Positions 1 through 64,000 of a stretch of DNA of 64,000 nucleotides are shown piece after piece. The notes below the pieces were generated by a model. The model made no database searches. It was not told the origin of the DNA and worked only from the letters and a program-made list of their open reading frames with translations. The position numbers were made by a program, and so were the translations under genes. Within the stretch, counting starts at the first letter, position 1, and the number at the start of each line of letters is the position of its first letter. The stretch covers positions 1,888,501 to 1,952,500 of the forward strand of contig NZ_CP045354.1 in NCBI RefSeq assembly GCF_009363435.1, read 5' to 3'. The stretch is from Labrenzia sp. THAF82. Lineage in GTDB: Bacteria > Pseudomonadota > Alphaproteobacteria > Rhizobiales > Stappiaceae.

Positions 1-264
1 GAAATTCAAGACCAGAACTCCGGGTTCCTGATGAAAGACAGCCGGAGAAACGCCTGCCATCTCAGCAGCCTGGCTGAGTGCGAGTTCGTTCCAGCGCATG
101 ACGCCGTGCTCGGGAATGTCGTCGCCAAGGCGGACGACAAAACGGCGGTCACCGTCGCGCACAAGAAGATTGATGTTGGTGATGCCGCCTCCCAATGGGG
201 TTATGTCCTGAGGGTCGGAGAAGCAGGCAAGTGCCTTGGCTCGTGCAATTGCGGTTTCAGACAT
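1..264 (-). CDS. Choline-kinase/APH-like phosphotransferase (partial, N-terminal 88 residues)
   Basis: The reverse strand opens with ATG at 264 and stays open to the window edge, so only the N-terminal lobe is seen. The start (MSETAIARAKALACF) is followed by a glycine-rich segment (PLGGGITNINLLV) and a strand with RRFVVRLGDD. This is the nucleotide-binding loop and lysine/arginine strand layout of choline/ethanolamine kinases and aminoglycoside phosphotransferases. It starts 2 bases after the stop of the double permease, so it is the fourth gene of the betaine transporter operon. It resembles the kinase at 5284-6210 in the same locus (both have a GG(I/L)TN segment followed by a VVR strand). 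The catalytic lobe lies outside the window. Substrate unknown; a small amino-alcohol is an inference from context. Confidence 0.8.
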   Translation of the reverse strand, partial: MSETAIARAKALACFSDPQDITPLGGGITNINLLVRDGDRRFVVRLGDDIPEHGVMRWNELALSQAAEMAGVSPAVFHQEPGVLVLNF

Positions 265-266
265 GC

Positions 267-2252
267 TTAAATCCCCAACCTTTCGCGCTGGCCTGTCGCA
301 AGCGCGTTGATGACCCTGTCGGTAATGATTGCAATGAAAGCGACTGAAAGGCCGGCGACGATACCTTGGCCCGCATTGGCCTTGGTCAGGGCGATATAGA
401 CTTCCTGACCTAGGTCCCTTGTGCCCACGAGCGCGGTGATTACCAGCATGGACAGTGCAAGCATTATTGTTTGGTTCAAACCCAGAAAGAGGTGCGGTGT
501 CGCGAGCGGCAGCTTGATGCGCCACAGCAGTTGCCGCCTGGTGCAACCGGACATCAGTCCCGCCTCGATCAGGGACGGCGGAACCTCCTTGAGACCGTGC
601 GCAGCGTAGCGGACGGCGGGAGCCAGTGCATAAAGGATCACGGCAATCATGGCACTGAAATCGCCGACGCGAAACAGCATGACAACCGGGATCAGATAAA
701 CAAAACTGGGCAGGGTCTGCAGCGTATCCATCAGCCCCAGGATGACGCGCCCGGCGCGTGGACTTTCTGCAGCCCAGACACCAAGCGGTATGCCGATGAT
801 CGTCGCAATCAGAACCGAGACACCGCACAAGTAAATCGTCACCATGGCCTTGGACCAAAGCCCGGAGGCGGCGATGAAAGCCATCAGAAGTCCTGCGAGC
901 AAGCCGATCTTCCAACCACCGACCCGCCAGGCGATGAGAGCGGTCGCAACGATCCCCCAGGCCCAGGGAATTCCGCTGAAAAACTTCTTCACCGGGAGAA
1001 GCAACCATTGAAGGATCACCGTCTTGATGGCTTCGAATGTGTCGAAGAAGTTGACGTTGATCCATTGCATTGCATCAGACCAGAACGGTCCCGTCGTAAT
1101 CGTCAGGGCATCCGGATAAGTCTGAACAGCCGGGACGAACTGGCCCAGAATGAGCGTTGACGCGATCACAAGAAAGACCGTTCCGGACCATGGGTGGCGC
1201 TGCAAGAGGTTGCCTTCCAGGGGGTGACGCGCGCTCCGTTCCGCGAAGGCCTGGCTTGCCCGATCGAGCGCGATCGCCATGACCACGATGCCAAGCCCAG
1301 CCTCGATGCCTCCGCCGATATCCAACCGTCGCAGGCTGGACAGAACATCGAAGCCGAGGCCGCCGGCGCCGATCATGGACGCGATGATCACCATGTTGAG
1401 CGTCAGCATGATCACCTGGTTCACACCGACCATCAGGGTCGGAACCGCCGACGGAACGAGGACCTTCCACATCATCTGCCGATTGCGGCAACCTGCCATG
1501 CGGCCCGCTTCGATCACTTCCTTCGGTACCGAGTTCAGTGCGACGATGGTTATACGGACCATGGGTGGCATGGCATAAATCACTGTTGCAACGAGTGCTG
1601 CGACGGGACCGAATCCGAACAGGATCAGGATGGGTACGAGATAGGCAAAAACCGGAACGGTCTGCATCAGGTCCAGGATCGGCCGCAGCATGCGCTCAAA
1701 CCAGCGGACCCGATACGCCAGGATCCCAAGAAAAAGTCCGCCAACGACGCCAATCGGAACCGAGATAAGCACCGAGGCAAGCGTCACCATGGCGCTTTCC
1801 CATTGCCCGAATACGGCAAGATATAGAAAACAGGCCCCGACAAGAACGGATAGAAACCAGTCGCGCGCGTAGTGCCCTATCGCCATGATCGTCACGATCA
1901 CCGCAACCCAGCTGAGCGCCGGGGCTATCTGTGCGGCGGCATCGCCGACGCCGCTGCTGAAGCCTTCGACCAGCAGATTGCGCAACACCTGATACGGGGC
2001 TTCGATCAACGCCGAGATGGCACGGGTCAGGTCGCGAAACGAAAAGAAGTAGAAGCCGGCGCTTTCAACCAGCCAGTCAAGAAACGCACTGATGCGGTCT
2101 TCGAGTGGCAATTCCCAACCCTTGGGGTAGCGAACGATCCAACGGGCATCGAGTGCCTTGTAGAGCTGAAAGGAGTAGCTCGACAGCAGCCAGGTGACTG
2201 CGAAGAGCGTTCCCCAGAACAGCCAGCCGGACTTTGCCACGCGCGCACTCAT
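267..2252 (-). CDS. ProU-type glycine betaine/proline ABC transporter, tandem double permease
   Basis: Inner-membrane permease of 661 residues, about twice the length of a ProW/OpuAB permease, made of two homologous halves. Each half has its own ABC-binding EAA-type loop: EAGRMAGCRNRQ near residue 248 and EAGLMSGCTRRQ near residue 569, each followed by the family's LGxNQxIMLxLxM segment. One chain therefore probably forms the whole membrane pore. The start ATG overlaps the stop of the ATPase gene by 4 bases (ATGA), indicating translational coupling. Family knowledge: these systems import betaine, choline, carnitine or proline-like solutes. The exact solute is not readable here. The catabolic neighbours (flavoprotein, kinases) suggest nutrient uptake rather than osmoprotection. 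Confidence 0.92.
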   Translation of the reverse strand: MSARVAKSGWLFWGTLFAVTWLLSSYSFQLYKALDARWIVRYPKGWELPLEDRISAFLDWLVESAGFYFFSFRDLTRAISALIEAPYQVLRNLLVEGFSSGVGDAAAQIAPALSWVAVIVTIMAIGHYARDWFLSVLVGACFLYLAVFGQWESAMVTLASVLISVPIGVVGGLFLGILAYRVRWFERMLRPILDLMQTVPVFAYLVPILILFGFGPVAALVATVIYAMPPMVRITIVALNSVPKEVIEAGRMAGCRNRQMMWKVLVPSAVPTLMVGVNQVIMLTLNMVIIASMIGAGGLGFDVLSSLRRLDIGGGIEAGLGIVVMAIALDRASQAFAERSARHPLEGNLLQRHPWSGTVFLVIASTLILGQFVPAVQTYPDALTITTGPFWSDAMQWINVNFFDTFEAIKTVILQWLLLPVKKFFSGIPWAWGIVATALIAWRVGGWKIGLLAGLLMAFIAASGLWSKAMVTIYLCGVSVLIATIIGIPLGVWAAESPRAGRVILGLMDTLQTLPSFVYLIPVVMLFRVGDFSAMIAVILYALAPAVRYAAHGLKEVPPSLIEAGLMSGCTRRQLLWRIKLPLATPHLFLGLNQTIMLALSMLVITALVGTRDLGQEVYIALTKANAGQGIVAGLSVAFIAIITDRVINALATGQRERLGI

Positions 2253-3262
2253 CTGCGTCCCACCAGCACGTCGATGACCGCCTTTCGGGAAATCTGTCCG
2301 ACCGGCCTGTCACCGTCCATGACTTTGTGCGGGAGGTCCGAAGCTTCCACCGGATCGGCAATGGCTTCGATCACGGCGTTATGGGAAACTTCGCCGGCGA
2401 AGCTGTCGCCGTTCAGCGGTTCCATCACGGATGCTGCGCGGATTACCTTCGCCCGGCTGACATGGCGCGTGAACTCAGCGACATAGTCTGTTGCCGGTTG
2501 CAAAACGAGATCTTCAGGGGTCGCTACCTGTTCAATGATCCCGTCCTTCATGACCGCAATTCGATCCGCGAGCCGGATGGCCTCGTCAAAATCATGGGTG
2601 ATGAAGACAATCGTCTTGTGAAGGATGTTCTGAAGCCGAAGGAACTCGTCCTGCATTTCGCGCCGGATCAGAGGATCAAGTGCGGAGAACGGTTCGTCCA
2701 GAAACCAGATTTCCGGTTCGGCGGCGAGGCTGCGGGCAATGCCGACGCGCTGCTGCTGACCGCCTGAAAGTTCGCGCGGGAAATAGCCCTCACGCCCCTT
2801 GAGACCCACCAGTTCCACGACTTCTCGAGCCCGTTCTTCGCGCGTCTTCTTGTCAACGCCCTGGATGTCGAGCGGAAAAGCAGCGTTTTCCAGAACCGTC
2901 AGATGCGGCAGCAAGGCGAATTGCTGGAACACCATGCCCATTTTCTTGCGTCGGATCTGGATCAGTTCCTCTTCACTGGCACTGAGCAGGTCCTTGTCCT
3001 CGAAACGGATTTCGCCAGCTGTGGAATCCACAAGCCGCGACATGCAACGCACAAGCGTGGACTTGCCGGAGCCTGACAGCCCCATGATGACGAAAATCTC
3101 ACCCTTCCGGATCTGGACATTCACCGCCCGTACCGCTCCGATGAGATTGGCCGCCTCCAGATCGGCGGAAGAAGGAGTGGCGTTGGTCTTCAAAAAAGTA
3201 TCGGCCTGCGGGCCGTATAACTTCCATACGTTCCGGCAATCGAGAATTACGGGCTTCGTCAT
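2249..3262 (-). CDS. ProV/OpuAA-type ABC transporter ATPase
   Basis: ATPase of 337 residues that powers the betaine-type importer. Walker A is GLSGSGKST at residues 61-69, the ABC signature LSGGQQQR is near residue 165, and Walker B with FLDEPFSALD is near residue 186. The long N-terminal extension before Walker A is typical of ProV/OpuAA rather than other ABC ATPases. The C-terminal segment after residue 265 looks like a single short CBS-type region, where ProV often has two. It is the second gene of the operon, 4-base overlapped with the permease and separated from the binding-protein gene by a 117-base spacer full of hairpins. Confidence 0.93.
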   Translation of the reverse strand: MTKPVILDCRNVWKLYGPQADTFLKTNATPSSADLEAANLIGAVRAVNVQIRKGEIFVIMGLSGSGKSTLVRCMSRLVDSTAGEIRFEDKDLLSASEEELIQIRRKKMGMVFQQFALLPHLTVLENAAFPLDIQGVDKKTREERAREVVELVGLKGREGYFPRELSGGQQQRVGIARSLAAEPEIWFLDEPFSALDPLIRREMQDEFLRLQNILHKTIVFITHDFDEAIRLADRIAVMKDGIIEQVATPEDLVLQPATDYVAEFTRHVSRAKVIRAASVMEPLNGDSFAGEVSHNAVIEAIADPVEASDLPHKVMDGDRPVGQISRKAVIDVLVGRR

Positions 3263-3283
3263 CCAGTCCTCGGTGGAGGTTTT

Positions 3284-3365
3284 ATTCCCTGTGTCGGGAA
3301 ACTGTCTTGCCAGTCATCCGGACTGGTGTCCTGCACGCATCAAATTCGGATTGCTGCGTGCAGGA
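3284..3365 (-). other. Intercistronic hairpin cluster behind the betaine binding-protein gene
   Basis: Three inverted repeats stand in the gap between the binding-protein stop and the ATPase start. They are TCCTGCACGCA (3329-3339) with TGCGTGCAGGA (3355-3365), a perfect 11-bp stem; CCAGTC (3310-3315) with GACTGG (3321-3326); and TTCCC (3285-3289) with GGGAA (3296-3300). There is no long U tract, so mRNA 3'-end protection or partial termination is likelier than full termination. Confidence 0.75.
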
Positions 3366-3379
3366 AGTATGGAACGGCC

Positions 3380-4312
3380 TTATTTGGCAATCCAGCCCGA
3401 CCATGTGTCCTTGTTGTCGGCCATCCATGCGGCAACCGTGTCATCAACGGATTTGCCGTTGAGATCGACTTCGGTGACCATGGCGCCATAATCGGCGTTG
3501 GAGAGGTTGAAGTTCCCGATTGCCTTCGCAGCGCCCGGCCACTTGTCGGCGACACCGGCCCAGCTGACTTTCCAGATTGGACCGCGCGGCTTGCCGCAGT
3601 CATAGGCAGCATCCGGGTTCACACCAACCGACGGATCGGCGTAGCATTCCGGTGAGAACGGCGGGAATTCAACGAATTCACCATCATATTTCGCAGGGGC
3701 CCAGTGGGGCGCATAGACCCAAAGCATGATCGGGTCCTGGCGTTGGTAAGCTGCTTCCAGTTCGGCGAAAAGGGCCGCGTCAGTGCCGGCATGAACCACC
3801 TCGAAGTCCAGTCCGAGAGCCTCGACACGCTCTTCATCAAAGCCGCCCCAGGTAACGGGTCCGCCCAGGTAGCGGCCGAATGGCGCAGTTTCAGGCGTCG
3901 AGAATTCTTCAGCACAATCCTTCAGAGCTTCCCAGTTGGGGAGGCCGGGGCAGCGCTCTTTCATGTAGGACGGGTACCACCATTCCTCGATTGCCTGGAG
4001 ACCGGTTTCGCCAAGATTGACGACATTTCCTGTCGCAAAGGCCTCGTCCATCGCTTCGCGCCCGGTCGTTTCCCAAATTTCCATGGCGACATGCAAGTCG
4101 CCCGTCTTCAGGCCTGCGAATTGGGCAATATAGTCGGCTTGAACATATTCGACGTTATAGCCGGCTTCCTTCAGAACTTCGCCCATGAGCTTGGTTGTGA
4201 TCAGCTGGCCGGACCAGTCATGAAGAGTAAGTTTGATCGGATCGCTGGACTCGGCTGCGAGTGCAGGCGCGACTGCCAACATTGCGGACAGTGCTAAAGA
4301 AACGCGCTTCAT
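3380..4312 (-). CDS. Glycine betaine/proline-type substrate-binding protein (OpuAC family)
   Basis: Periplasmic solute receptor of the ProU-type importer, 310 residues from the chosen start. ATG at 4312 is preferred over an in-frame codon 27 bases upstream. A strong GGGAGG ribosome-binding site sits just before it, and the protein then begins with a clean signal peptide (MKRVSLALSAMLAVAPALAA). The mature protein begins SSDPIKLTLHDWSGQ and contains Trp/Tyr-rich stretches (MEIWETTG, EEWWYPSYMKERCPG) of the kind that form aromatic cages around quaternary ammonium groups in OpuAC/ProX proteins. First gene of the operon SBP-ATPase-permease-kinase. A candidate DeoR operator lies about 105 bases upstream. 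Confidence 0.92.
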   Translation of the reverse strand: MKRVSLALSAMLAVAPALAAESSDPIKLTLHDWSGQLITTKLMGEVLKEAGYNVEYVQADYIAQFAGLKTGDLHVAMEIWETTGREAMDEAFATGNVVNLGETGLQAIEEWWYPSYMKERCPGLPNWEALKDCAEEFSTPETAPFGRYLGGPVTWGGFDEERVEALGLDFEVVHAGTDAALFAELEAAYQRQDPIMLWVYAPHWAPAKYDGEFVEFPPFSPECYADPSVGVNPDAAYDCGKPRGPIWKVSWAGVADKWPGAAKAIGNFNLSNADYGAMVTEVDLNGKSVDDTVAAWMADNKDTWSGWIAK

Positions 4313-4415
4313 ATTTTCCTCCCTGACGAATTTTGCCAATGCGGGACTGCCCAGGCATCACCCCCTCAGCAGATGCCATCTCGGCACAACACCTTCTTAG
4401 ACTGCCAGCATAAAT

Positions 4416-4430
4416 CAACAAAAAGCAACA
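4416..4430 (+). promoter_or_regulatory. Candidate DeoR operator, CAACA-N5-CAACA
   Basis: CAACA AAAAG CAACA lies in the divergent region between the binding-protein gene and the inositol-monophosphatase-like gene. The same 5-5-5 direct repeat occurs in both orientations upstream of the flavoprotein gene beside the deoR-type regulator. The regulator assignment is an inference. Confidence 0.5.
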
Positions 4431-4523
4431 TATGGCTTCAAATTTTGTGGGTTTTGGATACATTTTGAGCATTAAGCGATCATTCGTTAGTCAATAATCG
4501 TCGGAAATGCGGAGAAGCGCGGA

Positions 4524-5297
4524 ATGCCGGATCTTTCGAACAGGTTGGAAAAGGCCTTGGCGATGACTGAAGAGGCTGCAGCAGTCAGCCTTCTTTATTT
4601 CAGGAAAAATCCCGAGACCGAAACCAAGGCTGATTTGAGCCCTGTCACCCAGGCAGACAAGGCGACAGAAAGATCTCTCAGGGACAGCATCCAGCTACAT
4701 TTTCCTGATGAAGCGATCTTCGGAGAGGAATTCGGACAGACCGGGGAGGCGGCTGCGATGTGGATCATTGATCCAATCGATGGCACACGTTCGTTCATCG
4801 CCGGCCTGCCGCTTTTCGGCATGTTGCTTGGGTTTCTGATCGAAGGCTGTCCGAAGATGGGTGTGATCCGGATGCCGGCACTCGGCGAAGTCTATGCCGG
4901 GGGCAAAAACCTTCAGGCCACGTGCAACGGGACGGCCATCCATGTCAGCTCCTGCCGTTCTCTTGCAGACGCCCGCCTGTTCATCAATGAGGGCGACAAA
5001 CTGGCTCTGTCTGAACCGGAAGCATTTCAGCGCCTCGTTCGTTCGGGACAGCTGCGCAGACTGGGTGCCGATTGTTATCCGCATGCGCTTTTGGCGCGGG
5101 GCCATGTCGATGCCGTCGTGGACTACGATTTGCAGCCCTACGATTATCTGCCGGTATCTGCCGTGGTTGAGGCGGCCGGCGGGGTCATGACGGACTGGCA
5201 AGGCAATCCGCTGACAATGACATCAGACGGACGCACTGTCACGGCAGCCACTCCGAACTTGCATGCCGAACTTCTGGAGGTGCTCAACCGGCCCTGA
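4524..5297 (+). CDS. Inositol-monophosphatase-family phosphatase (HisN/IMPase-like)
   Basis: Mg2+-dependent phosphomonoesterase of 257 residues, the usual IMPase-family length. Metal-binding elements are visible: an EE pair in FGEEFG (near residue 73), the signature DPIDGTRSFI (near residue 92) and a C-terminal ADCYPH...VDAVVDYDLQPYDYLP segment where the third aspartate lies. The pattern is closest to bacterial histidinol-phosphatase (HisN-type) proteins, but that family also includes inositol-1-phosphate and fructose-bisphosphate phosphatases. No other histidine genes are nearby. It is divergent from the betaine transporter, and its last 14 bases overlap the 3' end of the convergent kinase gene. 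A phosphatase next to kinases hints at a phosphorylated intermediate. Confidence 0.88.
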   Translation: MPDLSNRLEKALAMTEEAAAVSLLYFRKNPETETKADLSPVTQADKATERSLRDSIQLHFPDEAIFGEEFGQTGEAAAMWIIDPIDGTRSFIAGLPLFGMLLGFLIEGCPKMGVIRMPALGEVYAGGKNLQATCNGTAIHVSSCRSLADARLFINEGDKLALSEPEAFQRLVRSGQLRRLGADCYPHALLARGHVDAVVDYDLQPYDYLPVSAVVEAAGGVMTDWQGNPLTMTSDGRTVTAATPNLHAELLEVLNRP

Positions 5298-6210
5298 CGG
5301 CAGCAACATGTGACTGAAAGGACGGATCCTGCATCAGTTTCCGGCAACGTTCGAACCGGCCGGTGGCGTAGGCCCAGAAGTCTTCGGCCGGGTTTTCGTC
5401 CGCAAGCTGAATTAGCCCCCACAGGGTCCAGAGCAAATCGCACATAGCCTTGTAGATCACAACCCGGCCAGTCTCCGCGGCTGTCGGCTTGCGGCCAAAA
5501 TAGGCCTCGAGCATTTCCGCATCTTGCGCCGCATTCATTCCAGCCTCAACCGAGAGATCTCCGAGATCCCACAAAGGATCGTTCATGCCGGAATACTCCC
5601 AATCAACGATCCACATCCTCTCGCCGTCATCCAGGAAATTTTCGCAAAGAGGATCGCAGTGGCAAGGTGCCAGGGGCAGGTTTGCCGCAGCCAGAACCTC
5701 ACCAATGGGCATTGCGATGGTCACAACATCCTCATACCCATCCGGCAGGGAAACATCCTTGGTCGATAAAACCTTGAGGTAATCGTCAATCATGGAAAAA
5801 AGCTCGAAGCGGAACCGGAATGTTTCGCCCGATGCATGCAGTCTGGCGAGAGCGGCCCCGGCCCGGCCCGGCGATCCGGCACGCGACTTGAAGAGATTGG
5901 GGGTCATGGTTTCGATCCCGTCGATCGTACGCATGATCATCACGCCGGATGCGGCGTCGGCGTAAAGGACATCGGCGGAAACACCGGCCTGGGCTGCAGC
6001 GATTGCATTGTGCTTCTCGACGCTCCGATCGATGTATTCTTCGGTGTTTTCGCCCGGAATACGGACGACAACCGACTGATCGTCGAGGTCGACGCGGTGC
6101 ACGAGATTGGTCAATCCGCCGAGGCGGGTTATCTGCTTTGCCGAGACAATGTCTGCAAATTGCGGCGCGGAACGCAGTGCCGTGAGCACCTTTTCAGCGT
6201 GTTCCGTCAT
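5284..6210 (-). CDS. Choline/ethanolamine-kinase-like phosphotransferase
   Basis: A 308-residue cytoplasmic kinase of the APH/choline-kinase fold. The catalytic Brenner loop is CHCDPLCENF (HxDxxxxN, near residues 183-193) and the metal-binding aspartate sits in IVDWEYSGMNDP (near residue 201). The N-lobe has GGLTNLVHRVD and a VVVRIPG strand. This matches LicA-type choline kinases better than antibiotic phosphotransferases. It is 11 bases downstream of the dimethylglycine-dehydrogenase-like gene and co-directional with it, so the two are probably co-transcribed. A second member of the family starts the window. Substrate inferred only: an amino-alcohol or betaine-derived alcohol. Confidence 0.88.
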   Translation of the reverse strand: MTEHAEKVLTALRSAPQFADIVSAKQITRLGGLTNLVHRVDLDDQSVVVRIPGENTEEYIDRSVEKHNAIAAAQAGVSADVLYADAASGVMIMRTIDGIETMTPNLFKSRAGSPGRAGAALARLHASGETFRFRFELFSMIDDYLKVLSTKDVSLPDGYEDVVTIAMPIGEVLAAANLPLAPCHCDPLCENFLDDGERMWIVDWEYSGMNDPLWDLGDLSVEAGMNAAQDAEMLEAYFGRKPTAAETGRVVIYKAMCDLLWTLWGLIQLADENPAEDFWAYATGRFERCRKLMQDPSFQSHVAAVRAG

Positions 6211-6221
6211 ATTCCCCCCGT

Positions 6222-8639
6222 TTATCCCTTGAGTGCGCTGTTTTCAGGATCGTAAAGTGGACTGGTGGCCTGTGTGACCGGGTGACGTTCCCCAAAGACT
6301 TCCAGACTGAAATCAGTGCGGTTCCAGTGCGCCTTGTCCAGATATCCGCGCACAATTGTCCGTCCGACAGTATACCCATAGCCAACCGAGGTCGCGGACG
6401 AGACCACCTGGTCTCCAAGCAGGACGGTTTCTCCTCCTGTCAGTGGCAGATGGTCCTTCGTGACGAACGTGCAAAGCTTGCGTTCGACACCCTTGTTCTT
6501 TTGCGTCTCCAGGACCGAACGCCCAAGGAAATCACCTTTCGATTTGAGGTGAACCCTGAAGCCGAGGCCAGCCTCGATGGGGGTATAGTCCGGTGTGACA
6601 TCGCCGGACCAATAAACGTAGCCCTTTTCCATTCTGAGGCTCTCGATCGCCCTGTACCCGACATTCGTTATGCCGTGGGCTTTACCAGCCGCCCAGAGCG
6701 TGTCGTAGACATGGGTGGCAAATTCGGTCGGAATATGCAGTTCATAGCCGCGCTCACCGACATAGCCGATACGGGCTGCCCGAAGCGGAGCCGCGCCGAC
6801 GACGATTTCCTTCATCGTGGAGAAAGGGATCGCCTGATTGGAGACATCGCTTTCGGAGGCAGTCGCCAAAACGTCACGTGAGCGCGGCCCGACAATGTTG
6901 ATGACCGCATATCCGCTCGTCACCTCGATGATGTGTACTGAAGCGTTTTCAGGCAGATTGCGTTTGATCCAGTCGCTGTCGTGAACACCGAAACCGGATC
7001 CGGTCACCAGATAGAACCGATCTTGATCCAGCCGGATGATCGTTACATCCGCCTCAACGCCCCCACGATCATTGCAAAGCTGGGTATAGATGACCGAGCC
7101 GACAGGCTTGTCCATGTTGGAAACAGCCAGCCGTTGCAAGACTGCGAGAGCATCCGCACCGACAATCTCGAACTTGGAAAAGCTCGACTGGTCAATCAAC
7201 GCGACCCGCTCCCGGACGGCCTTGTGTTCTTCGGCTGCGTATTTTTTCCAGCCAGGATCCAGGAAGTCCAACTGGTCAACCGGTGCCACGCCTTCAGGGG
7301 CGAACCAAAGCGGTCGTTCCCAGCCGTTCTTTGAGCCATAGACCGCGCCCTGGTCCTTGAGCGTCTGGTAAAGCGGTGACAATCGCAATTGACGAGCGCT
7401 CTCGTGTTCCTGGCCCGGATATCTCTTCTTGTAATGGTGGGCATAGTGTTCAACCGCGCGCGGATACATGAAAGTGCGGGTTCCGTGGTGTGGCCCGAAA
7501 CGGCGCACATCAAGCGGCCATAGGTCGAGAGAAGATTGCCCCTCGACAACCCATTCGGCAATCATTTCACCGGCTCCGCCGCCTGCGGCGATGCCGTAGA
7601 GAAATCCGGTTGCCATCATCAGATTGTTGAAGCCGGGCTGCCAGCCCATGACAAAATCACCATCGGCGGAATAGGGGATCGGCCCGTTGATGACCTGGCG
7701 GATGCCGACCTCGTTGACGACCGGCGTGACCTGGCTGGCCAGATCCGCAAGCGGCAGAAAGCGATCCAGGTTTTCCGGCAGCAACTGACGTACGAAAGCA
7801 CCTGGAATGCCCCGGTCTCCAAAAGGAAGCGTATCCTCTTCATAGCCACCGATGACCAGCCGACCGGCCACATCCGGCTTGTAATAGACCAGGCGCTCCG
7901 GATCGCGCAGCGTCGGGAAATGGCCAACTTCGGTGCCGGTCGGCTCGGTGACGATATACTGGTGTTCGACCGCGCAAGCGGGAACGCGAATGCCGAGTTT
8001 CGAGCCGAGTTCCCGGCTCCACATGCCGGCTGCAAGGATGATTGTCTGGGCTTCGAACGTGCCTTCACTTGTCTCGACATTCGTGATCCGGCCATTCGAG
8101 ACAGCAAAGTCGAGCACCTCGACCCCTTGGCGGATTTCAGCGCCCTGGCGGCGGGCAGCACCCGCGACAGCCTGACAAAGCGAAGCCGGGTCGACATAGC
8201 CATCAGAGGGAATGAAAGCAGCACCCTCAAGACCGCGCGCCTCAATCAGTGGGAACAGATCCTTTGCCTCGTCAGGAGTTATGATCTGCATTTCCAGCTC
8301 AAAGCTGCGCGCCATGGTGGCCAGACGCTTTGCTTCCAGAAGACGTTCCCTTGTCGCGGCAAGTCTGAGCGAACCGGTTTTCTTCCAGTCGAACTGCATG
8401 CCTTCTTCGTTTTGAAGCCGGTCATACATTTCAACCGACTTTTTAAGCATACGCGTGGTATTGCGCGATGAGCGCAGCTGCCCGACCAGTCCGGCAGCGT
8501 GCCATGTCGCTCCCTCCGTCAAGCCTGCACGTTCCAGGAGAATCACATTCTTTTCGCCCATCCGGGTCAGATGATATGCGATCGAGCATCCGATAATGCC
8601 GCCGCCGATGATCAGGTGTTTGGCCGAATGTTGGGTCAA
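6222..8639 (-). CDS. FAD-dependent oxidoreductase with GcvT domain (dimethylglycine/sarcosine dehydrogenase-like)
   Basis: Two-domain flavoenzyme of about 805 residues. The N-terminal half has the dinucleotide fold (IIGGGIIGCSIAYHL) and the segment TEGATWHAAGLVGQLR. Its histidine is in the position that carries covalent FAD in dimethylglycine dehydrogenase. The C-terminal half, from about residue 420, is a GcvT/aminomethyltransferase-type folate-binding domain (YELHIPTEFA, GYRAIESLRMEKGY, IEAGLGFRV). Family reaction: oxidative demethylation of an N-methylated amine, handing the one-carbon unit to tetrahydrofolate. Both start options are TTG: 8639 gives LTQHSAKHLIIGGG, and 8681 adds 14 residues. 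The shorter one places the FAD fold at the usual distance. Transcribed with the kinase downstream and divergent from the DeoR gene. Confidence 0.88.
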   Translation of the reverse strand: MTQHSAKHLIIGGGIIGCSIAYHLTRMGEKNVILLERAGLTEGATWHAAGLVGQLRSSRNTTRMLKKSVEMYDRLQNEEGMQFDWKKTGSLRLAATRERLLEAKRLATMARSFELEMQIITPDEAKDLFPLIEARGLEGAAFIPSDGYVDPASLCQAVAGAARRQGAEIRQGVEVLDFAVSNGRITNVETSEGTFEAQTIILAAGMWSRELGSKLGIRVPACAVEHQYIVTEPTGTEVGHFPTLRDPERLVYYKPDVAGRLVIGGYEEDTLPFGDRGIPGAFVRQLLPENLDRFLPLADLASQVTPVVNEVGIRQVINGPIPYSADGDFVMGWQPGFNNLMMATGFLYGIAAGGGAGEMIAEWVVEGQSSLDLWPLDVRRFGPHHGTRTFMYPRAVEHYAHHYKKRYPGQEHESARQLRLSPLYQTLKDQGAVYGSKNGWERPLWFAPEGVAPVDQLDFLDPGWKKYAAEEHKAVRERVALIDQSSFSKFEIVGADALAVLQRLAVSNMDKPVGSVIYTQLCNDRGGVEADVTIIRLDQDRFYLVTGSGFGVHDSDWIKRNLPENASVHIIEVTSGYAVINIVGPRSRDVLATASESDVSNQAIPFSTMKEIVVGAAPLRAARIGYVGERGYELHIPTEFATHVYDTLWAAGKAHGITNVGYRAIESLRMEKGYVYWSGDVTPDYTPIEAGLGFRVHLKSKGDFLGRSVLETQKNKGVERKLCTFVTKDHLPLTGGETVLLGDQVVSSATSVGYGYTVGRTIVRGYLDKAHWNRTDFSLEVFGERHPVTQATSPLYDPENSALKG

Positions 8640-8675
8640 TTTGCAGATCCAAATGCTGAGGGACAGCTCAAATCC

Positions 8676-8720
8676 TAACAAAAATCAACACCGCTACAAT
8701 AGAGTTGTTGAAATTTGTTG
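8676..8720 (+). promoter_or_regulatory. Pair of inverted candidate DeoR operators
   Basis: TAACA AAAAT CAACA (8676-8690) faces TGTTG AAATT TGTTG (8706-8720), the reverse complement of a CAACA-N5-CAACA site, with a 15-base spacer. They lie between the flavoprotein gene and the divergent DeoR-family gene, and the same direct repeat is found at 4416-4430. If the flavoprotein starts at 8681 instead of 8639, the left half overlaps its first codons. That supports the shorter start. Confidence 0.6.
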
Positions 8721-8776
8721 AATTCCAAGTGCAAAATAGACTTATTCGACCAGAAACTTTGGTGTAAACAGGCTTC

Positions 8777-9532
8777 ATGTCGAAATACGAAACAACGCTC
8801 TTACAGACCGTGGACATGCGTGGCACCGTCAGTGTGCAAGAGCTGTCGCGTCTCCTCGGAGTTTCGGACCAGACCATCCGCCGGGTTTCGCGCCCATTGG
8901 TTGACCGGGGCGCGCTGCAGAAGGTGCATGGCGCTTTGGTTTCGACCAAGTCGGCGGCGGATCTGCCATATCTGGCCCGCATGAACCTCAACCGTGAAGC
9001 CAAGGTGACGATCGCTGAAGAGGTCGTGAAAATCATCCAGGATGGCGACAGTATCGCAATCGATACCGGATCAACCTCCGGTTTCGTTGCACAGGCGCTG
9101 CGAAACCGGCGCGAACTCACCGTTGTTACCAATTCGGCCTATGTGGCAAGCACGCTTGCGATGATCCCGGGCAACAATGTCTCCATGGCGGGAACGCAAT
9201 TGCGGGACCATGACGGTGCCTCCTTCGACCGGTCAGCGTTTGATGTCATTGAGCGAATGCAGGTGGATTACGTTCTGTTGTCCGCCTCGCTGGTCGACGC
9301 CCGGAAGGGGTTTCTCGTCCACGAGCAATGCGAGGTAGACATTGCAAGCGCAATGCTGGCAAATGCGGCGCGTGCGATCATGGCGGTCGATCACTCCAAA
9401 TTTGAGCCACAAATGCGCAAGCCGGCGCTCCGTCAGCCAACATTGAAACCCGGCGACTATCTCGTGACCGACAGAGCACCATCTGCGGATTTTGCCGACT
9501 TGTTCGCGGATCTGGACATTCGGTTCCCCTGA
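8777..9532 (+). CDS. DeoR/GlpR-family transcriptional regulator
   Basis: A 251-residue regulator. The N-terminal winged helix contains SVQELSRLLGVSDQTIRRV (near residues 17-35) followed by the typical GALQKVHGALV turn. The C-terminal sugar-phosphate-isomerase-like effector domain carries IDTGSTSGFVAQAL (near residue 95) and VTNSAYVASTLA. Family members usually repress catabolic genes and respond to a phosphorylated metabolite. Here that fits the two kinases and the phosphatase in the locus. The divergent position relative to the flavoprotein gene and the shared inverted motifs between them suggest autoregulation plus control of the flavoprotein-kinase operon and the transporter. Confidence 0.92.
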   Translation: MSKYETTLLQTVDMRGTVSVQELSRLLGVSDQTIRRVSRPLVDRGALQKVHGALVSTKSAADLPYLARMNLNREAKVTIAEEVVKIIQDGDSIAIDTGSTSGFVAQALRNRRELTVVTNSAYVASTLAMIPGNNVSMAGTQLRDHDGASFDRSAFDVIERMQVDYVLLSASLVDARKGFLVHEQCEVDIASAMLANAARAIMAVDHSKFEPQMRKPALRQPTLKPGDYLVTDRAPSADFADLFADLDIRFP

Positions 9533-10067
9533 CGACCGGCCACCCTTCACCTGCCTGCCCTTTTACCTACTGTCAGATGCCGTAGATCGCCGATGCGGTC
9601 TCAGTTTCCAACGATCAGCTGACGCCATGATTGGCTTCTGCTTCGCTGCAGGAACCGCGACGCCTCTGTTGGAGCAATAGTTGTTTCACCTGTTTTCGCC
9701 GGAAACCTGCAAAATCCGTGAGGAAGCCAGGCGGAGGTATTGGATCGGACCATGGCGTGCGCCACTTCAAAGCGCAAAAACTTTAGGAACCAGTTCCTGT
9801 CGCCAGTCGAACTTGAATGGAAACAGAAGGTGAAAGCTGAGCGACTCTAGAAACACTGGGCTCATCATTGGCAAAGACAAACTACAATCAAACCAGACTT
9901 GCCGAGATTGACAAAAATTCAAATTAACTGCCGCTCTATGATCATTGTTGTGACCATTTAATACCCCAGCAACATCTAATTGAGGCCGTAAAGTCTGCGC
10001 ACCTTATGCGGGTGTCTCACCGAGATGTCACCTCGTGGGACGAGAACTAGATAGATGGAGATTACCC
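9533..10067. other. Intergenic stretch, no gene recognised
   Basis: About 535 bases between the DeoR gene and the EF-hand gene. Short open frames exist on both strands, but none has a convincing ribosome-binding site, recognisable motif or coding-like composition. No strong terminator was found directly behind the DeoR gene. The last 100 bases are more AT-rich and presumably hold the promoter of the EF-hand gene. Confidence 0.5.
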
Positions 10068-10298
10068 ATGAAAAAGTCTATGTCCGCAGTACTTGCATTT
10101 GGTGCCCTGTTCGTGTCTTCAGCCGCGTTTGCGCAAGCCGTTGATTTTGCGACGCTGGATGCAAACCAGGATGGCTTTGTGACGTATGAAGAAATTCAGG
10201 CTGCAGGTGCTACGCTTGCAGAAGAAACCTACAAAGCAGCCGATGGGAACCAGGACGGCATGTTGGATGAAGCTGAATTCTCAGCGATCCCGCAATAA
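10068..10298 (+). CDS. Small secreted EF-hand protein
   Basis: A 76-residue protein starting at ATG 10068, chosen because GGAG lies about 9 bases before it and a signal peptide follows at once (MKKSMSAVLAFGALFVSSAAFA). The mature part holds two EF-hand calcium loops: DANQDGFVTYEE (near residues 33-44) and DGNQDGMLDEAEF (near residues 62-74). Both have acidic or Asn residues at the chelating positions 1, 3 and 5, glycine at 6 and glutamate at 12. It should be a periplasmic or exported Ca2+-binding protein. It lies upstream of the giant Ca2+-dependent RTX protein, but 1.1 kb separates them and no direct link can be shown. Confidence 0.85.
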   Translation: MKKSMSAVLAFGALFVSSAAFAQAVDFATLDANQDGFVTYEEIQAAGATLAEETYKAADGNQDGMLDEAEFSAIPQ

Positions 10299-10309
10299 GC
10301 CGTAAAATT

Positions 10310-10370
10310 GGCAAAGGGGACCGGGATATCCTGGTCAGGCCTCCCAACCTGGTGCCGGTTTCCCTTTGCC
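10310..10370 (+). other. Long inverted repeat in the 3' region of the EF-hand gene
   Basis: GGCAAAGGGGACCGG (10310-10324) pairs imperfectly with CCGGTTTCCCTTTGCC (10355-10370). The enclosed bases also contain self-complementary pieces. It starts 12 bases after the EF-hand stop and precedes the terminator at 10461-10496. It may be a structured 3' untranslated region or part of a small RNA. Confidence 0.45.
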
Positions 10371-10460
10371 ACTGGTTCAATCAGGTGCAAGCTGCCAGCT
10401 GGCTGTTCGAAGAGTTTCCCTGCAGCAGCGAAAATATTCTGGCACAAGGGCCTGATTGTG

Positions 10461-10496
10461 AAACGCTGATGCCTCAAGGCATCAGCGTTTCTTTTG
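10461..10496 (+). terminator. Rho-independent terminator
   Basis: A perfect 13-bp stem, AAACGCTGATGCC (10461-10473) and GGCATCAGCGTTT (10478-10490), with a TCAA loop, is followed by CTTTTG. It ends the transcript that begins with the EF-hand gene, leaving a 160-base 3' untranslated region. Confidence 0.88.
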
Positions 10497-10867
10497 CCCG
10501 ATCAAGAGGTGTCGATCGACTCTCTCAATTGGCGGTATGGTTGTGAAGCTATTTGCGAAACTGCTCATGCCTTCAGAAACGGGTCTGACCCGATTGTGAA
10601 TTTTGTGTGCACTTCCGGTGAAAGAGGAGTGCTCAGATGCCGAAGAAACGGTTTTCTGGCTTGGACAGTAGCTTGTTGCTCTCGTCGGGGTCATTCACTT
10701 GATGCGGCACCCTTAGAGATCGGGGCTATCTGTTTTTCTATCCCCAATACGTGGGATGTCTCCAGTAGTGTTATTTTGCCACCTTGGCGAAATGCTCAAT
10801 CGACTTAAATCCAAGATCAACAAAATAGCACCTGACTTGCAATTCTGAGGTTACGAGCGGCAACGTT
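10497..10867. other. Intergenic stretch, nothing recognised
   Basis: About 370 bases after the terminator. No ORF here shows a recognisable motif or start context, and no further strong hairpin was seen. Confidence 0.4.
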
Positions 10868-11230
10868 TTGGCTGCAGTGGCCGGTGTCGGCGGGTTCATT
10901 GCCTTTTATGACGGATTGCAATTGGTCACGGACATGCCGGGGCAGAGCTTCTTGCTGAGCATGGATGCGGCCTTCAACCGCTTCCCCGATGTTCTGGTAT
11001 CCACCGGCCTGGCAGCCATCGTCATTCTTACGATTCTCCTAGGACAGTTTTTCGACGACCGCAGACGAAGGCCCCTGAAAAGGTGGATCGATCGAATAGC
11101 GTCCGCAAACGGGCTCGGGCTCGTGGCTACCACTCTCTATTTCGAGGCCAGCTGGATCACGTTCGCGGCGGTCAGCTTTGTTTCCATGTCCGCACTATTG
11201 CGGCTTTGCAGAACCAGCCCGGTGTTTTGA
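10868..11230 (+). CDS. Hypothetical small membrane protein or gene remnant
   Basis: Open frame of 120 residues beginning at TTG with only a weak purine-rich stretch before it. An internal ATG at 10936 (MPGQSFLLSMDAAFNRF) is the other possible start. One hydrophobic segment (VLVSTGLAAIVILTILLG, near residues 43-60) is followed by a strongly basic turn (DDRRRRPLKR), which would place the C-terminus in the cytoplasm. A second mildly hydrophobic stretch lies near residues 90-108. I do not recognise the family. The weak start and isolation in a gene-poor region make a decayed fragment of a longer membrane protein possible. Confidence 0.3.
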   Translation: MAAVAGVGGFIAFYDGLQLVTDMPGQSFLLSMDAAFNRFPDVLVSTGLAAIVILTILLGQFFDDRRRRPLKRWIDRIASANGLGLVATTLYFEASWITFAAVSFVSMSALLRLCRTSPVF

Positions 11231-11451
11231 ATCCCGCGATTCGAAATATGCAATTAAGTCAGATAGTTGCCTTAAAGTGCTTGTTAGCTTGCCGCCTTTC
11301 TAACCTTGTTTGGTGGTTGCGCTCAAAATTGAACTCTCGCATTTACCTTTAATAAAGTTAATGAAACGTGGGCTATTTATAAGGGTAAAAAAACTGTAAA
11401 TGGTAGGAGTAAGACTCTAGTTAAAACCACCAATGTGCAGAGTGCGCAGTA

Positions 11452-14400
11452 ATGAATGAGATCGTGCAGATCGCCCAAGCCAACGTCTCCAACAACGCGA
11501 ACGACGAGCCAGTAGGTGGGCCTCTGGTTATTGCACATCCTGACGCGCAGCAGAGCATCGTCACGCTTCTTGCGTCCGGCCAGCTGGTTGATTTCAGGCC
11601 GATCCTGAGCGAGGACATTTCCTTCATCAGGATCGGCAGCGACCTGCAGATGATTTTTCCTGATGGCGGAATGGTCATCATCCAGAGTTTCTTCGAAGGT
11701 GACGCCAATTCGCAAATCGCCCTGGTGGGAGAAGGCGAGACGCTCTCTATCGATGAATTCACGGCGCTCGCCAATCTTCAGTTTGCCGACGAGATTCAGA
11801 CTGCAGCGGGCGAAACAACCAATCTTGCAACGGCTTTGGGTGGCCCGCAGGGAAGCGGCCAGACCTTTGAAGACGTCTCGATTGGGGACCTCGGCGACGG
11901 CTTGGGCTTTGGCGACCTTTTGACGGGCGAAGCGCCGGGCGGCGATGGCGCGGGCACGGACGACCTCTTATCCGGCGAAGGGCCGGAAAGCGATGGCAGC
12001 AGCGCGGACGAGACACCGGATTTGCCGAATTCGGCCCCTGTTATTGGCGGTGCGGTTGAAGTCTCGCTCGACGAGGCCAATCTGACCGACGGAACGGATC
12101 CCAATGGGGCCGGAGATCTTCCCCTGACGGCCACCGGCGATTTGGGTCTCAGTTTCGGCCAGAACGCCGGAACGATCAACGAGATCAGTCTCTTATTTGA
12201 TCAGGATAACCTCCCGGCAGATCTGACGTCTGACGGCGTGCCCTTGGAACTGACCTTCTCGCAAAACGTAGCTTCTCCTGGCGGTGAGTTCTTGACCGCG
12301 ACAAAGACTGACGGTTCGGGTGAAATTGTTTTCACTGTCGAGCTCATCATCACCGGCGATGTTCAGGATTTCGGCGGAGCGTACGAAATCATCCTTTATG
12401 AAAACCTGGATCATGACGGTGCGAACCAGGGTACTAGTCTGCCTCTGCTATTCGGCTTCACCGCCACCGATTTCAATGGCGATTCCGCAAGCTCCACACT
12501 GACGGTGACTGTGGACGACGATACGCCTGTGATCGCGGGTGATATCCTTGGAATGGTGAGCGAGGAGGCTGACGCGGATACGGACGCGTTTACCCCTGCA
12601 ACGGCGATCGGTTCGCTTGGTATCAACTGGGGAGCGGACAGTTGGGACGAAGGCCAGGGTACGGTCTCCGATGGCATTGACCGTCAGGTCGCCCTCAACG
12701 TCACCGGCGGTGTTGCGGTGGTTACGACCGGCGGCACAGCTTTGACGTCCAACGGGGAAGCGGTTCTTGTCGTTATCACCGGCACGAATACGGACGGTTC
12801 GGTCACATCCATCGAGGGCCGCACCGCCGGTGACCGTCTTGTGTTCAGCCTGAGCCTTGATGATGGCTCTTCGGCTTCTGACGAAGGCAGCTACAGCTTC
12901 ACCCTGCATGACAATGTGGACCACCTTGATCAGACCGGCTCTGGCGGTGAGGATGAAAGCGACGCTCTGACACTCAGCGCCGACTTCACCGCAACTGACA
13001 GCGACGGCGACAGCATGACCGGCAGTTTCGCCGTCGTCATCAACGACGATGTGCCTGATCCGCAGCTCGTACTTCTGGACTCGACCCCGACGCGTCGTGA
13101 CCCTAGCCCCGGTACTGTTCGCGTCGATGAGACGTCCGACGGTGAGCAGCACAGCGACAATGTGTTCGATGAGACCACAGGGGAATACGATCAGGATGTG
13201 ATCGATCTTTTCGCCAGCATACTCACCAGTGCTGGTGGTGTTGGCTCCGACGACGACCTTCTTCCATTCGGTCCCATCTATGCACGGGACACCGTGATTG
13301 ATGTGGACGCGTCGCTCGATGCCGGTGCCGACGCGCCTATCCAGGATCAGACGCTTGAATTGGTGCTGGTGGATGCCGCAGGTGCCGATTCAACGGGTCC
13401 GGTTTCGTCCGGCCTCTACACAACGGGTGAAGCAGACACTGGCCCGGGAGAGGAGATCTTCCTCTTTGTGGAAGGCAATCTGATCGTTGGCCGGTATGAT
13501 GCAATTGGCGCGACTGCGGACGCTAACGACCCGGCCGCTTTTGCCATAGCCATTGAAGATGATGGCAGCATCAGCATTGCCCAGTATGTGTCGCTTTGGC
13601 ACGACGATCCCGATAGCTCTGATGAAGACATCGCGATTGGCAACGACAGCACGGTTAATCCAGGTTCGGTTTGGGCTCAGCTCACGGTAACCGACGCTGA
13701 CGGTGATACCGTTTCAACACGCGAGGACATCAGCGACCGGCTTACCTTCGACGATGACGGGCCCGATCCCATTGAACCCAACCCCTTCGATCCTGTTGAA
13801 GTTAATGAAGCAGATAGTCTGGAGACCATAGTCAGCGGGCAGCTCCAGTTTGATCCGGGTGCCGATGGCGCAGTCGTAACCAACGCCGCAGTGTTCTCTG
13901 ATGATGATGGCTTCGTCATCCGCGACGACATTTTTCTTTCCAGCTTTCCGTTGATTGAAGACACTGACTATTTAACGGTCGGCGGCGAACGGGTAACCAC
14001 CGACGTAAGTACGAACACTGCCACCGGGGTGATAACAATCATCGGTAAGACGGAGACCTCACTGCAAAACGTCTTCGAGGTCGTCGTTCGGCCGGATGGC
14101 AGTTATGATTTCACGCAGCTGGCGGCTTTCGACCACCCCGATCCGGGGACAGGCGACAATGATCCCATTGATCTGTACTTGGACTTCACTGTCACCGATG
14201 GCGACGGAGATGTTGAAGGAGATCTGACGGATCCGCTAGGGAGCGAATTTTACGAAATCATCCGCATCACCGACGACGGACCGGAGCTGACAGACGTTGC
14301 GGTGACGGCGACGGTGGACGAGGCGGGTGCACCCGTCATATTCGACGACCCCGCGGTGACCAGCGCCGACGGTTTCGGGGCGTCCGTCGCCGTTTTTGAG

Positions 14401-17400
14401 AACTTTCTGCTGGTAGGGTCGCCGCGCGATGAGCGCAATGGCAGAGATTTCGGCGACGTCCATCTTTTCAATCTGGCCACCGGCGACCTCGTCCACACAT
14501 TCGACGGCGCCGGTTTCAGTCGTGGCGGTTTCTTTGGTGGACCGCAGTTCGGCGTGTCTGTCGACATTGAAGAAAACCTCATCCTTGTCGGTGCTCCTTT
14601 CGATACCCAGGGCGGGCCCCGTCAGGGCGAAGCTCACTTGTTTGACGCAACGACGGGCAACCTGATCACGAGCTACGATGTGCCGTTGTTCAACGGGGCG
14701 TTCCGCCCCGGAGAAGCTCTGTTTGGCTCCGATGTGGCCATATCGGGTAATCTGCTGTTGATTGGCGCCGTCGGGGTTCCTGACGGGGGGACAAGAGGTG
14801 GGCAAGCATATCTGTTCGATGCCAGCAACCCGAGCAACCCGGATCCGTCAATTGTCATCAGAAACCCGAACCCTTCGAGAGAAGACCGGTTCGGCGATGC
14901 GGTTGACATCGACGGCGATTACCTTGTCGTCTCCGCCCCGAGCAATGGAACGTCCTCTGGCGAAGTGCATCTGTTCGATACCGCCGGCAACCACATCCTG
15001 TCCTTTACCGACCCCAGTCCGGTGAACCTGGACAATTTCGGGATTGATGTCGCGATCCAGGGCAATCTCGTGGTGGTTGGCGCGCGAGGGGACGACACCA
15101 CCGCACTAAATGGCGGCCAGGCCTATCTCTATTCCTTCGATGTCACGGACCCGACGGCACCTACATCCCAGCTGCTTTACACGTTCGATGACCCGAATCC
15201 CGTGCAAGGTGGCTTCTTCGGTACTTCCGTCGCCATCGACGGCAACCAGATCATTATCGGCGCGTCGGCCCGCGACGCGGGTGGAAATGAAGGTGGCCGC
15301 AGCTACGTTTTCGACGCGACGACGGGAGACCTGATCCAAACGCTGGAGGACCCGACGCCGTCCTCATTCGGCAGAGACGACTTGGGTTCATCGGTTTCAA
15401 TCGACGGAAACACCATCGCCGTCGGTGCGCCGGGAGACGCAACGCAGGGTTCGGAAGTTGGCCAGGTCTATGTATTCCAGGCCGGCGCAGGCTCCTTCAT
15501 CGCCACCCTTGACCTCACGTCTACCGTCGATTTCGGCGTCGACGGCGGAGGTTTCGCGCTCCAGACGTTTGCAGCGCAGGACTTTGGTGCGCTGACTGCC
15601 GGCGGCACTCAAGTGCGCATCGTCTCGGACGGCACAACCATCAGCGGCTTCGTCGACGATGGCACGACCGATCCGGATAACGGCACGCTCGACGATGACG
15701 ACACAATTCTCTTCACCCTGACGCTCGACGGAACAGACGCTGTCTTCACCTTGCTCCAGCAGTTCGATCACGGCACCGACGACCCGATCGCGCTCGAGCT
15801 CGGTCAGTTCATCGACGCCGTCGACGGCGATGGCGACGCAGTCACGCTGACCGGCCTGGTGACGGTGAATGTCGCCGACGACGTACCGGAAATCGTTGCA
15901 GCCTGCGTTGAAGACGGCACAATCAACGCGGATGTCCTGCTGACATCCAGCGCTGACGATAACACTATCAGCGGTTCGCTCGGCATCGATTTCGGTGCCG
16001 ACGACGGCAACAATGGCAGCAACGCGACGGGTGACCGCTCGGCGACGTTCACCGATACAACGACCGCTGAGAACAATGTGACGGTGACCGACGGTTCGGG
16101 TACCGGCATTACACTTACGTCGAATGGCGCTACGGTAAGTTTTGACTTCGTGAACGGCACCCTTGTTGGCTACACCGGCGCCGATCCGGATGCCAATCAG
16201 GTCTTCACCGTGTCGCTCGACGACACGACGGTCGAATACACATTTACGTTGCTGGCCAATCTCGACACCCTGGCGGTCTCAAGCGCCGCGGCCAATGAGA
16301 TCAACCTGACATTCAACATCACGGCGACAGACGGCGACGGCGACAGCGCCGCGGGCGAGTTTTCCGTGACCGTGACGCATACCGGGTTGGTGCGGGTGTT
16401 CGACGGCACGACGAACGCCCTGAAAGCGACCTACACCACGATCCAGGACGCCATCGACAATGCCGGCACCTTAGATGGCGACACGATCCTGCTCGGGCCT
16501 GGCACCTACGATGAAGACGTCACCGTCGACAAGGATTTGACGATCCTTGGCGCTAATGAGGGCGTTTCCGGAGACGATGCGTCGCGCGGCACGGAAAGCG
16601 TGGTCACCGGCTCTTTCACCTTTGACACAGGCTCAGAAGACAGCACGATCGACGGTGTACACATACTGCAGGATGCATCGGCAGGTACGACGCCCGGCAT
16701 CTACGTCGTGGCGGACGACATCACCATCACCAATATGCTGATCGAGCGCACGGGCGGTTTCGCCAATGCGCGCGGCGTGCTTAACGAAACTGGCAACGCA
16801 GACGGGCTGGACGTCAGCAATTCAAAGATTTCGGGCTTCACGACCGGCATCTTCCTCAATCCGGGCTCGAATGCAACGATCACCGACAACGTTCTGCAAG
16901 ACAACTTTGTCGGCCTGGCCAATGACGGTGCCGACGCTGATGCTATTTCCGGCAACAGCTTTATCGACAATGAACTTGAGCAGATCGGCATCGGTGTTGA
17001 GACCTCTGGCGCAACAGATGTCAGCGCGATCGTCAGCACAACCAACACCTTCTCCGGCGATGCGCCAGAGGTCAGCATCTACGATAACAGCGCCGGCAAT
17101 GACGATATCACCGGAACGGGTTTCAACGACCAGGTTACTCTTGGCACCGGCGATGACGCGATCGACACCGGTGCCGGCGACGACACGATCTTCTGGACCG
17201 TCGGCGATGGCCGCGACATTGTCGATGGCGGCGCAGACACCGACATCTTTGATGTCACCGGCGATGCCTCCGCCGATGAGACCTTCTTCATCGAGACGGT
17301 AACCGACTACAACATCCGGACCGGCCTTGGCGGCTTGCTCGATGCCGACACGGAGATCGTGGTGTCGCGCAGCCTGGCCGGGCCGACCGGCGCTTCGACC

Positions 17401-19422
17401 GTCATCGCCGAACTCGACGGCATTGAAGATATTAACGTCAATGGCCTTGGCGGTGCCGACAACTTTGTTGTGTCCGGCGATTTCACCGGCACTGATCTCG
17501 ATCCGACGACGATCACGATCAATGGCGGCGGCGATGACGATACCGTCGATGCGTCCGACATGACCAGCAGCCACAGCGTCGTGTTCAATGGCAATGGCGG
17601 GGGTGATACTTTCCAATCCGGTGCCGGTGACGACTTCTTTGATGGTGGCGAAGGCTCAGACAGCCTCTCCCTGACCGGTGATGCAGCGGACTATGTCCTG
17701 ACTATAAATGTCGACGGAACAATCACGATCAAGGACACGGTCGACAGCCGGGACGGCGCCGACACGATCACGGACAGCGTTGAGGTCATCAATTTCGATG
17801 ATGTGATGATCACCCTGACACCGCCTGACAGCACCACTTTTCAGAACTATCTAGACGCCCTTGAGGCGGCGATTGGAAGTGGAGGCGCTTCGTCCGATTA
17901 TGTGCGTGTTCTCGAAAGTGGTTCCGATTTGCTCGTTCAATTCAATTCAGCCGGTAACGGCTTGGATGCCGATTTTGCGACCGCATACACCCTGGCGGGC
18001 GCGGCCGACCCGACCATCGTAGCGTTCGCCACCCTTGGCTTCTCATCTGGAGGCGAGACCTACACGATCAATGATGCCGGTCTGCTGGTGACAGTCTCCG
18101 ACCCGATCATTCTCGATCTTGACGGCGATGGCACAGAGCTTCTGGGCGGTCCGGTGGCCTTCGATATTGACGCCGACGGAACAGCTGAGACCATCGGCTG
18201 GGTTGGCCCAGATGATGGCATGCTGGTGGTCGATCTTGACGGGTCCGGAGCCATTGAAAACGGATCGGAAGTGTTCTCCGAAGTTTTCAACGGTGGTTCC
18301 TTTGCGGACTCTCTGGAAGCACTCGCCTCGCTCGATGACAACGGTGACGGCGTGATCGACATTCAAGATGCCGCATTCGGCGACATCAAGGTCTGGCAGG
18401 ATGCCAATTCCGACGGCATCAGCCAGGCGGGTGAACTGCAGAACCTGTCCGAACACGGCATCTCTTCGATCGACGTCGACGCCGCCAGGGCCGAGCGGAC
18501 CGTCGACGGCAACACGGTCTTCGCGGAAGGCACCTACACCAAAGTGGACGGATCTGAGGGCGCCTATGCCGGCGTGAGCTTCCGCGCCGCTAACGATGAT
18601 GTTGCCGACACCGAAGACACCAACCGGCAGTCCGCGGTCATCGCGGCCGGGGTTGCGATAGTGCTCTATACAGCGACCGCGGAAGAGGTTGCAGCAGGCC
18701 TTGCTTCTGTCGATATCAAAGGCGATCCGTCTATCGGCAGTGTCGATATCAGCGAAGACTTCACGGTGACCTACACACCGGTTGAAGGATATGACGGCAA
18801 GGATGCGGTCGAACTTGAGCTGGTCTTTGCCAACGGCACCACCGTGACGCGCTCGATCGAACTGGATGTCCAATCGGACGAAACGGCTCTGACGACCTCT
18901 TCCATTTCCGGGAGCTCAGAGGCGCCCGGAACTGTGGCTGACAACACGAACACGTCCGACGATGACGCTGGCGCACCTGAAGCTGCGGCCACGGTGACTG
19001 TCAGCGGATCCGTCATCACCGGCGACGACGGTCACAACATCCTGGTTGGCACCGACGGTGATGACATTCTCATCGGTGGTCTCGGATCGGACACGCTCAC
19101 AGGTGGCGCTGGTGCTGACACATTCGTGCTCAATTCCCTGGCCGAAGCTGACATCATCACCGACTACCAGTTCGGAGAAGGCGACAAGCTCGACCTCGGC
19201 CAGCTTCTGGCCAATGCCTTTGGTTCAGCGGTCGATGCGGCTGAAAACATCCGCGCCCAACGCGGTGAGAATGGCGAGGTTCGCATCGAAGTCGGCAAGG
19301 AAGGAGATCACGCTTGGCAGGAAGTAGCGACCCTTCAGGACCACGCATCGATTGGCGATACGGTTCGTGTGGTGCTCGACACCGAGGGTACGGAAACAAA
19401 CATTGCCGTCCACGCGGCTTAA
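11452..19422 (+). CDS. Giant type I secreted RTX adhesin-like protein with nested seven-bladed FG-GAP propeller
   Basis: An acidic 2,656-residue protein with no Sec signal peptide. Approximate layout: N-terminal domain and Gly/Asp linker 1-195; four T1SS-143/DUF5801-type repeats 195-945 (ends such as VTVDDDTPVIAG and VVINDDVPDPQ); seven FG-GAP repeats 963-1345 with motifs like FGASVAV, FGVSVDI, FGTSVAI and VGAP; further repeats to about 1640; a parallel beta-helix region 1644-1870 (TIQDAIDNAGTLDGDTILL); RTX nonapeptides near 1890-2080 (LGTGDDAIDTGAGDDTI); Ca-binding Asp-rich segments 2217-2340 (LDLDGDGTELL, DDNGDGVIDIQD); and a C-terminal RTX block with type I target region 2523-2656 (GDDILIGGLGSDTLTGGAGAD). 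Family knowledge: such proteins leave through TolC/HlyB/HlyD-type exporters, fold on Ca2+ outside and act in adhesion or biofilm. No exporter genes are adjacent. The start has no clear ribosome-binding site. Confidence 0.93.
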   Translation: MNEIVQIAQANVSNNANDEPVGGPLVIAHPDAQQSIVTLLASGQLVDFRPILSEDISFIRIGSDLQMIFPDGGMVIIQSFFEGDANSQIALVGEGETLSIDEFTALANLQFADEIQTAAGETTNLATALGGPQGSGQTFEDVSIGDLGDGLGFGDLLTGEAPGGDGAGTDDLLSGEGPESDGSSADETPDLPNSAPVIGGAVEVSLDEANLTDGTDPNGAGDLPLTATGDLGLSFGQNAGTINEISLLFDQDNLPADLTSDGVPLELTFSQNVASPGGEFLTATKTDGSGEIVFTVELIITGDVQDFGGAYEIILYENLDHDGANQGTSLPLLFGFTATDFNGDSASSTLTVTVDDDTPVIAGDILGMVSEEADADTDAFTPATAIGSLGINWGADSWDEGQGTVSDGIDRQVALNVTGGVAVVTTGGTALTSNGEAVLVVITGTNTDGSVTSIEGRTAGDRLVFSLSLDDGSSASDEGSYSFTLHDNVDHLDQTGSGGEDESDALTLSADFTATDSDGDSMTGSFAVVINDDVPDPQLVLLDSTPTRRDPSPGTVRVDETSDGEQHSDNVFDETTGEYDQDVIDLFASILTSAGGVGSDDDLLPFGPIYARDTVIDVDASLDAGADAPIQDQTLELVLVDAAGADSTGPVSSGLYTTGEADTGPGEEIFLFVEGNLIVGRYDAIGATADANDPAAFAIAIEDDGSISIAQYVSLWHDDPDSSDEDIAIGNDSTVNPGSVWAQLTVTDADGDTVSTREDISDRLTFDDDGPDPIEPNPFDPVEVNEADSLETIVSGQLQFDPGADGAVVTNAAVFSDDDGFVIRDDIFLSSFPLIEDTDYLTVGGERVTTDVSTNTATGVITIIGKTETSLQNVFEVVVRPDGSYDFTQLAAFDHPDPGTGDNDPIDLYLDFTVTDGDGDVEGDLTDPLGSEFYEIIRITDDGPELTDVAVTATVDEAGAPVIFDDPAVTSADGFGASVAVFENFLLVGSPRDERNGRDFGDVHLFNLATGDLVHTFDGAGFSRGGFFGGPQFGVSVDIEENLILVGAPFDTQGGPRQGEAHLFDATTGNLITSYDVPLFNGAFRPGEALFGSDVAISGNLLLIGAVGVPDGGTRGGQAYLFDASNPSNPDPSIVIRNPNPSREDRFGDAVDIDGDYLVVSAPSNGTSSGEVHLFDTAGNHILSFTDPSPVNLDNFGIDVAIQGNLVVVGARGDDTTALNGGQAYLYSFDVTDPTAPTSQLLYTFDDPNPVQGGFFGTSVAIDGNQIIIGASARDAGGNEGGRSYVFDATTGDLIQTLEDPTPSSFGRDDLGSSVSIDGNTIAVGAPGDATQGSEVGQVYVFQAGAGSFIATLDLTSTVDFGVDGGGFALQTFAAQDFGALTAGGTQVRIVSDGTTISGFVDDGTTDPDNGTLDDDDTILFTLTLDGTDAVFTLLQQFDHGTDDPIALELGQFIDAVDGDGDAVTLTGLVTVNVADDVPEIVAACVEDGTINADVLLTSSADDNTISGSLGIDFGADDGNNGSNATGDRSATFTDTTTAENNVTVTDGSGTGITLTSNGATVSFDFVNGTLVGYTGADPDANQVFTVSLDDTTVEYTFTLLANLDTLAVSSAAANEINLTFNITATDGDGDSAAGEFSVTVTHTGLVRVFDGTTNALKATYTTIQDAIDNAGTLDGDTILLGPGTYDEDVTVDKDLTILGANEGVSGDDASRGTESVVTGSFTFDTGSEDSTIDGVHILQDASAGTTPGIYVVADDITITNMLIERTGGFANARGVLNETGNADGLDVSNSKISGFTTGIFLNPGSNATITDNVLQDNFVGLANDGADADAISGNSFIDNELEQIGIGVETSGATDVSAIVSTTNTFSGDAPEVSIYDNSAGNDDITGTGFNDQVTLGTGDDAIDTGAGDDTIFWTVGDGRDIVDGGADTDIFDVTGDASADETFFIETVTDYNIRTGLGGLLDADTEIVVSRSLAGPTGASTVIAELDGIEDINVNGLGGADNFVVSGDFTGTDLDPTTITINGGGDDDTVDASDMTSSHSVVFNGNGGGDTFQSGAGDDFFDGGEGSDSLSLTGDAADYVLTINVDGTITIKDTVDSRDGADTITDSVEVINFDDVMITLTPPDSTTFQNYLDALEAAIGSGGASSDYVRVLESGSDLLVQFNSAGNGLDADFATAYTLAGAADPTIVAFATLGFSSGGETYTINDAGLLVTVSDPIILDLDGDGTELLGGPVAFDIDADGTAETIGWVGPDDGMLVVDLDGSGAIENGSEVFSEVFNGGSFADSLEALASLDDNGDGVIDIQDAAFGDIKVWQDANSDGISQAGELQNLSEHGISSIDVDAARAERTVDGNTVFAEGTYTKVDGSEGAYAGVSFRAANDDVADTEDTNRQSAVIAAGVAIVLYTATAEEVAAGLASVDIKGDPSIGSVDISEDFTVTYTPVEGYDGKDAVELELVFANGTTVTRSIELDVQSDETALTTSSISGSSEAPGTVADNTNTSDDDAGAPEAAATVTVSGSVITGDDGHNILVGTDGDDILIGGLGSDTLTGGAGADTFVLNSLAEADIITDYQFGEGDKLDLGQLLANAFGSAVDAAENIRAQRGENGEVRIEVGKEGDHAWQEVATLQDHASIGDTVRVVLDTEGTETNIAVHAA

Positions 19423-19884
19423 GACGGCATCATGGGCTCCGGAATTATTTGCAACGCTGATCAGTCTCTTCGAGTGGTCAAATTGGATTGTCAATGCTTG
19501 CACGAGTCAGCACTCGCACCCTTTATGGATCGGATTAGTTCGATTTCGCGGGTTAGAGACGTTTAATTTGCAAAATCGCTCGACGCGTTTGTCTGCCACC
19601 TTTCAATCGACAGCTCTGCGTGAAACCGCGGTGCGCCTGACTGCGTCAATCGATCTCCAAATGCTGCTATCGGTTGCTAAAGCGTTGCCCTCCGAAGCCA
19701 GGAGAGCATCTGGGATTTAGTCCAGATCAAATCTACGGCTAAGTTTCGGAGCAATGGTCAGGGTTTGGAGACAGAAGTGTCGGTCTGCAAACCCATGGTT
19801 CTTGCATTCGCAGGCTGGAAAATTGTGGGGTTCAGATCTGTTTCATTTGTTTTGACGAAAACAGTGGCGTGGGCTAGAGGAGGT
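19423..19884. other. Intergenic stretch before the FMN riboswitch
   Basis: About 460 bases between the giant gene and the riboswitch. No gene, tRNA or convincing terminator was found. The end of this stretch must carry the promoter of the riboswitch transcript. Confidence 0.4.
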
Positions 19885-20015
19885 GGACTCTCAGTGCTGG
19901 GTGAAATTTTCCACTGGCGGCAATATACCGCGAGCGCGACCCGGTTCGAGTGAACCAAAAGAAACCGAGGAAATTTAGGGACTTACGGTGATAGTCTGTA
20001 TGGGAGAGAATGGTG
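19885..20015 (+). ncRNA. FMN riboswitch (RFN element)
   Basis: The conserved RFN blocks are present in order. They are CTCAG...GGGTGAAATT with CCACTGGCGG (19888-19920), CCGCGAGCG (near 19928), an AACCGAGGAAATTT block (near 19964), and ACGGTGATAGTC plus ATGGGAGAGAATGG (19985-20013). This is the six-stem FMN-sensing aptamer. It lies about 65 bases before the lumazine synthase start. The short remaining leader has no clear terminator hairpin, so control of translation initiation is more likely, as an inference. Confidence 0.95.
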
Positions 20016-20080
20016 TAATCAAGCACAGGCCTGATTGTTTAGATGCCATGAGATCCTGTAAATTGATAGGTTAGATAACA

Positions 20081-20539
20081 ATGACAAAACCCCCAAAGTT
20101 CGCCTTTCTCAAAGCGCGCTGGCATGCAGAAATCGTCGATCAAGCTCTCATTGGGTTCCAGGAAAGACTTGATGAGTCCGGCGTAGACGCAAAGCTCTCG
20201 GTTTTTGACGTTCCAGGCGCGTTCGAGTTGCCGCTGCTTGCGCAAAAGCTGGCGGAAACCGGCGAATATGATGCGATAGCGGCTGCTGCTCTTGTCGTTG
20301 ATGGCGGCATCTACCGGCATGATTTCGTGGCAGCTGCTGTCGTTACAGGCCTGATGGATGTCGGATTGAAAACCGGCGTTCCTATTCTGTCAGTGTCCCT
20401 GACACCACACAATTTCCAGCCAACCGACGACCATATCAATTTCTTCGCTGAGCATTTCGTCAAGAAAGGACGAGAAGCGGCCGATTCCGCCCTGGACATT
20501 GTGAAGCTCTATCAGGATCTGGACACACCTGCCGCGTAA
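20081..20539 (+). CDS. ribH2: 6,7-dimethyl-8-ribityllumazine synthase, type II
   Basis: A 152-residue cytoplasmic enzyme that condenses 5-amino-6-ribitylaminouracil with 3,4-dihydroxy-2-butanone 4-phosphate, the penultimate step of riboflavin synthesis. Diagnostic segments are ARWHAEIVDQAL near the N-terminus, VPGAFELPLLAQKL (near residues 45-58), LVVDGGIYRHDFVAAAV (near residues 72-88, with the catalytic His) and LTPHNFQ. The GGIYRHDFV form, with Tyr-Arg, and the 150-160 length are typical of the decameric type II enzymes known from Brucella and Mesorhizobium. It stands alone, away from other rib genes, directly behind an FMN riboswitch. The 3' end faces an SDR gene 28 bases away. Confidence 0.93.
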   Translation: MTKPPKFAFLKARWHAEIVDQALIGFQERLDESGVDAKLSVFDVPGAFELPLLAQKLAETGEYDAIAAAALVVDGGIYRHDFVAAAVVTGLMDVGLKTGVPILSVSLTPHNFQPTDDHINFFAEHFVKKGREAADSALDIVKLYQDLDTPAA

Positions 20540-20567
20540 GTTGCCGTGTGATTTTTGCCTTTGAGCA

Positions 20568-21344
20568 TCAGGACATGATTAAGCCGCCGTCCACGTTGAT
20601 TGTCTGGCCGGTAATGTAGGTGGCGTCCTTGCTTGCAAGGAATGCTACCAGACCGGCCACGTCACTTCCTTCGCCAGCGCGCTTCATCGGGATATTGTTC
20701 TGAACCCAGTTCTCCATCAATTCGCCGGGTCCGAAATTGCCAAGCATCTTGCCCCAGATCCGATCGTTGTAGTCCCACATGTCGGTTCGGATGATGCCAG
20801 GGCAGATGGCGTTCACCGTGATGGCTTCAAGTGCAACTTCCTTGGCAAGGCTTTGGGTCAGCCCCATAACGCCGAATTTCGAAGCAGCATAATGTGGTGT
20901 GTAGATGAACCCGTCGCGGGCCTGTCCCGAGGCGGTGTTGATCAACCGTCCACCGTTGCCCGACGCCCGCATGTGGCGGATGGCCTCCTGACAGCACAGG
21001 AAAACACCTTTGGTGTTCACCTCCATCGTCGCATCCCAGTCCCGCTCGGTCAGATCCTCAACCTTGGCTATGGTGATAATGCCGGCGTTTTGAACAGACA
21101 CGTCAGTCCCGCCGAATTCACTCTTGGCAAATTCGTAGAGTGCCGCGACCTGCTCCTTGTCAGTTACGTCGCAGACAAAGCCCCGGGTGTTCGGACCAAG
21201 TTTGGTTGCTGCCTCCATCACCTGGTCTTCGACGGAAGCGATGACGACATTCGCGCCCTCGGACACGAAGCGCTCAGCAATGGAATATCCGATCCCTTTG
21301 TTGCCACCTGTGATGACCACGCTTTTGCCCGCAAATCTGTCCAT
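20568..21344 (-). CDS. SDR-family sugar/polyol dehydrogenase
   Basis: A 258-residue NAD(P)-dependent short-chain dehydrogenase. The cofactor motif TGGNKGIG is near residues 12-19, NAG is near residue 90, and the catalytic Tyr and Lys are in YAASK (near residue 155). The C-terminus INVDGGL is typical of classical SDRs. The sequence resembles polyol 2-dehydrogenases and acetoin-reductase-type SDRs; the substrate cannot be fixed. Its ATG overlaps the stop of the SorC-type regulator (TAATG), so the two are translationally coupled. The operon context (kinase, transketolase, sugar ABC importer) makes oxidation of an alditol to a ketose a likely role. Confidence 0.88.
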   Translation of the reverse strand: MDRFAGKSVVITGGNKGIGYSIAERFVSEGANVVIASVEDQVMEAATKLGPNTRGFVCDVTDKEQVAALYEFAKSEFGGTDVSVQNAGIITIAKVEDLTERDWDATMEVNTKGVFLCCQEAIRHMRASGNGGRLINTASGQARDGFIYTPHYAASKFGVMGLTQSLAKEVALEAITVNAICPGIIRTDMWDYNDRIWGKMLGNFGPGELMENWVQNNIPMKRAGEGSDVAGLVAFLASKDATYITGQTINVDGGLIMS

Positions 21345-22327
21345 TACATCTGCTCCGATAAGGTCTGATCTTGGGCGTCAGATACCAGACGCCCAGCTGT
21401 GAATTTGTCTGTCACGAGAAGGTCTATGACACCGGCCTTCAATGCGCCTTGGATGGCGTGGGTTTTGGACTGTCCGCCGGCAAGCGCAATCACCCTGTCG
21501 ATCCGGGCAAGCTCGTCCAAGGTCATGCCGATGACACGTTCGTCGAGAGGTGTTTTCACCGGATTTCCATCAATGTCGAAGAACCGCAGGCTGACGTCAC
21601 CAACCCCGCCCGCCTCCTTCACTGCGGCGAGTTCTCGCGTGGAGAATACGTTGCCGCTGCGTGCCAGCATACTGGAAGGTTCTACCGCGCCGATGCCTAC
21701 AATTGCGAGGGTGACTTTCTCAAAAAGATCCATTGTTTCGCGCACATAGGAGTCCCCCGATAGAACAAGTTTGGCTTCGCGCGATTGTGCAACACCCGGG
21801 GCACTCAACAGAGATGCCTCGGCACCTGTGAGCTTGGCCAAGCGGGTCGTAAGTTGGTTGGCGTGGATCTGGACTGTGGGGTCGCCCATGCCGCCGAGTG
21901 TCTGCACGACAAATTTCGCCTTGCCGGATTTCATTGGATGAATGTTGTCCACCATCTTTAAAATCGTTTCAGACCAGCTTGAAACACCGATGATTTCGCC
22001 TGGCTGCAACGTTGCCTCAACAAAGTGCGCCGCTGCCTCGCCAATCCGCGCCATGATCGCACCGTCTCTGTCTTCTGAACACTCGACGACGATTGCTTCG
22101 GACAGACCGAATTTGCTGCGTAGACCCGCTTCCAGATCAGCATAAGTGCCGGAAGGAGCCACAACAGTGGTGCGCACGATTTCCTCTTCCTGCGCACGTT
22201 TCAACATTCGCGAAATCGTAGCCTGCGAGATCCTGAGATGATTAGCGATATCGGCTTGGCGTTGATTTTCCACGTGGTACATCTGAGCAACGCGCGCAAT
22301 CATTCGAAGTTCGTTTAGCCGGGACAT
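21344..22327 (-). CDS. SorC/DeoR-type sugar-responsive transcriptional regulator
   Basis: A 327-residue regulator. The N-terminal HTH is at about residues 20-42 (NQRQADIANHLRISQATISR) and the large C-terminal sugar-phosphate-binding domain of the SorC family spans about residues 60-315 (GVSSWSETILKMV, VGIGAVEPSSML, VIALAGGQSKTHAIQGAL). SorC proteins typically bind phosphorylated sugars as tetramers and control adjacent catabolic operons. A perfect palindrome sits 24 bases upstream of the start codon, and related palindromes lie in the divergent promoter region at 25.6-25.8 kb, pointing to autoregulation and control of the whole locus. Confidence 0.92.
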   Translation of the reverse strand: MSRLNELRMIARVAQMYHVENQRQADIANHLRISQATISRMLKRAQEEEIVRTTVVAPSGTYADLEAGLRSKFGLSEAIVVECSEDRDGAIMARIGEAAAHFVEATLQPGEIIGVSSWSETILKMVDNIHPMKSGKAKFVVQTLGGMGDPTVQIHANQLTTRLAKLTGAEASLLSAPGVAQSREAKLVLSGDSYVRETMDLFEKVTLAIVGIGAVEPSSMLARSGNVFSTRELAAVKEAGGVGDVSLRFFDIDGNPVKTPLDERVIGMTLDELARIDRVIALAGGQSKTHAIQGALKAGVIDLLVTDKFTAGRLVSDAQDQTLSEQM

Positions 22328-22350
22328 TCGGTGGACCTTTTGAGGACAGA

Positions 22351-22370
22351 TAGTGAATATTTATTCACTA
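22351..22370. promoter_or_regulatory. Candidate SorC-type operator 1
   Basis: TAGTGAATA-TT-TATTCACTA is a perfect 9-bp palindrome with a 2-base centre. It lies in front of the regulator gene and covers the stop codon of the upstream kinase. It shares ATATTTATTCA with the site at 25765-25790. Confidence 0.7.
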
Positions 22371-23831
22371 CAACCGGAGTGTTGTGCGTGCAATGGCATC
22401 TCGCCATTCAGCACGTAATTCCTTTCTTTCCCTGTTCGTAATCCCTACCTCGATGGGTTGGTCATGAGACATTAGGCTTCTCAACGCATGCAGATCAGGC
22501 CAAAAACCTGTGGCGAGACCGGCAAGGTATGCCGCGCCGACGGCCGACGTTTCAGAATTCTTGCAAGGCGTTACCGGGTGCGAAATCAAGTCGGCCACCA
22601 ATTGCATCAGGAAGCCGTTTTCGCTCGGGCCTCCATCGACAAAAAGCCTTCCTACATTCTTTCCTGCTTCTGAGATGACATCAAAAATGTCAGCTACCTG
22701 ATGAGCCATGCTATCTGCTGCGGCCCTGGCGATATGAGCAGGCTCAGACACAAATGACAGGCCGGAGATCAGTGCACGTGCCTGCGCGTCCCAGTGAGGC
22801 GCCCCAAGGCCAACATGGGCCGGCACCAGGCAGACGCCATTGGCGCTCTCGACAGTATGCGCCAGGTTGAGCAGTTCATCCACATTCTCTAAACCCAGGA
22901 TTTTCGCCGCCCAGGGAAAAACCGACGCACTGACCAGAATGTTGCCTTCAAGAGCATAGGTCGCCTGGCCGTCAAGTGACCATGCGATGGTCGTCGTCAG
23001 TCCCTTCGGTGGCAAAACAAATTCAGGGATCGTGGTCATGATCGACGAGCCTGTGCCGAAGGTGACTTTGCCGTCGCCATGTTCGAATGCGCCGTGGCCA
23101 AACAGGGCAGCATGTGAATCGCCGATGGCAGAAGAAATAGGAATGCCCTCAGGCAACACGCCAACATCCCGGGTTTCACCAAAGACATGGGCGGAATCCC
23201 GAACTTCAGGCAGTGAAGCCGGGTTTACACCGAACAAATTGCAAAGACCGTCGTCCCATTTACCCAGAGCAAGATTATACAGTTGTGTGCGCGCTGCATT
23301 TGAACGGTCGGTGGCATGTACGCGACCGCCCGAAAACTGCCAGATCAGCCAGCTGTCCACCGTACCAATACAGATATCTTCGATGCCTGCTGCGTGATGC
23401 TCCAGAAGCCAGGCAATTTTTGTTGGCGGAAACAGTGGATCTAGCGGCAAACCGGTGCGTGCGATCACCTCCGTTTCATGCCCCGCTGCTTTCAGGTCTG
23501 CACAAATTGCTGATGTTCTGCGGCATTGCCAGGTCAATACCGGCCCAAGTGGCGCACCCGACTTGCGATCCCAAATCAGAATCGATTCACGCTGATTGGA
23601 AATCCCGAGGGCGAGTACACTGGCGTCTGGAGCTTGGTCGAGGCATTCCGAGATCGCGTCTTGAGTTGCAGTCCATATCGACAAAGCATCCTGTTGAACC
23701 CATCCCGATTGAGGATGCTGGATCGGCACCGGCGCAGTTCCTGAAGCGATTATCTCTCCGGATAGCGACACAAGCACGGCTTTGGAATTCGTCGTACCTT
23801 CGTCAATCGCAAGAATGACATCACGCGACAC
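22368..23831 (-). CDS. FGGY-family carbohydrate kinase
   Basis: A 487-residue two-domain kinase of the xylulokinase/glycerol kinase family. Visible family elements are the N-terminal phosphate loop DEGTTNSKAVLV (near residues 8-19), SNQRES and WDRKSG (near 98-113), IGDSHAALFGHG (near 244), FGTGSSIMTT (near 264), GAPHWDAQARA (near 345) and DGGPSENGFLM (near 400). The N-terminal part resembles glycerol-kinase-like members more than classical XylB. It is the third gene after the two transketolase subunits, 3 bases behind the beta subunit. A pentulose, tetrulose or branched ketose phosphorylated at its terminal carbon would suit the following transketolase; the substrate is not readable. Confidence 0.9.
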   Translation of the reverse strand: MSRDVILAIDEGTTNSKAVLVSLSGEIIASGTAPVPIQHPQSGWVQQDALSIWTATQDAISECLDQAPDASVLALGISNQRESILIWDRKSGAPLGPVLTWQCRRTSAICADLKAAGHETEVIARTGLPLDPLFPPTKIAWLLEHHAAGIEDICIGTVDSWLIWQFSGGRVHATDRSNAARTQLYNLALGKWDDGLCNLFGVNPASLPEVRDSAHVFGETRDVGVLPEGIPISSAIGDSHAALFGHGAFEHGDGKVTFGTGSSIMTTIPEFVLPPKGLTTTIAWSLDGQATYALEGNILVSASVFPWAAKILGLENVDELLNLAHTVESANGVCLVPAHVGLGAPHWDAQARALISGLSFVSEPAHIARAAADSMAHQVADIFDVISEAGKNVGRLFVDGGPSENGFLMQLVADLISHPVTPCKNSETSAVGAAYLAGLATGFWPDLHALRSLMSHDQPIEVGITNRERKELRAEWRDAIARTTLRL

Positions 23832-23834
23832 GGC

Positions 23835-24794
23835 CTATCCTTTGCGCTTCAACAGATCAGCGGTACTTCCGGCAATACCCTCTGGTGACATTCCGAATTC
23901 GTCCAGCAGAAAATTGGCTGACCCTGTGGGCGCAAAGATACCCGGAACGCCAAGGCGTTTCATAGGAACCGGGCATTCGTCCACGACAACCTCTGCGACT
24001 GCACTGCCAAGCCCGCCATACACCGTATGCTCTTCGCATGTGACAATGGCACCGGTCTCGGTAGCTGCATTGACGATTGACGTAGTATCGATTGGGCGCA
24101 CCGTGGCCATATTCAAAACGCGCGCCGATATCCCTTGCAAGTCGAGCATTTCCGCCGCAATCATCGCCCGATAAGTCAAAGTTCCGTTGGCGATGATGGT
24201 CACGTCCGAGCCACTGCGCAGCAGATTGGCTTGCCCTGGTTTAAAAACGTGATCTTCCGGGAACAGGTCCGGCACGCCAACTCTGCTCAGACGCAGGAAA
24301 AGACCACCTTGATAGTCTGCAGCCCATTTGATGGCCGCAGCTGTTTCATTTCGGTCTGCTGGCGCAACCACAGGGACATTGGGGAGGGCACGCACCCAGG
24401 CAAAATCTTCAATCGAGTGGTGTGTGGCGCCCAGTTCACCATAGGCAAGACCGGAGCTGATGCCGACCAGTTTCACATTCGCTTCAGAGTAGGCGACGTC
24501 TGCTTTGATCTGTTCCAGCGCACGACCGGTCAGAAACGGTGATGCGGCGCAAACGAACGGTATCTTTCCGCCATTTGCAAGTCCGGCACCGACACCAACC
24601 ATGTTCTGTTCGGCGATGCCGACATTGATCAATCGGTCCGGAAATTTGTCACGAAATCCTGCAAGTTTGGACGATCCAACTGAATCGTTGCATACTGCAA
24701 CAATGTGTTCATTGGCTGCTCCCAGTTGTTCCAGTGCTCCGACAAACGCATCCCGGCAGTCATGCAATTTGGCTGTATCGAAGGTTGCATTCAT
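23835..24794 (-). CDS. Split transketolase, C-terminal subunit
   Basis: A 319-residue subunit with the pyrimidine-binding and C-terminal domains of transketolase. The catalytic glutamate lies in INVGIAEQNMVGVGAGLANG (near residues 56-75), followed by the transketolase His/Asp region (THHSIEDFAWVRALPNVPV) and the C-terminal CEEHTVYGGLGSAVAE. Together with the adjacent alpha subunit it makes one complete transketolase of about 590 residues. The genes overlap by 4 bases. Split transketolases are common in accessory carbohydrate operons, where they cleave a specialised ketose phosphate rather than serve the pentose phosphate cycle. Confidence 0.92.
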   Translation of the reverse strand: MNATFDTAKLHDCRDAFVGALEQLGAANEHIVAVCNDSVGSSKLAGFRDKFPDRLINVGIAEQNMVGVGAGLANGGKIPFVCAASPFLTGRALEQIKADVAYSEANVKLVGISSGLAYGELGATHHSIEDFAWVRALPNVPVVAPADRNETAAAIKWAADYQGGLFLRLSRVGVPDLFPEDHVFKPGQANLLRSGSDVTIIANGTLTYRAMIAAEMLDLQGISARVLNMATVRPIDTTSIVNAATETGAIVTCEEHTVYGGLGSAVAEVVVDECPVPMKRLGVPGIFAPTGSANFLLDEFGMSPEGIAGSTADLLKRKG

Positions 24795-25612
24795 GGCGCC
24801 GCCTTTTCCAGTTCAGCCATAGCCTGTTTGTACTGGCTTTCGTTTGGTACCTTGTGGTGCCAAGCCACATTGTCGGACATGAACGAGACACCGTGTCCCT
24901 TGTTCGTGTGAGCAACGATACACTTTGGCTTGTTCGTCGTTATTGATACTGAAGCGAGCGCTGCGCAAATCTGATCCATATCGTGACCGTCAATCTCCTC
25001 TACGGTCCATCCAAAGGCTTCAAGCTTGGGTCTGAACGGTGCAATGTCATTGGTTTCTTCAAGACGCGCACCCTGTTGCAGTCGGTTGTGATCGATGATC
25101 AGTGACAGGTTTCCCAATTGGAAATGCGCAGCACTCATGATTGCTTCCCAATTTGAGCCTTCTTGCATTTCACCATCGCCGGTAATCACGAACGTTCGCC
25201 AGGATGCCCCGCTTAGCTTTGCGGCCATTGCCATGCCAACAGCAATGGGTAACCCGTGCCCCAACGGACCGGTATTGGTTTCCACACCCGGGACTTTTGT
25301 GCGGTTTGGATGCCCGTTCAGCCGTGAATGAGGTTTCAGGAAGGTCGAGATCTCATCCTTCTGAATAAATCCCTTTTCAGCCAGAACTGTATAAAGCGCG
25401 AGCGCGGTGTGGCCTTTGCTCAAAACGAACCGATCTCGGTCCGGAGCCAATGGATCATCCGGATCAACGGACATGATCTTGAAGTACAAGGCCGTTAGCA
25501 GATCAATGACTGAAAGCTCTCCACCGATATGTCCTGCCCCTGCATCAAAGACGGCTTGCAGGTCACGTCGTCTGATGCGGTTTGCAATTGTTTGAAGATC
25601 ATGCGTGTTCAT
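24791..25612 (-). CDS. Split transketolase, N-terminal (ThDP-binding) subunit
   Basis: A 273-residue subunit with the diphosphate-binding domain. The ThDP motif is GDGEMQEGSNWEA followed by LIIDHNRLQ (GDG-x~26-N, near residues 144-176). GHIGGELSVIDLLTALYF (near residue 27) and DRFVLSKGHTALALY (near residue 61) supply the conserved substrate/phosphate-site histidines. It is the first gene of the catabolic half of the locus (alpha, beta, kinase, then the regulator and SDR), transcribed away from the ABC transporter genes. A candidate operator lies 8 bases upstream of its start. Confidence 0.92.
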   Translation of the reverse strand: MNTHDLQTIANRIRRRDLQAVFDAGAGHIGGELSVIDLLTALYFKIMSVDPDDPLAPDRDRFVLSKGHTALALYTVLAEKGFIQKDEISTFLKPHSRLNGHPNRTKVPGVETNTGPLGHGLPIAVGMAMAAKLSGASWRTFVITGDGEMQEGSNWEAIMSAAHFQLGNLSLIIDHNRLQQGARLEETNDIAPFRPKLEAFGWTVEEIDGHDMDQICAALASVSITTNKPKCIVAHTNKGHGVSFMSDNVAWHHKVPNESQYKQAMAELEKAAP

Positions 25613-25620
25613 CGTTGGCC

Positions 25621-25638
25621 TGTGTATAAAAATTCACA
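25621..25638. promoter_or_regulatory. Candidate SorC-type operator 2
   Basis: TGTGTATAAAAATTCACA is an imperfect palindrome resembling the operator at 22351-22370 (GTGAAT...ATTCAC). It is directly upstream of the transketolase alpha gene and could block its translation or promoter clearance. Confidence 0.5.
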
Positions 25639-25764
25639 TGCAAAAAAACATGCAAACAAAGCGAGTGTCAAGCGACTTCCTAATCCAGTCGGCAGCTCAA
25701 TGGTTTGGAGAATTTGGTTTGTTTGCCCAATTGACAGGCGAAAAAGAAGCGGGTACGAAATAAA

Positions 25765-25790
25765 TATCGCACATGAATAAATATGCGATA
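25765..25790. promoter_or_regulatory. Candidate SorC-type operator 3
   Basis: TATCGCA (25765-25771) and TGCGATA (25784-25790) flank CATGAATAAATA. The reverse strand contains ATATTTATTCA, identical over 11 bases to the operator at 22351-22370. It sits just before the permease start at 25809, in the divergent control region. Confidence 0.55.
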
Positions 25791-25808
25791 CGGGAGGATA
25801 ACGAACTA

Positions 25809-26789
25809 ATGACGACGTCTACCGAGTCGGAGGCAAAGCCGAAATATTCGGATTTTTTTTCGCTCAGCGGGGCGACAGGGCCTTTGATCGGGCTTTTGGT
25901 GCTGTGCGCATTCCTGTCTTTTGCAACCGACTCTTTCCTTTCCTTTCGGAATTTCCTGAACATTGCCGATCAGATTACGGTTCTCGGCATCATGGCTGTT
26001 GGTATGACTTTCGTCATTCTGATCGGCGGTATCGACTTGTCAGTCGGGTCGATCCTTGCCTTGTCAATGATGGTGCTGGGGTACCTCAATGTTGAGGCCG
26101 GCCTGCCCATGAGCGTGGCCATCACCGGCGCTCTGCTGTCGGCGGCCCTGGCTGGTGCCGTGTCGGGGCTGCTGATAACCGAGTTTAAGGTTCCCGCGTT
26201 CATTGCGACCTTGGCAATGATGTCGATAGCGCGCGGACTTGCGAACATGATTACCAATGGATCTCAGATCATCGGGTTTCCGACCTGGTTCAACTTGGGA
26301 GCCATTATCCGGCACTTCGGATTTCTGACTGTAACCGTAGCGGTCATGCTTGTTGTTTTCGCAGTCGCCATGCTGTTTCTGCGGTTTCGTGAAGAAGGCC
26401 GATCTCTTTACGCGATCGGGGGCAACCCTGAGGTGGCCCGGCTTGCGGGCATCAACGTCCGACTTACCACGGTTATGGTCTATGTCGTGTGCGCCGTTCT
26501 TTCAGGGCTGGCCGGTATTTTGCTGGCCGCCCGCCTGGACTCGGTGCAACCAAGTTCGGGTGTCGCTTATGAACTGGATGCAATTGCTGCAGTTGTGATT
26601 GGAGGCACCAGCCTGTCCGGTGGAACGGGAGGAGTGGTCGGCACGATCATAGGCGTCCTGATTATCGGCGTACTGCGCAACGGTCTCAATCTTCTCAGTG
26701 TGTCTCCGTTCCTTCAAGCCGTCATTATCGGTCTTGTCATCGTTCTGGCGGTGGCCGCCGAAACCTTCAAGCACCGTGGTTCACGATGA
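25809..26789 (+). CDS. Ribose-type (RbsC/BPD_transp_2) ABC sugar permease
   Basis: A 326-residue inner-membrane permease with about 8-10 hydrophobic segments. Family landmarks are GGIDLSVGSILALS (near residues 76-89), GNPEVARLAGINV (near 213-225) and GGTSLSGGTGGVVGT (near 265-279). Start 25809 is preferred because GGGAGG precedes it. An in-frame codon 36 bases upstream would put the start inside the operator region. It opens the operon permease-SBP-ATPase-SDR, an order different from the classical ATPase-permease-SBP. It probably imports a pentose, tetritol or similar polyol. Confidence 0.92.
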   Translation: MTTSTESEAKPKYSDFFSLSGATGPLIGLLVLCAFLSFATDSFLSFRNFLNIADQITVLGIMAVGMTFVILIGGIDLSVGSILALSMMVLGYLNVEAGLPMSVAITGALLSAALAGAVSGLLITEFKVPAFIATLAMMSIARGLANMITNGSQIIGFPTWFNLGAIIRHFGFLTVTVAVMLVVFAVAMLFLRFREEGRSLYAIGGNPEVARLAGINVRLTTVMVYVVCAVLSGLAGILLAARLDSVQPSSGVAYELDAIAAVVIGGTSLSGGTGGVVGTIIGVLIIGVLRNGLNLLSVSPFLQAVIIGLVIVLAVAAETFKHRGSR

Positions 26790-26898
26790 GTTCCGATGAC
26801 ACCAACCCCAGGTTTTCAAAGTTTTCAAATGGTCCGAATGCTCGGACTTCCAAAGGTCCAACAAAATGAAACGGACCACCAAACCAGGAGGAGATACC

Positions 26899-27840
26899 AT
26901 GAGAACCAGTTTTAAGAGCTTGATCGTCGCAGCCGCGATGGTTGCGACATCAGGCGCCGCCTTTGCCGAAGGAATTGGCATCAAAAAGATTGGCCTCGCG
27001 GTACCAAATCTGCAAGCTGACTTCTTCAACCAGATCAAGCTTGGTGTTGAAGGCTATGCCGGCAAACTGGGCATTGAGGTCATTGTTGTCGATGCAAAGA
27101 ACGACACTGCCACTCAGGTGAGCCAGGTTCAGGATTTGATCACCCAAGGCATTGACGCGTTTATCTATATTCCTGCCGGTGCCGCTGCGGCCGCTGTTCC
27201 GACGCGTCTGGCACGCGCCGAAGGCATACCCGTTATCAACGTCGACCGCGAGCCGGACGGCGAGCCGGGTGACACGGTGATTTATGGCGAAAACGTTCTG
27301 TCCGCCTATCAGGTCTGCGATCACATCATTGGCCTTGCAGACGGCAAAGGCAAAATGGTTGTCATCCATGGTCAGAAAGGCACGACACCGGAAGTTCAGC
27401 GTTTCGAAGGCTGCAAGATGGCCATTGACGAGAACCCGGGCGTAGAATTGGTGGCACAACAGTGGAGCCAGCAGTGGTCTCCCGACGAAGGCTTTCAGAT
27501 CGCTCAGAACATGTTGCAGGCCAATCCCGATATCAATATCATTTTTGGTCAAGCCGATGGTCTGGCAATGGGGGCTGCAAAGGCAGTAGAAGTTGCAGGT
27601 CTTGCCGATCAAGTCATCATTGGCGGATATGACGGCGACGGTGCTGCGCTGGAATCGCTGGTGGCTTGTGACACGCCTTTCATCGTGACGGCTACACAAA
27701 GCACGCAGGCTATGGGTGTTCTGGCTGTTAACTCCGCAATCGCAGTTGCCAATGACGCTTCGGTGCCAGCACGTCAGATCCCGAACGCTGTACTGACAAC
27801 GTGTGAAAACGCGGCGAAGTTCGTGGAAAAGCACCCGTAA
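26899..27840 (+). CDS. Ribose-type periplasmic sugar-binding protein
   Basis: A 313-residue type I periplasmic binding protein (RbsB/Peripla_BP_4). Start 26899 is supported by AGGAGGAG 7 bases upstream and the signal peptide MRTSFKSLIVAAAMVATSGAAFA. The mature protein has the family pattern KIGLAVPNLQADFFNQ, IDAFIYIPAGAAAA (near residue 90), VINVDREP and IIGGYDGDGAALES (near residue 241). Two cysteines about 23 residues apart in the C-terminal lobe (ESLVACDTP, LTTCENAA) may form a disulfide. It is 110 bases behind the permease gene and 40 bases ahead of the ATPase gene. Unlike the other binding-protein genes here it is not followed by a hairpin. Confidence 0.93.
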   Translation: MRTSFKSLIVAAAMVATSGAAFAEGIGIKKIGLAVPNLQADFFNQIKLGVEGYAGKLGIEVIVVDAKNDTATQVSQVQDLITQGIDAFIYIPAGAAAAAVPTRLARAEGIPVINVDREPDGEPGDTVIYGENVLSAYQVCDHIIGLADGKGKMVVIHGQKGTTPEVQRFEGCKMAIDENPGVELVAQQWSQQWSPDEGFQIAQNMLQANPDINIIFGQADGLAMGAAKAVEVAGLADQVIIGGYDGDGAALESLVACDTPFIVTATQSTQAMGVLAVNSAIAVANDASVPARQIPNAVLTTCENAAKFVEKHP

Positions 27841-27880
27841 GAAACCCTGCCTGCCTAGGAAAGCTGAAAGCGCCAAGACC

Positions 27881-29374
27881 ATGACGGCTGAAGAGTCCAC
27901 GCCGCTCCTTTCGCTGAGGAATGTTCGAAAGTCCTTCGGGCCGATCGAAGTCCTGCACGGAATTGATCTGGACATCAAAGCTGGTGAAGTTGTGGCGCTT
28001 CTGGGGGAAAACGGTGCAGGCAAATCGACGGTTTCGAACATTATCTCCGGGACAATTCTCCCAAGTTCCGGGGAAATGAAGTGGCAGGGCGCGGTCTTCG
28101 CGCCCGCCAGTCCACGTGAGGCGATCGACGCCGGTGTCGGCATGATCCATCAGGAGCTTCTGCTCTTGCCGCATCTTTCGATTGCCGAGAACCTTTTTGT
28201 TGGCCGCTATCCCAAGAAGGCTGGCGTCGTTGATCGCAAGACCATGGAACAACGGGCTCATGCGGGACTACAACGTCTTGGTCTCGACATTTCACCTCGG
28301 CGTCTTGTGCAGGGCCTGTCCACTGCCAACCAGCAATTGATAGAAATCGCAAAAGCACTGACGCTCAACGCCCGGCTTTTGATACTGGACGAACCGACTG
28401 CAGCATTGGGTGGAGATGAAACCATCAAACTGTTCGAGCAGATCGAACGGTTAAAACAGGACGGCGTGGGGATCATTTATATTTCGCACCGGCTTGAAGA
28501 GATCAAACAGATCGCCGACCGCATTGTTGTCATGCGGGACGGCTCCAAGGTTCAGGAATTTGAAAACGCGGACGTCCCGGTTCGCACAATAGTTGAAGCC
28601 ATGGTGGGCCGCAGCCTGGAACGTATGTTCCCTCCGATTCCCAATCCACAAGACCGCACCGTGCTTGAAGTCCGTGACCTGTCCTCGGGGCTTGGAAGCT
28701 TTACGGGCATCAACTTCGATGTCGCCCGGGGGGAAATACTCGGCATTGCCGGACTGGTGGGAGCGGGCCGCACGGAGCTCGCGCGGGCCATCGTAGGTGT
28801 CGATCCGGTCTCAAAGGGGCAGGTCCTGCTTGATGGAAAAGACATTTCGCCCCGAAAACCGCGGGATGCCATCCGCAATGGCATTGTTCTGGTGCCGGAG
28901 GACCGCAAGCAGCAGGGCCTCGTGTTACCGCATTCGATCGCTGAAAACTTCGCGTATGCGAATATGAACCAGGTGGCCCGGAAAGGTTGGGTTACCAGAA
29001 AACGCGCCCGCGCATTTGCTGACGGTGGCATATTGAAGTTTGGAGTCAAAGGGCAAAGCCATCAGAATGCCGACGAACTATCGGGCGGGAACCAGCAGAA
29101 GGTGGTGATTGCCAAATGGCTTGCCCGAAATCCGCGTGTAGTTGTTCTGGATGAACCGACGCGCGGGATTGACGTCGGCGCGCGCTCTTCAATTTACGAC
29201 ATTATAGTCGGTCTGGCTCGGGAAGGTGTCTCGGTCATAGTGATAAGTTCAGACCTGGAAGAAGTGCTTGGAGTATCCAATCGCGTGATGGTCATGGCTC
29301 AGGGCAAGCTTTCCGGAATATTGAACCGGGGCGAGGCAAACGACGTCTCGGTCATGGAACTGGCAACGATGTAG
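27881..29374 (+). CDS. Ribose-type (RbsA) ABC ATPase with two nucleotide-binding domains
   Basis: A 497-residue ATPase with tandem ABC domains. The first Walker A, GENGAGKST (residues 42-50), is canonical; Walker B is LLILDEPTAALGG (near 167). The second domain has the degenerate loop GLVGAGRTE (near 290) and signature LSGGNQQKVV (near 400), as is normal for RbsA/XylG-type proteins. Start 27881 (MTAEESTPLL) was chosen because the frame upstream is within the spacer and lacks ABC homology. Transcribed with the permease and binding protein. Confidence 0.93.
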   Translation: MTAEESTPLLSLRNVRKSFGPIEVLHGIDLDIKAGEVVALLGENGAGKSTVSNIISGTILPSSGEMKWQGAVFAPASPREAIDAGVGMIHQELLLLPHLSIAENLFVGRYPKKAGVVDRKTMEQRAHAGLQRLGLDISPRRLVQGLSTANQQLIEIAKALTLNARLLILDEPTAALGGDETIKLFEQIERLKQDGVGIIYISHRLEEIKQIADRIVVMRDGSKVQEFENADVPVRTIVEAMVGRSLERMFPPIPNPQDRTVLEVRDLSSGLGSFTGINFDVARGEILGIAGLVGAGRTELARAIVGVDPVSKGQVLLDGKDISPRKPRDAIRNGIVLVPEDRKQQGLVLPHSIAENFAYANMNQVARKGWVTRKRARAFADGGILKFGVKGQSHQNADELSGGNQQKVVIAKWLARNPRVVVLDEPTRGIDVGARSSIYDIIVGLAREGVSVIVISSDLEEVLGVSNRVMVMAQGKLSGILNRGEANDVSVMELATM

Positions 29375-29406
29375 CAACGAATGGCGAAAGAGCGAGAAGG
29401 CTTCCC

Positions 29407-30198
29407 ATGTCGACTATGAACCTGAATACACCGGCGTTGTTCGATCTGTCTGATCGCACGGCACTGGTGACTGGTGCCGGCAGCGGCATCGGTCAGAGGA
29501 TTGCGCTTGGCTTGGCGCAATGTGGAGCCGATGTGGCGCTCGTGGACCGCCGCTCCGATGGCGGCCTTCAGGATACTGCGAAACTCATCGCGGCAACGAA
29601 ACGTAAGTCCATTCAAATCACGGCAGACGTGACATCGGCAACGGACTTGGCCGCAGCTGTGGAGCGCACCGAAGCGGAACTCGGCCCGCTTCGCCTGGCG
29701 CTCAATGCAGCTGGCATCGCCAATGCCGAGGCTTGCGAAAGCATGAGCGAGGAGCAATATCAAACGTTGATGGACATCAACATGAAGGGCGTTTGGCTTT
29801 CCTGCCAGGCCGAGGCGCGCGCCATGCTGGCCCATGGGCACGGTGGGTCAATCGTCAACATCGCCTCAATGTCAGGTGTGATTGTGAACCGGGGCCTGAT
29901 GCAAGTTCATTACAACGCCTCGAAGGCTGGTGTCATTCACATGTCGAAATCCATGGCTATGGAATGGGTCGATCGCGGCATACGGGTCAACTCGATCTCT
30001 CCAGGTTACACAGCCACACCAATGAACACACGCCCGGAAATGGTGCATCAAACCAAGGATTTCGAAAGCCAGACGCCGATGCAGAGGATGGCCGATGTCA
30101 ATGAAATGGTAGGACCGGCAGTGTTCCTTTTGTCCGATGCCGCCTCCTTTTGCACCGGCGTTGATCTTCTCGTCGACGGTGGGTTTTGCTGCTGGTAG
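29407..30198 (+). CDS. SDR-family dehydrogenase
   Basis: A 263-residue classical SDR: TGAGSGIG cofactor motif (near residues 24-31), NAAG, catalytic YNASK (near residue 175) and C-terminal VDGGFCCW. Last gene of the sugar importer operon, 32 bases behind the ATPase. Together with the SDR at 20568 the locus has two dehydrogenases, which would permit oxidation of two related polyols or a two-step oxidation/reduction. Closest in style to D-arabinitol, xylitol or threitol 2-dehydrogenases, but this cannot be fixed by motif. Confidence 0.88.
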   Translation: MSTMNLNTPALFDLSDRTALVTGAGSGIGQRIALGLAQCGADVALVDRRSDGGLQDTAKLIAATKRKSIQITADVTSATDLAAAVERTEAELGPLRLALNAAGIANAEACESMSEEQYQTLMDINMKGVWLSCQAEARAMLAHGHGGSIVNIASMSGVIVNRGLMQVHYNASKAGVIHMSKSMAMEWVDRGIRVNSISPGYTATPMNTRPEMVHQTKDFESQTPMQRMADVNEMVGPAVFLLSDAASFCTGVDLLVDGGFCCW

Positions 30199-30612
30199 TC
30201 TGTGCAGCCTATTGAGGTTATTCTTCGCTGCAATCGGTGCATTTGATTGCTCGATAGCTTCTGGTCTTGTGAGAGCGTGCATAACACAGCGAAACGACAT
30301 TGCTGCCAATGATCGATGAGCTTGGAAACTGCCGTTCACTTGTTAGCCTGCATCCCTCACCAGAGCTGAACTTCGCGTCAATCTCTTCCAGCTTGAGACG
30401 CTTTTTTCCGAGCTTTGATCCTCCGATTTACTGCACATAACGTCGGACTGCTCAGGTTGGGCTGATCATTTTTGCGGATGCCGGATTGATCCATGAGGGG
30501 CAAAATGAATTTGGAAGTCCTATCTTAGATGCTCGACCCAAATTGGCAGATGTAAAGTTCTGTTTGAGTTGGTAAAACGAAGGTCGGCAAATCGATAATT
30601 TTTGGACTTCAT
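30199..30612. other. Intergenic stretch before the GntR gene
   Basis: About 410 bases. No gene or terminator is convincing. The final 50 bases contain a candidate FadR-like operator in front of the GntR regulator. Confidence 0.45.
30569..30581. promoter_or_regulatory. Candidate GntR/FCD operator, autoregulatory
   Basis: TTGGTAAAACGAA lies 31 bases before the GntR-type gene. It matches 10 of 13 positions of the perfect palindrome TTGGTCTAACCAA found at 33999-34011. Confidence 0.4.
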
Positions 30613-31290
30613 ATGGTGCAACGAACGTATGAACGGGTTGTTTCTCTAATAAAGAAGAAGATTGAGGACGGCGATTATAAACCTTTGAGCCGCCTCCCTG
30701 CAGAACGAGAACTGGCGTCTCATTTTGACGTCAGCCGCACAACCGTTCGTGAAGCTCTGCTTGCTTTGGAAGCCGCACGGCTCATCGAGATACGCGATCG
30801 TTCCGGTGCGTATGTCATGCCCAACCAAAATGATGACATTTCGCTTTTGCAAGCGATCAAGAGCACTCCTGGGCCTTACGAAGTGCTGCAAATGCGCAGG
30901 CTTATAGAAGGTGAAGCCTGTTTTTTAGTAGCGTCAAACGCATCTGAGCAAAGTCTTTCCCGTATTGTTCAAGCCAACAAGGCCAACGCTGCGGTCCCTC
31001 CGGACGATACTCCCGAGTTTCATGAGGCAACCCGCGCTTTTCACATGAGTATCGCCCACGCCTCGGAAAACAGCCTTTTTCCTGAACTGCTCGACTTTCT
31101 TTGGGAGCAGAAGAGCGGCAAGCTGTGGGAGGGATGGTATCGCGGAACAAGGTCGTTGAAAAACCGCTTGAAAGTCGTAGACAACAACCAGGAAATTACC
31201 GACGCGCTGACGGCGCGGCGCCCGCAGGCTGCCCGTACGGCAATGCAATATCACATTGACTGGATGATTGCCCGGTTCCTAAGCTATTGA
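30613..31290 (+). CDS. GntR-family (FadR/FCD) transcriptional regulator
   Basis: A 225-residue regulator. The winged HTH spans about residues 5-70 (SRLPAERELASHFDVSRTTVREALLALEA, described in two overlapping halves) and is followed by an all-helical FCD effector domain (EVLQMRRLIEG, FHEATRAFHMSIAHAS, ALTARRPQAARTAMQYHI) with conserved His/Asp/Glu positions for a metal-bound carboxylate ligand. FCD regulators usually sense organic acids from the pathway they control. It converges with the dehydrogenase gene (10-base gap). FadR-like palindromes in front of the ThDP gene and between the sulfatase and FGE genes suggest it controls the 31-43 kb locus. Confidence 0.92.
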   Translation: MVQRTYERVVSLIKKKIEDGDYKPLSRLPAERELASHFDVSRTTVREALLALEAARLIEIRDRSGAYVMPNQNDDISLLQAIKSTPGPYEVLQMRRLIEGEACFLVASNASEQSLSRIVQANKANAAVPPDDTPEFHEATRAFHMSIAHASENSLFPELLDFLWEQKSGKLWEGWYRGTRSLKNRLKVVDNNQEITDALTARRPQAARTAMQYHIDWMIARFLSY

Positions 31291-31300
31291 CGACTGGCGG

Positions 31301-32251
31301 TCACAGATCGTCTTCAAATTCTGACATGAGCAATTTCAGGCGGGCGAGTTTGCTGTCTCTACGCTTGAAAAGTTCCTGCGCGTCCGTATCGCCATAGTCG
31401 TAAAATCCACTGCCAGCCAGAACGCCGCTGCTTCCGTCGGCCAGCTTTTCATCCAGCTTGGGTGTCCCGGTTGGCTTGCCCGGCGGCGTATAGAGACCCG
31501 TCGCATGAATATCGCGCACAACCTGAAGGCCGGTGTAGTCAATCTTTTTGAACTGACCCATGAGGCTGAGACGCTGAGACAGGCCAAAGCGTAGGGCATC
31601 ATCGATATCGACAATGTCGGCAACACCTGTATCCAGAAGCCGGAACACTTCGCTTTCAATCGCCATCTGGATGTTGTTGGCGATATAGCCCGGAACGAAT
31701 TTCTTGAGCAGAACCGGTTTCTTGCCAATTCCGCGCAGAAAGCCGACCATCTTTGTCGCGACCTCTGGATCGGCAACAGGTGATGGCACAACGTCGACAA
31801 GATCGATCAGGTAAGGTGGCGTGTACCAGTGGACGATCAAGGAACGCGCGCGCAAGGCTGGCGGTACAAGCGGGAAGATATCAAGAAATGAAGTGTTGCT
31901 GGCAAGGACAGCGTTCTGACCGGCAAGTGGTTCGAGCCTGCAGTATAGTTCCTGTTTGACATGAGCATCCTCGACGACTGCCTCGACGATGAGATCGGCT
32001 TCAGCAACAGCTTCATCAAGCTCATGGCTTGTGCTGATGCGGGTGAGCGCTGCTTCTGCTGAAGTCTTTTCAATCAAGCCAAATTCGACGAGGTCGTCCA
32101 GCAACGCTGGTAGCCGTCCTTCAGCCCAGTTCAGACGTTCCTTTGAAATGTCCTGCAGAATAACCCTGCATCCGCCAAGAGCGTGCACAAGACCAAGCGC
32201 ATGGCCAAGAAGACCCGCACCGACGATTGTCACATTGTCATAGGTTGTCAT
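31301..32251 (-). CDS. 3-hydroxyacyl-CoA-dehydrogenase-fold NAD-dependent dehydrogenase
   Basis: A 316-residue enzyme of the 3-hydroxyacyl-CoA / L-gulonate / carnitine dehydrogenase superfamily. The N-terminal Rossmann motif is VTIVGAGLLGHALG (near residues 7-20). Catalytic region elements are ASNTSFLDI (near residue 112), HWYTPPYLIDLVDVVPS (near 136) and NNIQMAIESEVFRLLDTGVAD (near 187). Start ATG 32251 is 1 base after the stop of the ThDP gene, with GGAAG ahead of it inside that gene. Tight linkage to the ThDP enzyme suggests consecutive steps. The substrate is probably a hydroxy acid rather than a fatty acyl-CoA because no thiolase or CoA ligase is present. Confidence 0.87.
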   Translation of the reverse strand: MTTYDNVTIVGAGLLGHALGLVHALGGCRVILQDISKERLNWAEGRLPALLDDLVEFGLIEKTSAEAALTRISTSHELDEAVAEADLIVEAVVEDAHVKQELYCRLEPLAGQNAVLASNTSFLDIFPLVPPALRARSLIVHWYTPPYLIDLVDVVPSPVADPEVATKMVGFLRGIGKKPVLLKKFVPGYIANNIQMAIESEVFRLLDTGVADIVDIDDALRFGLSQRLSLMGQFKKIDYTGLQVVRDIHATGLYTPPGKPTGTPKLDEKLADGSSGVLAGSGFYDYGDTDAQELFKRRDSKLARLKLLMSEFEDDL

Positions 32252-32252
32252 G

Positions 32253-33923
32253 TTATATCTTCCAGGCCGGTTCCGGATTGCAGTCCGGGTCCGTAACAAC
32301 GTCGATAATTGCGGGTCTTTTGTTGGCTAGGGCGGTTTTTATGATGCCACCGATCTCGTCTGCCCTGTCCACGCGGTAGCCATCGATACCGAAAACTTTG
32401 GCAAGCTCGGCAAAATTGGTGGGATGGAATTCCACCAGATCACCCATCCTGCCATCCAGGTTCTCGTACAGCTTTTTCACGCTGCGCAGGCCCTGTCCGA
32501 GTGCTGAATTGTTGTTGATGACAGTGACCAGAGGCAGGTTCCAGCGCTTGAGGGTCTCAAGCTCTCCCATGTGATAGTAAAACGCGCCATCTCCTGAAAA
32601 GCACAATACCGGCTGGTCCATAGCGCCGCATTGAGCGCCGATCGCGGCTGGAAATGCCCAGCCCAGGGAACCTGCTGCGCGAAGATATTTCTGGCCGGGA
32701 TGACGGAATTCGGTGAGTTGCGCTGTCCATGTTGCGGAAAAACCTGTGTCCGCAACAAGTATCCCGTTCTCGGGGAGAGCTTTCCCGACCTCATGGGCGA
32801 GCAGTTCGGCGGGAATTAGGTCTCTAGGTTCCTTGCTTTTGCTGATCGCCTTCTGCAGCCAGTTACGTGCCTCATCTGAGCAAGCATCCAGCCAGGCCTT
32901 ACGGTCGTGCGTGATCTTGCTGTTCTTTGCCAAAGCAAGGCAGTTTAGAGTGAGATCACCTGCCAAGCCGCAGGTATTGGGGTGCCCGCGGCCGAGTTCG
33001 ACCGGATCAGCGTCAATTTGAATGACCTGTGTGGTGGGTGCGGGGATTGTCCAGTCTGAACTGATCTGATCGCCGCCATGGCATCCGACATAGATGACAA
33101 GATCTGCCTCGTTCAGCAGGCGATTGGCATAAGGTGCCGAGTAAGTGCCGACAACGCCAATGTGGTTTGGGTGTGAGGTTTCAATAACTGAACGCCCGCC
33201 CACAGATGTAGCAATAGGAATGGCGTGCTTTTCGGCCAAAACCTTGATTGCGTCACCGGCGTTTTCATAGAGGCTTGTCACGCCGCAAACCAGTATTGGC
33301 CTGGACGCAGATTCCAAAAAAGACGCGGCATTTGCAATGTCTTCCGGATGGGCGGTGCTGTTGAGTGTTGCTCCTGAACTGGAGAATGCGATGTCGGCCG
33401 GACGTCCGTCATAGGCTGCCTCTTCAACGCGGTCACCTTTGAGGCCATCCAAGTCGAGATGCACTGGTCTTCTGGTTCCAGTCTTGGTGGCACGCAGCGC
33501 ATGTCCCAGCACTCGCGGCAGCTGGTCGACCGTGCGAACCTCTGCGGTGAACTTCGTCACCGGCTGGTAAAGTGGTGCGTGTGACACCTCCTGGTAAGCG
33601 TTCCGATGCTGATGGGTGTCGGGTTTCCGTCCTGTGATAGCGACAACCGGAACGCGATCGAGATACGCATCCTGCAGCCCGGCGGCGAGGTTGGCAGCGC
33701 CAACAGCCTGAGCCATGCAAAAACCTGTCTTTCCGCTGGCTCTCGCGTAGCCGTCAGCCATATAGGCCGCTGCCTTTTCGCTATGTGCCAAAATGCGTTT
33801 TACACCGCGCTTCTCCAACTCGATCAAGGTGTGCCGAAGGACTGCATCAACGAAGAAGACGTGATCCACATCCTCCTGGCTGTCGATTGCGTCCGCGATG
33901 ATATCTGCACCTGTCCTCTGCAT
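32253..33923 (-). CDS. Thiamine-diphosphate-dependent enzyme (acetolactate synthase/2-oxoacid decarboxylase family)
   Basis: A 556-residue three-domain ThDP enzyme. The activating glutamate lies in HSEKAAAYMADGYAR (near residue 48) and the ThDP/Mg motif is GDGAFYYHMGELETL followed by VINNNSALGQG (near residues 440-475). The GDG-NN spacing and overall length match the acetolactate synthase, benzoylformate decarboxylase and glyoxylate carboligase group. It cannot be assigned to acetolactate synthase: no small regulatory subunit is present and the context is catabolic. Likely action is decarboxylation or carboligation of a 2-oxoacid made from the imported compound. A FadR-like operator is centred about 80 bases upstream of the start. 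Confidence 0.88.
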   Translation of the reverse strand: MQRTGADIIADAIDSQEDVDHVFFVDAVLRHTLIELEKRGVKRILAHSEKAAAYMADGYARASGKTGFCMAQAVGAANLAAGLQDAYLDRVPVVAITGRKPDTHQHRNAYQEVSHAPLYQPVTKFTAEVRTVDQLPRVLGHALRATKTGTRRPVHLDLDGLKGDRVEEAAYDGRPADIAFSSSGATLNSTAHPEDIANAASFLESASRPILVCGVTSLYENAGDAIKVLAEKHAIPIATSVGGRSVIETSHPNHIGVVGTYSAPYANRLLNEADLVIYVGCHGGDQISSDWTIPAPTTQVIQIDADPVELGRGHPNTCGLAGDLTLNCLALAKNSKITHDRKAWLDACSDEARNWLQKAISKSKEPRDLIPAELLAHEVGKALPENGILVADTGFSATWTAQLTEFRHPGQKYLRAAGSLGWAFPAAIGAQCGAMDQPVLCFSGDGAFYYHMGELETLKRWNLPLVTVINNNSALGQGLRSVKKLYENLDGRMGDLVEFHPTNFAELAKVFGIDGYRVDRADEIGGIIKTALANKRPAIIDVVTDPDCNPEPAWKI

Positions 33924-33997
33924 CTTCCGTTCCGATCCGTTGTGAGACTGTCACCATTCCGGTGAAATTGGTATGACCATTATATACAAAAAAACAT

Positions 33998-34012
33998 ATT
34001 GGTCTAACCAAT
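33998..34012. promoter_or_regulatory. FadR-type GntR operator, perfect palindrome
   Basis: ATTGGT-CTA-ACCAAT is a perfect palindrome of the TGGTNNNACCA class bound by FadR/FCD regulators. It is located between the ThDP gene and the HCCA-isomerase-like gene, in the promoter position for the ThDP-dehydrogenase pair. The regulator at 30613 is the obvious candidate. Confidence 0.75.
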
Positions 34013-34705
34013 TTATGAAATGTCGGAATCTGGTTCTTTTTGGGAAGCACGGTCCGCACCGGCAGGTAAGAGACCTTGCCGGATCATATGCCAAACACAC
34101 ATATCCAGCCGGTCCTGTCCGAAGAATGTTTCGCCGGCCACATGGACCATTGGTGTTCCCCAGTGTCCAAGCGTTTTCTGGAGCTCTGCATTTTTCCTGA
34201 GCTCCGCATCCAACTGGTGAGGATCATCGCGGACCATCTGATCCAACATTGAAAAGTCGAGCCCGGCATGCGACATCGCGGCCGCCAATTGGTCACCAGT
34301 GTGCCAGCCGCGAGTGCCCGAGAACAACAATGCGGATAAGCGCCTGTAGCATTCGAAACCTTCTCCGCTCCTGCAGGCCGCTGCGCACAGACGTGTCAAT
34401 CGATAGATGTAAGGCTGGTGATTGGCGATTTCGCCGGTGTCCAGATCCTGCACGACTGGATCAGGGTTCGGCCAGGAAAACCGGATTTCATTCATGACGG
34501 CGACCCTTTCCGCATCGCGCCGCAGGTAGCTGAGCAAGGCAGGGTTTGCCTTGCTGAAAAATTCCGGGTTCCGGATTGCCAGGGGATAGACGGGGCGAAA
34601 ATCCAGTTGGACACCGCTTTTTGCGACTATTTGAGCAATCCGCTCGGCCGCGAGGTAGGAATAAGGCGATCTGAGCGTGACAAAAAAAGTCAGGGTTTGG
34701 GGCAT
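34013..34705 (-). CDS. 2-hydroxychromene-2-carboxylate isomerase-like (DsbA-fold, kappa-class GST) protein
   Basis: A 230-residue DsbA-fold protein without a CXXC pair. In place of it, Ser13 in TLRSPYSYLA is at the position of the glutathione-activating serine of HCCA isomerase. The C-terminal signature WGTPMVHVAGETFFGQDRLD is typical of the family. Family role: GSH-dependent isomerisation in naphthalene-type aromatic catabolism, although many members are of unknown function. It lies 10 bases behind a sulfatase gene in one transcription unit with the TctA-type permease. Its presence raises the possibility of an aromatic or enone intermediate, but no ring-cleavage enzyme is nearby. Confidence 0.85.
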   Translation of the reverse strand: MPQTLTFFVTLRSPYSYLAAERIAQIVAKSGVQLDFRPVYPLAIRNPEFFSKANPALLSYLRRDAERVAVMNEIRFSWPNPDPVVQDLDTGEIANHQPYIYRLTRLCAAACRSGEGFECYRRLSALLFSGTRGWHTGDQLAAAMSHAGLDFSMLDQMVRDDPHQLDAELRKNAELQKTLGHWGTPMVHVAGETFFGQDRLDMCVWHMIRQGLLPAGADRASQKEPDSDIS

Positions 34706-34715
34706 TTCAATTCCC

Positions 34716-36197
34716 CTAAGCAGGCGCTACTCGCTCAGGTCCGGCAGGTACCGTGCCCATCATGCGGTCGAGATGGCGTGCGAGCAAATCCGATTTCAGG
34801 GAGGCATAGGCGGGATCGTTCCACCTGCAGACAAATTCGTCGGGATCTTCGTGCAGATCAAACAACTCACCGAGGCCGGGATGCGAGTGGTAAACCGCCA
34901 GCTTGTAGCGGCCATCGCAAGTCATGCTTGCCTGGGTGTAGTGAGTGACGGCGCTGTTGCCGAGCGAGTCGTTAAAGTCGGTTACCACGCAGTCCTTGTG
35001 CGTATCCGGAATGGATTTCCCGGTCATCAAAGGGCCGAGTGATTTGCCTTGAATGGCGGGAGAGATGTCCAGTCCGACCAAGTCCAACAATGTCGGCGCG
35101 ATGTCGATTGTTTCAACCATCGCCCTGGAGCGATGACCTTTGCCAATTCCCTTGCCGGCAAAGATGAGAGGTACGCGAACCAGCCCCTCGAAGAACCGAC
35201 AACCTTTGTAGATGAGACCGTGGTCGCCGAGCAATTCGCCATGATCACTCGTAAAAATAATGACCGTGTTGTCGATCGCGCCGGTGTTTTCCAGATGATC
35301 CAGGATGCGACCGAAAGCGGCATCGAGGTTTTCAATCATGGCATAGTAGGCCGCCTTCACCTTTTTTCCGTCAAATCGATCAGGTGGTTTCGATCCGCGA
35401 ATGTCGCCTTCCTCGATCTGCTGAGTTCGTTTTTCTTCAGGCGACAGAACAGGGTTCACAGCGACCCGTTTTTGTGTCCTGACATCAAAAAAACGGGCTT
35501 GGTGTGCAATGTCGCTCTGCCGGAAAAGCGGCGGTGTCAGCGTTTCGCCGTCTCCAAATCTGGCAAGGAACCTTTCCGGCGGGTCGAAGGGAGGATGCGG
35601 ATCGAAGGGGTTGAGGCTCAAGAGCCAGGGCCCCGAGCGCGCTTCTTCCATGAAAGATATGGCGCGTTCGGCAATCCAGTTTGCCTGATGCAACTCCGGT
35701 TCGGGTCCAATGCGCAAATACTGCTTGGCGTCAGAAAACAGCATTTTCGGGTCAACGCCCTTGTTTCGCAACCAGGTCCAATATGCGTTGCTGGCCGGTA
35801 CCCGCTCCCAAGCGGGGTTCTGGCACCACTCGAAGTGGCGGTATCCATCATCGGGCCTTGATTCAAGATGAGCCGCTGTCGACAGATGCAGTTTCCCGAC
35901 GAGCCCGCAATCATAGCCATTTTCGTCGAATGTCTTGGTGATCAGTTTTTCTTCAACGGGAAAGTGGCTGTTCCCGTTTCGGTAGACCTGATGTGCAGCC
36001 GGATAGCGGCCGGTCAGAAAACTGGCCCGGCTGGGTGTGCAGATCTGGTTTTGCACATAGCAATTTTCGAAGGTTGTTCCGCTAGCCACGAGCCGATCGA
36101 TATTCGGTGTGCGTATCTCGCTATTCCCGAGCGATGCAATCGTGTCATATCGCATCTGATCGGCACAGAACCAGAGTATATTGGGTTTTGTTGCCAT
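34716..36197 (-). CDS. Type I sulfatase, cytoplasmic (no signal peptide)
   Basis: A 493-residue arylsulfatase-superfamily hydrolase. The N-terminal metal site is WFCADQMRYD and the maturation motif CTPSRASFLTGR has the catalytic cysteine at residue 53, to be converted to formylglycine. Further family elements are GLVGKLHL (near residue 100), DPHPPFDPP (near 205) and FTSDHGELLGDHGL (near 310). No signal peptide or lipobox precedes PNILWFCADQ, so it should act in the cytoplasm on an imported sulfate ester. It is 41 bases behind the TctA-type permease gene. It belongs to the choline-sulfatase/arylsulfatase-like group; the substrate is not assignable. Confidence 0.93.
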   Translation of the reverse strand: MATKPNILWFCADQMRYDTIASLGNSEIRTPNIDRLVASGTTFENCYVQNQICTPSRASFLTGRYPAAHQVYRNGNSHFPVEEKLITKTFDENGYDCGLVGKLHLSTAAHLESRPDDGYRHFEWCQNPAWERVPASNAYWTWLRNKGVDPKMLFSDAKQYLRIGPEPELHQANWIAERAISFMEEARSGPWLLSLNPFDPHPPFDPPERFLARFGDGETLTPPLFRQSDIAHQARFFDVRTQKRVAVNPVLSPEEKRTQQIEEGDIRGSKPPDRFDGKKVKAAYYAMIENLDAAFGRILDHLENTGAIDNTVIIFTSDHGELLGDHGLIYKGCRFFEGLVRVPLIFAGKGIGKGHRSRAMVETIDIAPTLLDLVGLDISPAIQGKSLGPLMTGKSIPDTHKDCVVTDFNDSLGNSAVTHYTQASMTCDGRYKLAVYHSHPGLGELFDLHEDPDEFVCRWNDPAYASLKSDLLARHLDRMMGTVPAGPERVAPA

Positions 36198-36238
36198 ATC
36201 GCCTGGCCCGTTTCTTTTCTTAGCCTTGAGGGAACCTG

Positions 36239-37729
36239 TTACGCGGACGCAAGTCTTCGGCGCTTCAACCAGGCCTGAAGGAGGGGCCAGCAGAGCGACA
36301 ATACGGAGATCGCGAGAAACGCCGCAGCAAACGGGCGTGTGAACAGGGGTTCTATGCTGCCCCCGGTCGACATCAGGCCGGATCGCAATTGTTCTTCCGC
36401 GATCGGCGCAAGGACAAAGCCGATTACAAAAGGCCCGAGCGGCATTTTAGCGCGTTCCATAACGAAGCCGACGACACCGAGTGCCAGCATGATCCAGACA
36501 TCGAAGAAGCTGTTGGCGACCGCAAAAATACCGATAACGCAGAAGAGGAGTATCGAGGCGAGCAGGTACGATCTTGGTACGTAGAGCATTTTTGCAATGT
36601 AAACGACCGCGAACATCATGATGGCGAACATGATCACATTGCCAACCAGATACGCCGTGATCACGCCGTAGGCGATTTCCGGGTTGGAGATGAACAAGAG
36701 CGGCCCGGGTTCCAGATTGTGCATGATCAATGCCCCAATCAGGATGGCGTCGACCACCGAGCCTGGAATGCCAAGAGTGATGAGCGGAATTAATGCACCG
36801 CCTACGGATGCATTGTTGGCGGTTTCAGCGGCGATCACGCCGGGTTCGTGGCCCGTGCCAAACTTTTCGGGTTCCTTAGAGGCGCTTCGTGCCATGGAAT
36901 AGGACAGCATCGACGCAATGTTTGCGCCGATGCCGGGGAGGATCCCCACCCATGTGCCAACCAGGCTCGAGCGGAGAAAATTCGGTGCGAAACGGGTCCA
37001 ATCACCGAATGACAGCAACATGCCTCGGCGGCCGAGTTTGGCGAGCGGCGGACGCATGTCAATGTTGATGATGTCCTTGAATATCTGACTGACCGCGAAG
37101 GCACCGATCAAAACCGGCAGGAGACTGAGGCCGCTTTCGAGCGATTCAAATCCGAATGTCAATCGGGTTATGCCGGCCGAGGGGTCGATGCCCGGCATGT
37201 GCAGAAGCATCCCGAAACAGGCGGCGATCAAGCCCTTCAGCAGCGATCCCTGACTCAGGCTTGACAGCATCACCAGTGCCATCAGCACCATTGTGAAATA
37301 CTCCCAGGGGCCAAAAGTTACGGCCAGCCGAGAAAACGGAGGCGCAAGGACAGCAAGAAACAGAAAGGAGACAATGCCTCCGACAAAAGAAGCGGTAATG
37401 CCGAGACCGAGCGCACGCTCCGCACGGCCCTTGAGTGTCAGCGGATAGCCATCAAAGGTCGTCATGATCGATGATGGGGTGCCTGGCATGCGCAAAAGTG
37501 TCGCTGAAATCTGACTGCCTGAGATACCCCCGACATACATACCGATCAGCAAGATGATTGCGTTCACGCTGTCCATGAAAAAAGTCAGTGGCAGTGTGAG
37601 CGTAATAAGCATCGTGGTCGTCAGACCGGGAATTCCGCCCACAACGATGCCCAGTGCGACACCCAGGAAGACAAGCGCGAATGGCAATGGCTGAAGTAGA
37701 TAAAACAGGGAATCCAAGAAAGGCTGCAT
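36239..37729 (-). CDS. tctA: Tripartite tricarboxylate transporter, large permease (TctA family)
   Basis: A 496-residue integral membrane protein with about 11-12 hydrophobic segments. TctA landmarks are GVALGIVVGGIPGLTTTM (near residues 20-37), YVGGISGSQISATLLRMPGTPSS (near 68-90, in two parts) and the second repeat LVGTWVGILPGIGANIASM (near 255), the duplicated G-rich loops of the family. Start 37729 (MQPFLDSLFYLLQPLP) is chosen because the longer open frame reaches 118 residues into tctB without membrane features. Together with TctB and the binding protein it imports an organic anion using an ion gradient. The linked sulfatases suggest a sulfated anion. Confidence 0.92.
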   Translation of the reverse strand: MQPFLDSLFYLLQPLPFALVFLGVALGIVVGGIPGLTTTMLITLTLPLTFFMDSVNAIILLIGMYVGGISGSQISATLLRMPGTPSSIMTTFDGYPLTLKGRAERALGLGITASFVGGIVSFLFLAVLAPPFSRLAVTFGPWEYFTMVLMALVMLSSLSQGSLLKGLIAACFGMLLHMPGIDPSAGITRLTFGFESLESGLSLLPVLIGAFAVSQIFKDIINIDMRPPLAKLGRRGMLLSFGDWTRFAPNFLRSSLVGTWVGILPGIGANIASMLSYSMARSASKEPEKFGTGHEPGVIAAETANNASVGGALIPLITLGIPGSVVDAILIGALIMHNLEPGPLLFISNPEIAYGVITAYLVGNVIMFAIMMFAVVYIAKMLYVPRSYLLASILLFCVIGIFAVANSFFDVWIMLALGVVGFVMERAKMPLGPFVIGFVLAPIAEEQLRSGLMSTGGSIEPLFTRPFAAAFLAISVLSLCWPLLQAWLKRRRLASA

Positions 37730-37746
37730 ACCTGCGTTCCTCTCAC

Positions 37747-38247
37747 TTAAGGCAAGTCGATAAAGAAGAACCGGGTAAAGACCCAGTAGCTGGATAGAAC
37801 CAGTGCTGCGGAAAACCCAACAATTAGAGGTAATTGCCTTACCTTCATGTCGTTCATCAAAAAGAGGATCAAAGACATGAAAGCGATGCCTGCAGGTGGG
37901 AAGGACAGGAGCTTCAGATCCATTGCGGCGACAAAACACACCGTGCAGACAAATACGATTGCAGAGAGGTATGGTCTTTGAGGCGGTAAGTCGGGGGCTT
38001 CTTCGCCCTTTGCAGATGCGTTGTTCAGAGACGGTGACTGTGCTCGCAGGGTGCGGAAACCGCGCAGCATCATGATCAGGCAAAGACCAGCCATGATAGC
38101 GGCCAATATGCGCGGCAGAGCTGCTGATCCAAGTGGCTCGAAGTTCGGCGGCGGAAGGGACCCCGCAGCGGAATAGATTGCAGCGCTGAATAGAATGAGG
38201 GCGACGCCCACGAAGACCTCCATCTTCGCCGTTTGTCTGGCCGACAT
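37747..38247 (-). CDS. tctB: Tripartite tricarboxylate transporter, small permease (TctB family)
   Basis: A 166-residue membrane protein with four hydrophobic segments, the normal TctB size and topology (FVGVALILFSAAIYSAAG, ILAAIMAGLCLIMML, YLSAIVFVCTVCFVAAM, LPLIVGFSAALVLSSYW). Start ATG 38247 is preceded by GGAGGAAC at good spacing; an in-frame codon 45 bases upstream falls in the intercistronic hairpin. It lies 17 bases before tctA. Confidence 0.9.
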   Translation of the reverse strand: MSARQTAKMEVFVGVALILFSAAIYSAAGSLPPPNFEPLGSAALPRILAAIMAGLCLIMMLRGFRTLRAQSPSLNNASAKGEEAPDLPPQRPYLSAIVFVCTVCFVAAMDLKLLSFPPAGIAFMSLILFLMNDMKVRQLPLIVGFSAALVLSSYWVFTRFFFIDLP

Positions 38248-38271
38248 AGTTTTGTTCCTCCGCACTATCCG

Positions 38272-38295
38272 CCCGTGGCTCTGACGAGCCACGGG
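38272..38295 (-). other. Intercistronic hairpin between tctC and tctB
   Basis: CCCGTGGCTC (38272-38281) and GAGCCACGGG (38286-38295) form a perfect 10-bp stem with a TGAC loop, 14 bases behind the tctC stop. No U tract follows on the transcript strand, so it is likely an mRNA stabiliser that favours the binding protein. Confidence 0.8.
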
Positions 38296-38308
38296 TAATG
38301 ACTGGCGC

Positions 38309-39295
38309 CTATTTCTTGATGTTGTTGTCTTCCGCGACCTTCTTCAGTGTCGTCAGAACAGCCAGGGACTGTTCTGTTGCTTCAGGTCCGGCCGTCCAGT
38401 ACGGATCAAGAGAGTTTTCTGAAAACCATGCCTTCATCTCATCGCTCTCAATGGCGGTCTTGATCGCCGCAGAGAGTTTTTCGGCGGCCTCCGGATCCAT
38501 ATCCTTTGGGCCGAGCCACCAGGCGGGATTTGCCCAGACCACGTCATAACCGAGTTCCTTGGCTGTCGGCACGTCCGGCAGATTGGCGAGGCGTTCAGCC
38601 CCAAAAAACACAACTGCGTTCACGCCGTTCGGCTGGAACTTCTTATATTCCTGAGCCGAAAACAGGGCGATATCCGCGTTGCCTCCAATCAATCTGGCAA
38701 GTCGGTCTGCACCACCGGGAGCACCAATCAAACGCGTTTTGAACCCTGCTGAATCAGCCAGCCATGCGCCGATTAGGTGCGGCACGGTTCCAATGCCAAC
38801 TGCCTCGACCAGGCTCTCAGGCTCTGCCTTGAGTTTCGTGACCAGGTCGTTGAGGGATTTGATTTCAGAATCGCTCCTGACGGCCCAGACCGGACTGCCG
38901 CCACCTGAAAAGCCGAGAGACGTGAAATCCTCCGGATGAATCTCATTGACGCCCAACGCATTTGAAATCAGCATTCCATGCGACCAATGCATGATGGTGT
39001 GGCCATCTTGATCAGCGCTCAGGACTTCCCGGGCAGCGTTTGCTGATGCGGCGCCGGGCTTGTTCACGATCACCATGGGTTGCGCGAGCAACTCGTTGTC
39101 ATTGATGTACTGCGAGATCTTGCGGGCAATGGTATCCGTGCGACCGCCTGGTTTGAAACCGACATAGACCTTGATCGGTTTGTTCGGAAACTCGGCGGCA
39201 GCCTCAGATGTGCCGAGCGCGAGCCAGCCGGGGGTTGCGGCGGCGGCTACGGCCAATCCAAGGATCGTCCTGCGCGTTGATTTGAATAAAGACAT
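38309..39295 (-). CDS. tctC: Tripartite tricarboxylate transporter receptor (TctC/Bug family), Tat-type signal
   Basis: A 328-residue periplasmic receptor. The signal peptide begins MSLFKSTRRTILGLAVAAAA, a twin-arginine pattern (S-T-R-R-T-I-L), and is cleaved near an Ala-rich site at residue 34. The mature start FPNKPIKVYVGFKPGGRTD is the hallmark of Bug proteins, followed by VVNKPGAASANAAREVL (near residue 80). GGGAGGAG precedes the start. Family receptors bind carboxylates through two water molecules in a conserved pocket. It lies 64 bases downstream of a sulfatase gene on the same strand. Confidence 0.92.
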   Translation of the reverse strand: MSLFKSTRRTILGLAVAAAATPGWLALGTSEAAAEFPNKPIKVYVGFKPGGRTDTIARKISQYINDNELLAQPMVIVNKPGAASANAAREVLSADQDGHTIMHWSHGMLISNALGVNEIHPEDFTSLGFSGGGSPVWAVRSDSEIKSLNDLVTKLKAEPESLVEAVGIGTVPHLIGAWLADSAGFKTRLIGAPGGADRLARLIGGNADIALFSAQEYKKFQPNGVNAVVFFGAERLANLPDVPTAKELGYDVVWANPAWWLGPKDMDPEAAEKLSAAIKTAIESDEMKAWFSENSLDPYWTAGPEATEQSLAVLTTLKKVAEDNNIKK

Positions 39296-39359
39296 CTTCT
39301 CCTCCCGATGTTTGGTTCAGTATTGTTTCCGCTTCGCGTGAGTGAATTCCCGTTTTGCG

Positions 39360-40838
39360 CTAACGAGCGCGCGCGAACCTGTCGCGTGTCTTGTGATTGC
39401 TTGCGATCAACCAGTTCAAAATGTCCTCTTTCATTTTGGTTCTGATTTCGGCGTGGGCTTCACAATCCCAGAGATTGATCATTTCATCCGGGTCGGTCTT
39501 AAGGTCGAAAAGTTGACCTTCCTGAGAGCCCATGAGATGCACGAGCTTGTATCTTTCATCGCGAACCATGGTGATGAAGTCAGCGCCTGTGAGCGCCATG
39601 TCTCCGGCCTGTTCGCAGTAAACGCGCTCCCGGGGCGTCCAGTCTTCACCTTTTAGGGCAGGCAAGAGGCTTTGAGCTTCGTAGTCGTCAGGGACGGCAA
39701 GCCCGGCCAGTTCAAGAATGGTTGGACCAAAATCAAACAATTGACAAAGCCCATCGAGCGTACGCGATCCTTCGAAGCGTTTGGGCGCCCATACAATCGC
39801 CGGGACCTTGGTCACCACGTCGTACATCGACCACTTCTGAGACACGCCGTGATCCCCCAGGCAGTCTCCGTGATCCGAAACAAAGATGATGACCGTGTTG
39901 TCGATGTAACCATTGTCTTCAAGCGACTGCATTAGCCGGCCAATGCTTTCATCGATCATCGTGACGTTGGCGTAGTAGTAAGCTCGCATCCGGCGTATGT
40001 CTTCGTCGGATCTGTCAGGGTTCCAAAGGATGGAATCGTGGTCCACCTCTGCGTCGTGCACCCTTTTGTGCTCAAGGTAAGACGGTTGCCCTGAAAGGTC
40101 GGTATCGCTGACTTTTGGGGCAGGTATGTTGTTTTTGCCCATGTACCGTTCGGCAAATCTGGGCGTTGGATCATAGGGGGGATGCGGACCGGGGAATCCG
40201 ATCTGCATGAAAAGCGGTTCTGCTTTCGGCTTCGTGTCCAACCACCATTTGGCAAAATTGCCGACAAAGACGTCTGAATGCAGGTTCTCCGGCAGTTCCC
40301 ATTCGAAAGCACCAAGCGCCCGACCGTAATCGTCCCTTTCCCGATACTTTTCGCGCTGTTGTTTCACCAAGCCATGCGCGGCAAGTGCTTTATCCCATTC
40401 ATCGAAGTACCAGCGGCCCTGCAAATAGCGGTCCTTGTTTTCGACGATGTAGCGCTCGTCGAACCCTGCATCCGCGTTAAAGGGATTGGTGTGCATCTTG
40501 CCGACATTGACACATGTGTATCCGGCGTCGCGCAGCTTCTCGACCCATGTGTGCTGCCACAACTGTTCGTTTTCCAGCACTCCGTTCACGTGAGGATAGT
40601 AGCCGGTGAAAAGGCTCGCACGGCACGGCACGCAGCTCGCTGCTGTGATGTGGCAGTTCGTAAAGGACACACCTTCGCTGACCAGACGGTCCAGATGCGG
40701 TGTCTCCATATGATCGTGGCCGTGGGCCGCAATCGTATCAAAGCGCTGTTGATCAGTAATGATAAAGATAATGTTCGGACGATCTTCTTCATCTGCCTTC
40801 ACATTGTCTTTTTGGTTTTCGGCTTTTCCGAGATTCAT
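39360..40838 (-). CDS. Type I sulfatase with CVPCR maturation motif, cytoplasmic
   Basis: A 492-residue sulfatase. The metal-binding start is PNIIFIITDQQRFD, the maturation motif is SCVPCRASLFTGY with the catalytic cysteine at residue 69, and later elements are GKMHTNPF, GFPGPHPPYDPTP (near 218) and FVSDHGDCLGDHG (near 320). The motif has Cys instead of the usual Ser two residues after the catalytic cysteine (C-V-P-C-R); the core CxPxR is intact, so formylglycine formation should still be possible. No signal peptide is present; the N-terminus is a charged 19-residue extension. Probably heads the operon with tctC-tctB-tctA, and is divergent from an FGE gene. Confidence 0.92.
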   Translation of the reverse strand: MNLGKAENQKDNVKADEEDRPNIIFIITDQQRFDTIAAHGHDHMETPHLDRLVSEGVSFTNCHITAASCVPCRASLFTGYYPHVNGVLENEQLWQHTWVEKLRDAGYTCVNVGKMHTNPFNADAGFDERYIVENKDRYLQGRWYFDEWDKALAAHGLVKQQREKYRERDDYGRALGAFEWELPENLHSDVFVGNFAKWWLDTKPKAEPLFMQIGFPGPHPPYDPTPRFAERYMGKNNIPAPKVSDTDLSGQPSYLEHKRVHDAEVDHDSILWNPDRSDEDIRRMRAYYYANVTMIDESIGRLMQSLEDNGYIDNTVIIFVSDHGDCLGDHGVSQKWSMYDVVTKVPAIVWAPKRFEGSRTLDGLCQLFDFGPTILELAGLAVPDDYEAQSLLPALKGEDWTPRERVYCEQAGDMALTGADFITMVRDERYKLVHLMGSQEGQLFDLKTDPDEMINLWDCEAHAEIRTKMKEDILNWLIASNHKTRDRFARAR

Positions 40839-40907
40839 GTGCCTTAAATCTCCTCCCAGAGCCTGAGATGCTCAGTATTTGGCTCTTTCTGTCCTTCAAA
40901 GGTTGAA

Positions 40908-40920
40908 TTGGTTGGGCCAA
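40908..40920. promoter_or_regulatory. Candidate GntR/FCD operator between sulfatase and FGE genes
   Basis: TTGGT-TGG-GCCAA is a near-palindrome with the outer bases of the perfect site at 33998-34012. It lies in the 146-base divergent region, so one site could control the sulfatase-tct operon and the FGE-kinase operon together. Confidence 0.45.
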
Positions 40921-40984
40921 AATGTCAATTTGTTTTTTTTGGTTTACTCGACCGCAACGCGGAAGAGGCTCCAGGGAGGTATGC

Positions 40985-41950
40985 ATGGAAGCCAATTTGA
41001 ATGGAGATCGATCTTGCTGCGCGGTGAGGCAAGGCGGTGAAACGGCAATCAGGAAAACAGCCTGCAGTTTTCCTCTTGCCGCCGAGGATCGAAGCGAACG
41101 AATGGTCGCTCAAATCCAGGCCTCAAAGGCCATGCTTGGCACAGATTTTCCTGCTATCCGATCAGATTTCGAAGGACCCATACGGTTTGGAAAGGTCCAG
41201 TCTTTCGAGATAGATAGGGTTGCCGTTACAACTCAGCGATTTGCACATTTCATTGAGGCGACCGGATATCAGACGGATGCAGAACGCATCGGCTGGTCAT
41301 TTGTTTTCCATCATCAGTTGCCGGACGATTTTCCCCCCACGCAAGCGGTTGCGCAAACGCCTTGGTGGCGAGTTGCGGAAGGTGCCTGTTGGAGGAGCCT
41401 TTGCGGACGGGAAGACACCCGCAGCGCATTGGCGCATCATCCGGTCGTCCACGTTTCCAGGAACGATGCGATTGCATTTGCACAGTGGGCAGGAGGTCGA
41501 TTGCCAACAGAACTGGAATGGGAACATGCCGCGCGTGGTGGCTTGGGCGATGTGCGTTATCCCTGGGGAGATCAGGATCCAGACGACGCCTTCACGCCCT
41601 GCAATATTTGGCAAGGCGATTTTCCGAATGCGAACCTGGCATCTGATGGCTTTGAAGCCACAGCCCCTTCCGACAGCTTTCAAGCCAACGGTTACGGCCT
41701 CAAGAATATGGTTGGAAATGTATGGGAGTGGACCGCCGATTCTTTCGTCAACGAACCGATGCGGCATAGCAGCAGCAAAGTGGCGATGTCGTCTCTCAAG
41801 GACATGGCTCTTCTAAAGGGTGGTTCATTCCTTTGCCATCAAAGCTATTGCTTCCGGTACCGCATCGCCGCCCGTACCGCAAATACGGCGGATTCCGCCT
41901 CCACTCATATGGGTTTCAGGCTTGTTTACGACAATTCGGAGAACTGTTGA
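40985..41950 (+). CDS. Formylglycine-generating enzyme (FGE/SUMF1 family), copy 1
   Basis: A 321-residue copper-dependent oxidase that converts the sulfatase motif cysteine to formylglycine. The FGE-sulfatase fold is clear: FEIDRVAVTTQRFAHFIEATGY (in two parts, near residues 55-77), HPVVHVSRNDAIAFAQWAGGRLPTE (near 155-178), EWEHAARGG, NMVGNVWEW (near 242) and the active-site pair Cys284 and Cys289 in GGSFLCHQSYCFRYRIAAR. Start ATG 40985 follows GGGAGG with 5-base spacing. The N-terminus holds an unusual SCCAVRQGG stretch. No signal peptide, so it would act in the cytoplasm on the sulfatases encoded here. Divergent from the CVPCR sulfatase and followed by a sugar-acid kinase. Confidence 0.94.
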   Translation: MEANLNGDRSCCAVRQGGETAIRKTACSFPLAAEDRSERMVAQIQASKAMLGTDFPAIRSDFEGPIRFGKVQSFEIDRVAVTTQRFAHFIEATGYQTDAERIGWSFVFHHQLPDDFPPTQAVAQTPWWRVAEGACWRSLCGREDTRSALAHHPVVHVSRNDAIAFAQWAGGRLPTELEWEHAARGGLGDVRYPWGDQDPDDAFTPCNIWQGDFPNANLASDGFEATAPSDSFQANGYGLKNMVGNVWEWTADSFVNEPMRHSSSKVAMSSLKDMALLKGGSFLCHQSYCFRYRIAARTANTADSASTHMGFRLVYDNSENC

Positions 41951-42000
41951 CCGGGCGTCGCCAGGTTGAGGACCGTCTCGTTGGAAGTGGAGAGTGTCAA

Positions 42001-42945
42001 GTGAATAAGCCAACGGCCAATGCAGTTTATGTAGACTGGGGCACAAGCAGTTTTCGGGCCTACCTTGTCGATGAGACCGGGAATTGTCTGGACCAAAGAG
42101 CTTCAGTGCAGGGCGTCAAGAAGATCGATCCCGGCAGCTGTGAAGCAGTCTTGCAGGAAAACATAGGCGATTGGCTTGAGGGAGATCGGGTTGCAAAGAT
42201 CTTGATGGCTGGCATGGTCGGCAGTGATCTGGGCTGGTGTGCGGTGCCTCTTGTTCGCGCGCCTTGCGTTGCTGCCATGATCGCCGAAAAGCTATTTACG
42301 GCCCAACATTCCCAATGTGCCGAAATCCAAATCGTTCCCGGGGTCGCCTCATGCGAAGACACTGGGCATGTCAGCGGGATCATGCGCGGTGAGGAGGTGC
42401 AGGTTCTTGGAGGCATGGCATTGCAGAACGAAAAGAATGCCGTCTTTTGCCTGCCAGGTTCTCACAGCAAATGGGTGAATGTCAGTGAAGGCAGCATCAC
42501 ATCGATCCGCACCTTTATGACTGGAGAACTTTTCGACCTGATGTGTGGTCAAAGTGTTCTTGCAGATTGCATGCGGCACGCTGGCGCTGAGATGGACAGG
42601 AACACCTTTGTCGCCGGTGTCGAATGTGTGCGCTCGGGCGGCAATCTGTTGGAAGCACCCTTTCGGGTGCGCGCTGAGTTCGTCGCGGATCCGCATCGCA
42701 GCCCCGTGGAGCGAAAGTCATTTGTGTCCGGCGTCATGATCGGTTCGGAAATAGCCGCGGCAACAGCAGAGATGAAAGCAGATCGTTCCGGCGAACTGAT
42801 CGTCATTGGATCTCAGCAACTCCTGAGCGCCTACCATCTGGCATTTACCCGGCACGGACACTCCATCACGTGTATTCAAGGTGAAGAGGCCTTTATAGCG
42901 GGCTGCCGTTTGCTGCAGGGCCGTGCTCCAAAAACTGCCAGCTGA
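42001..42945 (+). CDS. dgoK: 2-dehydro-3-deoxygalactonokinase
   Basis: A 314-residue DgoK-family kinase that phosphorylates 2-keto-3-deoxygalactonate. Family segments: VDWGTSSFRAYLVDETG (near residues 11-27), ILMAGMVGSDLGW (near 67), VPGVASCEDTGHVSGIMRGEEVQ (near 110-132, in two parts), FCLPGSHSKWV (near 148) and TGELFDLM (near 173). The start is taken as GTG 42001 with GGAG upstream; the frame extends further up but into the FGE 3' region without homology. It is 50 bases behind the FGE gene and presumably co-transcribed. The KDPGal aldolase and galactonate dehydratase are not in the window. The gene points to a galactose- or 3-deoxy-sugar-derived part in the imported sulfated compound. Confidence 0.88.
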   Translation: MNKPTANAVYVDWGTSSFRAYLVDETGNCLDQRASVQGVKKIDPGSCEAVLQENIGDWLEGDRVAKILMAGMVGSDLGWCAVPLVRAPCVAAMIAEKLFTAQHSQCAEIQIVPGVASCEDTGHVSGIMRGEEVQVLGGMALQNEKNAVFCLPGSHSKWVNVSEGSITSIRTFMTGELFDLMCGQSVLADCMRHAGAEMDRNTFVAGVECVRSGGNLLEAPFRVRAEFVADPHRSPVERKSFVSGVMIGSEIAAATAEMKADRSGELIVIGSQQLLSAYHLAFTRHGHSITCIQGEEAFIAGCRLLQGRAPKTAS

Positions 42946-43299
42946 TCAACACATTAACACGGCGACTTTTTGGACCTTTTGGTGACATGCTCACGACTGT
43001 GCAACGCAAGTAAGGCGGCATTCTCATTCAACCTGAACAGAGGCTGCAAACCGGGGGGCGATCATCTTGCCGTCGTTGTCGTTCTCATGGTGGACAGGAC
43101 CATTTTGGGTAACAGCACAAGCAATGAACCTGCAAAAGTGCTGTGGCCGCCAACATCAATCTGAGACACATCGACGACCAGAATACCTTGTTGTTGAAGG
43201 TCAGCAGCGTACGCATGTGTCCGAACTTCAGAGAGTAGCTCAAGCAGAGTCTGAACCAATGAAATGAATGTCCGAAAGCGGATGCCATGTTGTGCGGCG
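42946..43299. other. Intergenic stretch between convergent units
   Basis: About 350 bases between dgoK and the MalK-type ATPase gene, whose 3' ends face each other. Open frames on both strands have no recognisable motif. No clear bidirectional terminator was found. Confidence 0.4.
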
Positions 43300-44379
43300 C
43301 TAAGCGCTTTCATTCAGAAGCAGTTTATCGTCGGCCTCAAACACTTGTATGGCGTTTGCGTCTGCGGCCAGCGATACCGTTTCTCCAGCCTGCAAGTTCA
43401 GGCGTTCGGATGATGTAATTGTAAAGTCCCTTTCGCCTTTTCTGAGAACGATTTCCGTAATGCTTCCAGTTGGTTCCACAACGACGACTTCTGCCGTAAT
43501 CGTGTTGGGATCTGATTGCGCAACAAGCTTCAGATTCTCAGGGCGTATGCCCACTTGCACCTGGCCGCGATGTTCTGAGCGTTGCGACAACGGGAAGCGT
43601 TCTCCATCAGGCAAATAAACTGCGTCCGGTTCACCTTGGCGGATCTCTCCGTCAAATAGGTTCATCGACGGGGACCCCAGAAAGGTACCTACAAAGGCAT
43701 TTGCTGGAGCGTCATAGAGGTCGAGCGGTGCCCCCATTTGTTCGATCACTCCGTCACGCAGAACAACAATCCTGTCTGCGAGTGTCATGGCCTCGACCTG
43801 GTCGTGAGTCACATAGATTGTCGTCGTCTTTAATTTCTGATGCAGTTCCTTCAACTCGGCCCGCATCTTTACACGCAGTTTTGCATCGAGATTGGAAAGC
43901 GGTTCATCGAACAGAAACACGGAGGGTTCGCGAACGATGGCACGCCCCATGGCGACACGTTGCCTTTGCCCCCCAGACAACTGCCGAGGCAGGCGCTCAA
44001 GGTAGGAAGACAGTCCGAGTATGTCAGCAGCGTGCTGCACTTTTTGCTTTCTGTCTGTTTCTGAGACGCCCGCGATCCGCAACGAAAACGACATGTTCTT
44101 CTCGCTCGTCATATGTGGGTAGAGCGCATAAGACTGAAACACCATGGAGATGCCGCGTTCGCGCGGGGGAACGTCGTTCATACGCTTGCCGTCGATCAGC
44201 AATTCGCCGGTTGTAATGGATTCCAAACCGGCGATCATTCTTAAAAGAGTGGATTTGCCACAGCCGGACGGGCCGATCAGCACGACAAATTCACCTTCTT
44301 CGACATCAAGACTGATGTCCTTGATGACCTGATGTCTGCCGAATGACTTGTTGACGCCTCGCAGCGATACGGTTGCCAT
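43300..44379 (-). CDS. CUT1-type (MalK/UgpC) ABC transporter ATPase
   Basis: A 359-residue ATPase. Walker A is GPSGCGKST (near residues 37-45), the signature [15 protein letters not shown] is near 134, Walker B is [15 protein letters not shown] (near 155) and the switch is [17 protein letters not shown]-terminal TOBE/regulatory domain occupies about residues 235-359, as in MalK and UgpC. Start ATG 44379 has AAGGAAA upstream; 50 further in-frame residues belong to the preceding gene's end. It closes the operon SBP-permease-permease-sulfatase-epimerase-like-ATPase. It is the only CUT1 ATPase in the window and could also serve the second importer at 53.7-57.1 kb, which lacks one. Confidence 0.93.
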
Positions 44380-44404
44380 GACTGTTTCCTTTGTCGGCTG
44401 TCCG

Positions 44405-45391
44405 TTAAGGTCCGGAAAATTCGATTTGAAGGGTTGAGGTCCACACCTCACCGGGCGCGAGCGTCGTGCCAGGTCCGCTGGTGCCGTCGGAGTTGCGATC
44501 GCAATTGGCCGGCTCAATAGCCAGGACATTTCGTCTTGGGCGAGGATCCCGCCAGAACTGCATATATGGCAACGCAGACGCCTCTCCTGAAAGCCTCACG
44601 TGAATTCCAGGCCATGGCCCGGAGGCATCTCGATGAAGATCCACCTGGAAGCGACCGTTGGTTCCAGCTGAGGGTCGGCAATCTGCTTCAAGGTCGGTTT
44701 TCGCACAGCCGGACGTAATCGGGGCCTTGAAAGGGACAGGTGAATGGTTCAGTGAGACAGTCGTCCCTGGAGCCACAACCGGAAAGCCGAAATTCATGTG
44801 ATAGAGGATCATGAGTTCAGCTTCGTTTGGCCCGATATTTTCCACCCAGTCCTTTATCGTGAGACTCGATCCGGCAATCGGTGCTTCGATGCGTCTGCGC
44901 ATTCGGTAGCAGGACTTACCCAGATGCGCGGAAACGATTTCACCTTCCGCTATGAGGGCAGGAGTAGGTGACGACCAGTCTTCGAATGAGGAAATCAACC
45001 GCGCGGGGGTAAACGGAAGCGAGCCATGTAGAGGAAGATCGCCACGCGGTTGACGAACATTGTCCAGACCGCACGTGACGAGAAATCCTCCCAGGGCACG
45101 CTGCACACCTCTACCCGCGTCGCTTGAAGATGGGCGCAGCGCTGGGTCTGCAAAACCGTCCGGGTGATGCCAGGCAAGGGGAGTTCCTCGCCAGCTCAGC
45201 AGGCCAATGTCCATGCTGCGATCCTGGAGAACCCAGAAATCAAGTCCGGCGCCGGTAGAAAACACAAGCGCTCGCACACCGCGTTCTGCACCGTCCTGCA
45301 GCTCCACCTGTCGAATGGAGGCCAGTTGCCGCCGGTCGCCGACCAAGGCTTCCAGCAGGGCCCGCTCAGATATTGGCCAGTTGGCGCTCAT
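44405..45391 (-). CDS. Aldose-1-epimerase-like protein (DUF4432 family)
   Basis: A 328-residue cytoplasmic protein of the galactose mutarotase-like fold. Recognisable DUF4432 features are GLDFWVLQDRSMDIGLLSW (near residues 49-67), PLAWHHPDGF, the LHGSLPFTPA segment (near 125) with the catalytic-type His, and the middle ILYHMNFGFPVV (near 195). The fold family interconverts sugar anomers; the DUF4432 branch is not well characterised and is often found beside sugar importers. It overlaps the sulfatase gene by 4 bases, so the two proteins are made together. This supports a sugar as the desulfated product of this operon. Confidence 0.85.
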   Translation of the reverse strand: MSANWPISERALLEALVGDRRQLASIRQVELQDGAERGVRALVFSTGAGLDFWVLQDRSMDIGLLSWRGTPLAWHHPDGFADPALRPSSSDAGRGVQRALGGFLVTCGLDNVRQPRGDLPLHGSLPFTPARLISSFEDWSSPTPALIAEGEIVSAHLGKSCYRMRRRIEAPIAGSSLTIKDWVENIGPNEAELMILYHMNFGFPVVAPGTTVSLNHSPVPFKAPITSGCAKTDLEADCRPSAGTNGRFQVDLHRDASGPWPGIHVRLSGEASALPYMQFWRDPRPRRNVLAIEPANCDRNSDGTSGPGTTLAPGEVWTSTLQIEFSGP

Positions 45392-46923
45392 TCTGCTGCA
45401 CTCATCGTGGTGCTTAGCGAGAGGCGGTCGAAAGCTTCCTGCGGTGCGCTTAATGTGTCCATTATACGCGCCATTGCGGTGGCCAATCTGGCCTCGATGT
45501 CTGCCTCAGCCAACGGTGTTTGCTGACCTGGATCCGTTTCAAGGTCGTAGAGGCGAGTGTCGTCTTCAATGAAACAATCCGGCCCGTAAGCACGGGACAT
45601 TGCCGTTCCCGGCTTGACCGGTACGCGCAGCAATGGCGTTCCTTTGGTGAACGGAAAGGGATCCGCCAGGGTTGTTTCGCGCAACTCCTTGAGGGCAAAG
45701 GGCTCATATATATGCGTTGGCATGAGCGTGTACTGATAGATTTCCTGCGTTCGCAAGTCGGGCGGATACCTGTGGTAGGTATAGCGCCCGTCCGTGATAT
45801 TCACTGCCCCTCCAAAATAGCCGTAAAGGATCGCTTCGTAGGTCGAAGGGGCACCGTCAAGCATTGGAAGCAACGACTGGGCGCAGACTTCTCCAGGAAC
45901 CTTCGCGTCATAGGCGTGCAGAAATGTTGGTGCGATATCACTCGTCTGTGTCAATCCGTCGACGCGCGTTCCATGACTTCCGGGTCTTCTCGGGTCAAAT
46001 ACGAACAGCGGAATATGCGCGATTTCCTCATAGATATTCATCCGGTTTTTGGACCAGAAATCGTGCTCTCCAAGCAAAAAACCATGGTCTGTTGTGACCA
46101 CCAGAAGAGTATCGTCCCACAGATTCTCACGGTCGAACTGATCCAACAGACGGCCCAAAAGAGCGTCACACAACGAAACAGTTGCATAGTAGTTGGCGCG
46201 CAGCTCCTCGCATTCTTCTGGAAGCTCGTCTACACGGCCGTATCTCGGCCAGTCGAGAATAGGGCCTGTCCAACCGGTTTCGAATGGTTTCTTGTACGCT
46301 TCAGGGGCATGAAATGGCTCGTGAGGATCAAAGGTCTCGATCTGAAGAAGCCAATCGTCGGCATCCTTGTTCCGGTCGATGAAATCCATACCGGCATCGA
46401 AAACCTGTACTGACGGAAAATCCTTTTCCTCCCGGATGAACTCCCGGTTGATGATGTTCTGCGCCTTGTAAGTTCGGCGCTCCTTGGAAAATTGACCCTC
46501 AGCGTATTTTTCCCTCAAGCGTTCCCAGTGCGGCTGCACCATGGCCTTCCAGCGGTCACCTTCCTGTCCGCGGATAAAGTCGTAGCTGTCATATTTTGTG
46601 TGATAGGTGGCACCGCCGTCCTCGAAATAGTGAAAATGGTCCGTTACCAGATGGCTGTAGACGCCCTTTTCTCTTGCGAGAATTTCGGGGAACGAATTGT
46701 CGAAAGGCTCCATGGGGCCCCAGCTGCGGTGCAGGAAGCTGAGACGCCCTGTAAGAAGATCCCGTCGGGCGGGCATACAGGGCATCGAACCGACATAGTG
46801 CTTGTCGAATGTGGTGCTCCTTGCCGCCAGACGGTCAAAATTCGGCGTTGGAATTCGAGTGCCGCCATAGGGTGAGAGCATGTGCCGGTTGAGAGAATCG
46901 AAGAGCACGAAAACCGTTTTCAT
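45388..46923 (-). CDS. Type I sulfatase with CMPAR motif, cytoplasmic
   Basis: A 511-residue sulfatase. It begins directly with the first beta strand (MKTVFVLFDSLNRHML), so there is no signal peptide. The maturation motif is PCMPARRDLLTGR with catalytic Cys49. This is the Ala variant of CxPxR, seen in a divergent branch of bacterial sulfatases. Also visible are TFDPHEPFHAPE (near residue 207) and VVTTDHGFLLGEHDFW (near 275). It is 7 bases behind the second permease gene. Whether Cys49 is modified by either of the two FGEs here is an inference. Confidence 0.91.
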   Translation of the reverse strand: MKTVFVLFDSLNRHMLSPYGGTRIPTPNFDRLAARSTTFDKHYVGSMPCMPARRDLLTGRLSFLHRSWGPMEPFDNSFPEILAREKGVYSHLVTDHFHYFEDGGATYHTKYDSYDFIRGQEGDRWKAMVQPHWERLREKYAEGQFSKERRTYKAQNIINREFIREEKDFPSVQVFDAGMDFIDRNKDADDWLLQIETFDPHEPFHAPEAYKKPFETGWTGPILDWPRYGRVDELPEECEELRANYYATVSLCDALLGRLLDQFDRENLWDDTLLVVTTDHGFLLGEHDFWSKNRMNIYEEIAHIPLFVFDPRRPGSHGTRVDGLTQTSDIAPTFLHAYDAKVPGEVCAQSLLPMLDGAPSTYEAILYGYFGGAVNITDGRYTYHRYPPDLRTQEIYQYTLMPTHIYEPFALKELRETTLADPFPFTKGTPLLRVPVKPGTAMSRAYGPDCFIEDDTRLYDLETDPGQQTPLAEADIEARLATAMARIMDTLSAPQEAFDRLSLSTTMSAAE

Positions 46924-46930
46924 AATTCAC

Positions 46931-47761
46931 CTATTTAACTGCGCCGGAAACCAGTCCGCGAACGATCAGTTTTTGAGCAAAGACCAGCAGGATTAGTGCT
47001 GGAACAATTGAAAGCGTCGAAGCTGCCGCCATTTCCGTAAAGGCGATTGTGTTCTCCTGGGCGTATTTGCCGATCCCGAGCGGGACGGTCGCTGTTTGCC
47101 TCTGTGTCAGAACCAGCGCGACGGGAAACTCGTTCCAGCTGAAAACAAACGCCAGGATGCTTGTCGCAGCGATGCCGGGGCGGACGATAGGAAGAACGAC
47201 GTTCCAGAGTATGTTTGGAACGTTGGCGCCATCGATTTGCGCAGCCTCGACAAGTTCCTTTGGAACGTCACGGATGAAAACACCCATCATCCAGAGAGCC
47301 ATTGGCAGGTTCAAGGTCGCATGAGCCAGGATGAGGCCCGTATAGGTGTTATCCAGTCCCACGGAACGCATCATTGTATACCAGGCGCCGGCAAGCGTGA
47401 TTGGCGGCACCATGTGAAAGATGACCGACCATCCGAGCAACGAATGCAATACCCAGCCGGGCCATTGCAATCGGTACAAAGAAAAGGCCGCGAGTGTCGC
47501 AACGACCAGAACCAGAATGGTGCTGCCGATGCCGACAATCATCGAATTCATGAAGTTCCTGCCGAAGTCTGACGTCTTGTCGAAGATCACATCAACAAAA
47601 CCCGTCAGGTTCGGCTGGAAAAAGAACCGGCCCATGAGCAGGTCGATCTGGGTCTTGAAGGCCGCCATAACGATCCACAAAAAAGGGAACAGCACAATTA
47701 CGGCAAAGGTGAAGAGAACCGCATGACGCAGCAGATCTGCAGATCGAAGGCGTTCGCTCAT
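46931..47761 (-). CDS. CUT1-type ABC sugar permease (MalG-like)
   Basis: A 276-residue permease with six predicted membrane segments and the EAA loop VEAAQIDGANVPNILWNVVLP (near residues 180-200, described in part). The C-terminus GLVSGAVK is typical of MalG/UgpE-type proteins. Start ATG 47761 overlaps the stop of the upstream permease by 4 bases; the frame extends 95 residues upstream inside that gene in another reading frame and is a shadow there. Confidence 0.91.
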   Translation of the reverse strand: MSERLRSADLLRHAVLFTFAVIVLFPFLWIVMAAFKTQIDLLMGRFFFQPNLTGFVDVIFDKTSDFGRNFMNSMIVGIGSTILVLVVATLAAFSLYRLQWPGWVLHSLLGWSVIFHMVPPITLAGAWYTMMRSVGLDNTYTGLILAHATLNLPMALWMMGVFIRDVPKELVEAAQIDGANVPNILWNVVLPIVRPGIAATSILAFVFSWNEFPVALVLTQRQTATVPLGIGKYAQENTIAFTEMAAASTLSIVPALILLVFAQKLIVRGLVSGAVK

Positions 47762-48633
47762 ACTTTGCTCCCTCGACCAGCAGTTGCCCTGGTTGCGACG
47801 ATGATCATTGCGGCGATGATCGCGATGACGGCAATGGACATAGCCGCACCGTATCCGGATTGGTCTTCGGTGAAGAAGCGGCGGTAAATCGTAAAACTGA
47901 TCACCTCCGTGGCGGTCCCCGGACCGCCGCCGGTCAGAAGGTAGATCTCGTCGAAAACCTTGAAAGCGAGGATCATTCGAAAGACGAAGGTCACTATGAT
48001 GGCTGGCATCATGAGTGGAAGCGTGATGTCGCGCAGGATCTGCCAACCGGTAGCGCCGTCAATGCGGGCCGCCTCAAAAATATCGTCGGGCAGAGACTCC
48101 AAACCGGCCAGCAAAAGAAGGAAACAGAATGGCGTCCAGTGCCACACGTCGACAATGATAACCGACAGGAGAGCCAGGTTCGGGCTTCCGAGCCAATCAA
48201 GCGCTGATATTCCCAAGAAACCGAGCACCTGGTTCAGAACGCCGAAATCGTAGGAATACATCAATTTCCAGATCGCTCCGATGATAATCCCAGGCACCAG
48301 AATGGGCAGGATGAAGATGGTGCGGTAGAAGCTGCGGCCGCGGGTGATCTGGGTGGTCAACAGCGCCAGAATGAAGCCGATCAACATCTGGATCGCGACA
48401 GCGGCGACCGCGAAAATCACGGTGTTCAGCAATCCTGCGCGCAGCAGATTGTCGTCGGGTAATTTCTGATAGTTAGAGACACCGACCCAGTTCCACACAG
48501 GTGTTCTGTTCACCCATTCGACATCATTGAAACTCAGTGCGAGTAGATTGGCCAATGGCAGTATCGTCAGCGCGACAAAGAGCAAAATAGCTGGCCACAG
48601 AGTTGCATGCCGCCAAAACCTGTCTGCACTCAT
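47758..48633 (-). CDS. CUT1-type ABC sugar permease (MalF/UgpA-like)
   Basis: A 291-residue permease with six membrane segments. N-terminal WPAILLFVALTILPLANLLAL is the usual first helix and FEAARIDGATGWQILRDITLP (near residues 185-205, described in part) is the ABC-contacting EAA loop. It follows the binding-protein gene after a 79-base gap that contains a rho-independent-type hairpin. The pair of permeases forms a heterodimeric pore. Confidence 0.91.
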   Translation of the reverse strand: MSADRFWRHATLWPAILLFVALTILPLANLLALSFNDVEWVNRTPVWNWVGVSNYQKLPDDNLLRAGLLNTVIFAVAAVAIQMLIGFILALLTTQITRGRSFYRTIFILPILVPGIIIGAIWKLMYSYDFGVLNQVLGFLGISALDWLGSPNLALLSVIIVDVWHWTPFCFLLLLAGLESLPDDIFEAARIDGATGWQILRDITLPLMMPAIIVTFVFRMILAFKVFDEIYLLTGGGPGTATEVISFTIYRRFFTEDQSGYGAAMSIAVIAIIAAMIIVATRATAGRGSKV

Positions 48634-48657
48634 AGGGTCGAATCCAGCAAAATCGTA

Positions 48658-48691
48658 AGAAAAAAGGGGCTGTCCGGTGACAAACAGCCCC
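48658..48691 (-). terminator. Partial terminator between binding-protein and permease genes
   Basis: On the reverse strand an 8-bp stem (GGGGCTGT/ACAGCCCC, 48666-48673 with 48684-48691) is followed by six T residues. It stands 22 bases behind the binding-protein stop inside the operon, so it probably attenuates read-through and gives excess binding protein. Confidence 0.75.
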
Positions 48692-48712
48692 GTGAGTTGG
48701 GGAGGAGTGCGA

Positions 48713-50056
48713 CTAGTTCAGATCTTCAAGTTTCTGGTACTTGTAGCCCGCGTCCTCGAGCACTTTGGCGATCTCAGCCGCTGCTGTGTTCAAGGCTTCG
48801 TTCAATGGCATTTCTTCACCGATCGCCTGGTTGAAACGCAGCTCGGTCACCGCCAGGAGCTGACTGGCCTCGGGAATTGTGAACGTCAGCCGGGCATTTG
48901 GCAGCGCATCGGCAAGCGCTTTCATCCAACGGAACTCCTGCGTATCCGCCATCTCTGAGGTTAGGACAGCACGGCTGACAGGAGCTGATCCTGCCTCTGC
49001 ATAAGCCCGCTGAGCTGCGTCGGTTTGGAACCAGGTCAGGAATGCGAGCGCAGCCTTTTTGTTGGCATCAGGAATGTTCTTTGGAACCCCGGCAAGCCAA
49101 TGCCCCAACGGGGTCGCAGAACCATGTTCTACAGTGCCTGGAGGAGCCGCATAATCGACCTTGCCGACAACCGCAGACTTGTCAGGATTATCGAACAGCC
49201 CCGGAGCGAGTACGGAATCAATGTGCGCGGCACGGCCGGTCGCCATGTTCTGGATGACATTTGTCTGGGTTTGTCCGGCAGTTGACGGGTGACCGACTTC
49301 TTCGGCGAGTTTCAAATACATTTCCATACCTGCCCGTGTCTCAGGACTGTTCATGGAAATGCGGTAGCTGCCGTCTTCTTGCTGATCGATGATGCCACCG
49401 CCATATGCCCAGATGTACGGAAAGACATCGTAGGTGACGTCGAAGGCTCCGCGTTGACCGCGTTGCGAGATGCCATACATGTTCTTGCTCTTCAGAACCT
49501 TTGCGTTCTCCAGCAACTCGTCCCAGGTTTTAGGCACCGACAGATTGTGTTCCTGGTACAGATCCGATCGGTAGTGAAGAATAAGAATGTTCGGGTTTAC
49601 CGGGACCGACATCAATTCACCGGTTTCGCATGTTATGCGGACGGCTTTGGCATCCCAGCAGACACTGTCATCGAACGTATAGATGTCTTTGCTGAGTTTG
49701 AATTCCGGATCGATCGCGTTCAGTGGATCAAGAAATCCACCGGTATAGAATTCGGTGAAGAAGCCCGCGTTCATGATGACAAGATCAAACGGGCTTTCAT
49801 CGGAGCGGACCGCCGTGCGTTGTTTCTCAAGGCTGCCGGCAAATGGGTTTACGTCGAGCTCGACGATGTTACCTGTCTCTTGCTCATATTTTTCGACAAC
49901 GGCCTGGAATCCCGCGAACCAGGGGGACTGATTGATCACGATTGTGATCGGTTCCTGGTCCGCGGCTGCAGCTGGTCCGAATGCCGTACCTGTCAATGCA
50001 GCCAGGGCCACGGTGGTTTGCAAGGCGCGTTTGGCGAAGTTATTTCGAAAAAGCAT
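48713..50056 (-). CDS. CUT1 extracellular solute-binding protein (family 1), importer A
   Basis: A 447-residue periplasmic receptor. The signal peptide runs to about residue 31 (ALQTTVALAALTGTAFGPAAAA) and the mature start EPITIVINQSPWFAGFQAVVEKYEQETG is the standard SBP family 1 opening. Other landmarks: SPFDLVIMNAGFFTEFYTGG (near 85), WDAKAVRITCETGELMSVPVN (near 137), LGHWLAGVPKNI (near 327). Two cysteines (near 133 and 142) may be bridged. First gene of operon A, with a LysR-type box about 100 bases upstream. Likely ligand: a sulfated or otherwise modified sugar. Confidence 0.92.
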   Translation of the reverse strand: MLFRNNFAKRALQTTVALAALTGTAFGPAAAADQEPITIVINQSPWFAGFQAVVEKYEQETGNIVELDVNPFAGSLEKQRTAVRSDESPFDLVIMNAGFFTEFYTGGFLDPLNAIDPEFKLSKDIYTFDDSVCWDAKAVRITCETGELMSVPVNPNILILHYRSDLYQEHNLSVPKTWDELLENAKVLKSKNMYGISQRGQRGAFDVTYDVFPYIWAYGGGIIDQQEDGSYRISMNSPETRAGMEMYLKLAEEVGHPSTAGQTQTNVIQNMATGRAAHIDSVLAPGLFDNPDKSAVVGKVDYAAPPGTVEHGSATPLGHWLAGVPKNIPDANKKAALAFLTWFQTDAAQRAYAEAGSAPVSRAVLTSEMADTQEFRWMKALADALPNARLTFTIPEASQLLAVTELRFNQAIGEEMPLNEALNTAAAEIAKVLEDAGYKYQKLEDLN

Positions 50057-50156
50057 ATTTTGATCCTCCCATCATCTGAACGAAGTCAGTTACTCCTTCA
50101 GATTGCTCCAAGCGTAGCGTGTCCCGATGGCATGAAAAAATGATATTATTAAGCAA

Positions 50157-50179
50157 TTCCATAGCTATTGGCTATGGAA
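50157..50179. promoter_or_regulatory. LysR-type operator of importer A
   Basis: TTCCATAGC-TATTG-GCTATGGAA is a perfect 9-bp palindrome with the T-N11-A core (ATAGCTATTGGCTAT) of LysR-regulator boxes. It lies between the LysR gene and the binding-protein gene, about 100 bases before the latter. Confidence 0.78.
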
Positions 50180-50199
50180 GGGATGTTGGATTTCTGCCA

Positions 50200-51120
50200 C
50201 TAATTAAATGGATCCTGCTGGCAGGCTTCCTTCAATCGCTCTGCCAGCAGTGCGGCCGCCGGGGAAAGCAGTCGGGGTGTTCGGTAGATAATTCCGGCTT
50301 CCCGGCTGGTGATGAGTTGCGGCACATCCATTTCGACAAGTCCTTTGCCTTCTGGTGATTTTAGCTGTGTCCGGGTCGTGTAGAGGAGCAAATCGGCAAG
50401 ATGCACAACGGTCATCAGAAACGTTTGCGATGATGAGACGACTTCCGGCCGTGGCGGTGCCAAGCCAAGTGTCGTTGCGCCACCATCCAGTTTTCGTCTT
50501 GCCAGATTGTTTGCCGGTGGGAGCGCCCAGTCATGTAACAGAGCTTCCGCAGCGGAGACATTTTTTCGGCCTGCTAATGGATGTTCCGGCCGGCCGACGA
50601 CAACAAGATTGTCGGTGGTCAGCTTGTCGACTTCATTTTCGTCAACACCGGCAAGAGGAAGTTCAGCTACAATAAAGTCCAGCTCGCCGGCTTCCAACCG
50701 TTCCGTCAGGCTATCATCGAAACCACCGACAATTTCCACTTTGATGTCGCGGCTTTCTTGCATCATCTCAGCGACGATTTCTGGCAGAAACCGCCTTACC
50801 CAAGAAGGACCTGCACCCACCCGAACCTCGCCTAGTCCACCTGTGCGGAGCTGGTCGACTTCGTCCAGCGCCTTGCCGACTTGTGCCAGGACAATGGTTG
50901 CATGTTGCTGGAGCCGTTCGCCTATGGGGGTCAGTTTGATCCCATGCACGCTGCGTTCCATCAAGGTTGTGCCTGTCTGTCGTTCCAGAAGTTTCAGGGC
51001 TTTCGACAAAGTCGGCTGAGCGATGTTCAATTCTTCAGCCGCTTTTGTGATGTTGCCGGTCGCCGCGACGGTGTGAAAATATGTCAGCAGTCGCAGGTCT
51101 ATCCTGTGCTTGGCGTACAT
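50200..51120 (-). CDS. LysR-family transcriptional regulator A
   Basis: A 306-residue LTTR. The N-terminal HTH is LLTYFHTVAATGNITKAAEELNIAQPTLSKAL (near residues 11-42, in parts), followed by the linker helix and the two-subdomain effector region (EVRVGAGPSWVRRFLPEIV, FIVAELPLAGVDENEVD). It is upstream of and co-directional with importer A; the palindrome at 50157-50179 immediately behind it is its probable target. Confidence 0.92.
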   Translation of the reverse strand: MYAKHRIDLRLLTYFHTVAATGNITKAAEELNIAQPTLSKALKLLERQTGTTLMERSVHGIKLTPIGERLQQHATIVLAQVGKALDEVDQLRTGGLGEVRVGAGPSWVRRFLPEIVAEMMQESRDIKVEIVGGFDDSLTERLEAGELDFIVAELPLAGVDENEVDKLTTDNLVVVGRPEHPLAGRKNVSAAEALLHDWALPPANNLARRKLDGGATTLGLAPPRPEVVSSSQTFLMTVVHLADLLLYTTRTQLKSPEGKGLVEMDVPQLITSREAGIIYRTPRLLSPAAALLAERLKEACQQDPFN

Positions 51121-51224
51121 TCTATTTTCCGAACCAAAGATCGATTGTCAGGCTGTTGGAGCATTTGCCTTCACGCGGAGTATGCAGCTGGCATCTGATG
51201 TGTCCACGCTTCTGGATGTTGCAC

Positions 51225-52178
51225 TCATTTATCAAAAACCACTCGAAACCCCTGATGGGCCAAAGACGTGTCGGGCGACGCGCCGCTTCGCGCTGCAATG
51301 CGGTAGCGCCAGCAATAGGTTTGATGACACAAAAATGAGCCTCCCTTGAGCAACTTGAACCCCTTCATGGAAGCGAGCTTTTGCCGAACTGCCCTTTTCA
51401 AGGAAGGAATTTTGTAAGGCTCTGCCGCCCATTCCCAGACATTTCCAACCATATTGTAGAGGCCGAAGCCATTGGGTTCGAACGACTTCGCAGGTGCTGT
51501 GGTTAGGTGTCCGTCCAAAGCAAGGTTGTCTTGCGGAAACCGGCCTTGCCATATGTTGCAGGGTTGGAAAGTTTCATCGTCGGGTTCCCGGGTTCCCCAC
51601 GGATAAGGGATATCTCCCAATCCTCCTCGTGCGGCATGTTCCCATTCAGCCTCGGTGGGCAGACGTCCACCCACCCAGCTCGCAAATGCCTTGGCATCGT
51701 TCCACGAAACATGCACGACAGGATGATCAGGTTGCCAGTCTGCTTCGCTTCCCGGTCCTGCCACGTGTCGCCAGTTCGCTCCTTCAACTTTGCGCCACCA
51801 TTCCGTCCCGGCGACTGCCTGCGTTTCGCTTGTGCTGTCGGGAAGCTGTGCCCAGAACACGAACGACCAACCGTATTGCTCTGCGTCTGTTACATAACCG
51901 GTGCTTTGAACGAAGGCCGCATATTCTGCATTCGTGATTGTGGTTGTCGTCATTCTGAATTGACGCAACACAGGGGCCTTCCGGCTTTCCTCTCCATCAT
52001 TCGGTATCAGCGGGAACCTCGTTCCGAGAATCGCGTTCCCGCCGGGGATGACCGCCGTGTCGAGATCTGGCCTTCCGTCGCTTGATGTTGGGGTCTTTTG
52101 TTCAGCACAGTCAGGACGATCGATGAGGCCCCTGGTCGGGGTGCAGCACGCCTTGTGTGATGCCTGGTGTAGTTTCAC
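51225..52178 (-). CDS. Formylglycine-generating enzyme (FGE/SUMF1 family), copy 2
   Basis: A 317-residue FGE with a GTG start, 3 bases behind the sulfatase gene. Fold landmarks: FRMTTTTITNAEYAAFVQSTGY (near residues 73-94, in parts), HPVVHVSWNDAKAFASWVGG (near 152), AARGGLGDIPYPWG, MVGNVWEWAAEP and the copper-binding active-site cysteines Cys284 and Cys289 in GGSFLCHQTYCWRYRIAAR. The N-terminus contains ACCTPTRGL, which mimics a CxPxR sulfatase motif. It is similar to FGE copy 1 over the whole core. Genetic coupling to the sulfatase at 52182 makes that enzyme its most likely client. Confidence 0.94.
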   Translation of the reverse strand: MKLHQASHKACCTPTRGLIDRPDCAEQKTPTSSDGRPDLDTAVIPGGNAILGTRFPLIPNDGEESRKAPVLRQFRMTTTTITNAEYAAFVQSTGYVTDAEQYGWSFVFWAQLPDSTSETQAVAGTEWWRKVEGANWRHVAGPGSEADWQPDHPVVHVSWNDAKAFASWVGGRLPTEAEWEHAARGGLGDIPYPWGTREPDDETFQPCNIWQGRFPQDNLALDGHLTTAPAKSFEPNGFGLYNMVGNVWEWAAEPYKIPSLKRAVRQKLASMKGFKLLKGGSFLCHQTYCWRYRIAARSGASPDTSLAHQGFRVVFDK

Positions 52179-52181
52179 TCT

Positions 52182-53726
52182 TCAGGCCTGTGCAACGCGA
52201 GGAGATTTCAAAGGCTCAGAACATTGGACGCCTTGCATCATCCGAAGGAGCATTTGAGTTTTCAATGATTGACTTTCTGGGTCGTGCCACAGGTTCTGGA
52301 TCTCATTCGGGTCTTCCTCCAGGTCAAACAGTTCTCCATGCTCTTCGGTTCTGTAGACGGAAATCTTGAAACGGTCCTCGATGTAGGTCGTTACATGGGG
52401 CATGACCGGATTGTGTCTGTTTTCACAGATTGCAAAACTGCGAGCGTCCGGACCTGTTCCCAGCCAGGTTTGCAACTGCGAAACTCCTTGCAATTCGGGG
52501 GCTGGACCAAGACCTGTAACTTCAAGAAAAGTTGGTGTCAGATCGAGCAGGCTTTGAATAGCCTTGCTCACATGACCTTCAGGTACTCGTCCCGGCCAAC
52601 TGACAATAAAGGGAATTCGCAGCATGTCTTCATAGTGAAATGGCCCTTTGGCGACCAGTCCGTGCTGTCCCAAAAAGTGCCCGTGATCGGTCGTGAAGAC
52701 GATAAGCGTGTCTTCAGTCAGGCCCTCGGCATCAAGATAGTCAAGGATGCGTCCAACCTCCTGATCCAGGAAGCTCATCATGCCGTAATAGGCGGCCATA
52801 TCCTTCTTGAGCTCGTCCTTTGGATAAAGGTGGCTGTCACAGCCGTGAGCTTCGTGCGGGTCATGCCAGCTTGCAAAGTCTGGATCAGGCTCTTGAGTTT
52901 TCGCGAAATGCGGTGCGTTGAGATCGTGTTCTCCCGGGACGACTTCACCCGGTTCCATGTCCTGCGGATCGTACATTGAGGCCCACGGTTCGGGAACCGT
53001 GTAGGGAGGGTGAGGATCCGGAAAACTTGTCCATAGGAAGAAGGGTTTTCCTTCGGTCTTTGCTTTTTCCAGGAAGGCGACAGACCGTTCACCGATCCAG
53101 GGCGTGTAGTGCAACTCCTGAGGCAATTGCCAATTCCGGTCCTTGCGGGCCCAATAGGGAGCATCTGGTGCGCGAGCAGGCGCTTTGGAGGCATCGTCGC
53201 CAGGAAGCGGCTGAAAATAGTCTGGCCAATCAGTCAATCCCTTGTCTTCAAGCCAAGCGGCATAATGCTGACCAACGTGGCTTTCATCCGCATGGTTGCG
53301 CACCAGCTCTACGTGCTCGAAACCATAGAAAGGCCCATTGAATTCGCGCCAGAAGGGGATGTCCCTCAGCAGAGGCTGTTTTTCCAGGCTATCGCCCGCG
53401 AGCGGTTGAAAATGGGCTTTCCCGATAAGTCCTGTGGCATAGCCGTGCTGAGACAACGAATTTCCGATTGTCGGAATATTTTCGTCCAGTTTGCAGCCAA
53501 TCGTCCAGGCTCCATGCTGAGAGGGATATAAGCCTGTAATAATGCTTGATCGTGATGGTGTGCAGGTGGGCGCAGGGCAATATGCCTTGTCGAAGCGCGT
53601 GCCGTTCCGGCACAACCGATCGATATTTGGCGTGTCGATTTTTGGATTGACGGCACCGAGAGCGCTGAAGTGCTGCTGGTCGGTGGTGATGAGCAAGATG
53701 TTGGTACGTTTTGTCAATTTCGTCAT
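52182..53726 (-). CDS. Type I sulfatase, importer B operon, cytoplasmic
   Basis: A 514-residue sulfatase. Start ATG 53726 (MTKLTKRTNILLITTDQQ) overlaps the permease stop by 4 bases; the longer open frame upstream is a shadow of the permease. The maturation motif is CTPSRSSIITGLY with Cys55. Other elements: IGKAHFQPLAGDSL, SFPDPHPPYTVPE (near 243) and FTTDHGHFLGQHGL (near 345). No signal peptide. It sits between the importer B permeases and FGE copy 2, a complete import-desulfate-activate unit. Confidence 0.93.
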   Translation of the reverse strand: MTKLTKRTNILLITTDQQHFSALGAVNPKIDTPNIDRLCRNGTRFDKAYCPAPTCTPSRSSIITGLYPSQHGAWTIGCKLDENIPTIGNSLSQHGYATGLIGKAHFQPLAGDSLEKQPLLRDIPFWREFNGPFYGFEHVELVRNHADESHVGQHYAAWLEDKGLTDWPDYFQPLPGDDASKAPARAPDAPYWARKDRNWQLPQELHYTPWIGERSVAFLEKAKTEGKPFFLWTSFPDPHPPYTVPEPWASMYDPQDMEPGEVVPGEHDLNAPHFAKTQEPDPDFASWHDPHEAHGCDSHLYPKDELKKDMAAYYGMMSFLDQEVGRILDYLDAEGLTEDTLIVFTTDHGHFLGQHGLVAKGPFHYEDMLRIPFIVSWPGRVPEGHVSKAIQSLLDLTPTFLEVTGLGPAPELQGVSQLQTWLGTGPDARSFAICENRHNPVMPHVTTYIEDRFKISVYRTEEHGELFDLEEDPNEIQNLWHDPESQSLKTQMLLRMMQGVQCSEPLKSPRVAQA

Positions 53727-54589
53727 CCTTTGACGGCGCCAGCAAGGCCGTTGATGAAGTAACGCTGAAGAAGAACGAAGAGAATAACGACGGGTACGAT
53801 CGAGATCGTTGCCGCCGCCGACATGCCAGTCCAATCGATCGATTGTTCGCCCTTGAACGCATAGATTCCGACGGAAAGTGTCCGGATTGCCGGGTTTGCA
53901 AGTGTGATGACGAGCGGCAATAGAAAGTCGTTCCAGGCGTGCAACACTTGCATGATGACCACGGTTACGACCATTGGCCGTGCCAAAGGCAACATGACGT
54001 ACCAGAAAATCTTGAAGAAGGTGACGCCTTCGACACGAGCAGCTTCCTCCAGTTCCTTGGGTAACTGGCTGAAATATCCCGCAAAAAGCACCACGAAAAC
54101 GACCATCGCGTGACCGGAGGTTGCGAGCGTCAGTCCAAACAGGTTGGAGGAAAGGCCCATCATGCTCAGCAGTTCGAACACGGGAATGATCGTGAAACCC
54201 TGTGGAATGAAGACCGTCGCAACGAATGCGATAAAGAAGGTGGTGCGTCCTGGAAACCGATAGCGTCCCAGCACGTATCCCAGCATTGCCGTGCTGACTG
54301 TGACCAGAAAAACAGACCCTACCGTTACAATCAGCGTGTTGAAGAAGTAGCGCCCCATATTCGCTTCGACCCAGGCGCGGCGGTAGTTGTCCCACATGAA
54401 GTCCTGCGGGATCAGGCCCGGATTGGCAAACATCTCCATATTGGACTTCAGGGATGTCGAAACCATCCAGAGGAAGGGGTAAATCCAGACAAGGCACAAC
54501 AGCGCAAGGATTACCGACGTCAATGTGATCCGCAGGGTTGGCGCATGGTCACCAAAAACGATCCGTTTGGGGGAGAGGCGCGCAATCAT
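53723..54589 (-). CDS. CUT1-type ABC sugar permease (MalG-like), importer B
   Basis: A 288-residue permease: N-terminal LALLCLVWIYPFLWMVSTSLK is typical of UgpE/MalG, and the EAA loop is EEAARVEGVTFFKIFWYVMLP (near residues 187-207, described in part). The C-terminus FINGLAGAVKG is family-typical. It overlaps the upstream permease gene and the downstream sulfatase gene by 4 bases each. Confidence 0.91.
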   Translation of the reverse strand: MIARLSPKRIVFGDHAPTLRITLTSVILALLCLVWIYPFLWMVSTSLKSNMEMFANPGLIPQDFMWDNYRRAWVEANMGRYFFNTLIVTVGSVFLVTVSTAMLGYVLGRYRFPGRTTFFIAFVATVFIPQGFTIIPVFELLSMMGLSSNLFGLTLATSGHAMVVFVVLFAGYFSQLPKELEEAARVEGVTFFKIFWYVMLPLARPMVVTVVIMQVLHAWNDFLLPLVITLANPAIRTLSVGIYAFKGEQSIDWTGMSAAATISIVPVVILFVLLQRYFINGLAGAVKG

Positions 54590-55509
54590 GCTTTTGATCC
54601 TGCAGTTGCCATTCGGGTGCGCCGTGTTGCGAGCGCCTGAAGGGCGGTCAGGCCCAAAAGCACTGCACCGAACAGCACGCCGGCCGCGGCCGCATACCCC
54701 AACTGCGGAATGCTGCCGTCATCAGCTGCAAAGGCAGTGCGATAAATGAAAATCTCCATCACTTCGGAACCGAAAAACGGGCCGCCGTTCGTCATCGACA
54801 TGATCAAAGGAAATACGTTCAAAGCGGCTACGGAGGAAATCAGCAATATTGCAAGTGCAAATGGTTTGATGATCGGAAGAACAACATAAAAAGCGAGCCG
54901 GTGACCTTTGCAGTTGTCCAGGCGAGCTGCGTCGTAGACTTCATCCGGCACCGTCTGCAAAGCGGCAAGCCAGTAAATCAGCGTTATTCCGAGCCACTTC
55001 CATACGTATACTCCAATGACGGACGGCATGACGGATTGAGTGGAGCCAAGGAAATCGATCGGCTGAGAAACCAGTCCCAGATCCAGGAGGAGGCCGTTCA
55101 CAGGGCCGTTGAAAGGACTCAAAAGAAACGTCCAGACAATTCCGATAACCGCGACCGGGGTCACAACCGGCAGGAAGATCATGGTGCGGAAGAATGTTGA
55201 CAGCTTCAGAAGCTGCATGTTCAACACCATTGCCAGAATGAGTGAGATTGCCATCTGTAGCGGAACGGTTCCAAGAAGGAACACGATTGAGCGTCCAAAG
55301 GCATTCCAGAAAATCGGGTCTTGAAACAGGGCTAGAAAATTACCGAACCCCACAAAGATCTTTTGTGCGGTGAACCCGGACCAGTCATGCATTGCATAGA
55401 ACATGGCCGCGAAGATTGGATAAAAGACAAACATGCCTGCCAATACGAGGCCAGGCAGCATCATAAGGTAATGGAACCGGTGTACCCGGAGAGTTCCAAG
55501 GACGCGCAT
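54586..55509 (-). CDS. CUT1-type ABC sugar permease (MalF/UgpA-like), importer B
   Basis: A 307-residue permease. First helix LPGLVLAGMFVFYPIFAAMFY, EAA-type loop YDAARLDNCKGHRLAFYVVLP (near residues 197-217, described in part). Forms the pore with the gene product at 53723. It follows the binding-protein gene after a 72-base gap containing a hairpin. No ATPase gene is present in this operon. Confidence 0.9.
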   Translation of the reverse strand: MRVLGTLRVHRFHYLMMLPGLVLAGMFVFYPIFAAMFYAMHDWSGFTAQKIFVGFGNFLALFQDPIFWNAFGRSIVFLLGTVPLQMAISLILAMVLNMQLLKLSTFFRTMIFLPVVTPVAVIGIVWTFLLSPFNGPVNGLLLDLGLVSQPIDFLGSTQSVMPSVIGVYVWKWLGITLIYWLAALQTVPDEVYDAARLDNCKGHRLAFYVVLPIIKPFALAILLISSVAALNVFPLIMSMTNGGPFFGSEVMEIFIYRTAFAADDGSIPQLGYAAAAGVLFGAVLLGLTALQALATRRTRMATAGSKA

Positions 55510-55538
55510 GGAAAGAGTTGACCTTACAGAATTGGGTT

Positions 55539-55566
55539 AGGGGCCACATGCGAGATTGTGGCCCCT
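55539..55566 (-). other. Intercistronic hairpin behind importer B binding protein
   Basis: AGGGGCCACA (55539-55548) and TGTGGCCCCT (55557-55566) form a perfect 10-bp stem with an 8-base loop, 15 bases behind the binding-protein stop. No U tract, so it is likely an mRNA stabiliser. Confidence 0.8.
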
Positions 55567-55581
55567 GAATGGACACCTACG

Positions 55582-57087
55582 TCAGTAGTCTGCTGCGCCG
55601 AAATCGACGTCCGGGTTCCAATTTGCAAAGACAAGTTCGGAGCGATCCACATTTGCACCGTCTGCTTTTGCTTTCGCGAACGCGGCATCCAGCGCGCTAT
55701 TGTAGCGATCTTTAAGTTCGGACATCTGTTCCTTGACACCGGATAGCTGACCGGCGACCAGACCCTGCACGGTACGCGCAAAATTAACGTCTGGAGCAAC
55801 ATAGGCGGCAACCACCTTTGACATTTCGCCATTGCGAACCAGCGGATTGGGACCGACACGGATCTGATCGTTGAAAAGGTTCAAGATCTGTTTCGAACGC
55901 GGCGACATGTCGGCTTTGGCCACTGCTTCAGGCATGATTGGCGGATCGCCCGCACCAACCACATTTGCCCACTCGATCTGTCCTTCGAGCGTGCCAAGAT
56001 AGTGGAAGATCTCTCCAGCGATCGCTCCATTTTCGGAACCTGACCACAAGCTAATGGTGTTTGGTTTTGCGCCACCCTGACTGATCGTCAACTTGCCCTG
56101 CTTGCCGGACTCTGGCACAGGAGCTGAAGACAGGCCAAAGTCGAAATCGGGATTCTGGCTCTCCCAGGAGGGAATGTTCCACGGTCCCTGCAGGATCATT
56201 CCTGCTGCGCCCTGAGGCATGTACGCTCTTGCCTGGGGGGCGTTCAGGTTGATGAAGCCGGGGAACATGCTCCGGTCGGACTGCATGGCAAGAAGCAATT
56301 CGATCGCGGCGATATACTCATCGCTATCGAAGACATACTCTCCCGTACGCAAGTCAATGTCAGCGTCCAGGATGCCGTCCCCACCCGCGCTCGCGCCAGC
56401 GATGCGACCGATATTTCGCACAACGTCGGCCCAACGATTGAGCTGCGATCCACCAATGATGAAACCGAAGTATCTGCCCTGGCCTGCTTCAGTGATTTTG
56501 CGCGCCGCTTCCCGGAACTGGCTGTGGGTCAGCGGCTTGGCTTCAGGGTCAAATCCAGCTGCATCCATATAGGCTTTGTTGTAGAGCAGGTGAGATGCGT
56601 AGCGTTTGTTCGAGGTGAATGGCAGGCCATATGTCTTGCCCTCGAACTCGTTGATGCCAGGTAGAAACGCTCCGGACGGGAAGCCTTTTTTCCACTCTTC
56701 AATGTTGGGGATGAATTCGTCATAGGGCTGAACCCAGCCCTGGCTGACCGCATCTGCAAGGCTGAAGTTGCGCGGCAAAACAAACACGTCATGCGCAGTG
56801 TTGTTGCGAACACCAAGGGGAACGACTTTGGCAATTTCATTCCAGGGAAGCGGATCATAAATAACATCGATGCCCCGGGCTTCTCCATATTTCTCAAAGA
56901 ACTTCTTGAAGAAGACTGCCTTCTGGTCACCACTGTCGATCCAGCGGAATTTGGCTCCCTCGGGAACGGTATTCACCGGAGCGGGCACGGTCTGTGCAAT
57001 CGAAGCTCCTGTCCCAAATGCAGTCGTTGCAACAGCAGCACTTGCGCGGGTCAAAAACGAACGACGCGAAAGTTCAAATGTACTCAT
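55582..57087 (-). CDS. CUT1 extracellular solute-binding protein (family 1), importer B, Tat-type signal
   Basis: A 501-residue periplasmic receptor. Start ATG 57087 follows GGGAGG. The N-terminus MSTFELSRRSFLTRASAAVA contains the twin-arginine signal S-R-R-S-F-L, so it is probably exported folded. The mature domain has SBP family 1 features (AKFRWIDSGDQKAVFFKKFFEKYGEARG split over its first strand and helix; YGLPFTSNKRYASHLLYNKAYMDAAG near 172; MPQGAAGMILQGPWNIPSWE near 297). At about 500 residues it is longer than most in the family. Transcribed divergently from a LysR gene, with a LysR box between. Confidence 0.91.
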   Translation of the reverse strand: MSTFELSRRSFLTRASAAVATTAFGTGASIAQTVPAPVNTVPEGAKFRWIDSGDQKAVFFKKFFEKYGEARGIDVIYDPLPWNEIAKVVPLGVRNNTAHDVFVLPRNFSLADAVSQGWVQPYDEFIPNIEEWKKGFPSGAFLPGINEFEGKTYGLPFTSNKRYASHLLYNKAYMDAAGFDPEAKPLTHSQFREAARKITEAGQGRYFGFIIGGSQLNRWADVVRNIGRIAGASAGGDGILDADIDLRTGEYVFDSDEYIAAIELLLAMQSDRSMFPGFINLNAPQARAYMPQGAAGMILQGPWNIPSWESQNPDFDFGLSSAPVPESGKQGKLTISQGGAKPNTISLWSGSENGAIAGEIFHYLGTLEGQIEWANVVGAGDPPIMPEAVAKADMSPRSKQILNLFNDQIRVGPNPLVRNGEMSKVVAAYVAPDVNFARTVQGLVAGQLSGVKEQMSELKDRYNSALDAAFAKAKADGANVDRSELVFANWNPDVDFGAADY

Positions 57088-57161
57088 TTTTTCCTCCCAG
57101 TAGGTGCGGCGCACCCAATTGAAAAAATGCTAATGTGTTTCAATTGATAACGCATTTGAAT

Positions 57162-57185
57162 TTTTCTAAATTTTTGATTAGAAAA
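57162..57185. promoter_or_regulatory. LysR-type operator of importer B
   Basis: TTTTCTAA (57162-57169) and TTAGAAAA (57178-57185) form a perfect palindrome with an 8-base spacer. It lies 9 bases before the LysR start and about 75 bases before the divergent binding-protein start, the usual place for an autoregulatory LysR site. Confidence 0.7.
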
Positions 57186-57193
57186 TCTGATCA

Positions 57194-58120
57194 ATGATCT
57201 ACGAACCAGAACTCCTCCGTAGGCTGGTGGCTATTGTTGAGACAAACAACATGCGCGCGGCCGCAGAGATGGTGGGGGTTACACAGCCGGCCCTTACACG
57301 TAGCCTCAAGCTTCTTGAAGCCGCGGTTGGCGGCGTGTTGTTCGAGCGGCGCGACAGAGGTCTGCATCTGACAGCGTTGGGCAAACTTGTACATGCTCAG
57401 GCGCGGCATCTACTGCGAGAACATCAACTCGCGGAAGCTGAACTCAATGCACTTCAAAACGGAGAACAGGGTCAACTGCGCATTGCCGCGGCTCCTGTCT
57501 GGATGACCACAATACTGCCTCCTGCAATTGCAAAGATGCATCAACGGTTTCCCAAACTCTTTATCAAGCTGAAATCGACCAACTACACCGAAGGAGTGGA
57601 GGGTCTGAAAGAGGGGGAGTTTGATGCTTTTTTTGGTGGGTTTCAAAGACGCGAGTCTTTGCCCTCATATCTGGTTCGGAAAGCACTTTTTAACGCCAAG
57701 CTTGTGATCGTTGCGAATGCAGAACATCCAATTCATGACCGCAGCGCCGCCGCAGAGGATTTGCTCGCGCAAACATGGCTCTCATATCAAAGCGAAGTTG
57801 CCTATCTGGACACCATCAATGCCACTCTGGATGACACGGCGGAGATTAGTATAGGTGCAAACCTGCAGTGCGATTCCATGTTGACGGCGCTGGAACTCCT
57901 CAGACAAGGCGATTATCTGGCAGTTTTGCCAAGCAGTTTTTTGAATTCTGACAGCGGAAAAGGTTTGAAAATTGTGTCAACCGATCTCCCCGCAATCCGA
58001 TTTGCTTCAGGTCCGATATACCGGAGAAGCCTGGAAGCCAATCATGCGATGACGATGATGCTTGACCTTACTAAAGCCCAGGTTGCTTCCCTCTCGAACT
58101 GGGGGGCGGAATTTTCCTGA
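57194..58120 (+). CDS. LysR-family transcriptional regulator B
   Basis: A 308-residue LTTR. The HTH region (LLRRLVAIVETNNMRAAAEMVGVTQPALTRSL, near residues 5-36, in parts) is followed by the effector domain (LRIAAAPVWMTTILPPAIAKM, VANAEHPIH). It is divergent from the importer B operon and probably controls it in response to the imported compound or its desulfated product. LysR A and LysR B are clearly different in sequence, so the two importers respond separately. Confidence 0.92.
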   Translation: MIYEPELLRRLVAIVETNNMRAAAEMVGVTQPALTRSLKLLEAAVGGVLFERRDRGLHLTALGKLVHAQARHLLREHQLAEAELNALQNGEQGQLRIAAAPVWMTTILPPAIAKMHQRFPKLFIKLKSTNYTEGVEGLKEGEFDAFFGGFQRRESLPSYLVRKALFNAKLVIVANAEHPIHDRSAAAEDLLAQTWLSYQSEVAYLDTINATLDDTAEISIGANLQCDSMLTALELLRQGDYLAVLPSSFLNSDSGKGLKIVSTDLPAIRFASGPIYRRSLEANHAMTMMLDLTKAQVASLSNWGAEFS

Positions 58121-58299
58121 TTTTGATCGTGAGACCAGACCGCATTGTCGAAACGCGGGATCAATCACTCGGTAAACCTGGTGTCCCGTTGCGATATTGC
58201 CGGCTGTTTTCAATCAGTATCCGCTGACATTCCCTCACTGACCATTACCGATATGTGTCTCGAATTCCCACGCGACGCACGAACCTCTTTTGAGAATTC

Positions 58300-60552
58300 T
58301 CACGAAGCCCTTAGGGTCGCCAAATACTTGCTCAACTCAACTTGCAAAATATCTGCCTGCGTCGACAATTCGCCAACGACCTTCACAACATGACCGGCGG
58401 CATCGCTGGACTGTTGGGCGGCCGAATTGACATCGACGATATTTTCCGACACGTCCCTCGTCCCTGATGCGGTCTGTTGGATGTTTTGGGCAATGTGCTG
58501 TGTCGCCGTATTCTGTTCTTCCACGGAAGCGGACACCGCGGTCGTCATATCGCTGATTTTGGACATTGCCTCGACAACGGTTTCGATTTCCCCGACCGTC
58601 TTTTGGGTCGAATCCTGCATCGAGCTTATCTGCTGCCTGATCTCTTCGGTGGCTTTGGCCGTTTGCGAGGCAAGTTCTTTAACTTCTGCCGCAACAACGG
58701 CAAACCCTCGACCGGATTCGCCAGCGCGTGCGGCTTCGATTGTCGCGTTGAGGGCCAGAAGATTGGTCTGCTCTGCGATGTCATTGATGAGATCTACGAC
58801 ATCTCCGATTTTCTGAGCCCCTTCTGCAAGGCTCTGAACCGTCGCGTTTGTCGAAATGGCCTGTTGCTCACCATTCGAAACGACGTTTTTGGCGTCTTCT
58901 ACCTGCCTGGAAATTTCCTGGATAGATTGCGACAACTGCTCGGCCGCAGACGCAACAGTCTGAGCCGTCACTGTTGCTTCCTCAGAAGCACTTGCCACGG
59001 TTGTTGCTTTTGATCTTGTTTGAGCCGAGGAGTCCGACATCGACTTCGCGGTGACCGTCATTTCTTGTGTGGCGTTGGAAACGTGTTCAACAACACCCAT
59101 GACACTCGACTCCAACTCGTCGGCCATGTTCAACGTAGCGTTTCTCTTTTCTTCCTCAATACGCCGTTCGTTCTCTACCTGCTTCTGTCTCAATGTTTCC
59201 GTTTCAATGGCATTGTCCCGGAATACCTCGACTGCCGCAGCCATTTCGCCAACCTCATCCTGTTTGCCGACTGCGGGTATCTCAACATCCAGCTTGCCGT
59301 TGGCCAGCGACTGCATGGCATTGGTCATATCCACGATCGGATGGACGACTGTTTTCCTGACGATCAACATAAGCACAGCAGAAACTGCGATCAGCAAGGC
59401 AACGGCTGCGGCGATGGCCATTTGCGCGTTGGCGACCGTCACAGCGCTTGCTTCGTCGGCACCATCACTGATCGCGTCAGCAGCGGAGGCAACTTTTTCC
59501 AACGCGGTCGCGACGGCGTCGGCATCTTCTTCCAAAATCTCCGTGGCAAGGTCCGCTTCGTATTCTTTCTTCAGCATGTCTCGATGCGTATCGAAAAGCT
59601 GCTCATCCAGCGCTGCCGTCGAGAACCATGTCTCAAATGCAACCCGGAGCTTCGCGGCATCGTCCTTGTCTTCTTCGGACTCGGCCAATGAGTCGAGGAT
59701 CTCCAGATAAGGCCATGCATTTTCAGCAAGGTCCTGGAACTCCTCAAACGGGATCTCAAGAGCATCGGGATCTTCTACCGCGAGGTATTCGCCTGCGGTG
59801 TCCTGCATCTCGATAATGATACGCTGCAATTTCAGGGCAGCCTCAACGACCGGATAGTCCCTTTCAAAAAGTTCCTTCAAGATATTGTTCACGTCCGCTG
59901 CCGACGCGTTTGATGACTTTGCTATTCGATCGCCTTCTGCCTGTGCCTTGGCCATTTCCTCTTCATTTTCCAGTGCAAATTCATCGAGCATTTTGATAAG
60001 TTGTGCACCGCTGTTGTCGAACTCGGAAAGCAACTCGACAGCAGCTTTCTCCTCGTTGAGTTCTTCTGTATGCGCCAGGATCATCTCATTCGTGTGCTTG
60101 ATGAATTCGCGATGCTCTCTCCTGGCGTCTTCAATGTTCGCGAGCAAGCTCTCATCCACGACAAGAGCTTCCAGCTCGGTCATGTAGACGTGGAAGAGTT
60201 CAGACTTTTCTCTAAACTCGATGGCAAGCTGTTCAACATCTGAAATTTCTTCGTCGGCGATGATTTCCTCGGCGATCTTATTGGTTTCCCAGATATTGGC
60301 GATCATATCGTCAGCTGTTTCAACCGAAGGTGCCGTCACATCGGTGATCTGGTTCAAAGTGCGTTCAACCGAGGAAAGAAAAGAAAGACCTGTCGCCCCG
60401 ATCGCCACTCCAAGCAGGACAATGAGCCCAAGCCCAACGACGAGCCGTCCGGAAATGCCCTGGAAAATGCGCATGCGCAGTTTCTGGTTGCTGTGTTGCC
60501 TGACCGAGGTTCCTTCGAGTTCACTTACTTTGATGTTGTCTGATGCGTGCAT
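58300..60552 (-). CDS. Methyl-accepting chemotaxis protein with large helical sensor region
   Basis: A 750-residue chemoreceptor. TM1 is near residues 37-59 ([20 protein letters not shown]), a long acidic all-helical periplasmic region spans about 60-376, TM2 is near 377-399 ([20 protein letters not shown]), then HAMP and a coiled-coil signalling domain with the conserved tip [20 protein letters not shown] (near 592-611). The periplasmic region of over 300 residues fits a helical-bundle (HBM-type) double-module sensor rather than a simple four-helix bundle. Start ATG 60552 has AGGGG upstream; a longer frame adds 14 residues. No C-terminal CheR/CheB tether pentapeptide is evident (ends LATLRAS). 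No che genes are nearby. Confidence 0.92.
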
Positions 60553-60891
60553 CAAGCCACCCCTGCGCGCTAAAGCTGGATCTGGTTCGAGCATGACCTA
60601 GAGGTTGCGAAAAACAACTGAACGTAGTTCTCAGGTTAACCGTGGGTGAGAAAACATAGGTGCTCTCTTAAGTCTTTGTTTACAAACGTGGGTAAATCAC
60701 AGGACTGCTTTTTCGCTGTCATTGTCGTTTTTTTATTGCGTGAACATCTCCCAATACCAACATAAGGGTAAGCAATTCTTCCAATAAGAAGAAGAAAGCA
60801 AATGCCTGGCCAGTTCGATAGCATTGGCTCTTCGACAAGGTTCAGGCAATTGGGTCACGGCATCCGTTCAAACAAATGAACAAATCTGGAT
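60553..60891. other. Divergent control region of chemoreceptor and LuxR genes
   Basis: About 340 bases with no gene. It contains TTCTTC-CAATAA-GAAGAA (60776-60793), a perfect 6-bp palindrome with a 6-base centre, a possible regulator site. Confidence 0.4.
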
Positions 60892-61635
60892 GTGGGATTT
60901 ATTGAGTGGGCAATGGGCAAGACTTTATTTGTTGGGGAGTGTTACAGGCAACTCTCGCAGGTGCGAACCAACTACGATGTTTTCAAGTTTCTCAAGAAGC
61001 TTGGCGATGAGTTCTGTTTCGAGCGATTTGCCGTGCTGTTTTTGCCGGATCAAAATTCGACCGAGTTGTCGTCGCACATGATCGTCAGCAATTGGCCACC
61101 CGAGCTCATTCGCGCCTACGACGAAATGAAATTGTTGGTGAACAGTCCTATCGTCGCAGAGCTGCGGAGGTCTCTTGCACCGCTTGAATGGGAACTTGAA
61201 ACCGTCAACAAAGAGCGCACTCCGGAAGAAATCCAGAACTCTGTCAGTCTTTTCAAGGACTTTAGTATGCTGGGCGGCGTATACTTTCCGACATACGATG
61301 CTTTGGGACGAAGGGGGGCGGTGTCGTTTGCAGGCCAACGCGGCAAACTCGACCCGGACGAACTGGCCACGTTACACTTGCTTGCTCTTTACACCTACAA
61401 TCAGGTGTCTGAGGTTGCCGACGCGGTCTCTGAACCCAATGATCAACTGACACCGCGCGAACGCGAATGCATTTACTGGTCATCTGAGGGAAAGACCAAC
61501 AATGAGATCGGTGTCATCTTGTCGATTTCTGAAAACACCGTCTCCAGTTATATGATCTCGGCTGCCAAGAAACTCGGTGCGTTGAACCGGGCGCACGCAA
61601 TTGCATTGGCAATCCGTGCGGGCATAGTGTCCTAG
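60892..61635 (+). CDS. LuxR-family regulator with degenerate autoinducer-binding domain (LuxR solo)
   Basis: A 247-residue regulator from GTG 60892 (ATG 60913 is an alternative, seven residues shorter). The N-terminal half has the autoinducer-binding layout. Compared with LuxR/TraR, the segment WPPELIRAYDEMKLLVNSPI keeps the Tyr and Pro positions but has Leu in place of the conserved Trp and Ser in place of the conserved Asp that contacts the acyl-homoserine-lactone amide. The C-terminal GerE-type HTH is intact: LTPRERECIYWSSEGKTNNE (near residues 184-203), ISENTVSSYM, AIALAIRAGIV. No luxI-type synthase gene is in the window. It may bind a non-AHL ligand. Confidence 0.88.
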   Translation: MGFIEWAMGKTLFVGECYRQLSQVRTNYDVFKFLKKLGDEFCFERFAVLFLPDQNSTELSSHMIVSNWPPELIRAYDEMKLLVNSPIVAELRRSLAPLEWELETVNKERTPEEIQNSVSLFKDFSMLGGVYFPTYDALGRRGAVSFAGQRGKLDPDELATLHLLALYTYNQVSEVADAVSEPNDQLTPRERECIYWSSEGKTNNEIGVILSISENTVSSYMISAAKKLGALNRAHAIALAIRAGIVS

Positions 61636-62835
61636 CGAAGGTTTCCACGGGATCTGGTCTTCGTTTCCCAAGACTGGCCAACTCATTTGAAAACCGCCTT
61701 GGCCTGACGCCGCGATTGGCTTCTGTTCTGTTGCAAGAACTGCGCATCCTGATTGAACGGTATAGGAAACCGTACAATTTCAAGCGCCCACAAAGCACCT
61801 TGGCTACCGACCACCGGCACCGGACACCATCGTCCGGACGGGCCAAACCCCAGTCGCGCACTAACAATCAAATCGGGACTACTTCAGGTGCGGCTGGTCA
61901 ATCGATGCTGCCTCAAAGATAGCTGAACTTGGGGACCTTTTTCTTCCGATGATCATGCGGAACAAATTGCTGGATCCGATGATGTCGGCTCACGCTCTAA
62001 TCCAGCGCGGCTACAACCTGTTATAATGCAGCGGCATAGACCTTTGAACACAACGAACTGTGTCAATCTTTCCGCTCGTTTATTGGAAAATATTCCTGCG
62101 CGTGAGATGGATGTGCGGGCAACCATGAAGGCGATGAGTTCTTCAGGCGTTTTGGAAGTTGCAAACCAGACCGAAAGGGAAACCCGACCAGAAAGTCGTT
62201 GGTTCGTCCTATCCTGTCGCACGCGTGCACGTTTTTGAAACTTGGAAAAACGCTCCGGTGTTTTCAGCTCACATCTTCTAATAGTGGAGGGAATTTCCGC
62301 TGACTGACGAGCGTAACGCATCTGGTGCAAGACCGGATGCCAAGTTCGGCTATTTCACAAACCAGCGAAAACTAGTGCGCAGCCAAGAATTCAAAAGCTG
62401 TAAATTTTCGCAGCGGAGGACCGCTACCGGCACTACCCCAGCTCGACGATTTGTATTTCTGCTTGGTGGTACCTTCTCATTTCTTGGATACTTCGTTTTC
62501 CTAGGACTACCGGTGGGCCAATTCAAAGCGTAGGATCATCTCAGAGGGAGCATTGGCGCTCGACACCATGCCCTTCGTTTTCGGGATAACTTTCCCTGGC
62601 GATTTGTGTCACGCGTTCCCTTTGAAATCGTGACTGAAAGTGCCCCAGCCTATCGTGGCTTGCCTCAATGCCTGCGAAGAAGCCTTCTATTAATCCGGAG
62701 CCAATTCGACAACAACTGAGTCACGCAATTACATTTATGCGCTGTGACCAAAATAGTTAACTAAGTGTCCAAAAAAGTTAACTCAGCTCACCAATTCAAC
62801 GGCAGACTGAATCTCCAGGATGGAGACTTTTTGCC
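61636..62835. other. 1.2-kb stretch without a recognisable gene
   Basis: Several short open frames occur on both strands but none has a good start site or family motif. The longest on the reverse strand (61953-62330) and a forward one (61716-61922, containing YRKPYNFKRPQSTL, faintly like the tail of an integrase-core transposase) may be decayed remnants. No terminal inverted repeats or target duplications were found. The final bases carry the ribosome-binding site GGATGGAG of the Rieske gene. Confidence 0.45.
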
Positions 62836-63957
62836 ATGTCATCTTTGTCGCACGTTACAGCCGGCTACGATGTGGATCCGGCGCGGTCGAATTCACTTGT
62901 TGCTTCAGCTTATACGGATGCTGAGTGGTTTCGAGCGGACATTCAGTCGATTGTTGGTCGCACCTGGCAGTGGGTGTGTCATGTCGAGAAGACACGAAAA
63001 CCCGGTTCATATGTGACCGCTGAGATTGCCGGCCATCCCATCGTGGTTGTTCGTGGACGTGATGGTATCCTTAGAGCGTTTTATAATGTCTGCAAGCATC
63101 GAGCACATGAGCTCATGTCGGGAGAAGGCACGACGACTCGGATCATGTGTCCCTACCATGCCTGGGTCTACAAGCTTGACGGCCAGCTTGCCCGCGCACC
63201 GCATACTGAAAACCTTCATGATTTTCACGTCGGTGAAATCTGCCTTGATCAGGTTAAAGTTGAAGAATTCTGCGGCTTTGTGTTCGTAAATCTTGATCCT
63301 GATGCTGCCGCACTTTCTGAACAGTCAGGAGACCTGGAAACGGAGATCCGCCATTGGGCGCCGGACGTCGATAAACTGACCTTCGGGCACCGGCTGACAT
63401 ACGACATCAAATCCAACTGGAAAAATGTCGTCGACAACTTTCTGGAATGTTACCACTGCCCGACGGCGCACAAGGACTTTTGCGATCTTGTGGACATGGA
63501 CACCTACAAGGTGACCACGCATGGGATCTATTCAAGCCATATGGCCGATGCCGGTCAATCCTCCAACACCGCTTATAATGTTTCGAATGCCACGGTTCGC
63601 ACGCATGCGGTTTGGTGGTTGTGGCCGACAACTTGCCTTATGCGTTACCCGGGACGGTCCAGCATGATTGTGCTGAATATCATTCCGGTCGGTCCGGACC
63701 GCACACTGGAAACCTATGACTTCTTCCTGGAGACCCCGGAACCAAATGAGATGGAACGAGATGCCATCCGCTATTTGGACGAAGTGCTGCAGGTTGAGGA
63801 CATTGGCCTCGTTGAAAGCGTTCAAAGGGGTATGAGCACACCGGCTTTCACACAAGGACGGATCGTGCACGATCCTGAGGGATCGGGGAAATCCGAGCAT
63901 GCGGTCCACCACTTTCACGGTCTGGTCCTAGACGCCTACACACGAGGTGCTGCGTGA
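62836..63957 (+). CDS. Rieske oxygenase alpha subunit, betaine/choline/carnitine monooxygenase type
   Basis: A 373-residue Rieske non-haem iron oxygenase. The [2Fe-2S] ligands are Cys86 and His88 (VCKHRAHE) with Cys105 and His108 (MCPYHAW). The mononuclear iron ligands His207 and His212 lie in NFLECYHCPTAHKDF. The length and the sequence after the iron site (WWLWPTTCLM, VESVQRGM, GKSEHAVHHFHGLVLDAY) resemble glycine betaine demethylase GbcA and related choline/carnitine oxygenases more than aromatic dioxygenases. It would hydroxylate an N-methyl or adjacent carbon and needs a separate reductase, not seen before the window ends. Its stop overlaps the GTG start of a sulfatase gene, linking oxidation of the amine with sulfate-ester cleavage. 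Confidence 0.9.
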   Translation: MSSLSHVTAGYDVDPARSNSLVASAYTDAEWFRADIQSIVGRTWQWVCHVEKTRKPGSYVTAEIAGHPIVVVRGRDGILRAFYNVCKHRAHELMSGEGTTTRIMCPYHAWVYKLDGQLARAPHTENLHDFHVGEICLDQVKVEEFCGFVFVNLDPDAAALSEQSGDLETEIRHWAPDVDKLTFGHRLTYDIKSNWKNVVDNFLECYHCPTAHKDFCDLVDMDTYKVTTHGIYSSHMADAGQSSNTAYNVSNATVRTHAVWWLWPTTCLMRYPGRSSMIVLNIIPVGPDRTLETYDFFLETPEPNEMERDAIRYLDEVLQVEDIGLVESVQRGMSTPAFTQGRIVHDPEGSGKSEHAVHHFHGLVLDAYTRGAA

Positions 63958-64000
63958 ACCGCCCCAACATTGTGGTGGTCATGGCAGACCAGTTAGCGCC
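63954..64000 (+). CDS. Sulfatase (partial, first 15 residues)
   Basis: The frame starting at GTG 63954 overlaps the Rieske stop (GTGA) and reads MNRPNIVVVMADQLA, the first strand and metal-site start (ADQ) of arylsulfatase/choline-sulfatase proteins. No signal peptide precedes it. The rest lies beyond the window, so the CxPxR motif cannot be checked. It would be the fifth sulfatase in 30 kb. Confidence 0.75.
   Translation, partial: MNRPNIVVVMADQLA

Follow-up and report, generated by a model that had tools for sequence, protein, structure and literature searches.

The window analysed here, a stretch of 64,000 nucleotides from Labrenzia sp. THAF82, whose group is probably marine, carries an island in which a TctABC transporter and two CUT1 importers stand among four complete FGly-type sulfatases (S1a to S1d) and two FGEs (FGE1 and FGE2). 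We consider it quite likely that this is a modular, shuffled island for import followed by desulfation, in which each module would join a regulator and one or two formylglycine hydrolases of the cytosol to an inner-membrane importer with its receptor: TctABC with S1a and S1b in module A, a CUT1 importer with S1c and the aldose-epimerase-like DUF4432 protein in module B, and a CUT1 importer with S1d, FGE2 and a LysR regulator in module C. Small sulfated molecules from other microbes or algae would be taken up whole and desulfated inside the cell by sulfatases whose active-site cysteine would be converted to formylglycine in the cytosol by FGE1 and FGE2, and the freed skeleton would enter central metabolism. 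Gene content, absence of leaders, importer linkage, fold and active-site residues are established at the level of sequence-based prediction; from these we infer that the importers carry the substrates of the sulfatases, that the ester cleaved is a sulfate, and that the substrates may be sulfated sugars for CUT1 and, for the TTT importer, other carboxylates or sugar acids bearing a sulfate.

As a mechanism, this is a variant of a known one, since intracellular desulfation after uptake is known from Pseudomonas (ats) and Bifidobacterium breve. The novelty implied by an earlier, sequence-only reading of this DNA is thus smaller than it appeared, but its proposal that uptake precedes a cytosolic desulfation is supported by leaderless proteins and by a sulfatase-importer linkage conserved in many genomes. 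What is new here is the modular exchange of importers, the scale of the phenomenon and an S1c active site without the canonical sulfate-binding Lys. Among the titles and abstract openings listed by a literature search, mostly outside subscription journals, none described this island or the S1c family.

The count of three importers, four sulfatases and two FGEs given in that reading was confirmed by Pfam and the translations, with hits for the sulfatases (PF00884, four times), the FGEs (PF03781, twice), TctA, TctC, both binding proteins, DGOK and DUF4432. The GntR/FCD regulator of module A (30613..31290, forward strand; PF00392, PF07729) is followed on the reverse strand by a 3HCDH-type dehydrogenase with a likely start inside the ORF, at MTTYDN (31301..32299; PF02737, PF00725), a ThDP enzyme of the acetolactate-synthase superfamily (32253..33923; PF02775/00205/02776), a DsbA-fold protein that we take to be HCCA-isomerase/GST-kappa-like (34013..34705; PF01323), S1a (34716..36197), TctA, whose domain begins at about residue 136 of the ORF (36239..38083; PF01970), TctB in an overlapping ORF (37747..38292), the TctC receptor with its leader (38309..39295; PF03401) and S1b (39360..40838). 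TctB was assigned from its position and from a translation with several hydrophobic stretches, and a homologue sits between TctA and TctC in two further loci (L039 and L051). FGE1 (40922..41950; PF03781, catalytic motif GGSFLCHQSYCFRYR) and the 2-keto-3-deoxygalactonokinase-like dgoK, with its true start inside the ORF (41833..42945; PF05035), lie on the forward strand.

Module B, wholly on the reverse strand, has a complete CUT1 importer, made of a MalK/UgpC-type ATPase with a likely start inside the ORF (43300..44529; PF00005, PF17912, PF08402), the Pfam-confirmed permeases B2 (46931..48046, start inside the ORF) and B1 (47758..48633; both PF00528) and a solute-binding protein with a leader (48713..50056; PF01547), along with DUF4432 (44405..45391; PF14486), S1c (45388..46923) and a LysR regulator (50200..51120; PF03466, PF00126). 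Module C comprises, on the same strand, FGE2 (51225..52178; PF03781), S1d (52182..53726), permeases C2 (53723..54589) and C1 (54586..55509), both assigned from translation and homology, and a solute-binding protein with a Tat-like leader (55582..57114; PF01547, RR motif), and, on the forward strand, a LysR-type regulator recognised by translation and homology (57194..58120). Its importer (53723-57114) is devoid of an ATPase of its own, the one at 43300-44529 being the sole CUT1 ATPase of the island. The structures matched by the binding proteins are general sugar-binding ones only.

The model of the DUF4432 protein (pLDDT 84) best matches 3ty1 (TMq 0.77), with a TMq of 0.64 to the GalM of B. 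subtilis, and H122, H198 and E293, presumably the catalytic residues, are invariant in 12 sequences; a mutarotase fold in which such His and Glu residues never vary agrees with the aldose 1-epimerase superfamily. The suggestion that dgoK and the ThDP/dehydrogenase pair process the released skeletons found no support, there being neither an aldolase nor a dehydratase beside dgoK, which itself matched no NCBIfam family. Two PF01081 aldolase genes located elsewhere in the genome, far from the island, could complete a dgoK pathway. In the NCBIfam comparison, the dehydrogenase stayed under the cut-off of every one of the 20 families listed, and the ThDP enzyme under that of the best 25 of 52. As a seed, the latter labelled only one inositol-type gene (L087) among 80 S1c loci (the best of at least 565); at E<=1e-120 its only plasmid relatives are two from Achromobacter, and no solved relative was found at E<=1e-60.

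PF00884 covers nearly the whole profile in all four sulfatases (127-171 bits), and the CxPxR motif announced from the sequence is present in each of them: CTPSR in S1a and S1d, CVPCR in S1b and CMPAR in S1c. Their lack of leaders, also claimed beforehand, was borne out by hydrophobicity and start-codon checks on the predicted starts, in which the binding proteins served as positive controls, their leaders being detected by the same procedure. These starts are predictions, and sulfatases that reach the periplasm through corrected starts, or through Tat export without a classical leader, would undermine cytosolic desulfation, but we regard this as highly improbable. No ATG, GTG or TTG occurs in the open stretch before S1a (83 codons without a start), S1b or S1c (for which a single codon separates the in-frame stop from the start). 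The S1d ORF (52182) was called too long, the start lying at about 53726, where the gene overlaps the tail of the permease that precedes it; a TTG does exist 35 codons upstream, within the permease gene, but the stretch is Arg-rich and not leader-like, and in the orthologues of G067 and G061 the open frame is just 513 residues. Many S1c relatives also have no room for a leader, since, among 78 S1c loci bounded by an in-frame stop, the first-strand motif is preceded by at most 15 residues in 29 and by at most 23 in 50. Finally, all 24 hand-picked sulfatases from related islands and loci are leaderless, with the FGly motif at residue 43-64, in a selection that leaves out those of L149, L150 and L060-L064 and the truncated one of L154. 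For one relative (L147:19920), the annotated start falls inside the fold, and the sole start codon further upstream is a TTG that adds 7 residues.

The BetC-like proteins encoded by this genome served as the reference for the active sites, with the SmCS numbering of PMC5870055. The equivalents of the metal ligands and of the His/Lys general-acid pair (D14, D296, H297, H201, K309) are found in all four proteins, and the positions kept relative to choline sulfatase amount to 9/9 in S1a and S1b, 8/9 in S1d and 6/9 in S1c. Choline sulfatase identity was rejected: although the four share their superfamily with the rhizobial BetC, they lie far under the NCBIfam cut-off (109-200 vs. 433 bits for TIGR03417, with 189, 200, 109 and 192 for S1a to S1d). 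The sulfate-binding Lys and His of the GKxH motif are present in S1a, S1b and S1d; in S1c, the motif is replaced by D-H-x-H, as in 79 of its 80 best relatives out of at least 565, and the pocket has no Asn. This replacement was absent from the two peptide patterns used to find the S1c loci, whereas CMPAR, seen in 80/80, is partly built in, one pattern containing part of it.

Some of the four enzymes, S1c foremost, might instead be phosphodiesterases or phosphonate monoester hydrolases (PMHs), fed with phosphoesters by Ugp-like CUT1 importers. Structural comparison of S1c does not separate sulfatases from PMHs. We nevertheless judge this alternative unlikely, because the Lys and His are kept in S1a, S1b and S1d. 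According to PMC5870055, the active site of SmCS fully matches that of SpAS1 and shares 9/11 residues with RlPMH. We take the two residues that differ between SmCS and RlPMH to be this very pair. Moreover, an aryl-sulfate sulfotransferase and an anaerobic sulfatase maturase are encoded at 2 kb and 8 kb, respectively, from one S1c relative (L065), and a second sulfatase-like gene is found in 24 of the 80 best S1c loci (of at least 565), two further points against this alternative.

A chance clustering of sulfatases with unrelated transport operons would be easier to imagine in a genome rich in importers, and this one has 37 SBP_bac_1 and 4 TctC loci; still, we see very little room for it. An importer part, labelled by a phmmer score >=40 with seeds taken from the window and from fetched loci, lies within 5 kb of S1c in 71 of the 80 loci, themselves the best of at least 565 relatives. 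Among 35 control loci the figure is 3 (Fisher p 6e-17, a value that takes account of neither relatedness nor the mismatch in taxa). Of these controls, 20 belong to the genome of the window and 15 to five others of its family, and the taxa of the 80 loci are not all represented among them. All counts exclude L198 and L199, two unannotated plasmid stretches. When both flanks reach at least 5 kb, the proportion is 53 of 57, and for 37 of the 80 best loci (of at least 565) the distance is at most 400 bp (34 on the same strand). A labelled importer is missing within 5 kb in 9 of these 80 (best of at least 565), and contig ends do not explain its absence in L087, L124 and L126. Furthermore, a search for the same neighbourhood in related genomes showed that the modules remain together even where G067 has rearranged them, and that they turn up as islands in other genomes. 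The importers met at S1c loci are CUT1, TTT and, rarely, TRAP or CUT2, to which S1c-family loci of Enterobacter (one) and E. coli (the three inspected) add a PTS; on the S1c tree, the CUT1/TTT label changes 7 times, 6 of which are forced by starred branches.

Sugar-catabolic families were detected in 29 of the 80 best S1c loci (of at least 565) and 4 of the 35 controls, with 17 of the 29 due to DUF4432, itself found in 17/80 vs. 0/35. The association of DUF4432 with CUT1 was set aside as a proof that the substrate is a sugar, the tree offering only 6 independent pairs and a non-significant sign test.

At set E-value limits, S1a and S1b each occur in 4 of 45 genomes of the genus, while S1d and S1c occur in 5 and 12, respectively, of the 87 genomes of the family; a class-wide search for S1d gave 2 of 385 genomes, its own included. 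Comparable islands are carried by plasmids of Shinella, Salipiger and Neorhizobium, and by a 1.6-Mb alphaproteobacterial genome. This patchy distribution and the plasmid copies point to mobility. A recent foreign origin based on composition was rejected, the GC content of the island being ordinary (0.541 vs. 0.533-0.565). Ten S1d loci were viewed in other species than that of the window, and 9 of them keep a binding protein and permeases of the module C type beside S1d (L036, L038, L050, L137, L138, L139, L147, L148, L195), although L137-L139 and L195 are nearly the same copy (99% identity in S1d); the exception is a Paenibacillus locus without an importer next to the S1d relative (L149). In the archaeon Halomontanus (L150), an S1b relative is located among sulfatases and an FGE, in a stretch where no importer is annotated.

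FGE1 and FGE2 (PF03781, 231 and 239 bits) have their catalytic Cys pair in GGSFLCHQ[ST]YC[FW]RYR, and FGE2 matches FGE (sulfatase modifying factor 1) structures at E 1e-79 with both catalytic Cys aligned. They are the only two FGE-grade genes found in the genome, a third PF03781 locus (two rows, one ORF) being EgtB-like by eye. Bacterial FGEs are generally cytosolic, so that their missing leaders are not diagnostic. A labelled FGE was found in just 3 of the 80 best S1c loci (of at least 565). In the S1c-bearing genomes of the family, an FGE search covering 11 of 12 revealed five (G033, G048, G062, G063, G072) with neither an FGE (E<=1e-45) nor an anaerobic sulfatase maturase over the cut-off, G062 having one weak match to the latter (79 bits); the twelfth, G023, has an anaerobic sulfatase maturase. 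These five genomes count against the import-then-desulfate reading, as do the rarity of FGEs at S1c loci, the S1c loci without an importer, the three departures in the S1c active site, the DUF4432-CUT1 association that loses significance on the tree, the importer-free surroundings of L149 and L150 and the ordinary GC content.

Among known systems, the ats genes of Pseudomonas, whose AtsA is cytosolic, raise the possibility that the island scavenges sulfur instead of supplying carbon. Like the window, atsACBR-sftR places a sulfatase, here an arylsulfatase, next to an importer, here an ABC system for sulfate esters, and a LysR regulator, as described for atsACBR-sftR-atsK-sftP of strain UW4 in PMC3596284, and atsA of P. 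aeruginosa is upregulated more than 95-fold under sulfur starvation according to PMC12581299. In addition, an SsuABC-like sulfonate/sulfate-ester importer adjoins S1b in two Neorhizobium plasmids, which also favours import before desulfation in general. However, the ats importer is of the aliphatic-sulfonate type and serves one arylsulfatase, whereas in the window four sulfatases and two FGEs are accompanied by importers of the CUT1 and TTT classes, none of the SsuABC type beside a sulfatase. Sulfur supply appears improbable to us in view of these sugar and carboxylate importers, of the mutarotase-fold protein and sugar-acid kinase found with them, and of the sugar-catabolic annotation of genes adjoining several plasmid loci; seawater, moreover, is rich in sulfate. 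Bifidobacterium breve UCC2003 has an intracellular sulfatase, as the island would, and grows on GlcNAc-6-sulfate with cross-feeding on sulfated monosaccharides (PMC7326374), but it belongs to another phylum and its system handles a single sugar.

Regarding other sulfatases, the genome has 11 PF00884 loci in total, 9 of them with a C-x-P/A-x-R motif, and one (L003) shows a leader by eye. A fifth sulfatase, choline-sulfatase-like by eye, crosses the end of the window (from 63954; L016:2454-3989).

Beyond the modular island itself, S1c may represent a sulfatase family not described before, committed to the cytosol and remodelled in its sulfate pocket, serving as a portable desulfation cartridge behind at least five importer classes and matured in some genomes by no known FGly enzyme, a tentative reading that seems to us nearly as apt to hold as to fail. 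The classes counted in it are CUT1, TTT, TRAP, CUT2 and PTS, across Alpha-, Beta- and Gammaproteobacteria. In the sea, the turnover of sulfated glycans is usually deduced from polysaccharide utilisation loci and sulfatases that are secreted; if an intracellular route with swappable importers is widespread, sulfated monomers and small acids would be public goods for cross-feeders, probably including streamlined plankton with 1.6-Mb genomes. The PTS version would open this question to tests in a laboratory organism: in the IIC-IIB-sulfatase triple of E. coli and Enterobacter, a leaderless sulfatase that shares 46% identity with S1c across 508 columns stands straight behind the importer, but the latter is a galactitol-family PTS, with neither a binding protein nor an FGE beside it. 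An S1c-family gene is present in 552 of 5426 complete E. coli genomes (about a tenth), and in the three inspected it lies behind a phosphorylating PTS.

The window covers bases 1,888,501–1,952,500 of a 6.4-Mb genome in one contig, and its sulfatase island is made of three modules lying between window positions 30,613 and 58,120. Module A comprises a GntR regulator, a 3HCDH-type dehydrogenase, a ThDP enzyme, a DsbA-fold protein, the sulfatase S1a (starting at 34716), TctA-TctB-TctC and the sulfatase S1b (39360), with the formylglycine-generating enzyme (FGE) FGE1 and dgoK on the opposite strand; module B, a CUT1 ATPase, a DUF4432 gene, S1c (45388), two permeases, a binding protein and a LysR regulator; and module C, FGE2, S1d (52182), two permeases, a binding protein and a divergent LysR regulator. 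Pfam verified these domains, with four exceptions assigned by translation and homology, namely TctB, permeases C1 and C2, and the LysR of module C. Elsewhere in the window, an open reading frame of 2656 residues occupies positions 11452–19422 (+ strand), while beyond the island (window 62836–64000, L016:1336–8806) come a Rieske oxygenase (Pfam), a fifth, choline-sulfatase-like sulfatase, SDRs, and BKACE-like and carnitine-dehydrogenase-like genes (named by eye, except for the Rieske oxygenase), which perhaps make up a sulfated-betaine pathway.

The sequence-only reading, in which sulfated small molecules are imported whole and desulfated in the cytosol, held that the four sulfatases lack signal peptides, and this is borne out by the search for upstream start codons. 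The 83-codon open stretch upstream of S1a contains no ATG, GTG or TTG; those upstream of S1b and S1c span 11 codons and one codon, respectively; and S1d begins within its overlap with the permease gene, where a TTG lying 35 codons further upstream would prepend an Arg-rich stretch rather than a leader. The two CUT1 binding proteins and the TctC receptor, taken as positive controls, all showed leaders. Among the best 80 of at least 565 S1c relatives from a scan of named genomes, 78 have an in-frame stop upstream; the first-strand motif is preceded by no more than 15 residues in 29 of them and by no more than 23 in 50. The FGly motif stands at residue 43–64 in 24/24 hand-picked sulfatases of related islands or loci (one start being questionable). 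This short N-terminal room and early motif rule out a classical leader on many S1c members, and one on the others is very unlikely.

Active sites were compared with the window genome's own choline-sulfatase-like proteins, using positions derived from residues named in PMC5870055. All nine positions are kept in S1a and S1b and eight in S1d (pocket Asn to Ile), and these three are therefore well supported as predicted sulfatases. Only 6/9 are kept in S1c, where D-H-x-H replaces Lys-x-His, as in 79 of its best 80 relatives (of at least 565). Its structural model (mean pLDDT 82.5) fits sulfatases and phosphonate monoester hydrolases alike; S1c is an FGly-type hydrolase of sulfatase fold and a candidate sulfatase.

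Of the best 80 S1c loci (of at least 565), 71 have part of an importer no more than 5 kb away, vs. 3/35 control loci; counting only the 57 of these 80 with flanks of at least 5 kb on both sides, 53 do. The classes are CUT1 alone (35), TTT, i.e., TctABC, alone (22), TRAP alone (3), CUT2 alone (1), mixtures (10) and none (9). Among the latter, the flank on one or both sides is shorter than 5 kb for L073, L086, L121, L133 and L134 (an NMT1-type receptor lying upstream in L133), L078 has CUT1 permeases just past 5 kb, and L087, L124 and L126 have no such contig-side explanation. On an 81-row S1c tree, the CUT1/TTT label changes seven times, six changes being forced by starred branches of this quick tree without bootstrap. 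The S1c sulfatase is kept and its importer exchanged. In contrast, the binding-protein and permease type of module C is kept in 9/10 S1d loci viewed (L137–L139 and L195 being near-copies), with Paenibacillus L149 as the exception. An Enterobacter S1c gene (L065) matches 552/5426 complete E. coli genomes (60–80% DNA identity, best 76%), and in the three E. coli loci inspected (L196, L197, L200) a sulfatase with 46% identity to S1c ends a PTS IIC–PTS IIB–sulfatase triple flanked by rlmC and artJ. Its IIC belongs to the galactitol family (PF03611), which brings a phosphorylating importer into the S1c-linked classes.

Within the family, S1c occurs in 12/87 genomes and S1d in 5/87, while S1a and S1b are each found in 4/45 genus genomes; one same-genus genome, G062, carries S1c at 73465–74970 of a 192,102-base contig. 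Stretch L051 of the conspecific G044 contains module A and the greater part of module B, with S1d just beyond on the same contig; G069 has modules B and C without A; in G067, C precedes A and S1c and DUF4432 are joined to C, the module B importer not being found within the stretch compared. From these layouts, the modules have been lost and rearranged yet stay clustered. Other family copies of S1c adjoin CUT1 importers (L042–L044) or TctA (L041, L045–L049).

Similar islands exist elsewhere. The Shinella plasmid pfSHIWSC3 (typed conjugative) carries an FGE, two CUT1 importers and four sulfatases in ~19 kb, with insertion sequences nearby; Salipiger abyssi pPABY1, TctABC with S1c, an FGE, a CUT1 importer with S1a and a third sulfatase; Neorhizobium petrolearium, five sulfatase genes (one cut at the stretch edge), an FGE, DUF4432, a CUT1 importer and an SsuABC-like importer; and Falsirhodobacter algicola, TctABC, two sulfatases (S1a-like and S1b-like) and CUT1 genes. 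A 1.6-Mb alphaproteobacterial genome (G247, L195) combines the module C importer with four sulfatases in tandem, S1d and S1c among them, plus a fifth, an arrangement shared by three uncultured alphaproteobacterial assemblies (L137–L139); in L138, a second CUT1 importer and Gfo/Idh and ThuA genes come next. These four loci, presumably marine from the isolate names, each hold five leaderless sulfatases, along with PhyH dioxygenases.

Regarding maturation, a profile search yielded 11 PF00884 loci in the window genome, two of which (L010 and L011) lack the FGly motif and resemble other superfamily members. Both FGE-grade genes of this genome lie inside the island, one more ORF being a weak PF03781 match in two pieces (EgtB-like by eye). 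Along its domain, FGE2 can be aligned to human FGE, including both catalytic cysteines, and FGE1 has the same catalytic motif. Neither an FGE (E ≤ 1e-45) nor an anaerobic sulfatase maturase above the cut-off was found in 5/12 S1c-bearing family genomes (G033, G048, G062, G063, G072), which speaks against import followed by desulfation. These genomes may have a third route of maturation or an FGE that scores lower. The FGE search covered 11 of the 12 family genomes; the twelfth, G023, has the anaerobic maturase, and G247 gave no maturase match. Separately, 8/9 FGEs viewed (window 51225–52178 and 40922–41950; L147, L148, L150, L151, L152, L155) have a Cys-Cys motif near the N-terminus, in some resembling FGE's own substrate motif (CCTPTR, CCAPHR), which might be a pseudo-substrate or a metal site.

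As for substrates, the DUF4432 model has an aldose-1-epimerase fold, and the gene is present in 17 of the best 80 S1c loci (of at least 565) and 0/35 controls. CUT1 is the nearest importer in 17/18 DUF4432 loci (window counted), an association that is non-significant once the tree is considered. Among the annotated neighbours in the plasmid loci are sugar-acid dehydratases, aldolases, lactonases and mutarotases. We infer that the substrates are sulfated sugars in modules B and C and, in module A, sulfated sugar acids or other carboxylates. In a few comparisons, no conserved link to sulfatases was found outside close relatives for dgoK, the ThDP enzyme, the 3HCDH or the DsbA-fold protein, and any role for them is a guess.

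The Pseudomonas ats system desulfates in the cytosol. Import followed by intracellular desulfation is already known from this system (PMC3596284) and from Bifidobacterium breve (PMC7326374); no description of the island type or of the S1c family was found in the literature searched (mostly outside subscription journals).

On a Sinorhizobium meliloti plasmid (L064:1–10608), an S1c gene is near cysDN and a sulfotransferase, sulfation and desulfation genes lying close together. In Chelativorans (L087:8001–13460), another S1c gene adjoins inositol-catabolism-like genes (IolD and IolE by eye), which hints at sulfated inositols.
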